A DNA stretch of 64,000 nt from Sipunculus nudus (taxonomy: Eukaryota > Annelida > Sipuncula > Golfingiida > Sipunculidae): positions 13,041,019-13,105,018 of the forward strand of contig CM049306.1 of NCBI GenBank assembly GCA_026874595.1. Direction: 5' to 3'. Each line of letters starts with the position of its first letter. The first letter of the stretch is position 1. This document shows, in pieces, positions 1 through 64,000 of this stretch. The notes beneath the pieces are model-generated. The model did no database searches. It had not been told where the DNA came from and saw only the letters and a program-made list of their open reading frames with translations. A program made the translations under genes and the position numbers.

Positions 1-3000
1 TGCATTAAGTATAGTGAAGTGATCTTGAATCTGCATCAGGATCTGCATTAAGTATAGTGAAGTGATCTTGAATCTTCATCAGGATCTGCATTAAGTATAG
101 TGAAATGATCTTGAATCTTCATCAGGATCTGCATTAAGTATAGTGAAGTGATCTTGAATCTTCATCAGGATCTGCATTAAGTATAGTGAAGTGATCTTGA
201 ATCTTCATCAGGATCTGCATTAAGTATAGTGAAGTGATCTTGAATCTTCATCAGGATCTGCATTAAGTATAGTGAAGTGATCTTGAATCTTCATCAGGAT
301 CTGCATTAAGTATAGTGAAGTGATCTTGAATCTGCATCAGGATCTGCATTAAGTATAGTGAAGTGATCTTGAATCTTCATCAGGATCTGCATTAAGTATA
401 GTGAAATGATCTTGAATCTTCATCAGGATCTGCATTAAGTATAGTGAAGTGATCTTGAATCTTCATCAGGATCTGCATTAAGTATAGTGAAGTGATCTTG
501 AATCTTCATCAGGATCTGCATTAAGTATAGTGAAGTGATCTTGAATCTTCATCAGGATCTGCATTAAGTATAGTGAAGTGATCTTGAATCTTCATCAGGA
601 TCTGCATTAAGTATAGTGAAGTGATCTTGAATCTGCATCAGGATCTGCATTAAGTATAGTGAAATGATCTTGAATCTTCATCAGGATCTGCATTAAGTAT
701 AGTGAAGTGATCTTGAATCTTCATCAGGATCTGCATTAAGTATAGTGAAATGATCTTGAATCTGCATCAGGATCTGCATTAAGTATAGTGAAGTGATCTT
801 GAATTTTCATCAGGATCTGCATTAAGTATAGTGAAGTGATCTTGAATCTGCATCAGGATCTGCATTAAGTATAGTGAAGTGATCTTGAATCTTCATCAGG
901 ATCTGCATTAAGTATAGTGAAATGATCTTGAATCTTCATCAGGATCTGCATTAAGTATAGTGAAGTGATCTTGAATCTTCATCAGGATCTGCATTAAGTA
1001 TAGTGAAGTGATCTTGAATCTTCATCAGGATCTGCATTAAGTATAGTGAAGTGATCTTGAATTTTCATCAGGATCTGCATTAAGTATAGTGAAGTGATCT
1101 TGAATCTTCATCAGGATCTGCATTAAGTATAGTGAAGTGATCTTGAATCTGCATCAGGATCTGCATTAAGTATAGTGAAGTGATCTTGAATCTTCATCAG
1201 GATCTGCATTAAGTATAGTGAAATGATCTTGAATCTTCATCAGGATCTGCATTAAGTATAGTGAAGTGATCTTGAATCTTCATCAGGATCTGCATTAAGT
1301 ATAGTGAAGTGATCTTGAATCTTCATCAGGATCTGCATTAAGTATAGTGAAGTGATCTTGAATCTTCATCAGGATCTGCATTAAGTATAGTGAAGTGATC
1401 TTGAATCTTCATAAGGATCTGCATTAAGTATAGTGAAGTGATCTTGAATCTGCATCAGGATCTGCATTAAGTATAGTGAAGTGATCCTGAATCTGCACCA
1501 GGATCTGCATTAAGTATAGTGAAGTGATCTTGAATCTGCATCAGGATCTGCATTAAGTATAGTGAAGTGATCTTGAATCTGCATCAGGATCTGCATTAAG
1601 TATAGTGAAGTGATCTTGAATCTTCATCAGGATCTGCATTAAGTATAGTGAACTGATCCTGAATCTGCACCAGGATCTGCATTAAGTATAGTGAAGTGAT
1701 CTTGAATCTGCATCAGGATCTGCATTAAGTATAGTGAAGTGATCTTGAATCTGCATCAGGATCTGCATTAAGTATAGTGAAGTGATCTTGAATCTGCATC
1801 AGGATCTGCATTAAGTATAGTGAAGTGATCTTGAATCTTCATCAGGATCTGCATTAAGTATAGTGAAGTGATCTTGAATCTTCATCAGGATCTGCATTAA
1901 GTATAGTGAAATGATCTTGAATCTGCATCAGGATCTGCATTAAGTATAGTGAAGTGATCTTGAATCTTCATCAGGATCTGCATTAAGTATAGTGAAGTGA
2001 TCTTGAATCTGCATCAGGATCTGCATTAAGTATAGTGAAGTGATCTTGAATCTTCATCAGGATCTGCATTAAGTATAGTGAAATGATCTTGAATCTTCAT
2101 CAGGATCTGCATTAAGTATAGTGAAGTGATCTTGAATCTTCATCAGGATCTGCATTAAGTATAGTGAAGTGATCTTGAATCTTCATCAGGATCTGCATTA
2201 AGTATAGTGAAGTGATCTTGAATCTTCATCAGGATCTGCATTAAGTATAGTGAAGTGATCTTGAATCTTCATCAGGATCTGCATTAAGTATAGTGAAGTG
2301 ATCTTGAATCTGCATCAGGATCTGCATTAAGTATAGTGAAGTGATCTTGAATCTTCATCAGGATCTGCATTAAGTATAGTGAAATGATCTTGAATCTTCA
2401 TCAGGATCTGCATTAAGTATAGTGAAGTGATCTTGAATCTTCATCAGGATCTGCATTAAGTATAGTGAAATGATCTTGAATCTTCATCAGGATCTGCATT
2501 AAGTATAGTGAAGTGATCTTGAATCTTCATCAGGATCTGCATTAAGTATAGTGAAGTGATCTTGAATCTTCATCAGGATCTGCATTAAGTATAGTGAAGT
2601 GATCTTGAATCTGCATCAGGATCTGCATTAAGTATAGTGAAGTGATCCTGAATCTGCACCAGGATCTGCATTAAGTATAGTGAAGTGATCTTGAATCTGC
2701 ATCAGGATCTGCATTAAGTATAGTGAAGTGATCTTGAATCTGCATCAGGATCTGCATTAAGTATAGTGAAGTGATCTTGAATCTTCATCAGGATCTGCAT
2801 TAAGTATAGTGAACTGATCCTGAATCTGCACCAGGATCTGCATTAAGTATAGTGAAGTGATCTTGAATCTGCATCAGGATCTGCATTAAGTATAGTGAAG
2901 TGATCTTGAATCTGCATCAGGATCTGCATTAAGTATAGTGAAGTGATCTTGAATCTGCATCAGGATCTGCATTAAGTATAGTGAAGTGATCCTGAATCTG

Positions 3001-4283
3001 CACCAGGATCTGCATTAAGTATAGTGAAGTGATCTTGAATCTGCATCAGGATCTGCATTAAGTATAGTGAAGTGATCTTGAATCTGCATCAGGATCTGCA
3101 TTAAGTATAGTGAAGTGATCTTGAATCTGCATCAGGATCTGCATTAAGTATAGTAAACTGATCCTGAATCTGCACCAGGATCTGCATTAAGTATAGTGAA
3201 GTGATCTTGAATCTGCATCAGGATCTGCATTAAGTATAGTGAAGTGATCTTGAATCTGCATCAGGATCTGCATTAAGTATAGTGAAGTGATCTTGAATCT
3301 TCATCAGGATCTGCATTAAGTATAGTGAAGTGATCTTGAATCTTCATCAGGATCTGCATTAAGTATAGTGAAATGATCTTGAATCTGCATCAGGATCTGC
3401 ATTAAGTATAGTGAAGTGATCTTGAATCTTCATCAGGATCTGCATTAAGTATAGTGAAGTGATCTTGAATCTGCATCAGGATCTGCATTAAGTATAGTGA
3501 AGTGATCTTGAATCTTCATCAGGATCTGCATTAAGTATAGTGAAATGATCTTGAATCTTCATCAGGATCTGCATTAAGTATAGTGAAGTGATCTTGAATC
3601 TTCATCAGGATCTGCATTAAGTATAGTGAAGTGATCTTGAATCTTCATCAGGATCTGCATTAAGTATAGTGAAGTGATCTTGAATCTTCATCAGGATCTG
3701 CATTAAGTATAGTGAAGTGATCTTGAATCTTCATCAGGATCTGCATTAAGTATAGTGAAGTGATCTTGAATCTGCATCAGGATCTGCATTAAGTATAGTG
3801 AAGTGATCTTGAATCTTCATCAGGATCTGCATTAAGTATAGTGAAATGATCTTGAATCTTCATCAGGATCTGCATTAAGTATAGTGAAGTGATCTTGAAT
3901 CTTCATCAGGATCTGCATTAAGTATAGTGAAGTGATCTTGAATCTTCATCAGGATCTGCATTAAGTATAGTGAAGTGATCTTGAATCTTCATCAGGATCT
4001 GCATTAAGTATAGTGAAGTGATCTTGAATCTTCATCAGGATCTGCATTAAGTATAGTGAAGTGATCTTGAATCTTCATCAGGATCTGCATTAAGTATAGT
4101 GAAGTGATCTTGAATCTGCATCAGGATCTGCATTAAGTATAGTGAAGTGATCTTGAATCTTCATCAGGATCTGCATTAAGTATAGTGAACTGATCCTGAA
4201 TCTTCATCAGGATCTGCATTAAGTATAGTGAACTGATCCTGAATCTTCATCAGGATCTGCATTAAGTATAGTGAACTGATCTT
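1..4283. repeat. 43-bp satellite array, about 100 copies, in a PYROXD2 intron
   Basis: A unit of 43 bp that begins TGCATTAAGTATAGTGAA repeats head to tail with no spacers from the first base of the window, so the array is cut by the window edge. Units differ at a few diagnostic sites: GAAG, GAAA or GAAC before TGATC; CTTG or CCTG; and TTCATC, TGCATC or TGCACC near the end. These variants recur with a period of seven units (301 bp) in much of the array and four units (172 bp) elsewhere, which is higher-order structure. It lies upstream of a PYROXD2 exon acceptor and, with the remaining PYROXD2 exons presumably to the left, is intronic. Confidence 0.97.
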
Positions 4284-4400
4284 GAATCTGCACCAGGAAC
4301 ACTTGGAAATATATTTAACTGATCATGAATCTCCACCAGTATTTACAGGAGGTATGATGAAGTGATCCTGAATCTGCATCAGGATCTGTAGGAAGTATCA
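4284..4400. repeat. Decayed edge of the 43-bp satellite
   Basis: Diverged unit fragments such as CTGATCATGAATC and AAGTGATCCTGAATCTGC continue the array with insertions and substitutions until about 37 bp before the exon acceptor at 4437. This is typical of the unhomogenised edge of a satellite. Confidence 0.85.
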
Positions 4401-4437
4401 TCAAGATATTATGTTAAAATGTGAATTCTCATTTCAG

Positions 4438-4594
4438 TTGCTGTGAAAAGTCTGCCAAACTTTATTGCCAACCCCAACTCTCCAGACAACACACCACAGC
4501 CCCATCACAAGGGGACCATCCATCTGAACTGTGAGCACACTGACCTGGTCCACGAGGCTTACCTGGACGCCATGCAGGGCAAATATTCACAGAA
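4438..4594 (+). CDS. PYROXD2: PYROXD2 coding exon (first in window)
   Basis: The acceptor is TTTCAG at 4437 and the donor GTAAGT at 4595. The exon enters in phase with two bases of a codon and encodes [12 protein letters not shown] through [13 protein letters not shown]. It follows directly after the satellite edge. Confidence 0.93.
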
Positions 4595-7500
4595 GTAAGT
4601 CACCAGAATATGATAAATATTTCAAACAAGCCTTTTGGTCTGTGGCTTAGTCTGTTGCTTTATTTCATATTTTGCTTATCACAATCAACAAGCCCCTTAG
4701 AGTAGAATTTGATTTGTTCATTGTCATAGTGTCATACTGCTTTAAATAGACAAGTGGCTAATAATGGAGAACTTACAGAAGACTGATTTATCATTCTCCT
4801 TGGTAGTATTCATGGTTTCTGCCAGCAGATGGTGTCACAGGCTGGCACAACTGCAACCTCTGTACAGGATGAAGGTCTATGGAGACAATGATAGATCCCT
4901 GCAAGGGGATGTGCATGGGACATGGAACTACAGGGGGTTTGACCTGGATTGCTGGGGCAACCACTGTGTACAAACATGGCAGACCACATGCACCTGGACA
5001 TCACCTGTCACTCAAGAATCACACCCAGTTACAAACACATGCTTATACAGTGTGGCACGTGCTGTTGTTATGCCCCCGCCACAAAGTGGCGCGGGGCATA
5101 TAGTTTTACCCATGTCCGTCCTTCCGTCATTCCGAAATCAAACAGTTGTACGAACTTTTTTTCGCAATGCCTGCAGATATTGGCCTGATTTTTGGTGTGT
5201 GGGCAGATATAGACCAGTTACAGATCGAGTTCGCGTTTCGTCCTGGTTGACCTACTTTTGACCGTTTTACGGCTCCTAAACTTAGAAAAATTCATGAAAA
5301 ATAGAAATTTCATGACAAATACACATGTACGGACTTTTTTTTGCAATGCCTGCAGATATTGGCCTGATTTTTGGTGTGTAGGCAGATAATGACCAGTTAC
5401 AGATCAAGTTCGCGTTTTTGTCCCAGTTGACCTATTTTTGACTGTTTTACGGCTCCTAAACTTAGAAAATTTCATGAAAAATAGAAATTTTCATGACAAA
5501 TACACATGTACGGACTTTTTTTCGCAATGCCTGCAGATATTGGCCTGATTTTTTGTGTGTGGGCAGATAATGACCAGTTACAGATCGAGTTCGCGTTTCG
5601 TCCCGGTTGACCTACTTTTGAACGTTTTACGGCTCCTTAACATAGAAAATTTCATGTAAAATATAAATTTTCATGACAAATACACTTGTACAGACTTTTC
5701 TTTGCAATACCTGCAGATATTGGCTTGATTTTTGGTGTGTGGGCAGATAATGACCAGTTACAGATTGAGTTCACGTTTTGTCCCAGTTGACCTACTTTTG
5801 ACCGTTTGACGGTGCTCTTACATAGAAAATTTCATGTAATATATAAATTTTCATGACAAATACACTTGTACAGACTTTTTTTCGCAGTGCCTGCAGATAC
5901 GGGCCTGATTTTTGGTGTGTAGGCAGATAATGACCAGTTACAGATCGAGTTCTTGTTTTGTCCCAGTTGACCTTCTTTTGACCATTTGACTGCTCCTGAA
6001 CATAGAAAGTTTCATGAAAAATATAAATTTTCATAACAAATGCATATGTACTGACTTTTTTTCCGCAATGCCTGCAGATACCACCCTGATATTTTATGTG
6101 TGGGCAGATAATGACAGTTACAGATGGAGTTTTGCGTTTCGTCCCGGTTGACCTACTTTTGATTGTTTTACGGCTCCTAAACATAGAAAATTTCATGAAA
6201 GACAGAAATTTTTAGGGAAAATGCACATGTATGGACTTTTTTTCACAATGCCTGCATATACTGGCATGATTTTTGGTGTGTTGCTTGATAATGACCTGTT
6301 ACAGATGGAGTTTGCATTTTGCCCTTGTTGACCTACTTTTGACCATACGACACCTCCTGAACTTAAAAAAATTTTCAAAATTTCACAAATGTTTCTCATT
6401 TGCCCCAGGCGGGGGCATTTGTGTCGTTCCGACACATCTAGTTTGTATACATTTACACCACTACATCACCCATATCGTGCTGCAATGTAGTTCCCCAAGT
6501 TTTACAACAGACAAGCATATTCTTTATAACTGTTATATTTGTATCTGCCAAAATGAAGTTGACCGTGTTCCGCCGCGTTCGTTTCCGGAATACTCCTCTG
6601 AGACTACTGGACGGATTTTTCCAAAACTTACACAAATTATCGGGTCACATGTGAACTGATGTTTAACCAAGTGACCTTGACTTCTGACCTTTCCTCTTTG
6701 CCCAGCATCCGTTTCCACACATAAACCCACATATCTCGGGAACCATTTGACCGATCAGGAAAATTTTTTTACACAAATGTAGCCCTGGGATAGCTTTATA
6801 ACATACACAAAAAGGTGGCGCCACCTGCAACCATGTTTGCACAGTGTCCATCTGTTTGTCTGCCGTGGGTTAAAATCACTCATACCTCTGCAGTAGTTTG
6901 ACTAATTCACCTAAAATTCGGCATGCATATACATCCTAGATAGCTTTCTTGATTTTATGACAGGTGGCACCACCTACATTCACATTATGCTGCAGACATC
7001 CAAGCTCATATCTTGGGAACCATTTGACCAATCAGGAAAAAATTTTTACACAAATGTAGCCCTTGGATAGCTTTATAAAATACACAAAAATGGTGGCGCC
7101 ACCTGCAGCCATTTTTGCACAGCATCCATCTGTTTGTCTGCCTTAGGTTAAACTCACTTACATCTCTGCAGTGGTTTGACCAAATTACCTGAAATTTGGC
7201 ATGCGTATAAATCCCGCATAGCTTTCTTGATTTTATGACAGGTGGCGCCACCTTTATTCACGTTCACGATGTAGACATCCATGCTTATATCTTTGGACTC
7301 GTTCAACCAATCAGGAAAAAATTTTTACACAAATGTAGCCCTTGGATAGCTTTATAAAATACACAAAAATGGTGGCGCCACCTGCAGCCATTTTTGCACA
7401 GCGTCCATCTGTTTGTCTGCCTTAGGTTAAAATCACTTACATCTCTGCAGTGGTTTGACCAAATAACCTGAAATTTGGCATGCGTATAAATCCCGCATAG

Positions 7501-10500
7501 CTTTCTTGATTTTATGACAGGTGGCGCCACCTTTATTCACGTTCACGATGTAGACATCCATGCTTATATCTTTGGACTCGTTCAACCAATCAGGAAAAAA
7601 ATTTTACACAAATGTAGCCCTAGGATAGCTTTATAACATACACAAAAAAGATGGCGCCACCTGCAGCCATTTTTGCACAGCATCCATTTGTTTGTCTGCT
7701 GTGGGATAAAATCACTCATATCTCTGCAGTGGTTTGACTTTTCCGCATGCAATTTTGCATGTGTATACATCTTGGATAGTTTCTCATTTAAATAACAGGT
7801 GGCGCCACCTACAATCATGTTTATGTGGCAGAGATCCATTCTAAAAAGTAACACATGTAACTTTATTTCCCCTTGCCACTCAATCCATGCCTCACTTCAC
7901 CCGTCCTTTTCTGATTTTGGTGGATACACGTAGTCGCTTGTCGACTACCTGTATTCTAGTTGATATGAATGTTGTCAGTGTATGTTCTGTATTTGCTCCA
8001 ATGCCTTAATTATTGTAATTTTCAAATGCCAGGTGATATAGTTTGTGATGACAGAAAATACTGCCTTGTGCACATTGATTGGCAGAGATCTATCCCCTTC
8101 ATAGACGAGGTCTCATGTGAGGAGTATGGCACAACTGTCCCTTGAATTGCTGCAAATTATGTTCTCTACTAAAGTGAAATCATTTAGGCTATAGCATTTG
8201 TTGAAAACCTTAAATAATTGACAAATATGCAAATACACCCTGTTAACCTCTCAGATATTTTAATTTGCATATAGGATCAGCATAACCTTAGCACCCACAG
8301 TTAAAAATATCATGTGTATAAGAAGGTCTTTAATGTCTGATTTACATGCAGGCTGCAGCTATACAGTGTACTGTGAGTAAATTATTTTTGTCTATTTAAG
8401 ATGAACAGCATTTTTTGTGCACACTCTTCATTCCATGCAGACTTTTAGCTGCCAAATGTGTCTTCCAGGGCTGTGATTGAGATGACCATTCCGTCCAGTC
8501 TTGATCCAACTGTGGCGCCCCCTGGCTGCCATGTGGTGCAACTGTTCACACAGTTTACTCCATACACTCTGGCAGGTGGCAAGGAATGGGATGATGAGAG
8601 TAGGAATGCCTATGCTGACAGAGGTATGATGGCATAGTAAATGAATTCACTGGTCAGCTGAGCTGAAGTGTACATTCCGTCCATCTTGTTGTATAATCAA
8701 TAAGATGAAACCTATCAGTGTCCGAGCTTGTTCACTGTCAGGGGTAGTTTAGTCGGGGTGTACTTCTGTGTATCTTTGTAAATGTGTATCTGAATATTAC
8801 TGCAAACTTAGGGAGTTAACTTTATACATGATTTATAGCATATTTCTAAGGGACTTCAGTTTATGAAGTATGCCATTTGAAGTGAATTTCGACTCTATTT
8901 TTATTTATTAATTTGTATGAAAGTTAGTTAGGTCATCACATATAAATAGTCAACAGTTAAAAATAAGGCCAAAACTTGGTACACATTTCAGCTCAGGGCA
9001 GATTCTCATAAATTTTGTATATTTGTATCCCCAGAAAAGTCAGGGAATCTATGTTTTCATACCGGTCCCACATATAAATCTTGGCATATGTATAGATATG
9101 GGTGAGAGGCTACGCCTATTTAAAATGAGGTTAAAATAGGAGAGTGTCCTTGACCTTGGATAGGTCCAAATTTAGGGAAAATCACACAAATTCTTAAATA
9201 TCTCAAGAAATCTTGCATGGATTTATCCCAAAATCAAGTTGATCAAAGATCATGGATAGGGTTGTCATGTTCCAGAAACTGGTGGCGCCAACTATTATTC
9301 TTTACTTGTTTTTGTGCCTTTAAATACCCCCAAAATTGCCACTTTACAATACTGTGAGCATTATAAGTCCAAAACTATTGGACAGATTTCTTTTATATTA
9401 TGCATATACATAGATATGAGTTATGGGATGATGTTTATTTAAATTGGGGTCATGACCTTATGAGAGTGGCCTTGACTTTGAATATTCCCATATTTGGTGA
9501 TATTCACACAAAATCTTTAATATCTCAGTAAGCGATACATCGAATGATCCAAAAATCAAATTGACTGAAGATCTCTGATAGCTTTGTCTTTTACAGAAGA
9601 CAGGTGGTGCCACCTTGTGTCGTTTTCTTGTTAAAATGATGTTAAAGCAATAACTTTGTAAGAATTTGAGGTACAGTAACCAAACCCACAGGTTTGATGC
9701 ATCCTATCAACGGCTAGCTCAAGTTCGAACATGGAAGCAGCGATTATGCTAATACAGGTGGTGCCACCTTGTGTCGTTTTCTTGCTTTAGTGCCTGTTAA
9801 TACCCCACCATTGCCACTTGACAGCCTTGTAAGCATGATAAATTGAAAACTAAAGGACAGATTTCTTTCATATTATGTGTATAGATATGGGTTACGGGAT
9901 GAGATTTATTTCAGTTTGGATCATGACCTCTCCTATGAGAGTGACCTTTACCCTAAATATGCCCTTACCTATAAGAAATCATGGTGGCTTGCCAAGTGTC
10001 ATTCTCTGCATCTGAATTCAAGATGGGATCCTATTCTTTGAGGCTGGGAGGAGGGGGGGGGGGGGTAACTGTCTGGGGATACTATGGCACCTGCTGTGCC
10101 AAGATATATCTAGTTTAAACTGAAGCTATCACATTTTTGTGTCTGAATAGGTTGTCACCTGGAGATTAATGTACACTATTGTTGTACACCCACGTCATGG
10201 AACTGTAATTTCATCACAAAGTGATTCAATGTTTTTATACGCCTGTCTATGATGGGGACGTATTGTAGCATACCCACAGTCTGTCCGTCTGTCAAGACAT
10301 CCATCTGTTAATTTTAAGTATCGCCATTATAACTTACCAAGGATTTGATAGATTTTCACAAACTCACTTTAACTACTTACGAGTAGGTTATCTTATCTGT
10401 GATCAATTATAGGCAAAATCCTAGCATATTAATGAGTTCAGAGGTCACCAGGCTACTTTGGAATTTTGCAGCAATAACTTATCAGGAATATGATGCATTT

Positions 10501-12157
10501 TGATGAAACTACAGAAATATTACCCAATATAATATCTCACTTAAGTTAATTTGATTCTTGGCAAAATGCATGCATATTTAGTGAGGGCAGAGGTCACCAG
10601 ACCTTGGTGGTGTCATGATGACTTGCCAAAAATCTGATAAATTTTTATGAAATTCAACATAATGTTAACCAATAGTTTCTCACCCCAATTACATTCCCAG
10701 CAAAATTAATGTATATTTAATGAGGTCAGAGGTCTCAATACATATGACAAGCATATTGTACACCTTTGTGTTGTTCTGTTCTTGTGATACATTTGTTGAT
10801 ATATTTGGCCTGCAGAGACAAACCTTTAATTTTTTTCAGTGTTTGATGACATTGAGCAGTATGCCCCTGGCTTCAAGGACAGTGTGATCGGTCGAGATGT
10901 TTTGACCCCTCCAGACCTGGAGCGAGTCTTTGGCCTTACTGGCGGGGTAAGTTTCTGAAGGACCTCTTGTTTTAATCATCCTGTTTTCATGTTTAATCAA
11001 ACATATTTTGTGTAAATGAAAATGAGTTTCAGATACATTTTGCCAGAAAATCAGCTGCATCTGTTGACCCATGTGGCATGTCTCTGCATCAGTCAAATCT
11101 ATTGAAAAATATTACAGTTGGTCTTAATTTGATTCAAAATATCAGCATCAACAGTTTGAGGTTTGCTTATGGAAGTATCTTAACAGCAAATAGATATACT
11201 TGTCACACACAAAGTTGCTTCTTGTTGACTAAGTATGGCATGTTCCAGTGTGTGGGACTGAATAAGAATTGTTTTTACACCTACATACACACAAGTAAAG
11301 GCTGGATTAATTTGTTAGAATATGTTCGGTCACTTGCTGGCATGATTTGTTGCTGATTAATGTTATTTAATCTTACTAGGCACTGATTTCTGTGCCAGAA
11401 TATATCAAACAATTTATTAGGGATATCATAAAACTTAAAGTATGGTAGGGGTTAATACTTACCTTGAGCATTTGGAAATAGGGCCTTACAATTAATGGTT
11501 TAATGCTCAAACTCCTCATTCAGCAGATGGGAACAGGCCAAAGTCTTAACCTTAAACATATGATATGTAACATGCAAAGCATTAATGACAGTAAAGATGC
11601 TACTCTGAATTTTGGTTACAGAACATCTTCCACGGGTCCATGAGTCTGGACCAGCTGTACTTCAGTCGTCCTATGCCAGCATACTGTGACTACAGGTCAC
11701 CCGTCAGAGGCCTGTATCTGTGTGGCAGCGGAGCTCACCCTGGTAAGGGAATGTTAATCTTTTCAATATAAAAGCTCTTACATACTGTGTTACAAGGGTT
11801 ATAAACTAAAACTTTTTCAAATAATCATCATCTTTTGTTTAGAACATCAGTTTACAAGATAATGTGTGTGAAGCAACTGGTAAATGAACTTGCTATTGAA
11901 CTTAGCCTGTGTCTGTGATGTTTAGCAAACTATATTACTCTTCTTGCAGGCTTTGTTTTAAATATCCAGACTTCAGTTGACTAAGTAATCTATTAATATT
12001 TACTTTAAAGGGTAACAAACTGATTGCGGACATTAATTTTCTGGTACCCTATCAGATGACTGAATTTTTCTTCTCTACAGGTGGTGGTGTCATGGGAGCA
12101 CCTGGTCGCCTAGCAGCCATGGCTGTACTGGATGACCTCAAAAGAAAGGTCATCTGA
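4438..12157 (+). CDS. PYROXD2: PYROXD2, last five coding exons (5' part outside window)
   Basis: Joined exons 4438-4594, 8469-8623, 10840-10946, 11622-11742 and 12081-12157 give 204 residues plus a TGA stop, about the C-terminal third of a family usually near 580 aa. All junctions are AG/GT and the phases agree. PYROXD2 is a poorly characterised FAD-dependent oxidoreductase of the phytoene-desaturase/amine-oxidase type, reported to be mitochondrial. Recognisable blocks are [65 protein letters not shown] and the C-terminal FAD-contact motif [21 protein letters not shown]. The N-terminal Rossmann domain must lie left of the window. Introns hold the satellite and several Helitron-like elements. 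The family assignment is firm; enzymatic activity is unknown. Confidence 0.95.
4595..5069. other. PYROXD2 intron, unassigned sequence
   Basis: No exon or repeat family was recognised here. The open frame starting at 4764 has no recognisable domain and runs straight into the following repeat element. Confidence 0.5.
5070..6441 (+). mobile_element. Helitron-like non-autonomous element, family F1
   Basis: The left end carries ATGCCCCCGCC (5070-5080) and the right subterminal region its perfect 11-bp inverse at 6408-6418. The left end also folds on itself with the imperfect complement at 5088-5099. The right end is a hairpin GTGTCGTTCCGACAC (6421-6435) followed by AT and CTAG, with T next. A 3' hairpin just before CTRR and insertion before T is the classical Helitron 3' signature. 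No Rep/helicase coding region is present. The exact 5' boundary is not certain. Confidence 0.65.
5140..6390 (+). repeat. About 180-bp tandem array, 7 units, inside F1
   Basis: The phrase CCTGCAGATA recurs at about 5169, 5348, 5529, 5709, 5889, 6070 and 6250 (last copies diverged), a period of 180-181 bp. Each unit also contains TGACCAGTTACAGAT and CGGCTCCTAAAC or close variants. The array fills the space between the two ends of element F1. Confidence 0.93.
6480..7959 (+). mobile_element. Helitron-like non-autonomous element, family F2
   Basis: The right end is a hairpin with a 7-bp stem, GTAGTCG/CGACTAC (7930-7948), followed seven bases later by CTAG at 7956-7959 and then T. A second, inverted copy of the same end lies at 37125-37154, where parts of the stem are kept by G-T pairs. 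The body is a tandem array with GGTGGCGCCACC. It follows F1 almost directly. The 5' end was not located. Confidence 0.6.
6700..7830 (+). repeat. About 280-300-bp tandem array with GGTGGCGCCACC, inside F2
   Basis: Four units contain ATCAGGAAAA, ACACAAATGTAGCCC, TTTGCACAG and two copies each of the palindrome GGTGGCGCCACC or a one-base variant. Exact palindromes start at 6814, 7092, 7241, 7371, 7520 and 7798. The units at about 7030-7280 and 7320-7580 are nearly identical, so at least one duplication is recent. Confidence 0.9.
8469..8623 (+). CDS. PYROXD2: PYROXD2 coding exon
   Basis: The acceptor is TTCCAG and the donor GTATGA. The exon encodes [19 protein letters not shown] through [16 protein letters not shown], a strongly conserved stretch of the family. 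The GGCGCCCCCTGG stretch at about 8514-8525 matches a CTCF-type motif by coincidence or otherwise. Confidence 0.94.
8940..10113 (+). mobile_element. Helitron-like non-autonomous element, family F3
   Basis: The right end has a hairpin TGGCAC/GTGCCA (10085-10101) followed by AGATATAT and CTAG at 10110-10113, then T, as in F1 and F2. The body holds about three diverged repeats with TATAGATATGGGTTA and a GAGAGTG(A/G)CCTT phrase, plus GGTGGTGCCACC variants at about 9602 and 9756 and a poly(G) tract at 10053-10065. The 5' end is approximate. Confidence 0.5.
10232..10785 (+). mobile_element. HINE/Helentron-like element, family F4, copy 1
   Basis: The 5' end TTTTTATACGCCTGTCTATGA matches the inverted right end of the copy at 47527-48370. 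The 3' end has GTACAC...GTGT pairing and finishes TTCTTGT. Three internal repeats contain AATGAGGTCAGAGGTC or close variants. It lies just upstream of the PYROXD2 exon at 10840. Confidence 0.55.
10840..10946 (+). CDS. PYROXD2: PYROXD2 coding exon
   Basis: The acceptor TTTTTTCAG precedes [20 protein letters not shown], and the exon ends at GLTGG before GTAAGT. Its end is in phase 0. Confidence 0.94.
11622..11742 (+). CDS. PYROXD2: PYROXD2 coding exon
   Basis: The exon encodes [17 protein letters not shown] and then [12 protein letters not shown], the first half of the C-terminal FAD-binding motif. The donor is GTAAGG. Confidence 0.94.
12081..12157 (+). CDS. PYROXD2: PYROXD2 terminal coding exon
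   Basis: The acceptor is CTCTACAG. The exon encodes [24 protein letters not shown] and a TGA stop at 12155-12157. It completes the [10 protein letters not shown] motif split by the preceding intron. Confidence 0.95.
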
Positions 12158-12226
12158 TGTCAAAGACAAATTAGGGAACAGCAAGTGATGAACTGCTTAG
12201 AGAATTCATATTAGAGAAAATGTTTT

Positions 12227-12467
12227 ATTAAAGACAAAGACTGGATGGCAGATAAAATGGAGAACTTAAAAAGAGATTTATGGCTGTAGCTATACACATG
12301 TCAAAGAAGATCCATCTGAGGAACTGTTCCCCAACTGTAAAGAACATTTCTATATAAGGCAATTACATATACATGTGTGTATGTATATACATGTATATAT
12401 TGGTGTGTATATACTATATACATACATACATTCATGTAATATTATATGATTGTCATGAAATATTAAA
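12227..12467 (+). terminator. PYROXD2 3' UTR with candidate poly(A) signals
   Basis: Two ATTAAA hexamers follow the stop codon, at 12227-12232 and 12462-12467. No AATAAA is seen before the repeat element that starts near 12485, so one of these is the probable polyadenylation signal. Confidence 0.45.
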
Positions 12468-12484
12468 TATATTTACAATAGCCT

Positions 12485-14382
12485 TTTGAGAAAACTACAA
12501 GTCATCTGAGCTATAGTCATGGTCCTTTGTCTGTCCATCCGGCCATCTGTCTGTTAACAGGGCACGTTTTGAACCGTTCGACTTAAGAATCCAAAATTTG
12601 CATACAAATAGATGTCCCCAAATCTCCTTCCATACGGAAAATTGGGTCACTAGGACTTTGTTCCCTTGAGATATTAAGGAAAAACCTCCGTTATCCAATA
12701 AAAAGCTATTGTTACACTTCAAGGCTGCATTATATCAAAACCAATGATCTGTTTTTGATCATATTTAGTATACATTTTCTATGAATATACCAATCATGAG
12801 GTCAGTATTGCATATTGTTTTGAAGTTATGAGCCCAAATATAATGCAATTTTAAAAAAAAAAATCAGAAAATATATTTACTCACTTAACATGAGAATTGC
12901 TGAAGCTGGAGACTTTTTTTCAGGGATATAATGATATAATATAATTATATATTATTATATTATATTATAAATAATATAATTATTTAATTAAGATTAAATG
13001 GTTTACCCAAAATTAGATCTGAATTTTGCAAATTATTCAAGTTATTAGCATAAATAAAAAATCAATACTTTAAATTTTGTCCATATTTGGTAACAGCACG
13101 TTTTTTTCCCTGTAAGCACTGTTGATTTAATTTTCACAGCATATATACATAAGGATTTAATCTTTTAAAATTTGAAATTTCAAAGAAATTGATTGAAAAG
13201 AGTAGCTTTTATTCAAGTTTTCATACACCATGTCAAGTGTTGTTTACATCTAGCCCACCTAGAAGTACAGCCTTCACTTGTGTTATGTAACCCACTCTAG
13301 GCAGCTTTCCTTTGCTCAGCTTGGCCACTATTAGCAGGCTTCCCCTTTGCCCCGCACTCCCCCCCCCCCCCCCCCCCCAGATGGTGCATAAACCAGATGA
13401 ATGTTATAATTTTCTGTATTTGATTCATTCTCATTCTAGGATATGCTACATTTTAGATTTTATTTTGTACCACCAGGGTTACAATGATTAAAGTGCACAT
13501 TTGTGTCCACAAAGTGGTTTATTGCTATTAAAGTGTGGATGTTCTTGAGATAAGTAATTCCTTACTTCAGAAGAGTAAAACTTCACCAGGTGTGAAATTG
13601 ACTATTAATTCCAGTTATAAATTATAGCTGAGGTAGTAATTAGCACAATGATATTGTTTTTCCCTCATTCAACCAACAGTGTGTATACTTTATTTGAAAA
13701 GGTGTTTTTATTTTATCAAATGTACTGAATCTTTTATTTCGGTGAATAAAATTTAGCAAGAACTGAAAACTCCAATGTGCAAAACTTTTTAACAGTGATT
13801 CAAGGAATGTTGTGGCATTATATTCTTTTGAATTCAGTCTAAACATTTGTGATTTAAAGATAATAAAATATATGTGTATGCATAATATGACCTGATATCA
13901 GCTACACTCTGGATAAATGATTAGAACTTAGAATTCTGATATTTTTACTTATATTTTCAGATTTTTTTTATTACAAATTTATAAAACTTGTAAACAAAAA
14001 AAAATGAACATGATAAAACTATTAATGGAAAGAGAGGATTGCTAAAAAAAATAGGCTTTTATATAAACTTAAATGCATTATTCCATTGAAAGTGAAATAA
14101 AGGTATTAGTCCCTTCTGTCCACTTGCCTGTCCATCTGTAAATTTTTCATATGCATCAAAGTATCTCAAAACTTTTGTTTCTCCTAATGACAGTCTTGTC
14201 AGAGTACAAGTTTTGCAATCATATATTTAGAACTTTACTATAACCAAGTAGAAGGGCCCCTTTCATCTTAGCTTCTCATATGCTTATATATTTGAAAAAC
14301 ATTACAATAGAATATTTTGTATATTTTGCATTTGCAAAAATTTCAAACTTGAGCTGAGCGCCGTGACCCATGGGTTCCGTGT
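12485..14382 (+). mobile_element. HINE/Helentron-like element, family F5, sense copy
   Basis: The left end resembles the inverted right end of the F5 copies at 24607, 33320 and 35893 (ATCTGAGCTATAGTC then GTCCNTTGTC). The right end has GAGCTGAGCGCCGTGACCC with the GACCCATGGG hairpin arm. Its middle (about 13200-13900) is a reverse-complement match to 34500-35230, including a poly(C) tract at 13359-13378 that is poly(G) there. No coding capacity is seen. Confidence 0.6.
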
Positions 14383-16300
14383 ATACATTTGTTCCCCATG
14401 GGAACTTGACATTTTTCGTTCATGTAATCATTAACAAATGTGCAAGCCTAGTTACAATACATTTTGTCATGTGTGTAGTTACAAATAGCATAAATAAGTT
14501 TTTATGCAATCAATATGTCAGGAGCACATTTCTTGCAGTAATGCACAAGTATATTTCTCAGTTCACAGACTTTAAAGCTAATCTGGATAATTGCACTTTT
14601 CCTGATTCTGTGTCCCATTACTATAGGTGTTCCTTTATTGTCAAGTTAGAGAACTCATGCTAGCCTTTCATGAACTCAAGAATCAAAATGTATATTTTAT
14701 TTTTCTACTCAATAGTGTCATTTTCTATAATTTTGTCTTGTGTACATATATTTAGTATGGTATACTCTCCTTTCAATCATGTTACTGACAGTATTTCACA
14801 ATGTCTTTTTAAGTGCCAGTAATGATAATCCTTATTGCACAATGCTTATTCAGGTATTTTGAAAATATGCTGTTGTGAATTTAATGAGCAATCATTAACA
14901 TATCATGTTTTACTCAATAATATTTTACTATCTTTTTTAAATTTATACAAAACTGAAGTGACATTTATATTGTTCTTGTAAATCATTTGGGAAGTTATTG
15001 CATGTTCATTATAGTTTCCAGTTTTCCTCATGTTCCATATCTTTGATACTGTATTTTACCTTATTACATTTTACCAATTATATAAATATTTTAAATCAAT
15101 TCCTTATTTATTTGAATTATCCTCTATTTTTATATATACATTTCAGTGACTTTCAGTGTTTTAATCAGATATTAAACCACAGAATTAAATGTTTTAATTT
15201 CATCAATAATCTATTGTAACATTCTGTAAATTCGACCTTTTACATTCCTACTTCACTTTGATGAGCAAAGATATATTCCTTAAGGTTTTATTATGCGACT
15301 GTGTACGAGTATTTTCATCATCATAAACATTGAGATGATGGTACCACGACTTTACTCTATTTGGACATTTACAGGCTCAGCCAACTATTTTTAGTGATCA
15401 TGACAACGTCCAGGAAAGCATAAGATGATTATTTTAACTAAAGTGCTTTTATTAATTTTACAGATGTATCTGCAAAATTTCTACCACTTTGGTGCTTGCC
15501 ATTTTATGATACAAAAGTTAATCTGCACTACCAGTCATTATCATGGTGTTAAAAAATGTGAATGGCCCCATATTGCACAATTTTTATGAGTAAAACTGTT
15601 GCTAACATATTTTGATGTAGTCGACAACAACTGGGTTTTTATCCACTGGTCAGGACAAGCAGGGCATTTACTTGTCATGGAAATATGTTCATGTTTAATG
15701 CAAGGCTTCTGTAGTAGACAATACTTGTTTTTATCCACTGGTCAAAGGATAAGCAGGGCATTTTACTGCAGTCATGGAAATGTTCAAGGCTTCTGGAGGG
15801 GCACAGTTAAGAATATTGCAGATTCTAATATATACTTTAAGCAGTCCTAGTTTTGAAAAGACAAAATTGAAATACTCTGCACAACACTTCCCATGGCCAC
15901 TTAAAAGTAACTTGGCAATAAGTAAAACCCTCATGAAGGTATACATGAATAGCAATACAGGTTCAGAAGCTTGGGAGTGGGACCATGGAAGCTATTGTTA
16001 CACCTGCGCTTCACAAATGGCTCAGTATGTATAGCACAAGCAGTGACATCTGCGGCTGGTTTAGGACTAGGTAAAATGGATCACAGGGTAAAAGTATTCT
16101 AGGGTGTCTTGGTTATGGCATGTGTAGAAGAATTCTTTTGCAAAAGTTCAATACAATGCATCTGCAATGCACTTGTACAAATTTCTTTCTGCACACAATT
16201 TGAAGTGATATCTAGTGTTGTATACTGTAAAGATTCATTGTATACATTCATCAAATTATCTGAGTATCTGTGTGTATATTTTGGAAGCAATAAAACACAT
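14383..16300. other. Convergent intergenic region between PYROXD2 and CCT7
   Basis: AT-rich sequence with no exon recognised. It contains a tandem duplication of about 100 bp: TTTTTATCCACTGGTCA with GCAGGGCATTT occurs at about 15636 and 15729, each followed by a diverged TCATGGAAAT and CAAGGCTTCTG. Confidence 0.6.
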
Positions 16301-16313
16301 GTACAACAGATGA

Positions 16314-16319
16314 TTTATT
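16314..16319 (-). terminator. CCT7 candidate poly(A) signal
   Basis: AATAAA on the minus strand lies about 350 nt past the CCT7 stop codon. It is the first such hexamer I see in that direction. Confidence 0.55.
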
Positions 16320-16669
16320 TTTTGTTCACATACAAAGCAGTGTATACAATAGTGAAAAAAAGAAGCACAAAATGTTATTATATCACACAAGATTGTTCAC
16401 GGTGGTTTGGGACTACACCTAAAGGTACAGATATTTGAGAGTACATTTTCTACAGCTGTACCCCCTGTGAAATGTACACTGTGAAATTGTGAAACTGACA
16501 TCCTGTCATTTGTGAAATTGTATTATAATGCAAAGTACACTGTACTGCACAATGAATCCTTAGCAATATCATCCACAGCATGTCCGTTTCACAACTTTAT
16601 CCGGCAGCCTTTCATTGACACATGGGGCTCCTTTTAGTTGATTTAAGGTTTTCAGTGAATATGCATGGT

Positions 16670-16878
16670 CTACATGGGTCTGCCTCGACCTCTACCTGCT
16701 GGTGCGTCTCCACCAGACTTTGGGTTTTTAATTGTCTCGTCAACAGACAGAATTAAACAAGCAGCCTCTGATGCTGCTGTGAGGGCATTGATCTTCACGA
16801 TGGATGGTTCCCACACGAAGGCTTCAAAGTTGTCTGCTATGTCCTCAGTATTAATGTCTACACCATACCAGGTACCTC
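16670..16878 (-). CDS. CCT7: CCT7 exon 11 with stop
   Basis: It encodes [20 protein letters not shown] to [12 protein letters not shown] and the glycine-arginine tail GRGRGRPM, then TAG at 16670-16672. Confidence 0.97.
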
Positions 16879-19800
16879 CTGCAACAAAAGATAAACATTT
16901 GAGTGGGCAGGTTTTGATCCATAAGTTTATAAATTAATAAGCTAAATTATTAAAGTTCACAATATGGAAAGATTCTGTTCATTACGTGGGTCCAGAAATA
17001 AGAAAAATTCTGTTCATGATGTGGTTTAACTAATGATCCTGGTATTTAATGGCTCCTACAGCTCATTTAAAACTCGCTACAAATTTTGGCTGTAGATATG
17101 CAGTCCTAGCTGGGAGTGCATAACCGAGGTAAACACTTAATGTTTGTTTGTTCCCTAACTATGGCCTTGGTTTATAGACCCAGGACCAACTCACAGGAAC
17201 TAGCAAGAGCATGTTAGGAGTACAGCTGACCTAAAACAGACCAGAAGTAGTCGCAGGATGCTCTCACATTACTCTTCCACCGCTGTAACACTGAGAGTCG
17301 CACTGACAGCGACCTCAGCTGACTAGTGGTGGGTTATAACAAGTCATGCAGTCTGAGCTGCATACTGGCAAAATGTAACAAAAACATAACAGTACAGTGT
17401 ATATGCAAAACTTGTAAAGTCATGAATGGAATGTATATTACCAAGGTGGAAATGAAGTGGACCCGGAACTGATCATTACCCTCAACTTACCCTCTGCTAA
17501 GTCCTTACTTCAGCAATAAAAAGTACACCGTGCATATTCCACAAAACTGACCATTAACTAACAAACATATTGATAATCTGCGCAGCCCTTCTTTCTTTTT
17601 TTTTCAGATTACATCAGCATCTTGAATTTTTATTTCAAGGCAGTTGAACACCCATATTATTGCTATGTGAAATGTATGTAGTTCTGATATAATACTCTCT
17701 CAGTAATTTGATTCAGACAACAGAAGATTTTCTGAGAAAATTCATTTGCCCATCACGAGTATTATTACAGCTATTACTAAGTTAAGTGGAAAGAATTCAT
17801 TTTGGCAAACCATAAATAACTTTAGTCAGAAAACTATGATTTTTCAAGGGCTTGTCATTTTCCCTTTAACCTACCACCAGGTGTGGAATGTTGTGGCCAA
17901 TGGAGAACATTTCTGATAACTATTCACATTTGAAATGGATGCTGGAGAATCTCCTTTATATATCCAGTTAAAATCAACTGACGTGACATCCACAATACAT
18001 CAGAAAACTGGCATGCAACCACTCCCACAACTCCTGATTATATGATCCAGGTAACTTAGAATTTTACCATGTATACAACCACCCCCAAATTGTGACTACT
18101 TTGGTCAGTCCCCAAGGTGGTCGTAATTGTTGGGATTCACTGTACTTACCTTGTGCATGTTTTTGCCTGAGTTTGTTGAGGATGTTTGTGGCGTCGAAGC
18201 CAGCGTTATCACATAGCTGACGAGGAATCACCTCCAGAGCTTTAGCCATGGCACCAATCAGCAGCTGCTCTTTACCTGCTATCGTCCGTGAGTAATCACG
18301 CAGGTATTTACTCAACTCCATCTCAATGGCTCCTCCACCTGAAACATAACAATCATCATCTGAAATTAAACCTTGTGTTATTTGTAATAATGAACATACA
18401 AAATCTGAAATACATCCTCTATTTTATTAATTATAACTGCAGTTTGTATTATCTTACAATGAAATCGTCAATGAGCAACCCATGGATCATGATGCTGATG
18501 GACCATTCTTTTCAAAACCTTGCATGATCACAGTTATCATATGTGTAATGTTGGAATGTTTAGATTTCAACTTGAAACTTTCTAGGGTGACTATTACTGT
18601 TTGTGCCTTCAAAATGGATACAGTGCCAGCCAGCCAACTGACAAAGACCTGTTGCTACACCTCAGCACTGCTGAGTGACTGAACCCACCTGCAACAACGG
18701 AATCGTTTTTAATGGCTCTCCTGACAATCATAATGGCATCATGCAGTGATCTTTCTGTCTCTTCAATGAACTGTTCTGCCCCTCCCCTCATGATGATTGT
18801 ACAGGTGCTGGCCTTGGGACAACCATTGAAGAGGTTATACCTGAAACAGACACAGAGACAGGAGATTATATCTGACACAGTAACAAAAGGGTTATACCTG
18901 TAGCAGACACAAACAAGAGATTATACCTGATAAAACACAGAAACAAAGAGGTTATATCTGAAACAGACACAGAGACAGGAGATTACACCTGTAATAAACC
19001 ATCTGGCAACACATCAAAACTCTTGTCCTGATGGTGGTTGTGTATCAATGTGTTGTCTGTTCCACAAACTATGGCCTGAGCTAGCATGGCTGAGACCAAC
19101 TCTCAGGAACCTGCCAGAAAGCCGAGCAGCGTGATCAGGCCCAGAACGAACCCAGTACACCAAGGCAGCACTGACAGTAATCTTCCAGTGCAGTAACACC
19201 GACTCACCCACGGTCTGGGTGCTCAGCTGACAAGCACTGGGGGGTACATGGCAATCTGAATAGTCCTGCATAGTCCTTTAACAGTTCTGTTTGCCACTGT
19301 AATCTCATGAAAACAAATTTAAAACTCCATGCTGCTTTATGTATCACTGAGCTGAAACCTAGAGAATAAGCTCAGGTGGACCATGTTTAAGAGCTATTAA
19401 ATGAATCCCTGTATCTGCATATCAGTAGCAGTTTTCTGAACAACAAACTTTCTTTATAATAACTTTACTATATAGTTCCAGATGGTGTATTACTGATATG
19501 TCGATGATGAACCTGTGGTGGAGGCATACTTAGTTCAATAAGACATGGAGAGGTGGCAGTTTTTCCGTTGTCTTACAACCTCCTACTTAGCTGCTCATAA
19601 AGCACAATGATATGCAACTTTCAGTGACTGACACAACCATTATTGCTGTCAGGCCATATTTAACAGGCTTATTGTTTGCCTTTGCTGTTATACTCTGCTG
19701 TCAATGACCATATGTAGGCCTGACATGGAAATATTACCAACAAACAGTCCTATCTAAATACTCATCTGTTTCATACCAACTTAATGTAATAACTGATCAC

Positions 19801-22800
19801 TACAAGCAGATGAATCATATTGGAAATTTCTGCTTGATATACGAGAACATATTCCTAAGGCAAATTGTCATCTGTCTGGGCAAGTCACTCACAGTTACTA
19901 TACAGTATCTTTATGATTCAATCAGACCACTATTTGTTCCTGTATCAGTATCAATGAAACCAATACAAACTGTGATGGTTGTACATACTACTAAAGTCAA
20001 AAGTTTACCTTTCACCTCCAATTTGCTTTTCTTCAAAAGATGCACAAGTGCCCAGAACATCGTCTGTGAGATTTTGAGGGGACGTTTGTATTGAACCTCC
20101 ACAGGCCTTCATGGTTCTCCTAAGATCTTCTTCAGGTACACGACCAGCACAGAACATGTCCCTGCAGCAACAAAGCAGTCAATAAATTATAGTTTCTAAC
20201 AATTTACATGTAAATATATAATGGAATTAAAATTTCAATGGAGTATAGTTTTTTACATTTTATTATATGTAAATATATAATGAAAGTAACAAGGCCTACA
20301 GGCCTAATGCTAACCTGTGCAAATTTAGGGAGTATGAATGGAGGTTTATTTTTAAAAATTTAATATTGATCCTCTTATGTCCTGCATATCTACCTTAGTC
20401 ATTATGATTTCAGCAAAATGGACGTTTCGGACCTGCAAGTTTTGGACTAGGTTATTTTAAAACTAGGATGTATCAGTCAGGATATTTTGAATATGTACTT
20501 TTTTGCCACGGTAGATTATTTGGACAGATGAATGGACAATTTGGCAGCATGGTTCCGGAGAAGAACATTTTTTAATGTTTTTTAGCTTCTACCCTATAAA
20601 ACCTTAAAAAAATGCCGTTAGCCAAGAAATAAGCAAAACCCGAAAGAATTTTTAGAAGATAAACTTTTTTGCAAAAAATTTGGTGATGCTAGTTCCTGCC
20701 CTTTTGGAGATAGCTATGACACAGGACAGACATCAGAAGACAGACCATTGCAAAAGCTCACAAATTCGCAAAAAATGCAAACCCAGGTTTTTTCAAACAG
20801 TTGAAAGATATTGTACCAATAGTTCTAATCTGGGCAATCTGCGTTTAGACGCTGTGTCTAGACACAAGACAGAGCCATTTCAGTTGCCATGGTGATGTCT
20901 GGACCCCACCTGGTTGTATTGAGTGACCTCTTGACTTGGCTGCTGAAACTCAGCATGTTGTCAAATCTGTTTTCAAACACAGAAAGCCTTTTAAAATTGG
21001 CTACACTGCTTTTTTTAAGGCTGCATTTACCCAATCTATTCTTATAAAACTGGAAGAACCCTACCATAGAATAATTCTTGTAAAGTTTAATGCAATCAGC
21101 TAAACAGTTTCATCATAAAACAGTGTATAAGCTAGAAGAGTCTAAAATTACATTTTCGCTAGTAAAAAACAGATCAATGTAGATGAGGCCACCAATACCT
21201 CAATTTCAGATATGACTTATATGACAAACATTGGCATAAAGTTTGGTGATGATAGCTCCAGCCATTTCTGAGATTTTAATTTTAGTGTGCTTTTTTGGAC
21301 AGATGACTAAGTTCAATCTCCAGTAACTCGGCCAAAAATCACTGAACTGGAACCATTCAACCAAATTTGAAAGAGATTGTTCTAGGGAACATTTCTGTGA
21401 AATATTGGACAATTTGGCTGGACAGTTTTGGAGAAGAAGATTCCTAAAGGTTTTTAAGCTTTCTCTCTATAAAAGCTAAATTAATGCAGATCCCCGATAA
21501 TAAGCTCTAAGGCACCAAGTTTCACATGTGACTAATTCTTACATGTAATTTGGAGCTCGACAGTTTCTGACTTACAGCCATGTACTGCAGACAGGCGAGC
21601 CCTGGACGGCTGACAGACGATGACGCGCCATCGCATAAGCTCACAGGTTTGCTAATAAATATTTTTTTGCATTGTCTCAGATACACTGCTATGAAGGGGT
21701 ATGTCTGAAGTTAGCAAGGCAATGAAATATACCAACAACCTACTAATGCAGTGTCTTTACCCTGACCGCCATCAATGCTGTACATTAATGAATGGACTGG
21801 CACCATCACATCCATCTCTAATGAAAACAATCTTAGTTCAAGCAAATAATCTCTTTATCGTTCCTCTAGAGACAAACACTGCTACTATAAGATTTAAACC
21901 AACAATCTTCCTTATATTGCAAACCCAGAACATATAATTGATATGCTTTGCTAAAAAAAAAGTTGGTATTTCTGAGGTACCAAAGGCTGACCAGTATTCC
22001 TCACCTATCTGCAAAGTACTGTGTAGCAACATCTCCAATTGGCAGTTTAGACAGTACCACTTTGGCACCACTTTTGTGTATCTGCTCTAGTTTGTCATAC
22101 AAAATCTTCCATTCTGCATCTACTATATTCTGGTATTCCTGAAAGTGGAAAATAAAAATAATTGTAACACAAATGACCTTAGGGTCACACTGGTGACACT
22201 TTTGGCTCTTTTGAAGAAATGTTTTGTTCAAACCTTACATAATGACAGAGGTACAGACCTGACTAAGGTATCTGAATTCAGGTTTATAATCCAATGGATG
22301 ATACCAGATTTGCAAATGACTGGACAAATGAATTTGCTTTATAGCAAATGAAAATTACTGTTTGCCAGTCTCAATAGTATTCAGCTAAATAAAATGGTGA
22401 TGCCACAGGCCTTGTATGACTGAATAGCTATGCATGTTCTACATACAAAGCAAAATCCATGCAAGGCTTTCTAGTAATTTATTTCTAGAAACTGAGTTTT
22501 AATATTTTTTTTCTTCCCAATCCTGAAATACTAAAAGAATCACAATGGTTGCCAAAACTGTTGAAATATTGGTTCTGCTAATCTTGGTCAATCTATTTAT
22601 GATAATAGGAATATTTGATAATGACTATGTTGCATGACCACTTTTAAATTATACACTTTCAGACATTTTATTTTAATAGTCATTATAAGACACCTTTACC
22701 TCAACACTGTCCACTCTGACTTCCGCATTCTCTTTCTCTGCTTTCAGTTCCAGTTCAATATTTAACATTGCTATTTTAGGGTTTTGGTATTTTTTGGGCT

Positions 22801-25800
22801 GCATCTCAAATCCTGCATAACTGAAAGTCTTCTTGAAGGCAACACCAGACACAAGCAAGGTATCCTACAACATAACCACAAACAAGAGAGTAAGCAAACA
22901 TCTCTGAAGTTCCATCAAACTTTATAACTGGCAACCACAATTTTTTTTTACCAAAAAATTTTAAATTGACAGTTATCTCAACATCTGGATATCTCCAATT
23001 CAACAAAAAACAAGGGACCCATGGGTCACATCGCTCAGCTGAATTTTGGAAAATATTAGTAACTGCAAAATATTTTTATTTCTTTTGGTTTTTCATGTAT
23101 ATTATCATTAGAAAAGCTATGAGAAAATGGCCCTGCTAAAATGAAAATTTATAGAATAATGGACATGAGCTAAACCATTTAGTGATGCACCAAGGGAACA
23201 AATAGGCCTACGGTAAGTTTTATATAAAGTAACATTTCATAAACAAATAATGTGTGAAGGTAATTAAGTTTTCAAAAGTTAAATATATGGCCATATGAGT
23301 TAAAAATTAATCTAACAAAGTTTGACCAATATTCCTAATTTTAATACTAAGTTAACAGTGTTATTCACACCTAGGCCCTGCCAACTTTATGAGATATGAA
23401 TGAAATGCTACAAAGTATTTATATCTTCTTAAATCTTGACAGTTAGCACTTACATTACATCCTAATATTTTATCACATTTGAATATTAGGATTAAATTCC
23501 TGAATTTTTTTCTTTAAAACAATCAAAATTGTCCAAGTCTCATCAAAAAGAATTTTTGTTTAACATTAAAATTATACGATATATCTTGTTTATTAGTCCT
23601 GTGTATTGAAGGGGTGGGTGGGGGGAGGGGTCTCCGTTGTTACTGCTCGTTGCTGAAAAAAATGTTAATTTTAAGATTCATCTAGTTCATAGTACAGGTC
23701 TGTCAACAGAATGGGGTCGGGGGGGGGGGGGGGGGGGGGGGGGAGCAGGGGTTGCCAGAGAAAAAGGCCCTCTGTGGTATGGTATTAACTGCAGACAGCC
23801 TGATCAAGCTCAACTCAGTGGAGAGAGCTGCACTGAATGACCTACAGTCACCAAAGTGGACTGCTTGACAATGTAAGGGAATACAACAAGAGCCTCCAAA
23901 ATAAATTCAATTACTAGCCTAATTTTGCAGCTTTTATTTTCAAATTTCAGATTTTAACAGATTAAATCCTTATGTAAACAATCTGTGAAAATTAAATCCA
24001 CAGTACTTACAGGAAAAAAACGTGCCGTGGCCAAATTTGGGTAAAATTTAAGGTACCAATTTTTATTTTTGCTAATATTTAAAAAAATTTTCAAGATTTT
24101 TTTATCTAATTTTTGGTAAACAATTTAATTTTGATTAATTAAAGTTATATTACTGGAAAAAAGTCCTTAGCTTTAACATGTTTTGTGTTAAGCGATCAAA
24201 TATCTTTCCTAATTTTTTACAAAATGCATTATGTTTGGGCCCATAACTTTTTTAAATTATATAATACAGACCTTATTTCTGGCATGAATATAGGAACTAT
24301 ATAGAGGAATATTTATGGTAAATATGAGGAAAAACAGATGAGTGGTTTTGATATTAGCCAGTCCTGAAGTGTTAAGATAGGTTTTTAATAAAAAATTGAG
24401 GTTTCTCCTTAATTTCTCAAAGGAACGAATCGCAAAGACCCAGTTTTCGGCTTTGTAGGAGATCTTGGGGACATCTAACATTATGCCAAATTTTGGATTC
24501 CTAGATCTTACGGTTTCAAAACGTGCCACATCTACCGACAGACGGACGGACGATGGACAATGGACCACGACTATACTTCAGATGACTTATAGTCAGCTGA
24601 GCTAAAAATTTAACAGATTTTGATCTAATTTTTGGTATACAATTAAATTTTAATTTAAGTTGTATTACTGAAAAAAGTCCCTACCTTTAACACTTTTGGT
24701 CCTAAGTGACCAAATATCTCTCCTGATTTTTTTACAAAGTCCATTATGTTTGGGCCCATTACTTTTTTAAATTAAATAATACTGACTTAATATCTGGCAT
24801 GTACATAGGAACTATATAGAGGTATATTTATGGTAAATATGAAGAAAACCAGATGATTGGTTTTGATATTAGGCAGTCCTGAAGTGTGAAAATAGATTTC
24901 TAATAAAAAATTGAGGTTTTTCCTTAATATCTAAAAGGAATGAAGTCCTACTGACCCAATTTTCAGCATGGTAGGAGATTTTGGGGACATCTAACTGTAT
25001 GGCAAATTTCAGATTCGTAGGTCCAATGGTGTCAAAACTTGCCAGTCTTACGGACGGACATCCGGACGGACGGACGACGGACAATGGACCACGATTATAG
25101 CTCAGATGACTAATAGTCAGCTGAGCTAAAAACAGATTTTTTTTTAGGAAACAAATGACCATTTATTATTTAGCCTTGTGTAACTTCAGTTGTTAGACCT
25201 ATCATGTTCAGCCTCAAATAATTTATCAACATATAAGACGTTTGAATCACTATGCAAAGATCAGTAATTCAGGATGTCACACAAACCTAAGAAGCAAAAT
25301 CTTATCCTTATTCATGACTGTGTGATCTTTCATTAAATTTCAGGGTTTACTTTTGGTACTGCTTGTGTATAACCCAGTGGTGAAAAAAATACAGCAGAAC
25401 AGATTATATTCGTGAAACTCAAATTTCGCAAATTGGCAAGGTCCAACCTTTCATGAGCATGTAATTTTCGCGAATTGCTTGTGGTACACACACATAATAA
25501 ATTAACAGATAGAAAATATATGTTAAAATAAACCAAGCTTGGTTATGGATGATTGTGCAGGACATGAATTTAATAACTGTGCTTACACAATGAGGCTGGC
25601 TGTTTGTGGGATGTCCCCATATAATTAGTGTTCAAACAATGCCATCGCAATAATTACTTAGAGGGCAGAATCAATTACCAGCTTGTCATAATGGTCATAC
25701 ATCAATAACCCACCCTGATTTTCAAAGGGTCATCCAACAGGTTTCATCCTGTTTCTATTAAAGTGATTTGCTTAATGAACACTGTATTTTCAAATACTGT

Positions 25801-28087
25801 GATATCAGTTCTGTTTTTTCTATGTTCAAAGCATTTAATTCCCACTGACACTACACCTACGAGCAGACTTGTAAATATGTTTGTCTGTATATTTTCAAAG
25901 TAGTGTATTTTCACTGAACTAATATACACAGAATTAATTTTAAAAGATCCAGATAAATTGAACCTCAGATTCTTGTACTGGGCACGTTAACTTCTGTGAT
26001 TGTTACTGAGTATGGCATGTAATTTTTGCGAGCATTTAATTTTTGCAAATCAAGGTTACCACGCAATATTTGTAAATTACATGCTCACAAAAATTTCTGG
26101 TTCTACAGTGTACCTTTCCACTGTATAAAGAAACATAAAAGACTGATCATCAGTTTGGAATAAATCAAATTCTCTCTTCTGTTTTAATCAAGTTTCAACT
26201 CTGGCATGCAGTGTGCATAGTTTAACAATTCAAGATGACCGTAAATATACACCAAAGGGTGAAATGGTATCAAATGAGTGAGAGAGTTCAGGTTTCTAAT
26301 GCATACCTAGGGAGGAAATCATAATGAAGGGCTACTATTTAAGTATGCTATTAACCTCTGTGGCCCAGTCAACTGTGTTATGCCCTAACACATTGGAAAT
26401 TTTCAGCAGCACTGCCATTTTAGTCCCCCACTCCGCGGATGCGGGGGACATTGATTTTGGTTTGTCTGTCTGTCCGTCAGGTTTCGTTTCCGTGCGATAA
26501 CTTTCCAAAATATTATCCTATTTTAACCAAATTTGGGTCAGTGATTGCTCTCATGCATACCTTGGTTGGGATTGGTTTTGCAGTGTCTGGCTTCTGTCTG
26601 TCTGTCACTTTGCTGTCTGTCTGTCAGGTTTTTGTTTCTGTGCGTTAACTTTCCTAAATATTATCCAATTTCATTCAAATTTTGGTCAGTTATTGCTCTC
26701 ATGCTTACCTTAGTAGGGATTGGTTTTGGAGTGTCTGGCTTCTGTCTGTCTGTCACTTTGTCGGTCTGTCTGTCAGGTTTTTGTTTCCGTGCAATTACTT
26801 TCCTAAATATTATCCGATTTCATTCAAATTTGGGTCGGTGATTGATCTCATGCATACCTTGGTTGGGATTTATTTTGGAGTGTCTGGCTTCTGTCTGTCT
26901 GTATGTCTGTCACTTTGTCTGTCTGTCAGGTTTTCATTTCCATGCAATAAATTTCCTAAATATTATCCAATTTCATTCAAATTTTGGTCAGTGATTGCTC
27001 TAATGCTTACCTTGGTTGGGATTGGTTTTGGAGTGTCTGGCTTCCGTCTGTCTGTCACTCTGTCTGTCCATCTGTCAAGTGTTCGTGTCTGTGCCATTAC
27101 TTTCCTAAATATTATCTGATTTCATTCAAATTTTGGTCAGTGATTGCTCTCATGCTTACTTTGGTTGGGATTGGTTTCGGAGTGTCAGGCATCTGTCTGT
27201 CTGTCTGTCTGTCTTTCACTCTGTTTGTCAGATTTTCATTTCCGTGCAATAACTTTCCTAAATATTATCCGATTTCATTCAAATTTTGGTCAAACATTGC
27301 TCTCATGCTTACCTTGGTTAGGATTAGTTTTCAAGTGCCTGGCTTTTGTCTGTCTGTCTGTCACATTGTCTCTGTCTGTCAGGTTTTCGTTTCCGTGCGA
27401 CAACTTTCCTAAATATTATCAAATTTCATTTAAATTTTGGTCAGTGATTCCTCTAATGCTTACCTTGGTTGGGATTTATTTTGGAGTGTCTGGCTTCTGT
27501 CTGTCTGTCTGTCACTCTGTCTGTCCTTTCTTTATCAAGAATGAAAAACAACAAGATCCCAAAGCAGGGGGACATTAATACTACGAATATGTTGTTTTTT
27601 TTAATGAAGGAATCTCAAGAAAAGGCTTCTTGTACTTACTGTTGCTAATGATGGAACATTTAAGGATAAACTAATATGTAATCCATACCTGGAGAGCACC
27701 TCCTTGAACTTTCTTCATGCCAATCATGTTGAGTGGCAGCAGCTCATCCAGCATCATGACAGCATCTACCACCATCTTGCTGAAGAAGTCCTTCTGTCCA
27801 GCCACCAGCTTAGAGCTCAGGGCCGTTGCTGCACATTTTTCTAACAGGCTCCTCTGTTCACTGAAAGAAGCTTTTATTCTTTATAAATTGCACAAATATA
27901 AGATATTACAGTCTTACAAGATATTTAAATTATTTACCAAGCATAAAACCATAGTATCCCTAACCAACTACAATGTGTGTTGTCCTGTAGTTGTCAATAA
28001 TGTAACTATAATTGTATTTTCCCCTATTATTAATACCAGCTATATATATATATATATATATATAAATATATAAATATATATATATAA

Positions 28088-28171
<84 letters not shown>

Positions 28172-31100
28172 CATTTTAATATATGGAAACCATTATCAGG
28201 TAATGTCTAGCTGTAGGTTTGTTTGAGTAGAGGTTAAAATGCAGAAGTAGTTTTCAATCATCATTCTGATTATTTCATGGATTTTGTTCTTTTATGGTAA
28301 ACACTGAATGCCTTACTTTGGATCATCTTTCTTTGTTTTCACTGCTATGTTCTTCACTCTTTCAACTGCCTGAAAAAAAATATAGTTGGCTATTAAAAAA
28401 AATGGTCTTATTAAAGAAATATTGATACAATTAAGATTTCAAAGAAACATAATGAGAATTACAGTTGTGATACTGTAAGAGATCAATCTTGATGAAATAT
28501 TGTCTAATCAGTACATGTACATCTTTGCCATTTAAATTTATATTCATATATACAACTTATAAATAAAGTTGAGTGTATCTCTGTCAATTCCCAAAAGTAA
28601 AACTCTACATATTTATTCATGTGAACTAATGGTGCAGTCTGAGAGCTGATTAAGCCATTTTAATGAAAATAGGCAGTATTTCTCTTTCCCTACCTCCTCC
28701 TTCCTGTACCAACTTCATGTTTAAGTTGTTCTTATTATTCTAAGTATGAGTAGATTCAGATTTTTATATTCTAAGTTTTATAAGAAAAATTACCAAGTAT
28801 GCTGCTTTTCTGAAAGCTCTAACAATGACTTGTGGATGCACTCCCTCTTCAACATAAGACTTGCACTGTTTAAGGAACTCTCCTGCCAACAATACTACTG
28901 TGGTAGTGCCATCTCCAACCTGTAAAAGAAGAAACAAATGATGTCACAGGCATTACCAATCACTGCTGAATAATTCACTTATCTTCTCATTTAAATAAAT
29001 ACATTGACATTATGAAGTATTATATTATAATCATTAGTGAACTGTGAATCAGAACATTTAACTCACTTGCGTAATTCAGATGAAATATGCAGTAGAGATA
29101 TCACAATTTATACACCTTCACGATTATTCCTGCAATTGTGCTCATTTTTCCAGTTATTACAAAGTAGGAACAACAGTTATTTAGTAACCTGTCATAGATC
29201 TGTTAAACCGTAAACCCACTGTGCAGGGCTGGACATTAACTGTTGAAAGTACTTGCCAAATAGGGCAAGTGACAACTAGCTTTTTCTTGCCCCATATGGA
29301 TTTGTACTTGTCCCACAACAAGGGACCCATGGGTCACGGCGCTCAGCTGAATGAGACCGATATAATTGTGTCACTATTGTTGTATGTAGGTCTGTAAGAT
29401 TTCATTTTGACAGATGTAATTTTTTGTATTAATTATGTAGTTGAGCGGAATAGTTACATAGAAGTATCAGTATTTTAAATATGAACAAGAATTTGTGTCT
29501 AAAATATTGCAATGGGAATGACCAGATGTTGTAAATTGCGGTGGAAGGAAGTGGAGATTTGCAAGTATAAAAATACACATTCAATAAATCAAAATATTTA
29601 TGGAAAAAATAGAAAACTTATATGTTTTGGGAAGCAGTTGTTGCTGAATTAGAGAGGAAACAGAAAGAATCAAAAAGTATCTATAGAGAAGAAATTGTAG
29701 ATTAAGCTGTGAGAAGTTGCCATGTTTGATCTGAATTAAAGAATGGGGGATTGTTGCTAATAATATCTTGTGATCTGACCATGTGTTTTCTAATGTTGAA
29801 ACTGAAGCATTTAAACAGTTAGTAAAGACAAGATCTATGGTATTTCCATGGTCACTGATTGGTTCTCTGACTAGTTGTTGACATTTAAAGAGTTGACATA
29901 ATTGTGTCAATTTGGTGTTATATATTATATTAAAAATGTGAATATTGAAATCGCCCATGATCACCATAGGCAGGTTAAGGTCAACTTGAGAGACTAAAAC
30001 TTTGGAGTTCAGAGAAGAAGTTACTGATGGGACATGCGGGTGACCTATAGAGGAAAACAATCTGAAGTGACTGAGTCTAAGTGTGAATATAGAGAAGAGA
30101 TGACTCAAAATCTGGTGTTGTGTGGTGGTGAAGGGTTACATGGGGACTCAGCTGTTTGACCTGATTTGGGGGGGGGGGGGGGGGGGGGAGGAGGAGGAGA
30201 GTTTAAAAACACCTTTGTAACTCTGTATATTTATTTCTTTATTTACCAGTTATAAATTTTATGCAGTTGCGAGAAGAATATTGTCCTAAACAAATACTCA
30301 GTGGCAGGGAGTGAGGAAAGTTACAACACCTTTGCATAAACATACAGGATACAAAATTTAATCTTACAGGTAAAAAAGTTTTATTCATAATTATTGAATA
30401 TTTAAAAACAGACAGAGAGATAGAACAAGTGACCCATGGGTCATGATGCTCAGCTGACTGGGAAGAGATTTGCAAAAGGAAATTTTATCATCTGAAATGT
30501 AGTATATAACCATTCAAATGAAGCAACAAACAGATTAACCAACAGGCTGAGATTGTGTCTGTATTAATATATCTCAAAAATAGAGAAAAAATGCGTAAAC
30601 TTTAAAAAAAAATACAGGTGGCTCCACCAGTCTGCAGAAACTAATAAAAACACTTAATGGTCAATATCCATGCAAAGAAGCATAGTGGTCTCTGGATTAG
30701 TTGTTCAAATACTTCAGCTTTTGTATCAAATTTTCGATTATTCTGAGGGATACTTTGGAGTCGTATAGGTTGAAGGATATGGGTAACAGAGACCTAATTT
30801 CAGGTTTCCATAGACACTTTTCATGGGCCTCCTTGCATGACAAGAATGAAGATTCTAGGTCCAGTTGTTACAATTTGTACCCTGTTGACAGATAACCACA
30901 TCTTTAAAGGTCTCAAAAATAGAGAAAATAATTCGTAAAAATTTGAAAAAAAATGGAGGTGGCACACCCAGTCTGCTAAAACTGATGGAACATGTCATGA
31001 TCAATATGTATGCCAAAAATCATGAGCATCAATGTTGTAGTTATTGAGATACTGGAGTTTTTGTATCAAATTTTTCATTATTCTGGGGGGGTATTTTGGA

Positions 31101-34100
31101 GCCATACAGCTTAATGGATATGGGTAACAGAGACCTAATTTCAGGTTTCCATGGAGATTTTTCATGGGTCTCCCTGTGTGTAAAGAATGAAGATTCTAGG
31201 TCCAGTTGTTATGATTTGTGCCATGTTAACAGATGTTCATATCTTTAAAGGTCTCAAAAATATAGAAAAAAATTCGAAAAAAAGCCCGAACAAATATATG
31301 TGGTGCCACAAGGCTGCAGAAACTGATGAAACACTCCATGATCAATAGTCATACAAACAATTATGGTGATCTCTGCATTAGTTGTTCAGATACTTCAGCT
31401 TTTGTATCAAATTTTCCATTATTCTGAGCTGTGCTTTGGAGTGCCATTGCACACAGGATATGGGTAACAGAGACCTAATTTCAGGTTTCCATGGAGACTT
31501 TTCATAGGTCTCCCTGTGTGTCAAGAATGAAGATTCTAGGTCCAATTTGAACCCTGTTGACAGATAACTACATCCTGAAAAGTTTTCAAAAATAGAGAAA
31601 AAAATTGTAAAAATTTGAAAAATACATGTGGCACCACCAGTCTGCAGAAATTGATGACATCTCATGATCAATATGTATGCCAAAAATCATGACTATCAGT
31701 GATGTAGTTAATGAGATATTGAAGTTTTTTTATGAAATTTTTGACTATTCTGGGTGGTACTTTGGGGCCCTAGAGCTCAAAGGATATGAGTAACAGAGAC
31801 CTAATTTCTGGTTTCCATGGAGACTTTTCATAGGTCTCTCAGAATGTCAAGAAAAAGATTCTAGGTCCAGTCTTTACGATTTGTGCCCTGTTAACAGATG
31901 TTCACACTTTTAAAGGTCTCAAAAATAGAGTTAACAATTCGTAAAGAATCGAAAAATACAGGTGGCGCCACCAGTCTGCAGAAACTCATGAAACACTCCA
32001 TGATCAATATCCATGCAAACAATTATGGTGATCTCTGCATTAGTTGTTCAGATACTTCAGCTTTTGTATCAAATTTTCCATTATACTGAGCTGCACTTTG
32101 GAGTGCCACAGCTCAAAGGATATGGGTAACAGAAACCTAATTTCAGGTGTCCATGGAGACTTTTCATGGGTCTCCCTGTAGGTCAAGAATAAAGATTCTA
32201 GGTCAAGTCATTACAATTTGTACCTTGTTGACAGATAACTACATCCTTAAAAGTCTCATAAATAGAGAAAAAAAAATTGAAAAAATTTGAAAAAATACAG
32301 GTGGCGCCACCAGTCTGCAGGAAATGATGGAACACCTCTTGCTCAATATGTATGCCAAAAATCATGACCATCTGTATTGTAGTTATTGAGATGTTGCAGT
32401 TTTTTTAAATCAAATTTTCCATTATTCTGGGGGGTAACTGGGAGCCCCACAGCTCAAATGATATGGGTAACGGAGACCTTATTTCAGGTTTCCATGGAGA
32501 CTTTTCATAGGTCTCTCACTGTGTCAAGAATGAAGATTCTAGGTCCAGTCTTAACGATTTGTGCCCTGTTAACAGATGTTCACATTTTTAAAGACCTCAA
32601 AAACAGAGAAAACAATTCGTAAAGAATCGAAAAAATACAGGTGGCGCCACAAGTCTGCAGAAACTGATAAAACATCTCATGATCAAAATGTATGCCAAAA
32701 ATCATGACCATCAGTGATGTAGTTAATGAGATATTGAAGTTTTTGTATGAAATTTTTCACTATTCTGGGGGGTACTTTGGGGCCCCATAGCTCAAAGGAT
32801 TTGGGTAACAGAGACCTAATTTCTGGTTTCCATGGAGACTTTTCATAGGTCTCTCACTGTGTCAAGAATGAAGATTCTAGGTCCAGTCTTTACGATTTGT
32901 GCCCTGTTAACAGTTGTTCACATTTTTAAAGGTCTCAAAAATAGAGAAAAAAAAATTCGTAAAAAATCTAAAAATACAGGTGGCGCCACCAATCTGCAGG
33001 AACTGATGAAACATCTTATGATAAATATGTATGCCAAATATCATGACCATCAGTGATGTAGTTATTAAGATATTGAAGTTTTTGTATGAAAATTTTGACT
33101 ATTTTGGGGGGTATTTTGGGGCCCAATAGCTCGAAGGATATGGGTAACAGAGACCTAATTTCTGGTTTCCAAGGAGATTTTTCATTGACCTCTCAGAATG
33201 TAAAGTTACAAGATTCTATGTCCAGCGGTTACGATTTGTACCAGGTTAACAGACAGACGGACGACGGACAAAGAGTGATCGCTATAGCTCAGCATTACTG
33301 AAAGTCAGCTGAGCTAAAAACAAAGCAAATCACTTTAATTCCCATTCTACTGAGGCAGAAAAATACTGAACGAATGTTTGCATTAGGTCCTCATTTTTTT
33401 ATTACATCAATTTTTTGTTAAGGGAAATTTTGGACAAAATTTATAAATTTTACTATACATTTACAATATATATAAATTATATTTGAAAATTTAAGTTGAT
33501 TAACAATTCCAAATTGCATCAACATTTACAGTTAATCTGCTCAGTCAACATCACATTATATACACAGATGTATTTATTTTTTCTTAAAATATATTTTTTA
33601 AATTTGCAAAATAATAAATATCTGAAAATAACACTTGATTCAGGAAAAGTTGTATATATTGGATCTGAAACAGCAATGCAATTAAAGAATGTAACTAATG
33701 CAACATATCTGTTGGGGGGGGGGGGGGGTCAGGGTTGCCATGTGATTCTACATTTGTGACAGCAGTGTTGCATCACTAATAAGTTTACCCAGGCAAGGCT
33801 GTAGGGACCAGACATGGCTGGTCTGGAGGTTCAAAATGAAAATACATTAGAGCCTCAGAAAAACTTCAATAACTAGAACAATTTTTAAGCTTTTACTTTG
33901 AAATTTCAGAATTTAAAAGATTAAATCTATATATATCGACTGTGAAAAGTAAATCAAAATTACAAGAAAGAAACATGCCATGGTCAAACTTGGGCAAAAT
34001 TTAAGTTATATAGAGGAATATTTATGGTAAATATGAAGAAAACCAGATGAGTGGTTGCGATATTCGGCAGTCCTGAAGTATGAAAATAGATATTTGATAG

Positions 34101-37100
34101 AAACACAGATGTATTTAATTTTTTCTATAAATATATTTTTAAATTATAACTTTTTTAAATTATATAATACTGACTAAATTACTGGCACTTACATAAGAAC
34201 TATATAGAGGAAACAGTAAAAGTTTTCAGATACTGTGATGCATATGAAAAATTTACAGATGGACAGGCAAGTGGACAGAATGGACTAATACATTTATTTC
34301 ACTTTCAAGGGAATAATGCATTTAAGTTTATATATAAGCCTATTTTTTTTAGCATATCCACTTTTTCCATTAATAGTTTTAAATCTGATTCATTTTTTTT
34401 TATTTACAAGTTTTATAAATTTGTAATAAAACAACTGAAAATATAAATTAAACTATTAGAATTCTAAGTTGCAATCATTATATATCCAGAGTGTAGCTCA
34501 TATTGGGTCATATTATGCATACACATATATTTTATTATTTTTAAATCACAAATGTTTAAACTGAATTTAAAAGAAAATAATGCCACAACATGGCATCTAC
34601 AAGATTATTCCTTGAATCACTATTAAAAATTTTTGCACATTGGAGTTTTCAGTACATGCTTAATTTTATTCACCGAAATAAAATAAAAGATTCAGTAAAT
34701 TTGATCAAATAAAAACATCTTTTCAAATAAAGTATACACACTTTTGGTTGAATGAGGGACAAACAATATCATTATGCTAATTACAATCTCAGCTATAATT
34801 TATTACTGGAATTAATAGTCAATTTCACACCTGGTGAAGTTTTTACTCTCTTGAAGTAAGGAATTACTTATCTGATGAACATCCGCACTTTCATAGCTAT
34901 ACACCACTTTGTGGACACTATTAAATGTGCACTTTAATCATTGTAACCCAGGTGGTACAATACAAAATCTAAAATGTAGCATAGCCATGAATAAAATAAT
35001 ATACAGAAAATTATAACATTCATCTAGATAATGCACCATCTGGGGGGGGGGGGGAGTGCAGGGCAGAGGGGAAGCCTGCTAGTAGTGGCCAAGCTGAGCC
35101 TGAGGCAAGCTGCCTGGGGTGGGTTACATAAGTGATGACTGTTTTACTAGGTGGGCCAGATGTAAACAACACTTGACATGGTGTATGAAAACTTGAATAT
35201 AAGCTACTCTTTTCAATCAATTCCTTAGAAATTTCAGATTTTAAAAGATTAAAACCTTATGTATATATGCTGTGAAAATTAAATCAACAGTGCTTACAGA
35301 GAAAAAACGTGCCATTCGCAAAGTTGGACAAAATTTAAGGTATTAATTTTTTATTTATGCTAATAACTTGAAAAATTTGCAAAATTCAGATGTAATTTTG
35401 GGTAAATAATTGAATCTTGATTAAATAAAGTTACATTCCTGAAAAAAAAGTCTCCAGCTTCAGCAATTCTCATGTTAGATGAGTAAATATATTTCCTGAT
35501 TTTTTAAAAAATTGCATTATATTTTGGCCCATAACTTCAAAATAATACCCAATACTGACCTAATTTTTGGTATGTTCATAGAAAATGTTTGAAAGAATAT
35601 GAATACTAAATATGACCAAGAACAGATCAGTGGTTTTGATATTAGACAGCCTTGAAGTGTAACAATGGCTTTTTATGGAAAACGGGAGGTTTTTCCTTAA
35701 TATCTCGAAGGAACGAAGTCCTCATGACCCAATTTTCGGTATGATAGGAGATTTTGGGAACATCTAATGGTAGGTAAAATTTTGGATTCGTAGGTCCAAC
35801 AGTTTTAAAACATGCCCTGTTAACGGCTGGACGGCCGACGGACAAAGGACCACGACTATAGCTCAGACGACTTACAGTCAGCTGAGCTAAAAATCAGTGA
35901 TTGTACCCACAACCAGAAAAAAAATGTGATCCACATGATCATTTTGTAACAATATACATATTCAAATGTTTGTTTGTTAATAATATTTCTCCTCGGCATT
36001 CGCACATATAAAAACATGCATGTAATTTAAGCTAGAAGTAATACAATATGACTTCTCTTCTTCTGAAAAATGGCTAACTAAAGATAAGTAGAGATTCAAG
36101 CCTTTATGTAAAGCTTTATGTTGCATCCATTTGCCCAGTCGGGCAGGTAGGAATCCTCTTTTGGTTGACCTAACATCATTTTCTAGAACTTTTACTTGCC
36201 CCAGGCAAGTGGTTAACTGTTAATGTCAAGCCCTGCTGTGTATCATGATTATCATCTAAAGAGCAAAAAATTAATTAAAAAGATATGAAAAACTTTGACA
36301 TATTTGCAAATATGATGAGTTGTTAACTTTAAATGTTAAATAAAATTCCAGAATGAAATTTTCTGTGTAAGAACCTGACCTTTAAACAGAGAGAATTGTT
36401 TGTTCCATTAACTAAGGCCAAGGTAAACATGACCAAGACCAACTCTCCAGAACCTGCCAGAGCACCTGTGTAGCACACCTGAGGTCCAAAACGAACCCAG
36501 ATGTTCTCAGGTAAAGCTGACCTTACTCTCCCACAGCTGTAACACTGGAGCGTCCATGGAGAGGATGTCCAGCTGACTAGCTGTGGAGTCTCGTATTCAT
36601 GGTTATATAATTTTCTACCGTCGTACCAGAAAAATACAAGGAAACTTGGTAATAAACAGGAAAAATTTAAAATACCGGTATCTAGTTTATGATAGGTATC
36701 TGGTCTTTTTTCCTGATTCTTAGAGATTTTGAAAATATCCACTCAAAGATTTCAGGGATTTTTAGATGATACGAGCATTGGGGCAATGATCTAGATATAG
36801 ATGATAGTACCAAGGTTGTTATGGGTGTTTTTTGGGATTCTGTTTGTAAATATCTCCAACTGGCAGTGACATCTGGTGAGGACTGGAGCAAATAATATTA
36901 ATGTTTAATATATTTTGAAGGTATTCTAGACAAACCTTAGAGTAAAAGAAAACAAGGCCTACAGGCCTAATGTGAACCTGTACAAAGTTTGGGAGTATGA
37001 ATGGAGGTTTATTTTTGAAATTTAATATTGATCCTCTTAAGTCCTGCATATCTACCTTAGTCATTATGATTGCAACAAAAGGGACCTTTCGGACCTGCAA

Positions 37101-40100
37101 GTTTCAGGCTAGGACATTTTAAAACTAGAATATGGGTAGTCAACAAGCAACTATGTGTATCTGCAGAAATCAGAGTGGCACAGGTGAAGTGAGGCATGGA
37201 TTGAGTGGCAAGGATTAGAGTGAGGTGTGTTGAATATTAGCATGGATGTCTGCAGTGTAAACGTGAATGCAGGTGGTGCCACTTGTCATAAAATCGAGAA
37301 AATTGTCCAGGATGTATAAACACGCAAAATTTCAGGTGGATAAGTCAAACCACTGCTGAGATATGAGTGATTTTATCCCAAGGCAGATAAACAGATGGAC
37401 GCTGTGCATAAGTGGTTGCAGGTGGCGCCACCAGTTTTGCCTATGATTAAGAGCTATGTGAGATCTATACACAAGCAAAATTTTGGCCCAATCGGTCAAA
37501 CAGTTCCCGAGATATGAGCTTGGATGTCTGCAGAGTAAATGTGAATGCAGGTGGCGCCACCTGTCATAAAATCGAGAAAGCTGTCCAGGATGTATGAACC
37601 TGCAAAATTTCAGGTGGATAAGTCAAACCACTTCTGAGAAATGAGTGATTTTATCCAAAGGCAGATGAACAGATGGACACTGTGCATAAGTGGTTGCAGG
37701 TGGCCCACCAGTTTTGCGTATGATAAAGAGCTCCGGGAGATCTATAAACAGGCAAAATTTTGGCCCAACTAGTCAAATGGTTCCCGAGATATGAGCTTGG
37801 ATGTCTGCAGCTTAAATGTGAATGTAGGTGGCGCCACCTGTCATAAAATCAAGAAAGTTGTCCAGGATGTATACACATGCAAAATTTCAGGTGGATCAGT
37901 CCAACCAATGCAGAGATATGAGTGTTTTTATCCCAAGGCAGATGAACAGATGGACGCTGTGCAAACATGGTTGCAGGTGGCGCCACCATTTTTTGTGTAT
38001 GTTATAAAGCTTTCCAAGGGCTACATTTCTTTAGCCTTATTGGTCAAACGGTTTCCTAGATATGTGGGTTTATGCATGGAAACAGAAGCACAAATGGGCG
38101 CTGGGCAGAGAAGAAAGGTCAGAGGTCAACCAAAATGAGGGCTACCCGATATGTATAAACATGCCCAATTTTAGGCTGATGTATCAAATTCCTCTTTAGA
38201 AATAAGCAGGCGCACACAATACAAAAGTCAATGTAGGTGGCACCACTTGTCTTGTAAATGAGAATACCATCAAAGACGCATAGACAGGTCAAAAAATAAG
38301 TCCAATATATCAAACTTCTCCAGAGTTTGATTCAATGGGCTGACAAGGCTCAGGTGAGTAAGGCAGTTGCCCCCGAGGGACCTGCGACAAATTTCTGCCT
38401 CAAGCTACTGCACTGAGTGAACTTTTGACCTGTACCTTGCTGCACTGAGTGAACTCTTGACCTGTTGCATAATCTGACACAGCTGGCAGTCTGCCAAAGC
38501 TATAAATAGATTCAGGCTGAAGTTTGGTGCCAAATATGATGCAGTGAGCAGTCTGCCAAAGCTATAAATAGAATGCAGCTACTGCACTGATTGAACTCTT
38601 GATCTTTACCTGGCTGCACTTCTTCCAATCCTGGCACGATGCCAAAACTATTTATAGAGCTGACATCTTGGCTAATGGCCAACATCAAGGCACTAGCAAT
38701 CTGCCAATGGTAAACCAAGTGCTGCCATCTGTACACAAAAGTGGTCCCTACATGAAATAACTTTGAAATTTATTTTCCCATTACAAAATGCTTTTCAGCT
38801 GACTTTTTATAAAAAAAAAGAAATCAGGAATATATGTAAAATTATTACGGATGCATACTGAATGCAAAATTAAAATACAGATATATCTCATTGATGGCAA
38901 ATTCTTGAATTAAGTTGAGTAGGGATACCAAAAATTTATAATCCACGTACAGTTGTCTTTATATAGCCACAGAGAGTTGAATATCCATGATTTTAACATT
39001 GTCTGGTATGATAAATAACTTAAATCATAAATCGAAATTTTTTAAAAGCTTTTAAAAAAACTTTCTTGTCAATATTAACCAAAGATAACCTGAAACCTAA
39101 ATGTCTAGTGGCATGATGGTGCCAGGCTTGATGTAACAGCATCACACAGCTAACATATATGGTAAAATGACTCAATTCAATCTCCATAATTCAGCCAAAA
39201 ATCATTCATGTGGAACCATTAATGACAATTATTATAAGAATTATTGTAGGGATTATTCTTGTAAAATATTTAACAAACTGGCTTCAGTGGCATCAGTCGA
39301 AAAACTGGTTTATACCTCATATAGGAAGATACAGCAAATTGGCTAAGTTCAGCTTCCCGTAAATCAGCCAAAAAGCACTGTACCAAAACCATTTGAACAA
39401 ACTTGAATTATCAACATCTGAGGATAATTAATGTGTGAGATTTAAGAATTTGGCCCAGTGGTTTTTGAGAAGATCTTTGTATCCACTGAGCTAAAATGGG
39501 CTGTTATGGCATATGACTAAATTCAGCTTCCCATAACTTAGCCAAAAGTCACTGAAAAGAGACCATTTGAACAAACTTCAGAAAGCACTACCCTAGGATC
39601 ATTTCTGTGCGATATTAAACATTTTGGCCATTTGGTTTCAGAGAGAAAGTTTTTTGTAGCCTTTCAGTGAGATACAGGCACTGATGACCCCGTACAAAAA
39701 AGGCCGATGCAGGTGGCGCCACCAATACCTCAATTTCAGATATGACCTATGTGACCAACATTGGCATAAAATTTGGTGATGATAGCTACAGCGGATTTTG
39801 TGATATAAATTTTAATATGCTTTTTGGCACAGTTAACTAAGTTCAACCTCCTGTAACTCGGCCAAAAATCTCCGAACTGGAACCATCAACAAACTTGAGA
39901 AAGATTGTTCCAGGGATCATTTCTTTAAAATATTAGAAAATTTGGCTGGGCAGTTTCGGAGAAGAAGATTTTTAAAGCTTTTTTAGCTTTTTCCCTATAA
40001 AATCTAAGAAAATGCAGTTAGAAAAATAATAAACAAAATCCGATATAGTTTTTTGGATGACTGATTCTTTGCAAAAAATTTGGTGATGCTAGCTCCTGCC

Positions 40101-43100
40101 ATTTTCGAGATAGCTATGGTTAACGTACAGACGCACGACGCCGCACCATCGCATAAGTTCACAGGTTCGCTAATGAAGAAATCAGGCCAAGATGATATCT
40201 ATTAGATAGAAAGGAATACATAATAAACAGAGAAATACACATAATTAATATGTAATACATTTTCTTTATTTGAAGAAAATTAAAATGTTTACCTCTGCAT
40301 CTTGAGACTTTGCTATGTCAACAAGAGTCTTTGCTGCTGGATGAACAATGTCCAGTAATTTCATTATAGTGGCACCATCATTTGATATTGTAGCTTTCCC
40401 TTTGCTATCCACTATGAGCTTGTCCATGCCCCTTGGACCAAGGGTTGTACGGACAGCGTCAACTATGGCCTGGCAGGCATTGATGTTACTGATGAGCTGG
40501 GGCTTTCCCTGCGAGGTGTCTGTGCCCTCTTTCAGGAGGATGATTGGTCCATTCTGAAAAAAATAAGGCATTAACTTACAGACATTGATTCCTCCTTATC
40601 TTCATCTGCAGTGAATAATATTTTTTTTTTTGGTGGCTGTAACTGCCTCCATTTTTTTAATGTATTTTACATTATATACATCTGAGAATCAAATTTTGGT
40701 TTGGGACTGCATGACACAGCGTTTATGTAACTTCCTGTTATTTAGTATCCTGGCAATACCCAGGCCAGGTCTACTGTACCTGCAGGTCTCAGGTGTGTAA
40801 TTATCCCCACTGTTGAGAGTTGGGTTACCAGTATAACATAATGATGCACTTGTTTGTGAGCGAGACATGGCGGAGGGACACAACATTCTCATTGAGCCTG
40901 CAAAGTGCTCACCTTGGGAGGGGGCAGACCGTGAAAAATCCAAGAGGTCCTCCGCTGAGATTTGAACTCAAAATCTTTAAGCTTTAAGGTGTGTGCACTA
41001 CCTCTAAACCACAAGCTGGTTGCCATGATAAGAAGTTGACAAAATAGCCTTTGCCAGGCAGTGGGCATGAAAAAGCAGTGGCAAACATATGATAATCCTA
41101 GGTGTTCATGAATAAGAATTCTCCATCTGCCTGGATGTCACACAAAATTGGTCTCTGAATGACTCAATCATGAATGTTGGTTGCACTATATTTACCGGCA
41201 CTTCAAAAACATGGCAGTCACTATGTTCACACTTCACATCATGAATTTAGAATGTGGTTTGCAATAACAACCATCATATTCACCAAAATTAAAAGAAGCT
41301 TTGAATAATCAATGAATTCAATTAGTCATTTGATTCATCCCAGGGTTTCCGCCAGGGTTGAAAAAGTGTGTCCGTTTTTACTTTGTGACAGGGAGTGAAC
41401 CTAGCGTGGGGGCTTCGCCCCCACGGGGGGAGGGTGTGGGAGGGGGTGTGGAAATTTTACAAAATCAAGGTTGAAAACAACGTTTCTGATGTTCTTTTTC
41501 AGCTTAGTATCACGCCCATGGAAGGCGTAAAAATATACCAGTAAAATATTCGTTAGGCCTTCATGTGATGCAGCATGCACGTACAAGTCGTGTCTCCCTG
41601 ACATATGTGGGCCCACAAACTGGCCTTTTACTTAACTATTCCTTGGAAAGGATTCGCCTAAACATCTGTTTTGGAAACTTGCGCAAACCGAATTGACGAA
41701 GATAAATATAATAAATATAGGGCCTGTTCTGCCCAAGCGATGTCCACGTTTGTTTTTATTATATCGTGCACGCTTCCTGTGTATCCCCAAGCTATTGACC
41801 AATTCAACATACCCCTCCAGGGACTAACGGTTTCCCGCGCTCCCAGATTACCCGCGCCTGGTGCTTACCGCGTGATCTCCGCTGACCGGGTGTTCACGAT
41901 GGGCCCGCACTACAGCCGGCGTTTTGTCGGCTGCTGCAACGCATTCAACGGCCGGCTGCTTTTCTCAAAGTTAAATGACAAAAAATATATATTGCTGTCG
42001 CATGCTTTTACTAAAAATTCGTGCAATATCCTTGAAATTTAGTGTGTTAGGCCTACTTGTTATAGGCCCAACATTTGATTCTGCGAAATCCCTGATTGCG
42101 ATCGTGTCCGAGACGGCCCAATCATTGACCAGCATAACCTGTTTCTGCACGTATGACATTCAGTTGAATTATTCAGAACTTCCTCCGACGCTATTGGCTG
42201 CATTTGCCACAAGTTTTTATTTCAATAGGGAATTCCCTCATGAATATTCGCACATAGAACAGCGCATTCACTACGCTCCGGCCTTTTGAAATTTGTTCGG
42301 TAAAGTCAAGACAAAAGCCCTTTGCATTGTGACCTCGCTGCAAGGCTCGCGGTATGTTAATATGTCAAAGCAGCGATTTCCACAGCGACTGCATGATGAA
42401 AATGATTCACCTTCTTCAAATTTTGAAAAATATATCATCACAACCAAATAAAACACAAATTTAATTTCCATTATCGATAGGTTATCATTTTTACTGACTA
42501 CAGAGACTGAATGTACGGTTGTCGAACGATTAATTATAATATCACACCTTTGGCCGGTAGCGCATGTTCAGGGCCGACATTGTACGTCCGACATCGTACG
42601 TCCACAACCTATGGTTACACAACTGATTACCTTCTCCAGAAAATTAAATGGCGAGACTGCATAAAAACTATTTGCGCAGATGTTGTACATGTATAAGGAA
42701 TCTTTTTACTGATCTATTCTTTTCAAAGTTTTTCAGACATTGCATTGTCAGGACAGTGACTGAGTGGCACCGAACAGGCGACGGGGGCGCGCAAATCTGA
42801 TACATAGTTTGAAGATGATGAAGACAGCACGACACTCGTGCTTGAGTTATTATTAAGCTCTCTCAGCCTCTTTGGCTGGGGGAATTTTTAATGACCCTCG
42901 CGGGGGAAAGAGTCTGTTTACCGGCCTAAATTTTAGGGTCGCGGAAACCCTGCATCCACTTACATGGCACAGAATTTGTACTGGCCTTCCGTAAAATTTC
43001 CAGCTTCAAGCCACATGCATATTCACGATAGTTGATACACATTACACACTGTTTTTTATCTGGGAAAATGTTGAAAAAAGTTCAAAGAACTTGCTTTTAC

Positions 43101-44726
43101 AAAGGTTACATTGGTTTAACACTGTATGTTCATTAACTATGGCAAACGTGATCAATATATCACAGTGGCCAACTCTAAAGAACAAACAAGGACACAGGCT
43201 GTACAGCTCAGGCAGTCTAGAACAGATTACCAGTGCCTCCTGATTCCCTGATTGATCTACCACTGCTGTAACACTAACATATACATTATCAGGTATAGCC
43301 AGCTGACTAGCAGTGGTTTATAGAAGACAGCAACAATACCTGAATGCTTAAGTGGTACAGTGCTGTTATAATACAAATAATATCATTATGTATACACTTT
43401 TAATGGTGAATCTGGAAACAAGCCAGGAACATTAAGTTTAAATTATCTGCATAATTTAATCTGCACACAGTGCCCCACACACACATGCATACAGAATTTG
43501 TTTAACTGTTACTACTCAAGAAATGGATCTTTATATTATTTTGGTAACAGTGCAATACAAGTGACTAGCTATAGTATGTACAGCAGTCATCTGAGGAACA
43601 TATGATGTCCTATAACCAAGTTGTGTGTCGAGACACACAATTAGGCTATTTAGTCTAATAAAGTGCAGGATTGGATTAACAACAGGGTCCCCCATCTCTG
43701 TCATGGTGTAAGTGGTTCGGACCATTTTCCACATGTGAAATGTAACAGAAAATTGCTGTAGTGAAATACACCTGGAATTTTATATTTGCCTCTAAAGTCA
43801 ACCCAGGTAGGCCAGAGGGCTTGTCTGCTCAGCCATTGCCAGCGGTGACGCTGCAGCCCTGGGCAACCCCCTCACCCGCCTGTGAAAGGGCTGCTCTGAT
43901 TTACTGGAAGTTTCCTCTGACTTTTTGCCCAGGAACATGCAAGGGGCTGGCATATTTGTCAATACACCGCCCTGGCATCGTTCTTTATATTACCTGTTTC
44001 CGCAAAAGGTCGCGTAGAACCCAAGGGACAAGACAGTCACCAGACAAGAATTTAGGTAGGTCACTTATATTGCACTATTACCATTCTTATTGTAAACTAC
44101 TATGAGCCATCAAATGATAAAATAATATAAAAAAGTGCACTTTACTATATTTATTTAGTAGTAAACAGAAATATGCAGATTGCAAAAAAGAAACATCAGC
44201 TACACTGACAAACAAAGAACTTATTTTGATTTGAAATAAATTCAATCCAATCATGAAAAATTCAATTATTTATAAATATTATTTATTACTGATTATTTAT
44301 ACTGGTTTTCGTACAAAAACTAAATATTTAGAAATAATTGATTATTGAAACAAGTAAAAGAAGTATCAGTTCAGGGCTTTAAAAACTTGCTGGAAAAGTC
44401 AAAGGTGATAGCGAAATGATAGAAACAACAAAACATTCCAATGATAACTTCAATATTTCGTTTTCTTTTCCGATTTATTCACGTAGCAACATGCTTTGGC
44501 ATGCAGAGTAACCGTATTCGAGAATATTCCCGTCCGTCTGACAGGCGATAACAGGTGAAAATACGGAGGCTTTGTTGCACAGCAAGATATATAATGCTGA
44601 AAGTTGGGGTGAAATATTATTAGAATAAACTGTTACAATAAATGGGCTTTCCATCTCAGGCATCTACTTTGTTCTACATGAATGGATGGTAATGATATCA
44701 GCAGATCAGCAACAGTGACTTACCAT
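16670..44726 (-). CDS. CCT7: CCT7, chaperonin TRiC/CCT subunit eta, complete in 11 exons
   Basis: Eleven exons join in phase to 538 codons plus TAG (human protein is about 543 aa). CCT7 is one of eight subunits of the double-ring cytosolic chaperonin that folds actin, tubulin and other proteins with ATP. Visible features are the N-terminal nucleotide loop [13 protein letters not shown] (about residues 38-50), the P-loop motif GDGTT (90-94), eta-type blocks [20 protein letters not shown] and [36 protein letters not shown], the hinge VVAGGGAIE (about 404-412), [18 protein letters not shown] and the eta-specific tail GRGRGRPM. Exon 1 supplies only the ATG. Introns total over 26 kb and carry four H/ACA snoRNA copies and many mobile elements. 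Nothing suggests a defect in the coding sequence. Confidence 0.97.
17142..17335 (-). ncRNA. U19-like H/ACA snoRNA, copy 1, in CCT7 intron 10
   Basis: Read on the minus strand, hairpin 1 has lower stem CCACCACT/AGCGGTGG (one G-T pair), pocket strands AGTCAG and TGTTAC, and an upper stem CTGAG/CTCAG plus GTCGC/GCGAC. AGAGTA follows as H box, 15 nt below the upper stem. A middle stem AGAGCAT/ATGCTCT comes next. The 3' hairpin has lower stem GTTCC/GGAAC, pocket strands with GAGTT and TAGTTA, and upper pairing CCT/AGG and GGT/ACC; ACA lies 14 nt below. The pockets can direct pseudouridylation of GUAAC[U]AUGAC and UAACUA[U]GACUC in 28S helix 69. This copy has the weakest 3' pocket (GTGAGT instead of GAGAGT). 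Confidence 0.82.
18150..18338 (-). CDS. CCT7: CCT7 exon 10
   Basis: It encodes [20 protein letters not shown] to [10 protein letters not shown]; it completes the GGG hinge begun in exon 9 and returns to the equatorial domain. Confidence 0.97.
18689..18840 (-). CDS. CCT7: CCT7 exon 9
   Basis: It encodes [20 protein letters not shown] and [19 protein letters not shown] to SVVAG. The acceptor sits at the edge of a minisatellite made of copies of the same intron-exon junction (18841-18995). Confidence 0.96.
18841..18995. repeat. Minisatellite made of the CCT7 exon 9 splice junction
   Basis: Three units of 57-60 bp begin at 18831, 18889 and 18949 with GAGGTTATACCTGAAACAGA or a close variant. The first unit spans the real exon 9 start and acceptor; the others copy it into the intron, giving extra TTTCAG-like acceptors on the minus strand. 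Confidence 0.85.
19051..19242 (-). ncRNA. U19-like H/ACA snoRNA, copy 2, in CCT7 intron 8
   Basis: On the minus strand the lower stem of hairpin 1 is CCAGTGC/GCACTGG, where the middle pairs are swapped relative to copies 3 and 4. The upper stem is CTGA/TCGG plus CACCCA/TGGGTG. The H box is AGATTA. The 3' hairpin keeps GTTCC/GGAAC, the pocket GAGAGTT/TAGTTT and upper GGTCT/AGGCC; ACA follows 15 nt below the upper stem. The left 5' pocket strand is TGTCAG instead of AGTCAG, one pair fewer with the target. The 3' end is about 210 nt from the exon 9 acceptor. Confidence 0.82.
20009..20161 (-). CDS. CCT7: CCT7 exon 8
   Basis: It encodes [20 protein letters not shown] and the segment to EEKQIGGE. 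It is spliced in phase from the Arg codon split with exon 7. Confidence 0.96.
20289..21655 (-). mobile_element. HINE/Helentron-like element, family F6, copy 1
   Basis: Read on the minus strand the element ends in an AGGCCTGTAGGCCT hairpin and CTTGT followed by T. The other end has TTAGCAAACCTGTGAGCTTATGC. Both ends carry AACCTGTG or its inverse as subterminal inverted repeats. A second copy spans 36952-40176. The inside has repeats with GGCCAAAAATCACTGAACTGG and TTTGGCTGG. It lies in CCT7 intron 7. Confidence 0.6.
22005..22138 (-). CDS. CCT7: CCT7 exon 7
   Basis: It encodes [19 protein letters not shown] and [15 protein letters not shown], part of the substrate-facing apical domain. Confidence 0.96.
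22700..22864 (-). CDS. CCT7: CCT7 exon 6
   Basis: It encodes [18 protein letters not shown] to RVDSVE, in the intermediate and start of the apical domain. The acceptor is TTGTAG and the donor GTAAAG. Confidence 0.96.
23010..24607 (-). mobile_element. HINE/Helentron-like element, family F5, copy in CCT7 intron 5
   Basis: The plus strand begins ACAAGGGACCCATGGGTCAC, a 12-bp palindrome next to the end, then GCTCAGCTGA; it closes with TCAGCTGAGCTAAAAA. GCTCAGCTGA/TCAGCTGAGC is the subterminal inverted pair. Read on the minus strand the 3' end is hairpin plus CCCTTGT before T. A poly(G) tract is at 23719-23743. Confidence 0.65.
24608..25131 (-). repeat. Partial tandem duplicate of the F5 head
   Basis: About 520 bp next to the F5 copy repeat its last 500 bp with some divergence, including TGTTTGGGCCCAT, GGAACTATATAGAGG and the end GTCAGCTGAGCTAAAAA at 25131. 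It has a head end but no tail end. Confidence 0.75.
25132..26422. other. CCT7 intron 5, unassigned AT-rich sequence
   Basis: No exon is seen. Scattered phrases such as CATGTAATTTTCGCGAA (about 25459) and TACATGCTCACAAAAATT (about 26079) look like decayed inverted-repeat transposon sequence. Confidence 0.4.
26423..27581 (+). mobile_element. Array-bearing non-autonomous element, family F7
   Basis: The left end has a hairpin CCCCC...GGGGG followed by ACATTGAT, and the right end GGGGGACATTAATAC; the pattern parallels the ends of F1. Between them is a 150-bp array. It lies in CCT7 intron 5. Confidence 0.5.
26460..27535 (+). repeat. About 150-bp tandem array, 7 units, with TCTG microsatellite
   Basis: CCTAAATATTATC or a variant occurs at about 26505, 26653, 26802, 26955, 27104, 27257 and 27408. 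Each unit ends in a CTGTCTGTCTGTC-type stretch. Because unit lengths stay near a multiple of three, long overlapping open frames appear on the plus strand, but they only translate the repeat. Confidence 0.92.
27689..27860 (-). CDS. CCT7: CCT7 exon 5
   Basis: It encodes [19 protein letters not shown] and [20 protein letters not shown] to GGALQ, ending before GTATGG. Confidence 0.96.
28040..28168. repeat. (TA)n microsatellite in CCT7 intron 4
   Basis: About 130 bp of nearly pure TA repeats, with a few AAATATA interruptions at the left. Confidence 0.97.
28317..28369 (-). CDS. CCT7: CCT7 exon 4 (53 bp)
   Basis: A short exon encoding [17 protein letters not shown]; it leaves AA of an Asn codon completed by exon 5. 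Confidence 0.93.
28794..28919 (-). CDS. CCT7: CCT7 exon 3
   Basis: It encodes [18 protein letters not shown] through [17 protein letters not shown] contacts the nucleotide phosphates. It is phase 0 at both ends. The upstream intron is 11.4 kb, the longest in the gene. Confidence 0.97.
29581..30108 (-). pseudogene. LINE endonuclease fragment (EEP domain)
   Basis: The minus-strand frame contains [21 protein letters not shown] and [10 protein letters not shown], in the order of the catalytic motifs of apurinic-type endonucleases of non-LTR retrotransposons. No reverse transcriptase motifs are seen nearby, and the first and last parts read as noise, so it is a dead 5'- and 3'-truncated piece within the nest. 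Confidence 0.7.
30425..33320 (-). mobile_element. F5 HINE-like element, inner copy with a 340-bp array
   Basis: The plus strand starts ACAAGTGACCCATGGGTCAT and GCTCAGCTGA, and ends with GGACGACGGACAAAGAGTGA and GTCAGCTGAGCTAAAAAC. It is enclosed by another F5 copy, and its body is almost only the tandem array. Confidence 0.65.
30600..33200 (+). repeat. About 338-bp tandem array, 8 units
   Basis: The phrase ACAGGTGGCGCCACCAGTCT or a variant recurs at about 30616, 30957, 31299, 31627, 31961, 32300, 32640 and 32979. Each unit also carries GGATATGGGTAACAGAGACC and GATTCTAGGTCCAGT. Divergence between units is moderate. Confidence 0.93.
36394..36588 (-). ncRNA. U19-like H/ACA snoRNA, copy 3, in CCT7 intron 2
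   Basis: On the minus strand hairpin 1 has lower stem CCACAGCT/AGCTGTGG, pocket strands AGTCAG and TGTTAC, and upper stem CTGGA/TCCAG. The H box is AGAGTA. A middle hairpin ACCTGAG/CTCAGGT follows. The 3' hairpin has GTTCT/GGAAC, pocket GAGAGTT and TAGTTA, and upper GGTC/GGCC plus GGT/ACC; ACA lies 15 nt below. It has full complementarity in the 3' pocket to UAACUA[U]GACUCUC of 28S helix 69. It sits beside the nested transposon block 29224-36240 but outside it. Confidence 0.85.
37125..38330 (-). mobile_element. F2 Helitron-like element, inverted copy inside F6
   Basis: Read on the minus strand it ends in the TAGTTG/TGACTA hairpin, CCCATATT and CTAG at 37128-37125, followed by T, the same end as 7930-7959. 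Units with GGTGGCGCCACC (37421, 37550, 37827, 37976) are the reverse complement of the array at 6700-7830. The 5' end is approximate. Confidence 0.6.
38340..38760. repeat. Short local repeats of unknown origin
   Basis: CTGCACTGAGTGAACT with variants occurs three times and CAGTCTGCCAAAGCTATAAA twice. It is not like the other families. Confidence 0.6.
40293..40553 (-). CDS. CCT7: CCT7 exon 2
   Basis: It encodes residues 2-88, with [13 protein letters not shown] and [19 protein letters not shown], the ATP-site part of the equatorial domain. It is phase 0 at both ends. Confidence 0.97.
40689..41022 (-). mobile_element. tRNA-derived SINE in CCT7 intron 1
   Basis: On the minus strand, TGTGGTTTAGAGG (41013-41001) fits an A box and GAGTTCAAATCTC (40969-40957) a B box of the RNA polymerase III promoter, in a tRNA-like head. 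A tRNA-unrelated body of some 250 bp follows. The tail boundary is approximate. Confidence 0.65.
41341..42952. mobile_element. CAGGG-ended 1.6-kb element in CCT7 intron 1
   Basis: Terminal inverted repeats CAGGGTTTCCGC and GCGGAAACCCTG bound it exactly, and CATCC directly flanks both sides. The interior is more GC-rich than its surroundings. It holds a hairpin GTGGGGGC/GCCCCCAC at about 41407-41428 and an open frame at 41671-42042 without a recognised domain. hAT-like is inferred from the CAGGG ends. Confidence 0.7.
43120..43319 (-). ncRNA. U19-like H/ACA snoRNA, copy 4, in CCT7 intron 1
   Basis: On the minus strand hairpin 1 has a perfect 9-bp lower stem ACCACTGCT/AGCAGTGGT, pocket strands AGTCAG and TGTTAC, and upper stem TATAC/GTATA with a G-T-rich base. 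The H box is AGATCA. The 3' hairpin has GTTC/GAAC, pocket AGAGTT and TAGTTA, and upper GGC/GCC plus GTGAT/ATCAC; ACA lies 14 nt below. Stem sequences differ from the other copies while pairing is kept, and pocket strands are unchanged, which argues for selection on function. Confidence 0.85.
44724..44726 (-). CDS. CCT7: CCT7 coding exon 1: ATG only
   Basis: The minus strand reads GGCAAAAACATG then GTAAGTCACTG, so the exon ends exactly after the start codon. Exon 2 begins AATGGACCAATCATC, giving [11 protein letters not shown], which agrees with the family. An ATG read from intron sequence just before exon 2 would give an extra peptide (MPYFFQ) that contradicts the good acceptor TTTTTTTCAG. Confidence 0.85.
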
Positions 44727-44860
44727 GTTTTTGCCGGCTTCTGTCACTACCCTGGTCTCGTGCGATCTCGTCGAATGTGTACCAGCGAGTTTATCACAAA
44801 TAATTTTGCGAAACGACACGAAGCGCCATCTACTGCTCTACAGAATTATTAACACCACGT
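44727..44860 (-). promoter_or_regulatory. CCT7 5' UTR and probable promoter
   Basis: The sequence upstream of the ATG has no TATA box that I can see and several CpG. GCAGTAGATGGCGCTT on the minus strand (about 44836-44821) fits a CTCF-type motif. The transcription start is not determined. Confidence 0.4.
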
Positions 44861-47526
44861 TTGTGATTATTTTGATAATAATGAAAAATCAGACGGGTAA
44901 TGACAAAATCTGCATTTTTCGTCTTTTTAAAGGGTTAGGAGGACAGAAATATTTGAAACACATGAATGAGCTAGTGTTGATCTGTATACATTTACATCTC
45001 ATATTCATGGTTTATTATTTTTTCCTGCGTTTTTTAAATTTAAGTTATAACTTTATTTTACTTGAATTTACCTGTTTAAAATATTCCAAGCAGCGCTTGA
45101 CAAGAGACGGCTACAATTTGCGGAACGTTTCGTGAAAATTAAAGTATTCAAACAAACAAATAAAAATCTATGAATAAAAATTGATTAGCATCTAAATTAA
45201 CTTAGATCTCTAAATACATGTGGAGCACGCGTCTTATTAGTATTTTAAATAGGCCTATAAAACATGTTACGTTTATGTCCCATCCTTATTTTGATATTGT
45301 TTTTTATTTTTTTCGTCAGAAGTTTTTTAAGTGAAAGGAGTTTACGCTATAAAAAGTGAATATATTATTATTATTATCATTATTTAATGACGTATTTTAG
45401 GACATTGTTCAACGTCAGATTCACTTCAAATGCTTCATGAAAATACAGTCTTCCTGTCAGAATTATTGCCATCTCGGGCAAGCGCAAGGGTCAGATATAA
45501 GAAGCGGATCCGGGGGGGGGGGGGGGGGCGGAGGGGTGTCCAGGGGGACCGGACCCCCCCCCCCCTTTTCCTGTCTCCGCAAACTTTTTTCCAAGGGCTT
45601 CAGACCAAATTTTACGGCCTGGACCCCCCTTCCCTTTCACAGACCTTGGGAAATTCTTTTACGAATTTTATGAGTCCATCTTGGTTGGAACCCCCCCCCT
45701 TTTTTTTCTGAATCTTAGATCCGCCCCTCGATATATTTGTTTGGCTGAATGCATGGAGACTATAATGTTATTGACTGTAAAAACTAGGACGTTTTAAAGT
45801 ATGTCTGAGCGGCAGCTTGCCACCTAAACTGAAGTCGTCGCAGGCGTTATCAGTTTATTTTAAAAAGGCCCGTTAGCCATGTTTTGTTTGCCATGCATAT
45901 GTGCCCGGCCTGGCATTGAGTTATTAACCAAATGTTGTATACGGTAACTTGATGCGCAAATAATTTGTTACCTATTTTATCCGCCTAACGGATAATCATA
46001 GTTGCGCAAATATATGTTGTGAACAGGAGATCTCTGAACTTTTGGTCTTTGAATTAGTGCCAATCCGTAAACTGCCAGTCCTTCTTTTGTCCAACAACCA
46101 AATTTTATCCTGGATTTTTTTATTTTTTTTTATTAACAACAGTTCGCAAATGTTAACCAAACTGTTCAAATATGTCCGATATATGACAAATGACATTACC
46201 CTGCAGGGGTCTGCCCGTTTTGGTGAAAATTATATAATTAAGCGTAACTTTACAAGATCTGCCAATTATTATCTGAAATATGAAAATCTCACTTAATGCG
46301 ATCGAGTGTTTAGACCCGGAAGCTCATGGTGATTTAATGTTTTAAATGACCAAAAACCAGGTATTGGTTAGCAGAACGAATTTTCTTTTTTTTTATCTTA
46401 CTGGTGAGAGTTTGTGCTGCCATAGATCTATAGATTAAAGTCATTATATAGTTAAATTAAGCTAGCGTGCAGGTCTACGTAACCTTCTGGGACCACGAGA
46501 CAGATATAGGGGACATTCACTAGTGGTATATGGGGTGATCCAATAGTGGAATATCCTGTAAAGGAAGTCAAACTTCGCGTCAGTGCATGTCGAGCAATTG
46601 GGTGAAAAATTCGTACATTTCTGTGTAATGAAGTTTGACTGATCCCCTCATTGCTCCTACCATTTCCTATAAGACTGGTAATCCAGCGTCTGTCCTCACC
46701 TGCAATGCATTTCTTTCGTCTCTACATCTCTTTTAATATGCCATTCAATGGCTGTTGGCAAATAGTATTTAGAATGACCCACCGACCATTAATTCGCTTT
46801 CCTATAGTGGACAGGGCATTGGAAATGAATAGAAAACTATATAGACCCATATTCATTCTTGACACTTAAGATTTAACATAAAAGTATTATTATTGAAATA
46901 AATATTCTTTTATTTAAGTAAGCTCTGTGTAAAAATATTGTTTATATAGAAGCGTTTTTTAGTATATTTATCCACAAGTACTTTAAAACTGGTATCTATC
47001 ACAACTATTCGAAATGACAATTGCCACAGATGTTGCCACATTTCAAGACTATACCTTGTTTGATTGCGCAGGAAAACAGTTTTCTGTCAATACTCATGCA
47101 GCACCAACAGTCAAGGTACTACGTGACTGCCAGTGGTGCACATATATTTTTACCAAAATTAGAGATATTCATCAGGGATGTACATCCTTTAGCGTGCCGC
47201 AAGGGAATGCGGATATACCTGGATTCGAATATACCTTTCAGCGAACAGGTAGGCCTATGAATGTAACGACTAAATCTAAAGCAGTTTATATAAATGATCG
47301 AATTCATGCTCTTTTCTTATTAAAAATTTAATTTTAAAAGGGTAGAGTGCCAGATTTATCTTCACAGGGTTCAGATTTTAAAATATCCTCACCGTTACAG
47401 GTGGACACCTAGTCCTACACCCCACACACCAAATAGACACATATTAGATTGTAGCATCTATAGCTGCTGCAAATTCACCTTTTGATTAACACACCCCTGC
47501 GTACACAACACACTGAATAAAAGATA
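44861..47526. other. Intergenic region upstream of CCT7
   Basis: No gene is recognised apart from a small MITE. An open frame at 47014-47253 beginning with ATG and ending at a donor-like GTAGGC (Cys-rich, about 80 aa) could be a first exon but matches nothing I know. Confidence 0.4.
45500..45729. mobile_element. Short G-rich MITE
   Basis: GCGGATC (45504-45510) and inverted GATCCGC (45718-45724) bound a segment with poly(G) at 45512-45528 and several poly(C) runs. The outer edges are approximate. Confidence 0.5.
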
Positions 47527-48370
47527 ACAAGAGCACTGCAAATGGTGCATAATACGCCCGTTGCATATTTTCTGACCTCATCAAATACGCGTGAATTTGC
47601 GGAGAATGTAATTCAGGTGAGAAACTGTATTGGTTAATACTCATAATGAGTTATATGAAAATCCATTAGCATTTTGGTAAGTCAGGGTGCAGCTACCGAA
47701 GTGACGTGACCTCTGACCTCATTAAACATGCATGGCTTTTGCCGGAAATAGAAATTAGGTGAGCTATTATATTGATTAACATTTCTGTTGATTTTTATCC
47801 AAATCCATTATATTCTTTGTACGTTATCGCGGCGACACCACGAATTGGCCTGTACAAAGCAGCCTGGTGAGCTCTGACCTCATTAAATATGCATGAATTT
47901 TGCTGAGGATTAATTTGAGGTGAGAAACTTTATTGGTAAATATGTATGAGTTTCATGAAAATCCATTAGACTTTTGGTAAGTCACCACGGTGCTTCTAAA
48001 GTGCGGTGACCTCTGACCTCATTTAATATGCGTGGAATTTGCTGGAAATCTAACTTAGGCGAGATATTTTATTGATGAACATTTCTTTTGAGTTTTATCA
48101 AAATCCATCATAGTCCTCGTAAGTTATCGCGGCGACACCACAAAGTAGCTTAGTGACCTCTGACCTTATTGAATATGCGAGGAGGATTTTGCCCATAATC
48201 GAACATGGGCGAGACAATCGATTGGTAAGTAGTTATTGCGAGTTTCGTGAAAATCCATCAAAGCCCCGGAAAGTTGTCGCGGCGACACTGAAAGTTAACG
48301 GATGGACGGAGAGACGGCACGACGGTGGGTATACCATAATACGTGTCCCGTCATAGACGGCCGTAAAAAA
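47527..48370 (-). mobile_element. HINE/Helentron-like element, family F4, copy 2
   Basis: Read on the minus strand it starts TTTTTTACGGCCGTCTATGA and ends in a GCAC/GTGC hairpin and TCTTGT before T. Five or so repeats of about 155 bp contain TGACCTCATTAAATATGC variants. It matches copy 1 at 10232-10785. Confidence 0.65.
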
Positions 48371-51093
48371 GTGGTTTATCGATCATCAGTCGAGCTAATC
48401 TATTGCTTCTTAGCCATGATATTCAAAGACAGGTCACAGTTACACAATTTGAGAATACAGGTCACATTTAAACAATTTGAGAATACAGGTCACATTTATA
48501 CAATTCGCTGATATAATTTCTACCTTGTGGCGCCCCTCCAAGTGGCCCAGCTTGCACGTAACCAGACACTGGATTCGCCGGTGCCAATGAATGCACAACC
48601 CTGCTGACAATGCATGCTTCGCAGGCCAACAGTAGATAATTGAGACTGGGGGAATATTACACTCACCTTGGGTATTAGATGTGTATAGATTTAGTACACC
48701 ATGGGACAAATAATGACATGGTGGTGCCAAGCGCATTTTCTTCTTCATTAACGCACTCAAGTTCTGTCTCAGTCAAATACGGTAAGGGTATCGCATAGCA
48801 TCATGTATAATCAGCAAACACATGCTTCACGGAAATTTCAGTTTCAGGACTTTTTACAGGACCTATTATTAAGTCAACTTAGGCGTTAATCAAAAAAGTT
48901 ATATTGCAGTGGTTTACCTAAACTTATTTCCGAACTTCCATGGGCCACATAAAACAAATTTATCTCTTTACTTGGGTCTACACATAATGGGCTACAAACG
49001 CTGCTGGCATTCTAAACGTAATTACGCTCTTTACACAGCGCTTTACCTATAGGGCTACTACTTATATCGTAAGGCGCTGTTTGTTATGACCTCGTATCCT
49101 GAATTGCAACACCAGAGGGGAGCACTGTATTTTTGTCCAATCAGATGAGACCTTGTGCTGGAAGACAAAGCCAAGCGAGGAATACACAGAGCCTTTCTTT
49201 TTGAGTGACAGCTCATTCCTCAGCGTAACCGTCTGAACAGGCCACAGGCTCACAGAGAATTGCCCCTGACGTGGTTTGCTTAGGGCCTTGGGCACATAGG
49301 ATGCTCGGCCGGTGAGCTGTAATTCAAACGAAACGTAACAACAAAGGCTGCGTGCTCATCTCGCTTGCTGGTTTCAGTTCTGCAGACAACAGATACATGG
49401 CTACGCTAACACAGTCATAATGTCATAATCGAATCGGTCGATGATGCGAGAATGCAGAGGGAGCAATTTAAATTTGACCGGAAACTCAATAAGCGGCGCT
49501 TGAAGCGCAGCAATGGGCGGAGCCAGGATGCCTGTCGAGTGTTTGTTTATTGGCATCTAATTAGCTGCTTGTCACATCATACGCACGTTTATTTCAGTGG
49601 AAAACGAACCGCCATCTGGTGTCTAAATATATGATAAACGGTCAAAGCTGGCAGCGTGATAATCGGTTGCTTCTTTAGAAGCGCAAGATTTCCGCTGCCT
49701 CGGGAGAGTAAAACGTAATAAATAACTGTAAATTACCGTCTCACCGATACGGTTCTCTGTTGCACCGGATATATAAACATCTCAGCTGTCGCAGGCCATG
49801 AATTTTAGCAAGCTGGGGATAAATTTACACCGAGAAAGAACGCTAAAACGCCACAGTGAACCCCGCGAGTGGCATTTTGTGACACTTGAGCGAACGTTGG
49901 ACATTTTTTTCATGGCTTTACTCTTGGTTTTTTCTAACAATATTTAGAACCGTATACTGGAATCAGAACTTTTATGTATCTTTATATTGGGAAAGTAGCC
50001 TGGCGGGCGTGTATTCAACAATTTTGTTAGAGAACTTCCTCTTGATGACGAATAGACATTTTAAGAACCGTGTAGACTACACTGTAGACAGCCCATGTTG
50101 AGAATCGACTGGTACTGACGTACAACTGCCGTGGTCACAAGCTTACATTCCTTATACATCATCCATCTGAATCTTGGCATTGACAACCTACACATTCTTG
50201 AACCTATTTTTTAATGATGCGGACACCTTTCTGTAATAGCGTTTTTTTTCCAGGTGGTTATGATGTTGAATTGGATGCCGTCCAACTTCTGCGTTTAGAA
50301 TCCAGGCAGCTTAAACAACAATGCATGGCTTCACATTAGAAAGCATTGCTGTTCAAAAGAATGACCAGAGATCTCACAGAATCAGTTGAAAGATACACGC
50401 TGGGCAATTCCACGCAGCGAAAACCGTTCCCCCTACCCCAAATCTGAACTCCCAGGAAAAGAAAACCATGGAGATACATGCCATGGTGTGTTGATTCGCC
50501 TGTCCACTTAAACTTGCCAAGTATTGACTCAAATGGTTGTCTTCAGTATATTTGAGTCAGCTTTATAATTGACTCACGCGGATTTAACGCACCATAACAC
50601 ATAATTCTGGCTGAACCAGACTTCTACAAAGACAAGTCCTACCCGTAAGACAAACAGCAGTAAAACACACAGTGACAGCAAATATAACCATATATTTTAA
50701 AATATAAAAACAAACAATGCATACATAGCCATGGGCACAGACAAACATATATTAAGAGTCCCTCAACTGTTTCATTCACAAATATGACTTAAACTGAAAA
50801 ATTCCAGTTATTGAATATTAAAGGGATGACAGACTTTCTACACTAAAAAATTATTTAACATTCCTTCCTTGGGTTAGCAAAGACAAGGCACATGTTCCAC
50901 TGTTCTATTTTCATAACATTTAAAGGCACCCATTACATAGGTGAATAAAAGGTATAAAAAAAATAAACCTATAAAACTAAGTGAAAATTTGCAGTGTCTA
51001 TTAATGTAGATTAAGGTAATTACCTGAAAATGAATGAATGCATGAGGAGAGCTTGGTGTTACAAATATAGTTTAATCAATTAGAATCAGAGAT
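48371..51093. other. Intergenic region between CCT7 and HASPIN
   Basis: No gene is recognised. It contains three 28-bp tandem units starting ACAGGTCACA at 48429, 48457 and 48485, and a CTCF-type motif CACCAGATGGCGG on the minus strand near 49609-49622. The part at 49000-49900 is richer in CpG than its surroundings. Confidence 0.45.
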
Positions 51094-51301
51094 TCAGCTG
51101 TGTTGCTCAAAAAATGAACAAGATGTGATAATATCATGTGCACTATGGTATTCAAGCAGTTCTCTGCTAAATGAACGGAATTCTCTGACACAAGTTTTGT
51201 GGTCTTTACTGGTACTTGTGTACTTCTTATTGCGCAGCTTGTCAGTGAGGTAGTTTATCCACAAGACATTAGTGTATGCATGGAACGGCTCCCAGTTGTT
51301 C
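51094..51301 (-). CDS. HASPIN: HASPIN terminal exon
   Basis: It encodes NNWEPFHAYTNVLWINYLTD, then KTCVREFRSFSRELLEYHSA and the C-terminus CSFFEQHS, with TGA at 51094-51096. Confidence 0.95.
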
Positions 51302-54300
51302 CTGAAATAATAAAACAAATACTCGGATCTATATTCCAGCTGAACCTTGTGCAAGTTGATCTTGAATCATATCATATCAGATATTAATTACACTTATATG
51401 TAATCTAACAGGACGTTCACTCCAGAACCATTTGACTAAGGCTATCATTAGTAAAATCAGAGATTTACAGTTGCAAGTGAATTACCTACGATTTATTAAG
51501 ATCTGAAGAAAATAATGACATTTTTACCCATTTTCTTCCTTCATAAGGCGATAAACTTCAAACTGGTAGTCTCCCTCTCCGGCAAACAGGGTTGGGTCTG
51601 TTGACAAGTCACAGAACACAACGCAACCATCTGTAAACAAAGCAGCGGTTGGCAGCACATGAATATGTTATACCAGGATTTACACCAGTGATCCCTAAAC
51701 CTTAGAGAGAAATACTATATCTGTAACAAACAGGGAAACTGTGACATGATATCTAGAAGAAACATTGACGAGTCAAGCATTCTGCACTAACCAAGTACCA
51801 TTCATGCCAGTGACCTGTGATAAAATGAATGCATTTTCCTCTCAAAATGTAAATATGTAATAAAGTATCTAACTGTACTCTCCCTAAGTAGTGATACACA
51901 TATATCACTGTATAATGTGTATATATGATATAACATGTATCTCACAATGAGATATTTTTATTTTCATTCAGCCTGCTGAGATGGTATTTCTGGCTGGCAG
52001 TAATTGGTGTCTCCAGCAAGGGGACATTGTGTAACATCCTATCCTATTCTTTAATCAACCATGCCACACTATGAAAGAATACATGGTAACCCAGGAATTA
52101 CAATGTATGAGAACACCTCATGATGAAGAGTGAGAACAGTAAATGATCACATATAGCTGCCTGGAATGGTGGTTATCCCACTTGAGGTAGTGGGGGTGGG
52201 CTCACCATATATTTGTTTGTTCTTATTGGACTCCATAGTGAGAAGACAGGAAATGATGATGTCCCAACTGTTCAAATACTGAATTTTAAATCAAAATGGT
52301 TCCTCTGGACAATTTAAAATCTCTCTAACATTATACAGAATTGTTGCCACAACAATGTTTGTAAAGCCAATTTAATGGAAGAATGAAATTCAGCAAAATA
52401 CTTGTTAACCAATTGCCCCATGATTGCAGTTCTGATTAAACCTTTAAATAAAGGCTTGATGTGAAGTGAACCACTTTGTTCCATCATGCAAAACTTCACA
52501 TGTGATACCATTATTGTATTTGTCATGAATAAAGATTCCATACAAATGCTGTTTTCGAATTTTAGCCCGCAATACCTGAACCTACAAAAACCCTTCAGAT
52601 AGTTAGGGGGTTAACATACTTATTCTGTCAACAGACATAGTATTATGATAATCAGCCAAATTGTTTTGTATGACATTTTGAAATTTTGAGTGCAAACACT
52701 GAAGATCAAAGGGGCAAAAAACCCTGTTTCACTTGTTACATGATTATCAATTTCATAAATGCATTACCTTTTTTTAACCTTGACAAAGTGAAGTCGATGA
52801 TTGTGACCAGAATGCCTCGTGTTTCAAGGCGGAGTTCTTTGCCATCAATAAGGTAGCGGACATATTTCTGTTTGGTGTTTCGGACTAGCACATTGCCCCA
52901 GTGAAGATCCCTGTGTTCAAAGTTGAGCGCTTGTTCAGCGACTGCTAGCGAGCACGCCACCTGCTGCAGCACTGACCGAGATTTTATTATGTCTGTGAAC
53001 TGTGGAGTAAAAATCGCAAAACATAAGATACAGATGGCAAACACAGTGGATACATCCAAATATGGACCTCACTGGGACTGGTTTTGTCCATAATAGGGAG
53101 GTGCCTGTATTAGAGAGGTTCCTTCTTCTCACAGGACTGCCAGAGGTGTCCGTAGAAGAAAGGGGCCTGTAGGGAGAGGTTTCTTCCAGCACCTTGTATT
53201 ATTCACATATCTAAGTATTCATGATGAAGAAATTTTTCAGAAAGGAACACAAAAAGTCTGAAATTTTAACAAAAGCAATTACCATATTAATGTTGATAAA
53301 ATCCAGACCTTTAAATACCTTGTAACATGACATGCCAGAAATTTATGTAAACTGAAAATGCAGCTTCCTGTCAGTAAATCAAATTTGTTATCATTTATAT
53401 GTTAGAATTAAGGAGATAAGTTCTTGACTGAAGTATGTACTATGAGTTTATAATGGATGAAAATAGTATTTATACCATTATCCTTAACTCACAGACTTAC
53501 TTATAACATTCCTAATCCAACTGATTTTGTTAAATACATAGAGCAGGAATACAAGTTAACAAATGATAAAGAATGAAAAATAGACAAAGTTTTATCACCT
53601 GTACACTCTCAAGATCATAACCACTGTCTTCAAACTCAAAGATAATGTAGAGCTGTCCCACAGGAAACATATCTATAAAGAGAGCACAAAACTGAAAACA
53701 CAGTGATACAGTGATAACGATATATTTAGTGACAAAAACCTGCTCATCCAAAATTTGTTTTTTTTTTTTAAATTTATAAATCAAAAACAGGTAACCAAAC
53801 ATTTCCCCTTTTAATCAAACATGACAGATAAATACTATTAACGATACATGCACACATACTGGTAAATGGCAAAAGAAAAAGATTAAATGATGTAAATCTT
53901 ATCTCTCTACTTGCATTATTACTCTTTCTTTGTTCATTTCATTGCTCAGTATGTCTTTATCTTACAAAATTCCTCATAATTAAGAGTTCTCTGTAATATG
54001 CACAGGGGCGCTCTGAGCCATTGGGCCACCAGGCACTTTCAATGCTGGGCTGATGATAAATATTGATGCCCATTGGCTGATGCTGAGAACAAAATATGCA
54101 AGTTGGACACCAGTTGGCTGATGGTGTAAAATATGGGCTGGTTTTCACTCATACTTAAAGGGTCTTTTGTTCACCCAAGTCTGTGTATGAATATGCAAGA
54201 CTGGCTTAATGAATAATGTGAATTATCTCCAGTTTCTTTGAAACACTGGAATTTTTACAAAGGGGGGGGGGGGGGGGCAATCCTGTTCCTTATTTGAGTG

Positions 54301-57300
54301 ATGATATAAAGTCATCCAAGTTCATACAGAATATCACAAATTCAAAATATATTGTATTTAAACATAAATTGCTATATCACTATATCATGGTCAGTCATTC
54401 CGATATTGCATATCATGATATCAATTTCACATATTAATATTTTTCTATATTTTGTCAAACACGACTAAAACAAGATTTATTTATATATACCAGAAAACAC
54501 AATTATTCCTGTATGTTAATATAACATAAAAAGAATGTCAAACAGGACTGATATTGATTTATATATATATATATATTAATATATATATATACAGTAAAAC
54601 CTCACAATGACAACCACCAGTGGAACCTCGATGATATGGTCCAATATTCGAGGTGGTCGTCTAAGCAAGGTCTTATATAGAGTACGAAAGAGAATTGACC
54701 TATCCACCACAGCCAAATGCTCCGCCTTTTCAACTAATTATTATAATGAGCCCCCAAAACGCTCAGGACTACACATATGGACTTCCATGGCCAAGGTAGT
54801 GAGAGCTGATTATAACATAATAATGACGTCATAAAGGGCGATGGCGCATGACGTCCTATTGACTGACGTCATCAACTGGTATCACCTGACCATTGTTTAC
54901 CATATCGCAGTCATATATGAACTGTGTTGCAATATATATTGGATTATTTGTCCAGTACAAATTATGTTCCAGGTAAGACATTATTATTCACTCGGTAGTC
55001 AGAGGAATCGCTCCCGCAACCTATAGCCTAGAAACTTTATACTGTCTCCTTCGTATAATAAAATATCCCGGACAAAACATGCCAACATGGGTACTGGTAG
55101 TATTTACAGACTACACGTGTTCTGTTTGACAGAGCTCTGTCAAGTTATGCAAAATTTTGTTTTTGTCAGATGATTGATGCTTTACAATGTTTAAGGTCAC
55201 CTGATTGGTTGCTCCTTAGTCCCATGCTTATGTTTATATATTGAATGAATATGCGATTAAGGTCGCATAGAGTTCATGAATAGGTCAATTGGCACCCGTC
55301 AAAAGTGGCTGTTGTTTTGAGGTTATCACTAAACTGAGGTGGTTGTTAGACGAGGCTTTACTGTATATACCAGAAAACACACCTGTACATTGACACAATG
55401 AAAAAACTGCAATACATGCCACAATACGATACCACATATCACAATATATTACAATACAAAAACCATAGGCAATACCAAGCCATATACTCCATCCATCTTT
55501 ATCTAAAAAATACATTGGATCCTGAGATGTCCAGATGTGAGGGATTGCAGACCATGGTAACTAGACAATTAACTACCTGGTCTGTCATTTTCTGAGCCCC
55601 TCTTCTCATTGTAAGCATCCCACTGGTCCAGAAGCTGTGGTGGGTAGCATCCTTTCACCAAGGAAACACTGAAGTAGAACAGCACAAACTTATCAAGATT
55701 TTCTTTAGCCTGAACAACTCTCAAATACTGTGTGCTTACATCATGTTATAATGGCACAAGGATTCACTGGGTAAGAAGTACTATTTTTATTTTTTGACAT
55801 TATGCTACACTGTAGTGTACCACCCAATTACAGCATCAGTCAGTTTTAACTGGGGTCAAGGTGGGTTATGTAAACATATGTTTGTTTGCAGGATAATTAA
55901 ATTATAATTATTATGGTTACAGGCTATCAGGGAGAATATATGCACTTTTGGTATTGACCCAGATGCTCTTGTGGATGGCACTGGATACAGAATATTTTTT
56001 TTGTATTTTTCAGTGCACAGTAATTTTGATCTGTACAATGCATATGCACATCAAACTGCATTTTATGATTTTCTGGCAAAACTTTTCATCTGAGTCACAT
56101 GATTTACCAGGTACTTACTCTTTCACCTGTACAAAATTTGGTGTTGAATAATTTTCTGTGTGCTTCAGGGCACTCAGCTCCCTAGATCAAAAAGAGAAGA
56201 ATATCATAAAGATATACACAAAAATACACAGATAAAGCACATAGTTTCTGGTGTTAAGAGCACAAAAACATCACTAAAATATGCAGGATATTATGTTATT
56301 GTCCTCAGGAGTAACTCAAAGAAAAGCTTGAATGTAAGATGATATATTAAAATAATATAAGCCATTTATGCAAATTAAGCAAATTTATTAATCTTATTCA
56401 ATCTTAATTTATTCAACCTGTCTGAAACTATGCAATGCTGCATTTGTGTTATATTATCATTGATTTTTATTTCCTGCCAGCAGCTAACTCTGAAAAACAT
56501 TCCATGACTTTTCCCTGACTATAACCTGACTTTCAGTTGGTTTCAAGGATATATCATCATGCAAATTTTGAATTTAGTCTCAAAAACGTCATTTTCTTGC
56601 AAACCTAACGCAAAATTTTGATCATGGGAAAAATGTATGGAACACCAGAATTATACATCAGATCCTGCTTTTTTATATTACTGCTAAGAAAGAGAATTGG
56701 TCCATCATTAATTGTTGGTGACATATGTTGTCCGTCCATTAGAGCCCTGCGCGGACTGGAATTTAGAGCCCGCCCCTGCCCCACAAAACAAACTTTCAGC
56801 CTACTGCCGCTGAAAGTATCCATACTCTGCATCAACAACCTTAGACTTTTGTACAAAAATTTAAAGGAAACAAGATTAAACCTGCAAACTGACCACATTT
56901 TTATTAGAGATGCCAAACTCTTTCAACCTGATAACTAACTGTGATCGCCAAAGCCATGAAAAATTCCCTGACTATTCCCTGACCTCCAAAAATATCAAAG
57001 AACTCCCTGACTTTTTATGAACATCCCTGACTTTGATGTCATCCCTGACCGCTGGCAACCCTGTAATTTTTCCTGTCACAAAATTATCAGTACAATTATC
57101 ACATTTTAATATTCATGACATGTGCAACAGCTTAGTTATACAGGTAATCACGCAAATGTTTTCACCAAGAAAAATGTCAGGCAGTTAAGTGCTGGAAACA
57201 TGGCAACTGTCTACCAACACTTGCTTAGGTTTCCACATCTCAAAGACTACCGAAAATCACTAATACTAAGGTATTTTCTTTACATACCTTGATACAAAAA

Positions 57301-60300
57301 TTTCAGGTAAAATTTCTTTACATACCTTGATATAACAATCTCTGGTAGAATTTCTTCGAAAGTTTTCTGAGGCTCATCATTGACAGGAAAATCACCTTCA
57401 ATTGGAATGATCTGAAAAAAAACCCACATTTGAAGTAATCCCATTTAAAACAAATCAGAAAAGTAAATCTGAAAACCAATGTGTATACATGCATAAAACA
57501 ATGCTTCAAAAGCAAGTGTAAGTATATGTGTATATTTGTAAATGCATGAACTGGCAGTAATGTATAGTGGTACAGTAAATCTTGCAGATCTTCCCCAAAA
57601 AGGATTAGGGACAGAGACAATTTTGCCAGGAATCTCTCAGTTCATGCAGACCTTATCAGTAAAATGCTCTTGTAGCAATCTTCATCTATATACACTCCTA
57701 AATATGCATCAATGCAGAAAATCATTTGAGCATTCTATAGGTATTTGTGCACACAGGTTTTAAGCTGAACAGTGTCAGAAAAGAGATTAGTGCCACAATG
57801 AGGCTCACCTTAAGTGCTACAGAATCCCCGTTACGGTTTGACCTGAACACCTCCCCGTATACACCTTCACCGATCTTAACACATACCTGCATCAAACTGA
57901 AATGTAAAGTAGACAAACATATTTAATACTTTAGGTTTCAGATTGAGGAAATTCATCATATCAATTTCTGTCTGTTTTAACAGTTACAAACAGTAAATTC
58001 ATAACGATGCTGTTTCTGTTTGATTGAAAAGGGGTACCATGAAAATTTACATGTAATGCACAGTAAGAAGCCAGCTTGACCCAGTTGTGGCTCTGTAGTA
58101 TATACAGAGCCACAGGCCTCTGCCTTCATTTATCAAACGGACAGCATGCATAGAACTGTTCTGCGTACTTCCAACGCTGTGCACTGGGTGCCTGTCAGAG
58201 TGACTGGAGCACTGGTTGCATACATGTATGTATTACATTTCAGCTGGGTGTGCCTGGAGGTTAGCAGTGATGATGTAACACATGCACACTGCTGACTTAC
58301 AAATTTCACAGCCTCACTTGGACAAGCACCCAACACAGAAGAACTCAGAACAAGTGCTGTGCAGACCGTTATATGCACTCAAACTGCTAGATAAACTAGA
58401 TGACCAGAGGTCGAGCGCTTTCTGGAAGTTGAAAAGACAGACAGACAGACAATACAAATTGTCGGTTTTCCATCAATTGAGTGACTTTCAGAACAGTTCC
58501 TGAGGAACTGTGGCTGTAGAATGACATACATGACATAAAAGAATATGAAAGCAGACAATGCTGATAACAACTGACAAAGGGACAGACATACTGACACAAT
58601 TGAGATAACAGATGTCTAGATTATCATATATAAGTATATAGAAAAAAAAATCAGTTATAGTTTGTGCAGATAAGGTTCACAATTTTTGAGGTATGGACAA
58701 AAAATATATTGCAGTGGTTCGAGTGCAGCGCCCCCTTGCAGCCATATCCAGAAAATAAAAAATCTGTTTCGAGATATAGTGTAAGAAATAAGATGTACAA
58801 GGTTCAAAAGGATTCCTTTAAAACTGTGACCTGTAGAATCGTATATGTCGACACAAGAAACAGTGAGCAGGTGAATTTGAGGAGAAATGACAAAAGACAG
58901 ACATGCTGACAGAGTGACACAAGATAGAGACCAGATGACTTACTCAGGTTATGGAGAAGACCCAGAAAAAGAAAATAAGCTATAGTTTCTGTAATTGAGG
59001 TTCATAGTTTTAGAGATATGGCCAAAAACATTATATGTTTGGGAGTTCCAGTGCAGCGCCCCCTAGCAGCCATATCCAGAAAATGAAAAATTGGTTTCTT
59101 GATATTTGTATAAGACATAAGATATATTAGTTTCAAAATGATTCCTGCATACTTGTGGACTCTAGGCTATCACTTAGCGATAAATCTCGTTTGACGAGAT
59201 ATTGTATGAAATATTACAAAACTTGAATTTATAATCAAATAACACTACTTATATGCTACCTGATGCAAAAAACTAGACCTCTGTAGCTTTAAAATTGACG
59301 AAGTTAGAAAAATAAGACCCCTTAATTTCGAATATCATGACTTTCCCCCCAAAATGTGTAAACCATTTTACAGCAATTTTGCTGCAGCTACAAACCAAAA
59401 GGAAAGCCTTGGAATGGTGATTAAAATGAGCTACATATGAAGTAGATAAAACAAATAGTGACAACGATATGAAGAATAAACCTTTCTGCAAACTTTTGAT
59501 GATCTTGACCTTGACCTTTGTCCGATATTTACTAAAATCAATAGGCTTTGAGACTGTTGGTTTTCTATCAACTGTGCAAGTTTGAAAGCAATCGCTGCAA
59601 AACTGTGCATTTACGAGTGGAGATAGACAAACAAACAATTAAACAGACATACAGAACTGAGCAACATGCTTGTCGAAATCGAAGATTTCCGGCAAAGCAC
59701 TGAAGGCAGAGGCCTGTGGCTCTGTATATATTATAGAGCCACAACTGGTTCCCAAAGCCATAAACCTGATGTTTGCAAATCTTGGATGTATTAATTCTTT
59801 AACAATTTGAAAGTTTTAATGAGATCTTCAAGGATTTAGTTTGATGATTATTAAAATGATTATTATTTCATTAGCAGAAATGGGGCATTAGCTGAAGATG
59901 GGACCATTTATAAATCATACACACATACATTTTTGAGACAGCCATTTTACTAAACAGCTGCAGCTGTCTCTATTGTTAACAGTATCTTTTTTTAACTCTA
60001 AAAACATCAAAGGACTTCAATGCTTTGGAGAAATGGAGACAGTGTTATACCAAAGATCTTTAAAGGGCTCCAAATTATCAGTTAATTTGTACACACAAAG
60101 CTTGAAGGACAGGTAGACACCTTGTTAAAATATTAAATGCACTACATTAAGAAAAATAAGAAATGGTTCTTACTCATTTGTAAATACTCAGATATATTTA
60201 TCTAATTTAATATTTAGAGACACTCTTATATAGTTAACCTGTCAGGAATAGCTTCTTGGAATGACCAGGCCTGCTCCTGCTGACACTGCTGTAGTATCTT

Positions 60301-63300
60301 GTCTCTCGCTGTTAGAACCCGACCTGACCTCCGGCACTTCCCAGGAGTCATCACCTCCTGAAATACGTCAAAATTTAACACAACATGAAAAATAAAAGAA
60401 TTAAGGCCAAAAAAAATTAAAGGTATGGTTCTCAGGCACCGCCCGCATCAATTTTAAACCCCCGCATCAAAAATTTTTATTTTGATTTTCAATAAAAACT
60501 TTCCAATTTTGAGCTGCTGCCGCTCCAAAATTTCTTTCAAGAAGATAAAACCATACAATTTCCTTTGTTTTGTAGTGCTGTTACTTATTTAGCAAAATAC
60601 GACTGTTATTTTCATGCTTTTCCCTTATCATTTGACATTTTTATCGAAACATACCAACAAATTTAAAATAAAAAAAGCGCCCGCATGCACTGATTTCTGA
60701 AAAAAGTGCCTGAGAACCATACCTTTTTTTTATTTTGGCCTAAAACATGTATTTTTATTATGGGAATTAGCCAATACTTTTCAACATCTTTTAATGTTTA
60801 TAGCATTTATCCCCACTTGTCTCAACTAACACAATCTCAAGTTATACATGGCACAACAATATTCAAGCTGTATTTGACAGTGAAGTACAACAATTTTGGA
60901 TGAAAATGTTCCTGTCAATATCCATATATATATTTTTTTTTAATTTCATAAGATATGACACTCTAATTCCATGCCTCTGCCATTTGACACCACAAATTCC
61001 TTTAAGGCTTTATAAACAAACAACTAAAAAGCTGAACAGCTGAGTTTTTTGCCTGTACTGTCAAAGGAAAGTGAATGTGGTGTCAATGTCTGGACCTACC
61101 ATGAATGAAGCTTCAGTCACTCTGCTCTTGCTGGGTGTCTTTGCTGGGGTCACATGACTAAACGATCCATCACAGCTCATATCGTGGTGCAGGGATGATG
61201 GAGCGGTGTGATACACTGGTGATACTGTTGTCATGGCAGAATGCATCATAACATCATCACTCACATCTATAACATTAAAGCTTTTTGCTGGGCTGAAGTC
61301 CATCTGGACCTGAGATTTGTTATGATTGACAGCTGAATGTCTTTGTGCTGATCCTGCTGAGCTGTGGTCCATCTCTGAGATCTCTAATCTGTTGGTATCA
61401 GCTGTAGCCTCACTGGTCTCTTCCTCATCACTTTCATCTAGGAATTTGCTTGATAACATGTATCTGGTCACCTCATCTACCTCATCATCTGAAATAAAAT
61501 GTAATATGCAGCGTCAGTGCTATTCATCATCTTCTAAGAAATCTGCTGTACCAGTGTAGGTGTCACATGATCACTCTCTGTTTATAATCAGAATACATGC
61601 ATTTCAAGTGTCTGCTGAGGTTTTCATCTGGAAATCATGTGAGCAACAGTTTTAAAAAAAAATTCATAATGTGTTTTTTTTTTCATTTATTCCTAACACC
61701 ACTTAATACACTACTTATTTCATTGGTCAAAAAGAACTATGAATGAGATCTGCAAGATGGCTTGGTATGTTGTTTTGTTTTTTGACCTAGCCTAAATCTG
61801 TGCTACATTTTTTTTAAATAGGATTAATTTGCATTACAGAACACAAAAGTAATAGTGTTTGTGATTAATTATCCATAGTATGATTCTCTGACATATTAAA
61901 ATAATCCAATGAAACACGTATATGTATTATATTTTATACTTTTTCCTCTAAGTTACACAGACCAGCAGTGCTTCTGACTGTTTTGTAGAATGACTAGAAC
62001 CCAAAAAGGATATATTCCAGTAACTAATCTAAGGGGGATTTTGAAGTTAAAATTCTTATATGAATAGATTACATACCTTGACTCTCGTCTTCTGAATGTT
62101 CAGTGTCTGAGGTGCTGCCCTCTAGGTCATCTTCTTCCTCATCACCCTCACTGTTGTCACCCTCCTCATCTTCTTCTATATCACTCAGCTTCCCAGCATC
62201 TTCACCTTCATCAGATTCCTCTTTCTCACCTGAATCCTCCTCCTCCTCTTCTAAAAGAGAACTCTCTTCACCAGAGCAGTCCATCCAGTCACCATCATCT
62301 GAACTACTGACAGCAGCAGGTCTTGAACTGCTAACTGCAGCAGAGCCACTTTTAGCAGATGTTGAATCATGAATTTGGCTTGCATGGCCTGGTTCATTGT
62401 TAACATTATATGTGTGATCACCATTAGATGGAGCTACTATTGCTGGAGACCAAGATATCATACAGTCTTCTAAACCTACACGTAATGAGTCTGTTTTCTT
62501 CACCTTTGACCTCCTGGTTACATTCACAGATTCATTCACTAATGCTTGATTAGCATTATTTTCTACTAAATTCTTCAGAACCTGAACATTGGTAATACTG
62601 TGATCTTCAAACAAGTCTGCCATATTTTTACTCACCGTGTTGACATTCTTACTCCTGTTTTGTGCATTTCTCTCAAATAACAGGCAGAATTTTTGTGGTT
62701 TCTTTGCACTGCGGAGATTTTTTGCAGGACAGTCCTTGCTGACATCAAAAATACTTCTGGATGCATCATATGAGGAACCCAATGTACTGTTACAGTGACT
62801 GTCATGAGCGTCTGATATATGAGAGGATACTAAAGACTGTTCAGGATCAGCAGGACTCCCAGCAATACTTGACAGATGCAGTCTACTATCAGCACAAGAA
62901 GAAAACCTTGTTTCTGTAGCACTTCCATCAGTTTGTCCTGACCAGCAAACTGGGCTTGCCGTAACTTCACTGTCTTGCAAGCTACCAACAGGAGAGGCAT
63001 GATTATGGAGACCAACTCGGTCAGGGAGAATCTTACGCAAGCTGTGCCTGCTGGCATTTGGTGTACTTGAGATGTAACTTTTCAAGTGACTTGGCGTAAA
63101 CATAGTGACACTGTCAATCTCTGGCATCTTGACTAGAGGATCACAGTCAGGAGAGTCAGATATAACTAAGCTGTATTTTTCAAAATCACTAAAGTTGAAA
63201 TGTTCTTTAAGGGGTTGGTCGCGGGATGTTTCAGGACTCGGTATATTAACTGGTTCAGCAATGATGTCTTTGACAGCTGTCTTACCTTTAACTCTGTTGG

Positions 63301-63523
63301 ACTGACACTTTTTCTTCTTTGTGTCTTTGGTTTGTTTTTCAGTCTTATTTTTGGGGACATTTTGACCATTCTTTTTTACAACAAAACTTTTTTGCTCTTG
63401 CTTCTTTTGGACACTTTGATTTTTCTTCTTTACCTGATATCTGTTTTGTTCTTGGAGAGGTTTCCTGGACTTCCTCTCATAGGACTCAAAGATTCCCTGG
63501 CTTCCAGAACTGCTGTTGCTATC
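51094..63523 (-). CDS. HASPIN: HASPIN, histone H3 Thr3 kinase, 11 coding exons (5' end outside)
   Basis: Eleven exons join in phase to 966 codons plus TGA; the N-terminus lies to the right of the window. Haspin is an atypical nuclear kinase that phosphorylates histone H3 Thr3 in mitosis and so recruits the chromosomal passenger complex to centromeres. Counted from 63523, the kinase begins near residue 655 with the glycine loop KIGEGVYGEV, catalytic lysine VALK (681), KTFEEILPEIVISRELS, EFEDSGYDLESVQ, the catalytic loop HRDLHWGN (Asp817, Asn822), the haspin variant of DFG as IIDFTLSRL (Asp855) and GEGDYQFEVYRLMKEEN. The N-terminal part is basic, then strongly acidic (about 62080-62270), as expected of the disordered haspin N-terminus. 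The catalytic residues are intact. Confidence 0.95.
51528..51630 (-). CDS. HASPIN: HASPIN exon
   Basis: It encodes GCVVFCDLSTDPTLFAGEGD to YRLMKEEN, the haspin segment that replaces the usual activation loop and APE motif. Confidence 0.95.
51631..52767. other. HASPIN intron, nothing recognised
   Basis: AT-rich sequence without exon or known repeat. Confidence 0.5.
52768..52999 (-). CDS. HASPIN: HASPIN exon with catalytic and DFT motifs
   Basis: It encodes FTDIIKSRSVLQQVACSLAV, then FEHRDLHWGNVLV (catalytic loop) and VTIIDFTLSRLKK (metal-binding Asp in the DFG place; DYT in human). Confidence 0.96.
53000..53598. other. HASPIN intron with short GGTGTCC-like repeats
   Basis: Phrases TAATAGGGAGGTGCCTGTAT, TTAGAGAGGTTCC and GTAGGGAGAGGTTTCTTCC at 53088-53188 look like a diverged short repeat, otherwise nothing. 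Confidence 0.4.
53599..53672 (-). CDS. HASPIN: HASPIN exon with kinase hinge
   Basis: It encodes MFPVGQLYIIFEFEDSGYDL to ESVQ, the hinge region between the kinase lobes. Confidence 0.93.
54592..55363. mobile_element. Tc1-mariner/pogo-like MITE in a HASPIN intron
   Basis: The left end CAGTAAAACCTCACAATGAC and the inverted right end CAGTAAAGCCTCGTCTAAC form terminal inverted repeats that continue into AACCACC. Both sides are flanked by TA-rich sequence, consistent with a TA target. There is no transposase frame in 772 bp. Confidence 0.65.
55577..55668 (-). CDS. HASPIN: HASPIN exon
   Basis: It encodes VSLVKGCYPPQLLDQWDAYN to ENDRP, corresponding to the haspin YPP...W..Y block. Confidence 0.93.
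56119..56181 (-). CDS. HASPIN: HASPIN exon (63 bp)
   Basis: It encodes ELSALKHTENYSTPNFVQVK, with phase-matched junctions giving ISREL at its start. Confidence 0.9.
56470..57063. mobile_element. Probable decayed CAGGG-type MITE
   Basis: TCCCTGAC repeats several times at 56940-57050, and the sequence ends GCTGGCAACCCTG (inverse CAGGGTTGCCAGC). The left boundary near CCTGCCAGCAGC is weak. Confidence 0.35.
57326..57411 (-). CDS. HASPIN: HASPIN exon with the alpha-C glutamate region
   Basis: It encodes IIPIEGDFPVNDEPQKTFEE to LPEIVIS. The donor AAG/GTATGTAAAG has an exact 20-bp copy 38 bp further into the intron. Confidence 0.94.
57809..57896 (-). CDS. HASPIN: HASPIN exon with glycine loop and catalytic lysine
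   Basis: It encodes LMQVCVKIGEGVYGEVFRSN to SVALK. The acceptor TTTCAG at 57897 is chosen because the downstream GATGCAG would break the frame. Confidence 0.93.
58081..59748. mobile_element. Foldback-type element with 48-bp palindromic ends, family F8
   Basis: The first 48 bp (58081-58128, starting CCAGTTGTGGCTCTGTA) and the inverse of the last 48 bp (59701-59748) match at 46 positions. Each arm alone folds into an 11-bp stem GTGGCTCTGTA/TACAGAGCCAC (one A-C mismatch in the right arm). Inside are two diverged repeats about 320 bp apart, each with a GTGCAGCGCCCCC motif and GCAGCCATATCCAGAAAAT. No target-site duplication is obvious. Confidence 0.8.
60239..60357 (-). CDS. HASPIN: HASPIN exon before the kinase domain
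   Basis: It encodes EVMTPGKCRRSGRVLTARDK to QEQAWSFQEAIPD, in phase from the previous exon. The donor is GTTAAC. Confidence 0.88.
60401..60743. mobile_element. Short MITE in a HASPIN intron
   Basis: AAAGGTATGGTTCTCAGGCA near the left end is inverted exactly near the right end (TGCCTGAGAACCATACCTTT), and both ends carry GGCC flanked by T/A bases. The inside has CCCGCAT repeats. It lies 44 bp from a HASPIN exon. Confidence 0.75.
61100..61488 (-). CDS. HASPIN: HASPIN exon, linker
   Basis: It encodes DDEVDEVTRYMLSSKFLDES and later TPAKTPSKSRVTEASFM. It is a Ser/Thr-rich disordered linker with TP sites. Confidence 0.9.
61489..62076. other. HASPIN intron, nothing recognised
   Basis: AT-rich sequence without exon, RNA gene or repeat family that I can identify. 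Confidence 0.5.
62077..63523 (-). CDS. HASPIN: HASPIN large N-terminal exon
   Basis: A 1447-bp open exon encodes 482 residues. It has Lys-rich patches (KKKNQSVQKKQEQK, KDTKKKKC; possible nuclear signals), a Ser-rich middle and a long Glu/Asp run near the end. The acceptor is TTTTTTTAAAG, a less usual AAG type; the frame stays open a further 23 bp. The ATG at 63127 is internal. Confidence 0.85.
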
Positions 63524-64000
63524 CTTTAAAAAAATACAAAAATCTCATAAGTTTCACCAAACCTGCACATGTGCAAGTGCAAAATATCAAGATATTATGT
63601 CTCGGCAGTGCAACATATTACACATTATTTTCTTGGATCTAACACAATTATATTAAAACCAGTTTCAACTAGGGGACCTAGTTATTATGACACAAAACCA
63701 ACTATATATCTCCCCTCACTACAGGCCTTAATTTCCAAATTTGAGGGGAAAAATGAACCCCTTCAAAAGTTTAGTGTTAACTTAAATCCTGGATTTCAAA
63801 AGATTTGACCTTGTATGATGATGATCAAGGTAACCAGGTTATGAACTGATGTGAGATTTTATTCTGGCTGATTTGACCTTGAAGATCAAGGTTACCAGTT
63901 TTCGAGCTCCTAAAGGGACTTGATTAAACAATTAGTGTTTCAAATATGAGGAAATATATATGCAATACTTCAATAGTTATGGGGTTCACCAAAATTTATA
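63524..64000. other. Probable HASPIN intron at window edge
   Basis: No further HASPIN exon was recognised. GATCAAGGTAACCA and GATCAAGGTTACCA form a short repeat at about 63824 and 63884. Confidence 0.4.

Follow-up and report, generated by a model that had tools for sequence, protein, structure and literature searches.

The window analysed here is a stretch of 64,000 nt from Sipunculus nudus (CM049306.1), and its central part is occupied by the chaperonin gene CCT7, which lies on the minus strand. The exons were located with a human CCT7 probe sequence and were then refined by their splice sites, which gave the following gene:

16670..44726, minus strand: coding part of CCT7, 11 exons, with a spliced open frame of 538 aa
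44726-44724, minus strand: exon 1, ATG/GTAAGT, one of five candidates
40553-40293, minus strand: exon 2
28919-28794, minus strand: exon 3
28369-28317, minus strand: exon 4 (53 nt)
27860-27689, minus strand: exon 5
22864-22700, minus strand: exon 6
22138-22005, minus strand: exon 7
20161-20009, minus strand: exon 8
18840-18689, minus strand: exon 9
18338-18150, minus strand: exon 10
16878-16670, minus strand: exon 11

All 10 introns have GT...AG ends. The best PDB matches of the 538-aa product were T-complex protein 1 subunit eta (E 3.9e-297). Among the best 120 of 7980 protein matches an unnamed protein (88% identical) came top; the nearest named proteins by identity were those of the chiton Liolophura (87%), the annelid Owenia (86%) and the brachiopod Lingula (85%), and a beetle protein with 74% identity was third among the named ones by score. 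Taken by themselves, these identities make a lophotrochozoan most likely and a mollusc plausible. Exon 1, which apparently encodes the initiator methionine alone (44724-44726), was picked from the five ATG-donor candidates for its GTAAGT donor; another in-frame ATG sits directly upstream of the splice acceptor of exon 2.

Several other features were seen in the window. Positions 1-4388 are taken up by a tandem array in which a 43-bp unit is repeated in 102 copies with 96% matches, and further tandem arrays are present at 5147-6344, 6750-7738, 26461-27513, 30572-33253 and 37234-38001. An ORF in CCT7 intron 2 (29581-30108, minus strand) gave a weak match to Exo_endo_phos_2 (endonuclease-reverse transcriptase; E 1.8e-4, below the cut-off) and is likely a LINE fragment. 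Upstream of CCT7, at 61061-63127 on the minus strand, lie ORFs of 136 and 352 aa that had no Pfam match at E<=0.001 and are possibly exons of a neighbouring gene.

The whole window was searched against Rfam by cmscan, using permissive filters and E<=2. This yielded 12 matches, eight to microRNA or lncRNA families, each under its own cut-off, and four to SNORA74 (RF00090), for which the gathering score (the Rfam cut-off) is 71 bits. The four SNORA74 matches identify these elements:

17142..17335, minus strand: U19/SNORA74 copy in CCT7 intron 10; Rfam match 17143-17333, 71.3 bits, E 8.1e-16, above the cut-off
19051..19242, minus strand: U19/SNORA74 copy in CCT7 intron 8; Rfam match 19056-19241, 52.6 bits, E 2.3e-10, below the cut-off
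36394..36588, minus strand: U19/SNORA74 copy in CCT7 intron 2; Rfam match 36397-36587, 54.3 bits, E 7.1e-11, below the cut-off
43120..43319, minus strand: U19/SNORA74 copy in CCT7 intron 1, a placement that depends on the inferred exon 1; Rfam match 43121-43317, 65.9 bits, E 3.1e-14, below the cut-off

A preliminary description, made from the sequence of this window, had reported four U19-like copies at these positions on the minus strand and had proposed the Rfam U19/SNORA74 model as a check. The model recognised all four (E 8e-16 to 2e-10), and its positions 1-201 were covered in every copy. The gathering score was reached by one of the four, the intron 10 copy, and we counted the lower scores of the other three against a reading of the copies as functional U19. 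The copies are 192-200 nt long, as expected for U19 (about 200 nt). That no further copy exists elsewhere in the window, as had also been reported, was found both by cmscan and with a model derived from the four (E<=10), neither of which detected a fifth one. A search of the window for the exact pattern GTCAGCTG-N18-34-GTGTTAC gave four occurrences, whereas 100 shuffles gave 0.00 on average.

The claim that CCT7 is the host and that all copies are in its sense agrees with the gene as annotated here: the four copies are intronic and are on the same strand as the intact 538-aa frame. In introns 1, 2, 8 and 10 the distance from the 5' splice site is 1404, 3704, 766 and 814 nt, and that to the 3' splice site 2566, 7474, 210 and 263 nt, respectively. 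With exon 4 counted, the numbering as introns 10, 8 and 2 was borne out, these copies being located between well-matched exons. Since exon 1 is one of five pattern candidates, we infer, rather than observe, that the copy at 43120 is in intron 1. If the true start were the ATG near the acceptor of exon 2, the coding part would begin only downstream of this copy.

In H/ACA RNAs the pocket lies 14-16 nt ahead of the H box and of the ACA. The boxes of the four copies are the following:

17270..17275, minus strand: H box AGAGTA of the intron 10 copy, letters checked
17145..17147, minus strand: ACA box of the intron 10 copy, 3 nt ahead of the 3' end
19178..19183, minus strand: H box AGATTA of the intron 8 copy; its ACA is 19054-19056, at +15
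36524..36529, minus strand: H box AGAGTA of the intron 2 copy; its ACA is 36397-36399, at +15
43253..43258, minus strand: H box AGATCA of the intron 1 copy; its ACA is 43123-43125, at +14

The H boxes (AGAGTA, AGATTA, AGAGTA and AGATCA) are exactly those described before. All four copies thus have the H box ANANNA and the ACA, 3 nt from the 3' end, that characterise an H/ACA RNA; the 3' ends (17142, 19051, 36394 and 43120) are predicted ends, each 3 nt past an ACA. The spacing of 14-16 nt that had been claimed was found in each copy as well. From the start of the right arm of the 5' pocket to the H box the distance is 14 nt in all four, and from the 3' pocket to the ACA it is 14 or 15 nt, where each copy offers two or three ACA triplets and one of them was selected (the other one or two are at 10, 11 or 18 nt).

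Pairwise identity among the copies is 56-67%, and their trimmed alignment (A2) has 206 columns. In the 5' hairpin a lower stem leads to the pocket, whose arms are AGUCA and GUUAC (the intron 8 copy has UGUCA in place of AGUCA), and the upper stem starts directly at the pocket. In the 3' hairpin the pocket arms are (G/U)(A/U)GAGU and UAGUU(A/U). Between these two a third, middle hairpin is present, which was absent from the preliminary description. Its loop GUU(U/C)U is conserved (A2 columns 95-109) and is present in the Rfam consensus too; its apical stem is paired in 95.8% of the cells, so that the copies have the extra middle hairpin of U19. In A2, variation of the middle domain is greatest outside this apical stem-loop. 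The middle hairpin is located outside both guide pockets, for example inside 17142-17335.

RNAalifold, run on the untrimmed alignment with flanks, gave a poor 3' half, and a structure of 35 named pairs, set partly by hand after viewing the alignment, was used instead. Standard pairs were found in 93.6% of its 140 cells (35 pairs in four copies), compared with 33-43% when the partners were slid. Ten of the 35 stem pairs have changed on both sides, a number that none of 500 shuffles reached (mean 5.0); eight of these are in the 5' hairpin, two in the middle stem and none in the 3' hairpin. Two stem pairs of the intron 8 copy are non-standard. As the controls were applied to four related sequences and to a structure derived from them, they are supportive of the fold, short of proof.

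SNORA74/U19 has been reported as the guide for 28S Psi3741 and Psi3743, 'the two most conserved' of its pseudouridines (PMC6466398). To relate the pockets to these positions, pairing was computed on the printed, conserved animal 28S. Upstream of the R2 insertion site the animal 28S reads GGGAGTAACTATGACTCTCTTAAGG (stick insect, PMC4370867), and part of this stretch is in use as a conserved primer (PMC7650587). In the S. nudus assembly an exact 23-mer of the target had 0 matches. A 15-mer with up to one mismatch matched 71 places (control 131), one of them exactly; this single place is within repetitive, satellite-like DNA and was not accepted as 28S. The rDNA may have been masked in this assembly or be absent from it; we counted the failure to find the S. 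nudus target against the reading of the copies as functional U19. The pocket that was followed letter by letter is:

17285..17324, minus strand: 5' pocket of the intron 10 copy, left arm AGTCA at 17320-17324 and right arm GTTAC at 17285-17289

In this pocket 10 of 10 positions pair with 28S, on either side of the first uridine (in brackets) in GTAAC[T]ATGACT. For the copies at 17142, 19051, 36394 and 43120, the 5' pockets make 10, 9, 10 and 10 of 10 pairs around the first bracketed uridine of GUAAC[U]A[U]G; around the second one, the 3' pockets make 11, 11, 12 and 11 of 12. Human 28S is modified at positions 3737 (Psi), 3739 (Am), 3741, 3743, 3747 and 3749 (Psi) (PMC6182160), and in our own reading the spacing of these positions matches U, A, U, U, U and U in GAGTAACTATGACTCTC. 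Because this spacing fits, the two pocket targets were taken as human 3741 and 3743; both pockets of all four copies are therefore complementary to the equivalents of U3741 and U3743 in the printed animal 28S. We counted against a functional U19 that both pockets of the intron 8 copy contain a mismatch, one apiece, and that the intron 10 and intron 1 copies have a single left-arm mismatch each in the 3' pocket. Invariant columns are more frequent among the guide positions (18 of 22) than among all others (59 of 184, p 9e-6) or among those outside boxes and named stems (15 of 103, p 2e-9); the guide columns and the named structure were fixed after the alignment had been seen, and both tests are favoured by this.

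Judged from the family match, the boxes and their spacing, the pocket pairing, the two-sided stem changes, the host and the orientation, the four elements are very probably functional U19 (SNORA74) box H/ACA genes, old paralogues of each other, in four introns of CCT7. The alternative that deserves most attention, although we consider it unlikely, is that one or two of the copies are working U19 genes and the others are decaying paralogues which still look intact. The drop of the Rfam scores from 71.3 to 52.6 bits would fit with such decay, and so would the pocket mismatches in three copies, with one per pocket in the intron 8 copy; moreover, paralogues in the same host are known to vary in abundance (PMC8178906). 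However, boxes, spacing and at least 20 of the 22 guide pairs were kept in all four copies despite a divergence of 33-44%, and the stems have been maintained through two-sided changes. It is improbable that labour has been partly divided, with some copies acting on helix 69 while variable parts, for instance the middle domain, have given others a new target. The variability of that domain outside its apical stem-loop would fit such a division, and for human SNORA74A a further listed target is U3 position 8 (PMC6466398) and binding to PARP-1 is mentioned (PMC11758842), but the helix 69 pockets are retained in four out of four copies.

The presence of further copies was investigated in the complete assembly (1,426,538,692 bases, 153 contigs) by means of exact pocket seeds, which are blind to copies with an altered pocket core or in unassembled or masked parts. 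The 5'-pocket seed was found at 100 places (control 19), the four CCT7 copies and 96 others, and the 3'-pocket seed at 8 places (control 7), the four CCT7 copies and 4 others. Under a scoring model built from the same four copies that it recovers, the CCT7 copies scored 167-204 bits. All 96 other 5'-seed places were scored, giving 21 matches at E<=10 with a best score of 17.9 bits; the 4 other 3'-seed places gave one match of 7.8 bits and, in three cases, no match at E<=10. Of the 96 other 5'-seed places, 16 were searched with Rfam at E<=0.01, and no SNORA74 was detected in them. Thousands of copies elsewhere in the genome, which the preliminary description had named as the outcome that would speak against a snoRNA family, were not seen within reach of the two exact seeds, where the maximum outside the four copies was 17.9 bits. 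A DNA search of the genome with copy 1 found this copy alone and missed the other three. The genome-wide Rfam search, in which 32 of 19261 candidates were scored and one of the four known copies was recovered, was too shallow and was not used as a copy census.

Under this scoring model three of the 96 places had E values of 0.007-0.009 (L063, L042 and L043), a result that weighs against the preferred reading. Zero Rfam matches (E<=0.5) were obtained for L063, L042 and the 4 other 3'-seed places. L063 was rejected as a U19 copy, being the end of an LTR. Eighteen closely alike places among the 96 (e.g. L033:1501-1540, minus strand) represent ends of an LTR-like element, which terminates in GTCAGCTGGACC...GGTCCCAGTGTTACA. 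Five pairs of these places have their members 5.7-5.8 kb apart; shared internal letters come after one member of every pair, and unlike DNA after its partner. The similarity within the LTR-like element stops directly after GTGTTACA, which explains its resemblance to U19; the likeness of the LTR end to the U19 5' hairpin is most likely a coincidence. L042 (near 9,833,700) and L043 (near 9,844,000) are near-identical and 10 kb apart on the minus strand of contig C4. Both show a 5' hairpin like that of U19, in which the pocket arms are UGUCA and GUUAC and most of the lower stem is paired (17.5 bits); by eye there is no H box in register. They are possibly the decayed relic of a fifth U19, or a product of chance.

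As the seed places outside CCT7 never exceed 17.9 bits, we do not regard the copies as members of a dispersed repeat. That a SINE-like element or a retroposed snoRNA landed in CCT7 is extremely improbable, for although H/ACA RNA retroposition is known (PMC8178906) and the flanks of the copies are unrelated, all four copies are in a single gene and in sense, no target-site duplication stands out, and the 96 and 4 other seed places score far below the 167-204 bits of the four.

The origin of the array was considered from the same flanks. At E<=0.01, blastn gave matches between the snoRNAs only, and the 400-nt flanks of the copies had no mutual match. In the 40-nt flanks no target-site duplication stood out; the longest words in common were 5-8 nt, a length equalled in 23-208 of 300 random pairs. 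With a divergence this old, the lack of a target-site duplication leaves retroposition possible, and an old duplication within the gene and an old retroposition are both possible. Because of the sense orientation and the single host, duplication within the gene, combined with selection for host transcription, would seem to be favoured.

The copies resemble known SNORA74/U19 (RF00090) in size, in the H and ACA boxes, in the GUUUU-type middle loop, in both pockets and in the helix 69 target pair. They differ in their setting, the host of human SNORA74A being MATR3 (PMC6466398), whereas here four diverged copies are present in CCT7; a non-coding U19 host gene has also been named (PMC2653536). In yeast, snR191 is the guide for 25S Psi 2258 and 2260, which belong to helix 69 (PMC8307265) and form a target pair two positions apart, as here. 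In chicken, paralogous snoRNAs are distributed across introns of a single host, with their guides kept and the remainder diverged (PMC2653536). One example is GGgACA4, with three H/ACA isoforms in introns 6, 7 and 10 of PABPC4 (PMC2653536), which is similar in having isoforms of one H/ACA RNA in several introns of a host but differs in both the RNA and the host. Two sister genes of CCT7 are H/ACA hosts in chicken as well, TCP1 (introns 1 and 9) and CCT6A (intron 3), but their RNAs are homologues of ACA29, ACA20 and ACA28/ACA68, not of U19 (PMC2653536).

Our searches, which covered open-access literature and, among RNA databases, Rfam, gave no description of CCT7 as a host of U19 or of any snoRNA. 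The main text of a squid genome paper gives 41 H/ACA loci and contains no SNORA name, and the main text of a schistosome paper contains neither U19 nor SNORA74. The suggestion that a U19 array in CCT7 is new held within the scope of these searches, but not for the type of arrangement, which is already in print (PMC2653536). Intronic sets of H/ACA paralogues and chaperonin hosts are already known, and the U19 set in CCT7 is a well-supported addition to them.

Release of intronic snoRNAs by trimming back to the dyskerin snoRNP is an established pathway. Under the preferred reading, that of four functional U19 genes, CCT7 would be transcribed with the copies carried in its introns, and each U19 would be freed from the spliced intron in this way. 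Dyskerin would then be directed to two 28S uridines of helix 69, by the 5' hairpin to the counterpart of human 3741 and by the 3' hairpin to that of human 3743. The predicted Psi sites are the two uridines of GUAACUAUG in this helix. Multiple copies may serve dosage or robustness.

No other intact U19 was found in the 1.43 Gb by the exact seeds used. It is conceivable, and we put it forward tentatively, that the whole U19 supply comes from CCT7 alone, from four anciently diverged copies that are each under selection, and that modification of helix 69 is tied to CCT7 transcription and splicing. If this is true, a single chaperonin gene would be the only source of the RNA that guides formation of the two most conserved ribosomal pseudouridines, the notable points being the copy number, the divergence and the apparently exclusive host. 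Four copies at 56-67% identity with the same two guides form a natural data set for the requirements of U19, including its middle hairpin.
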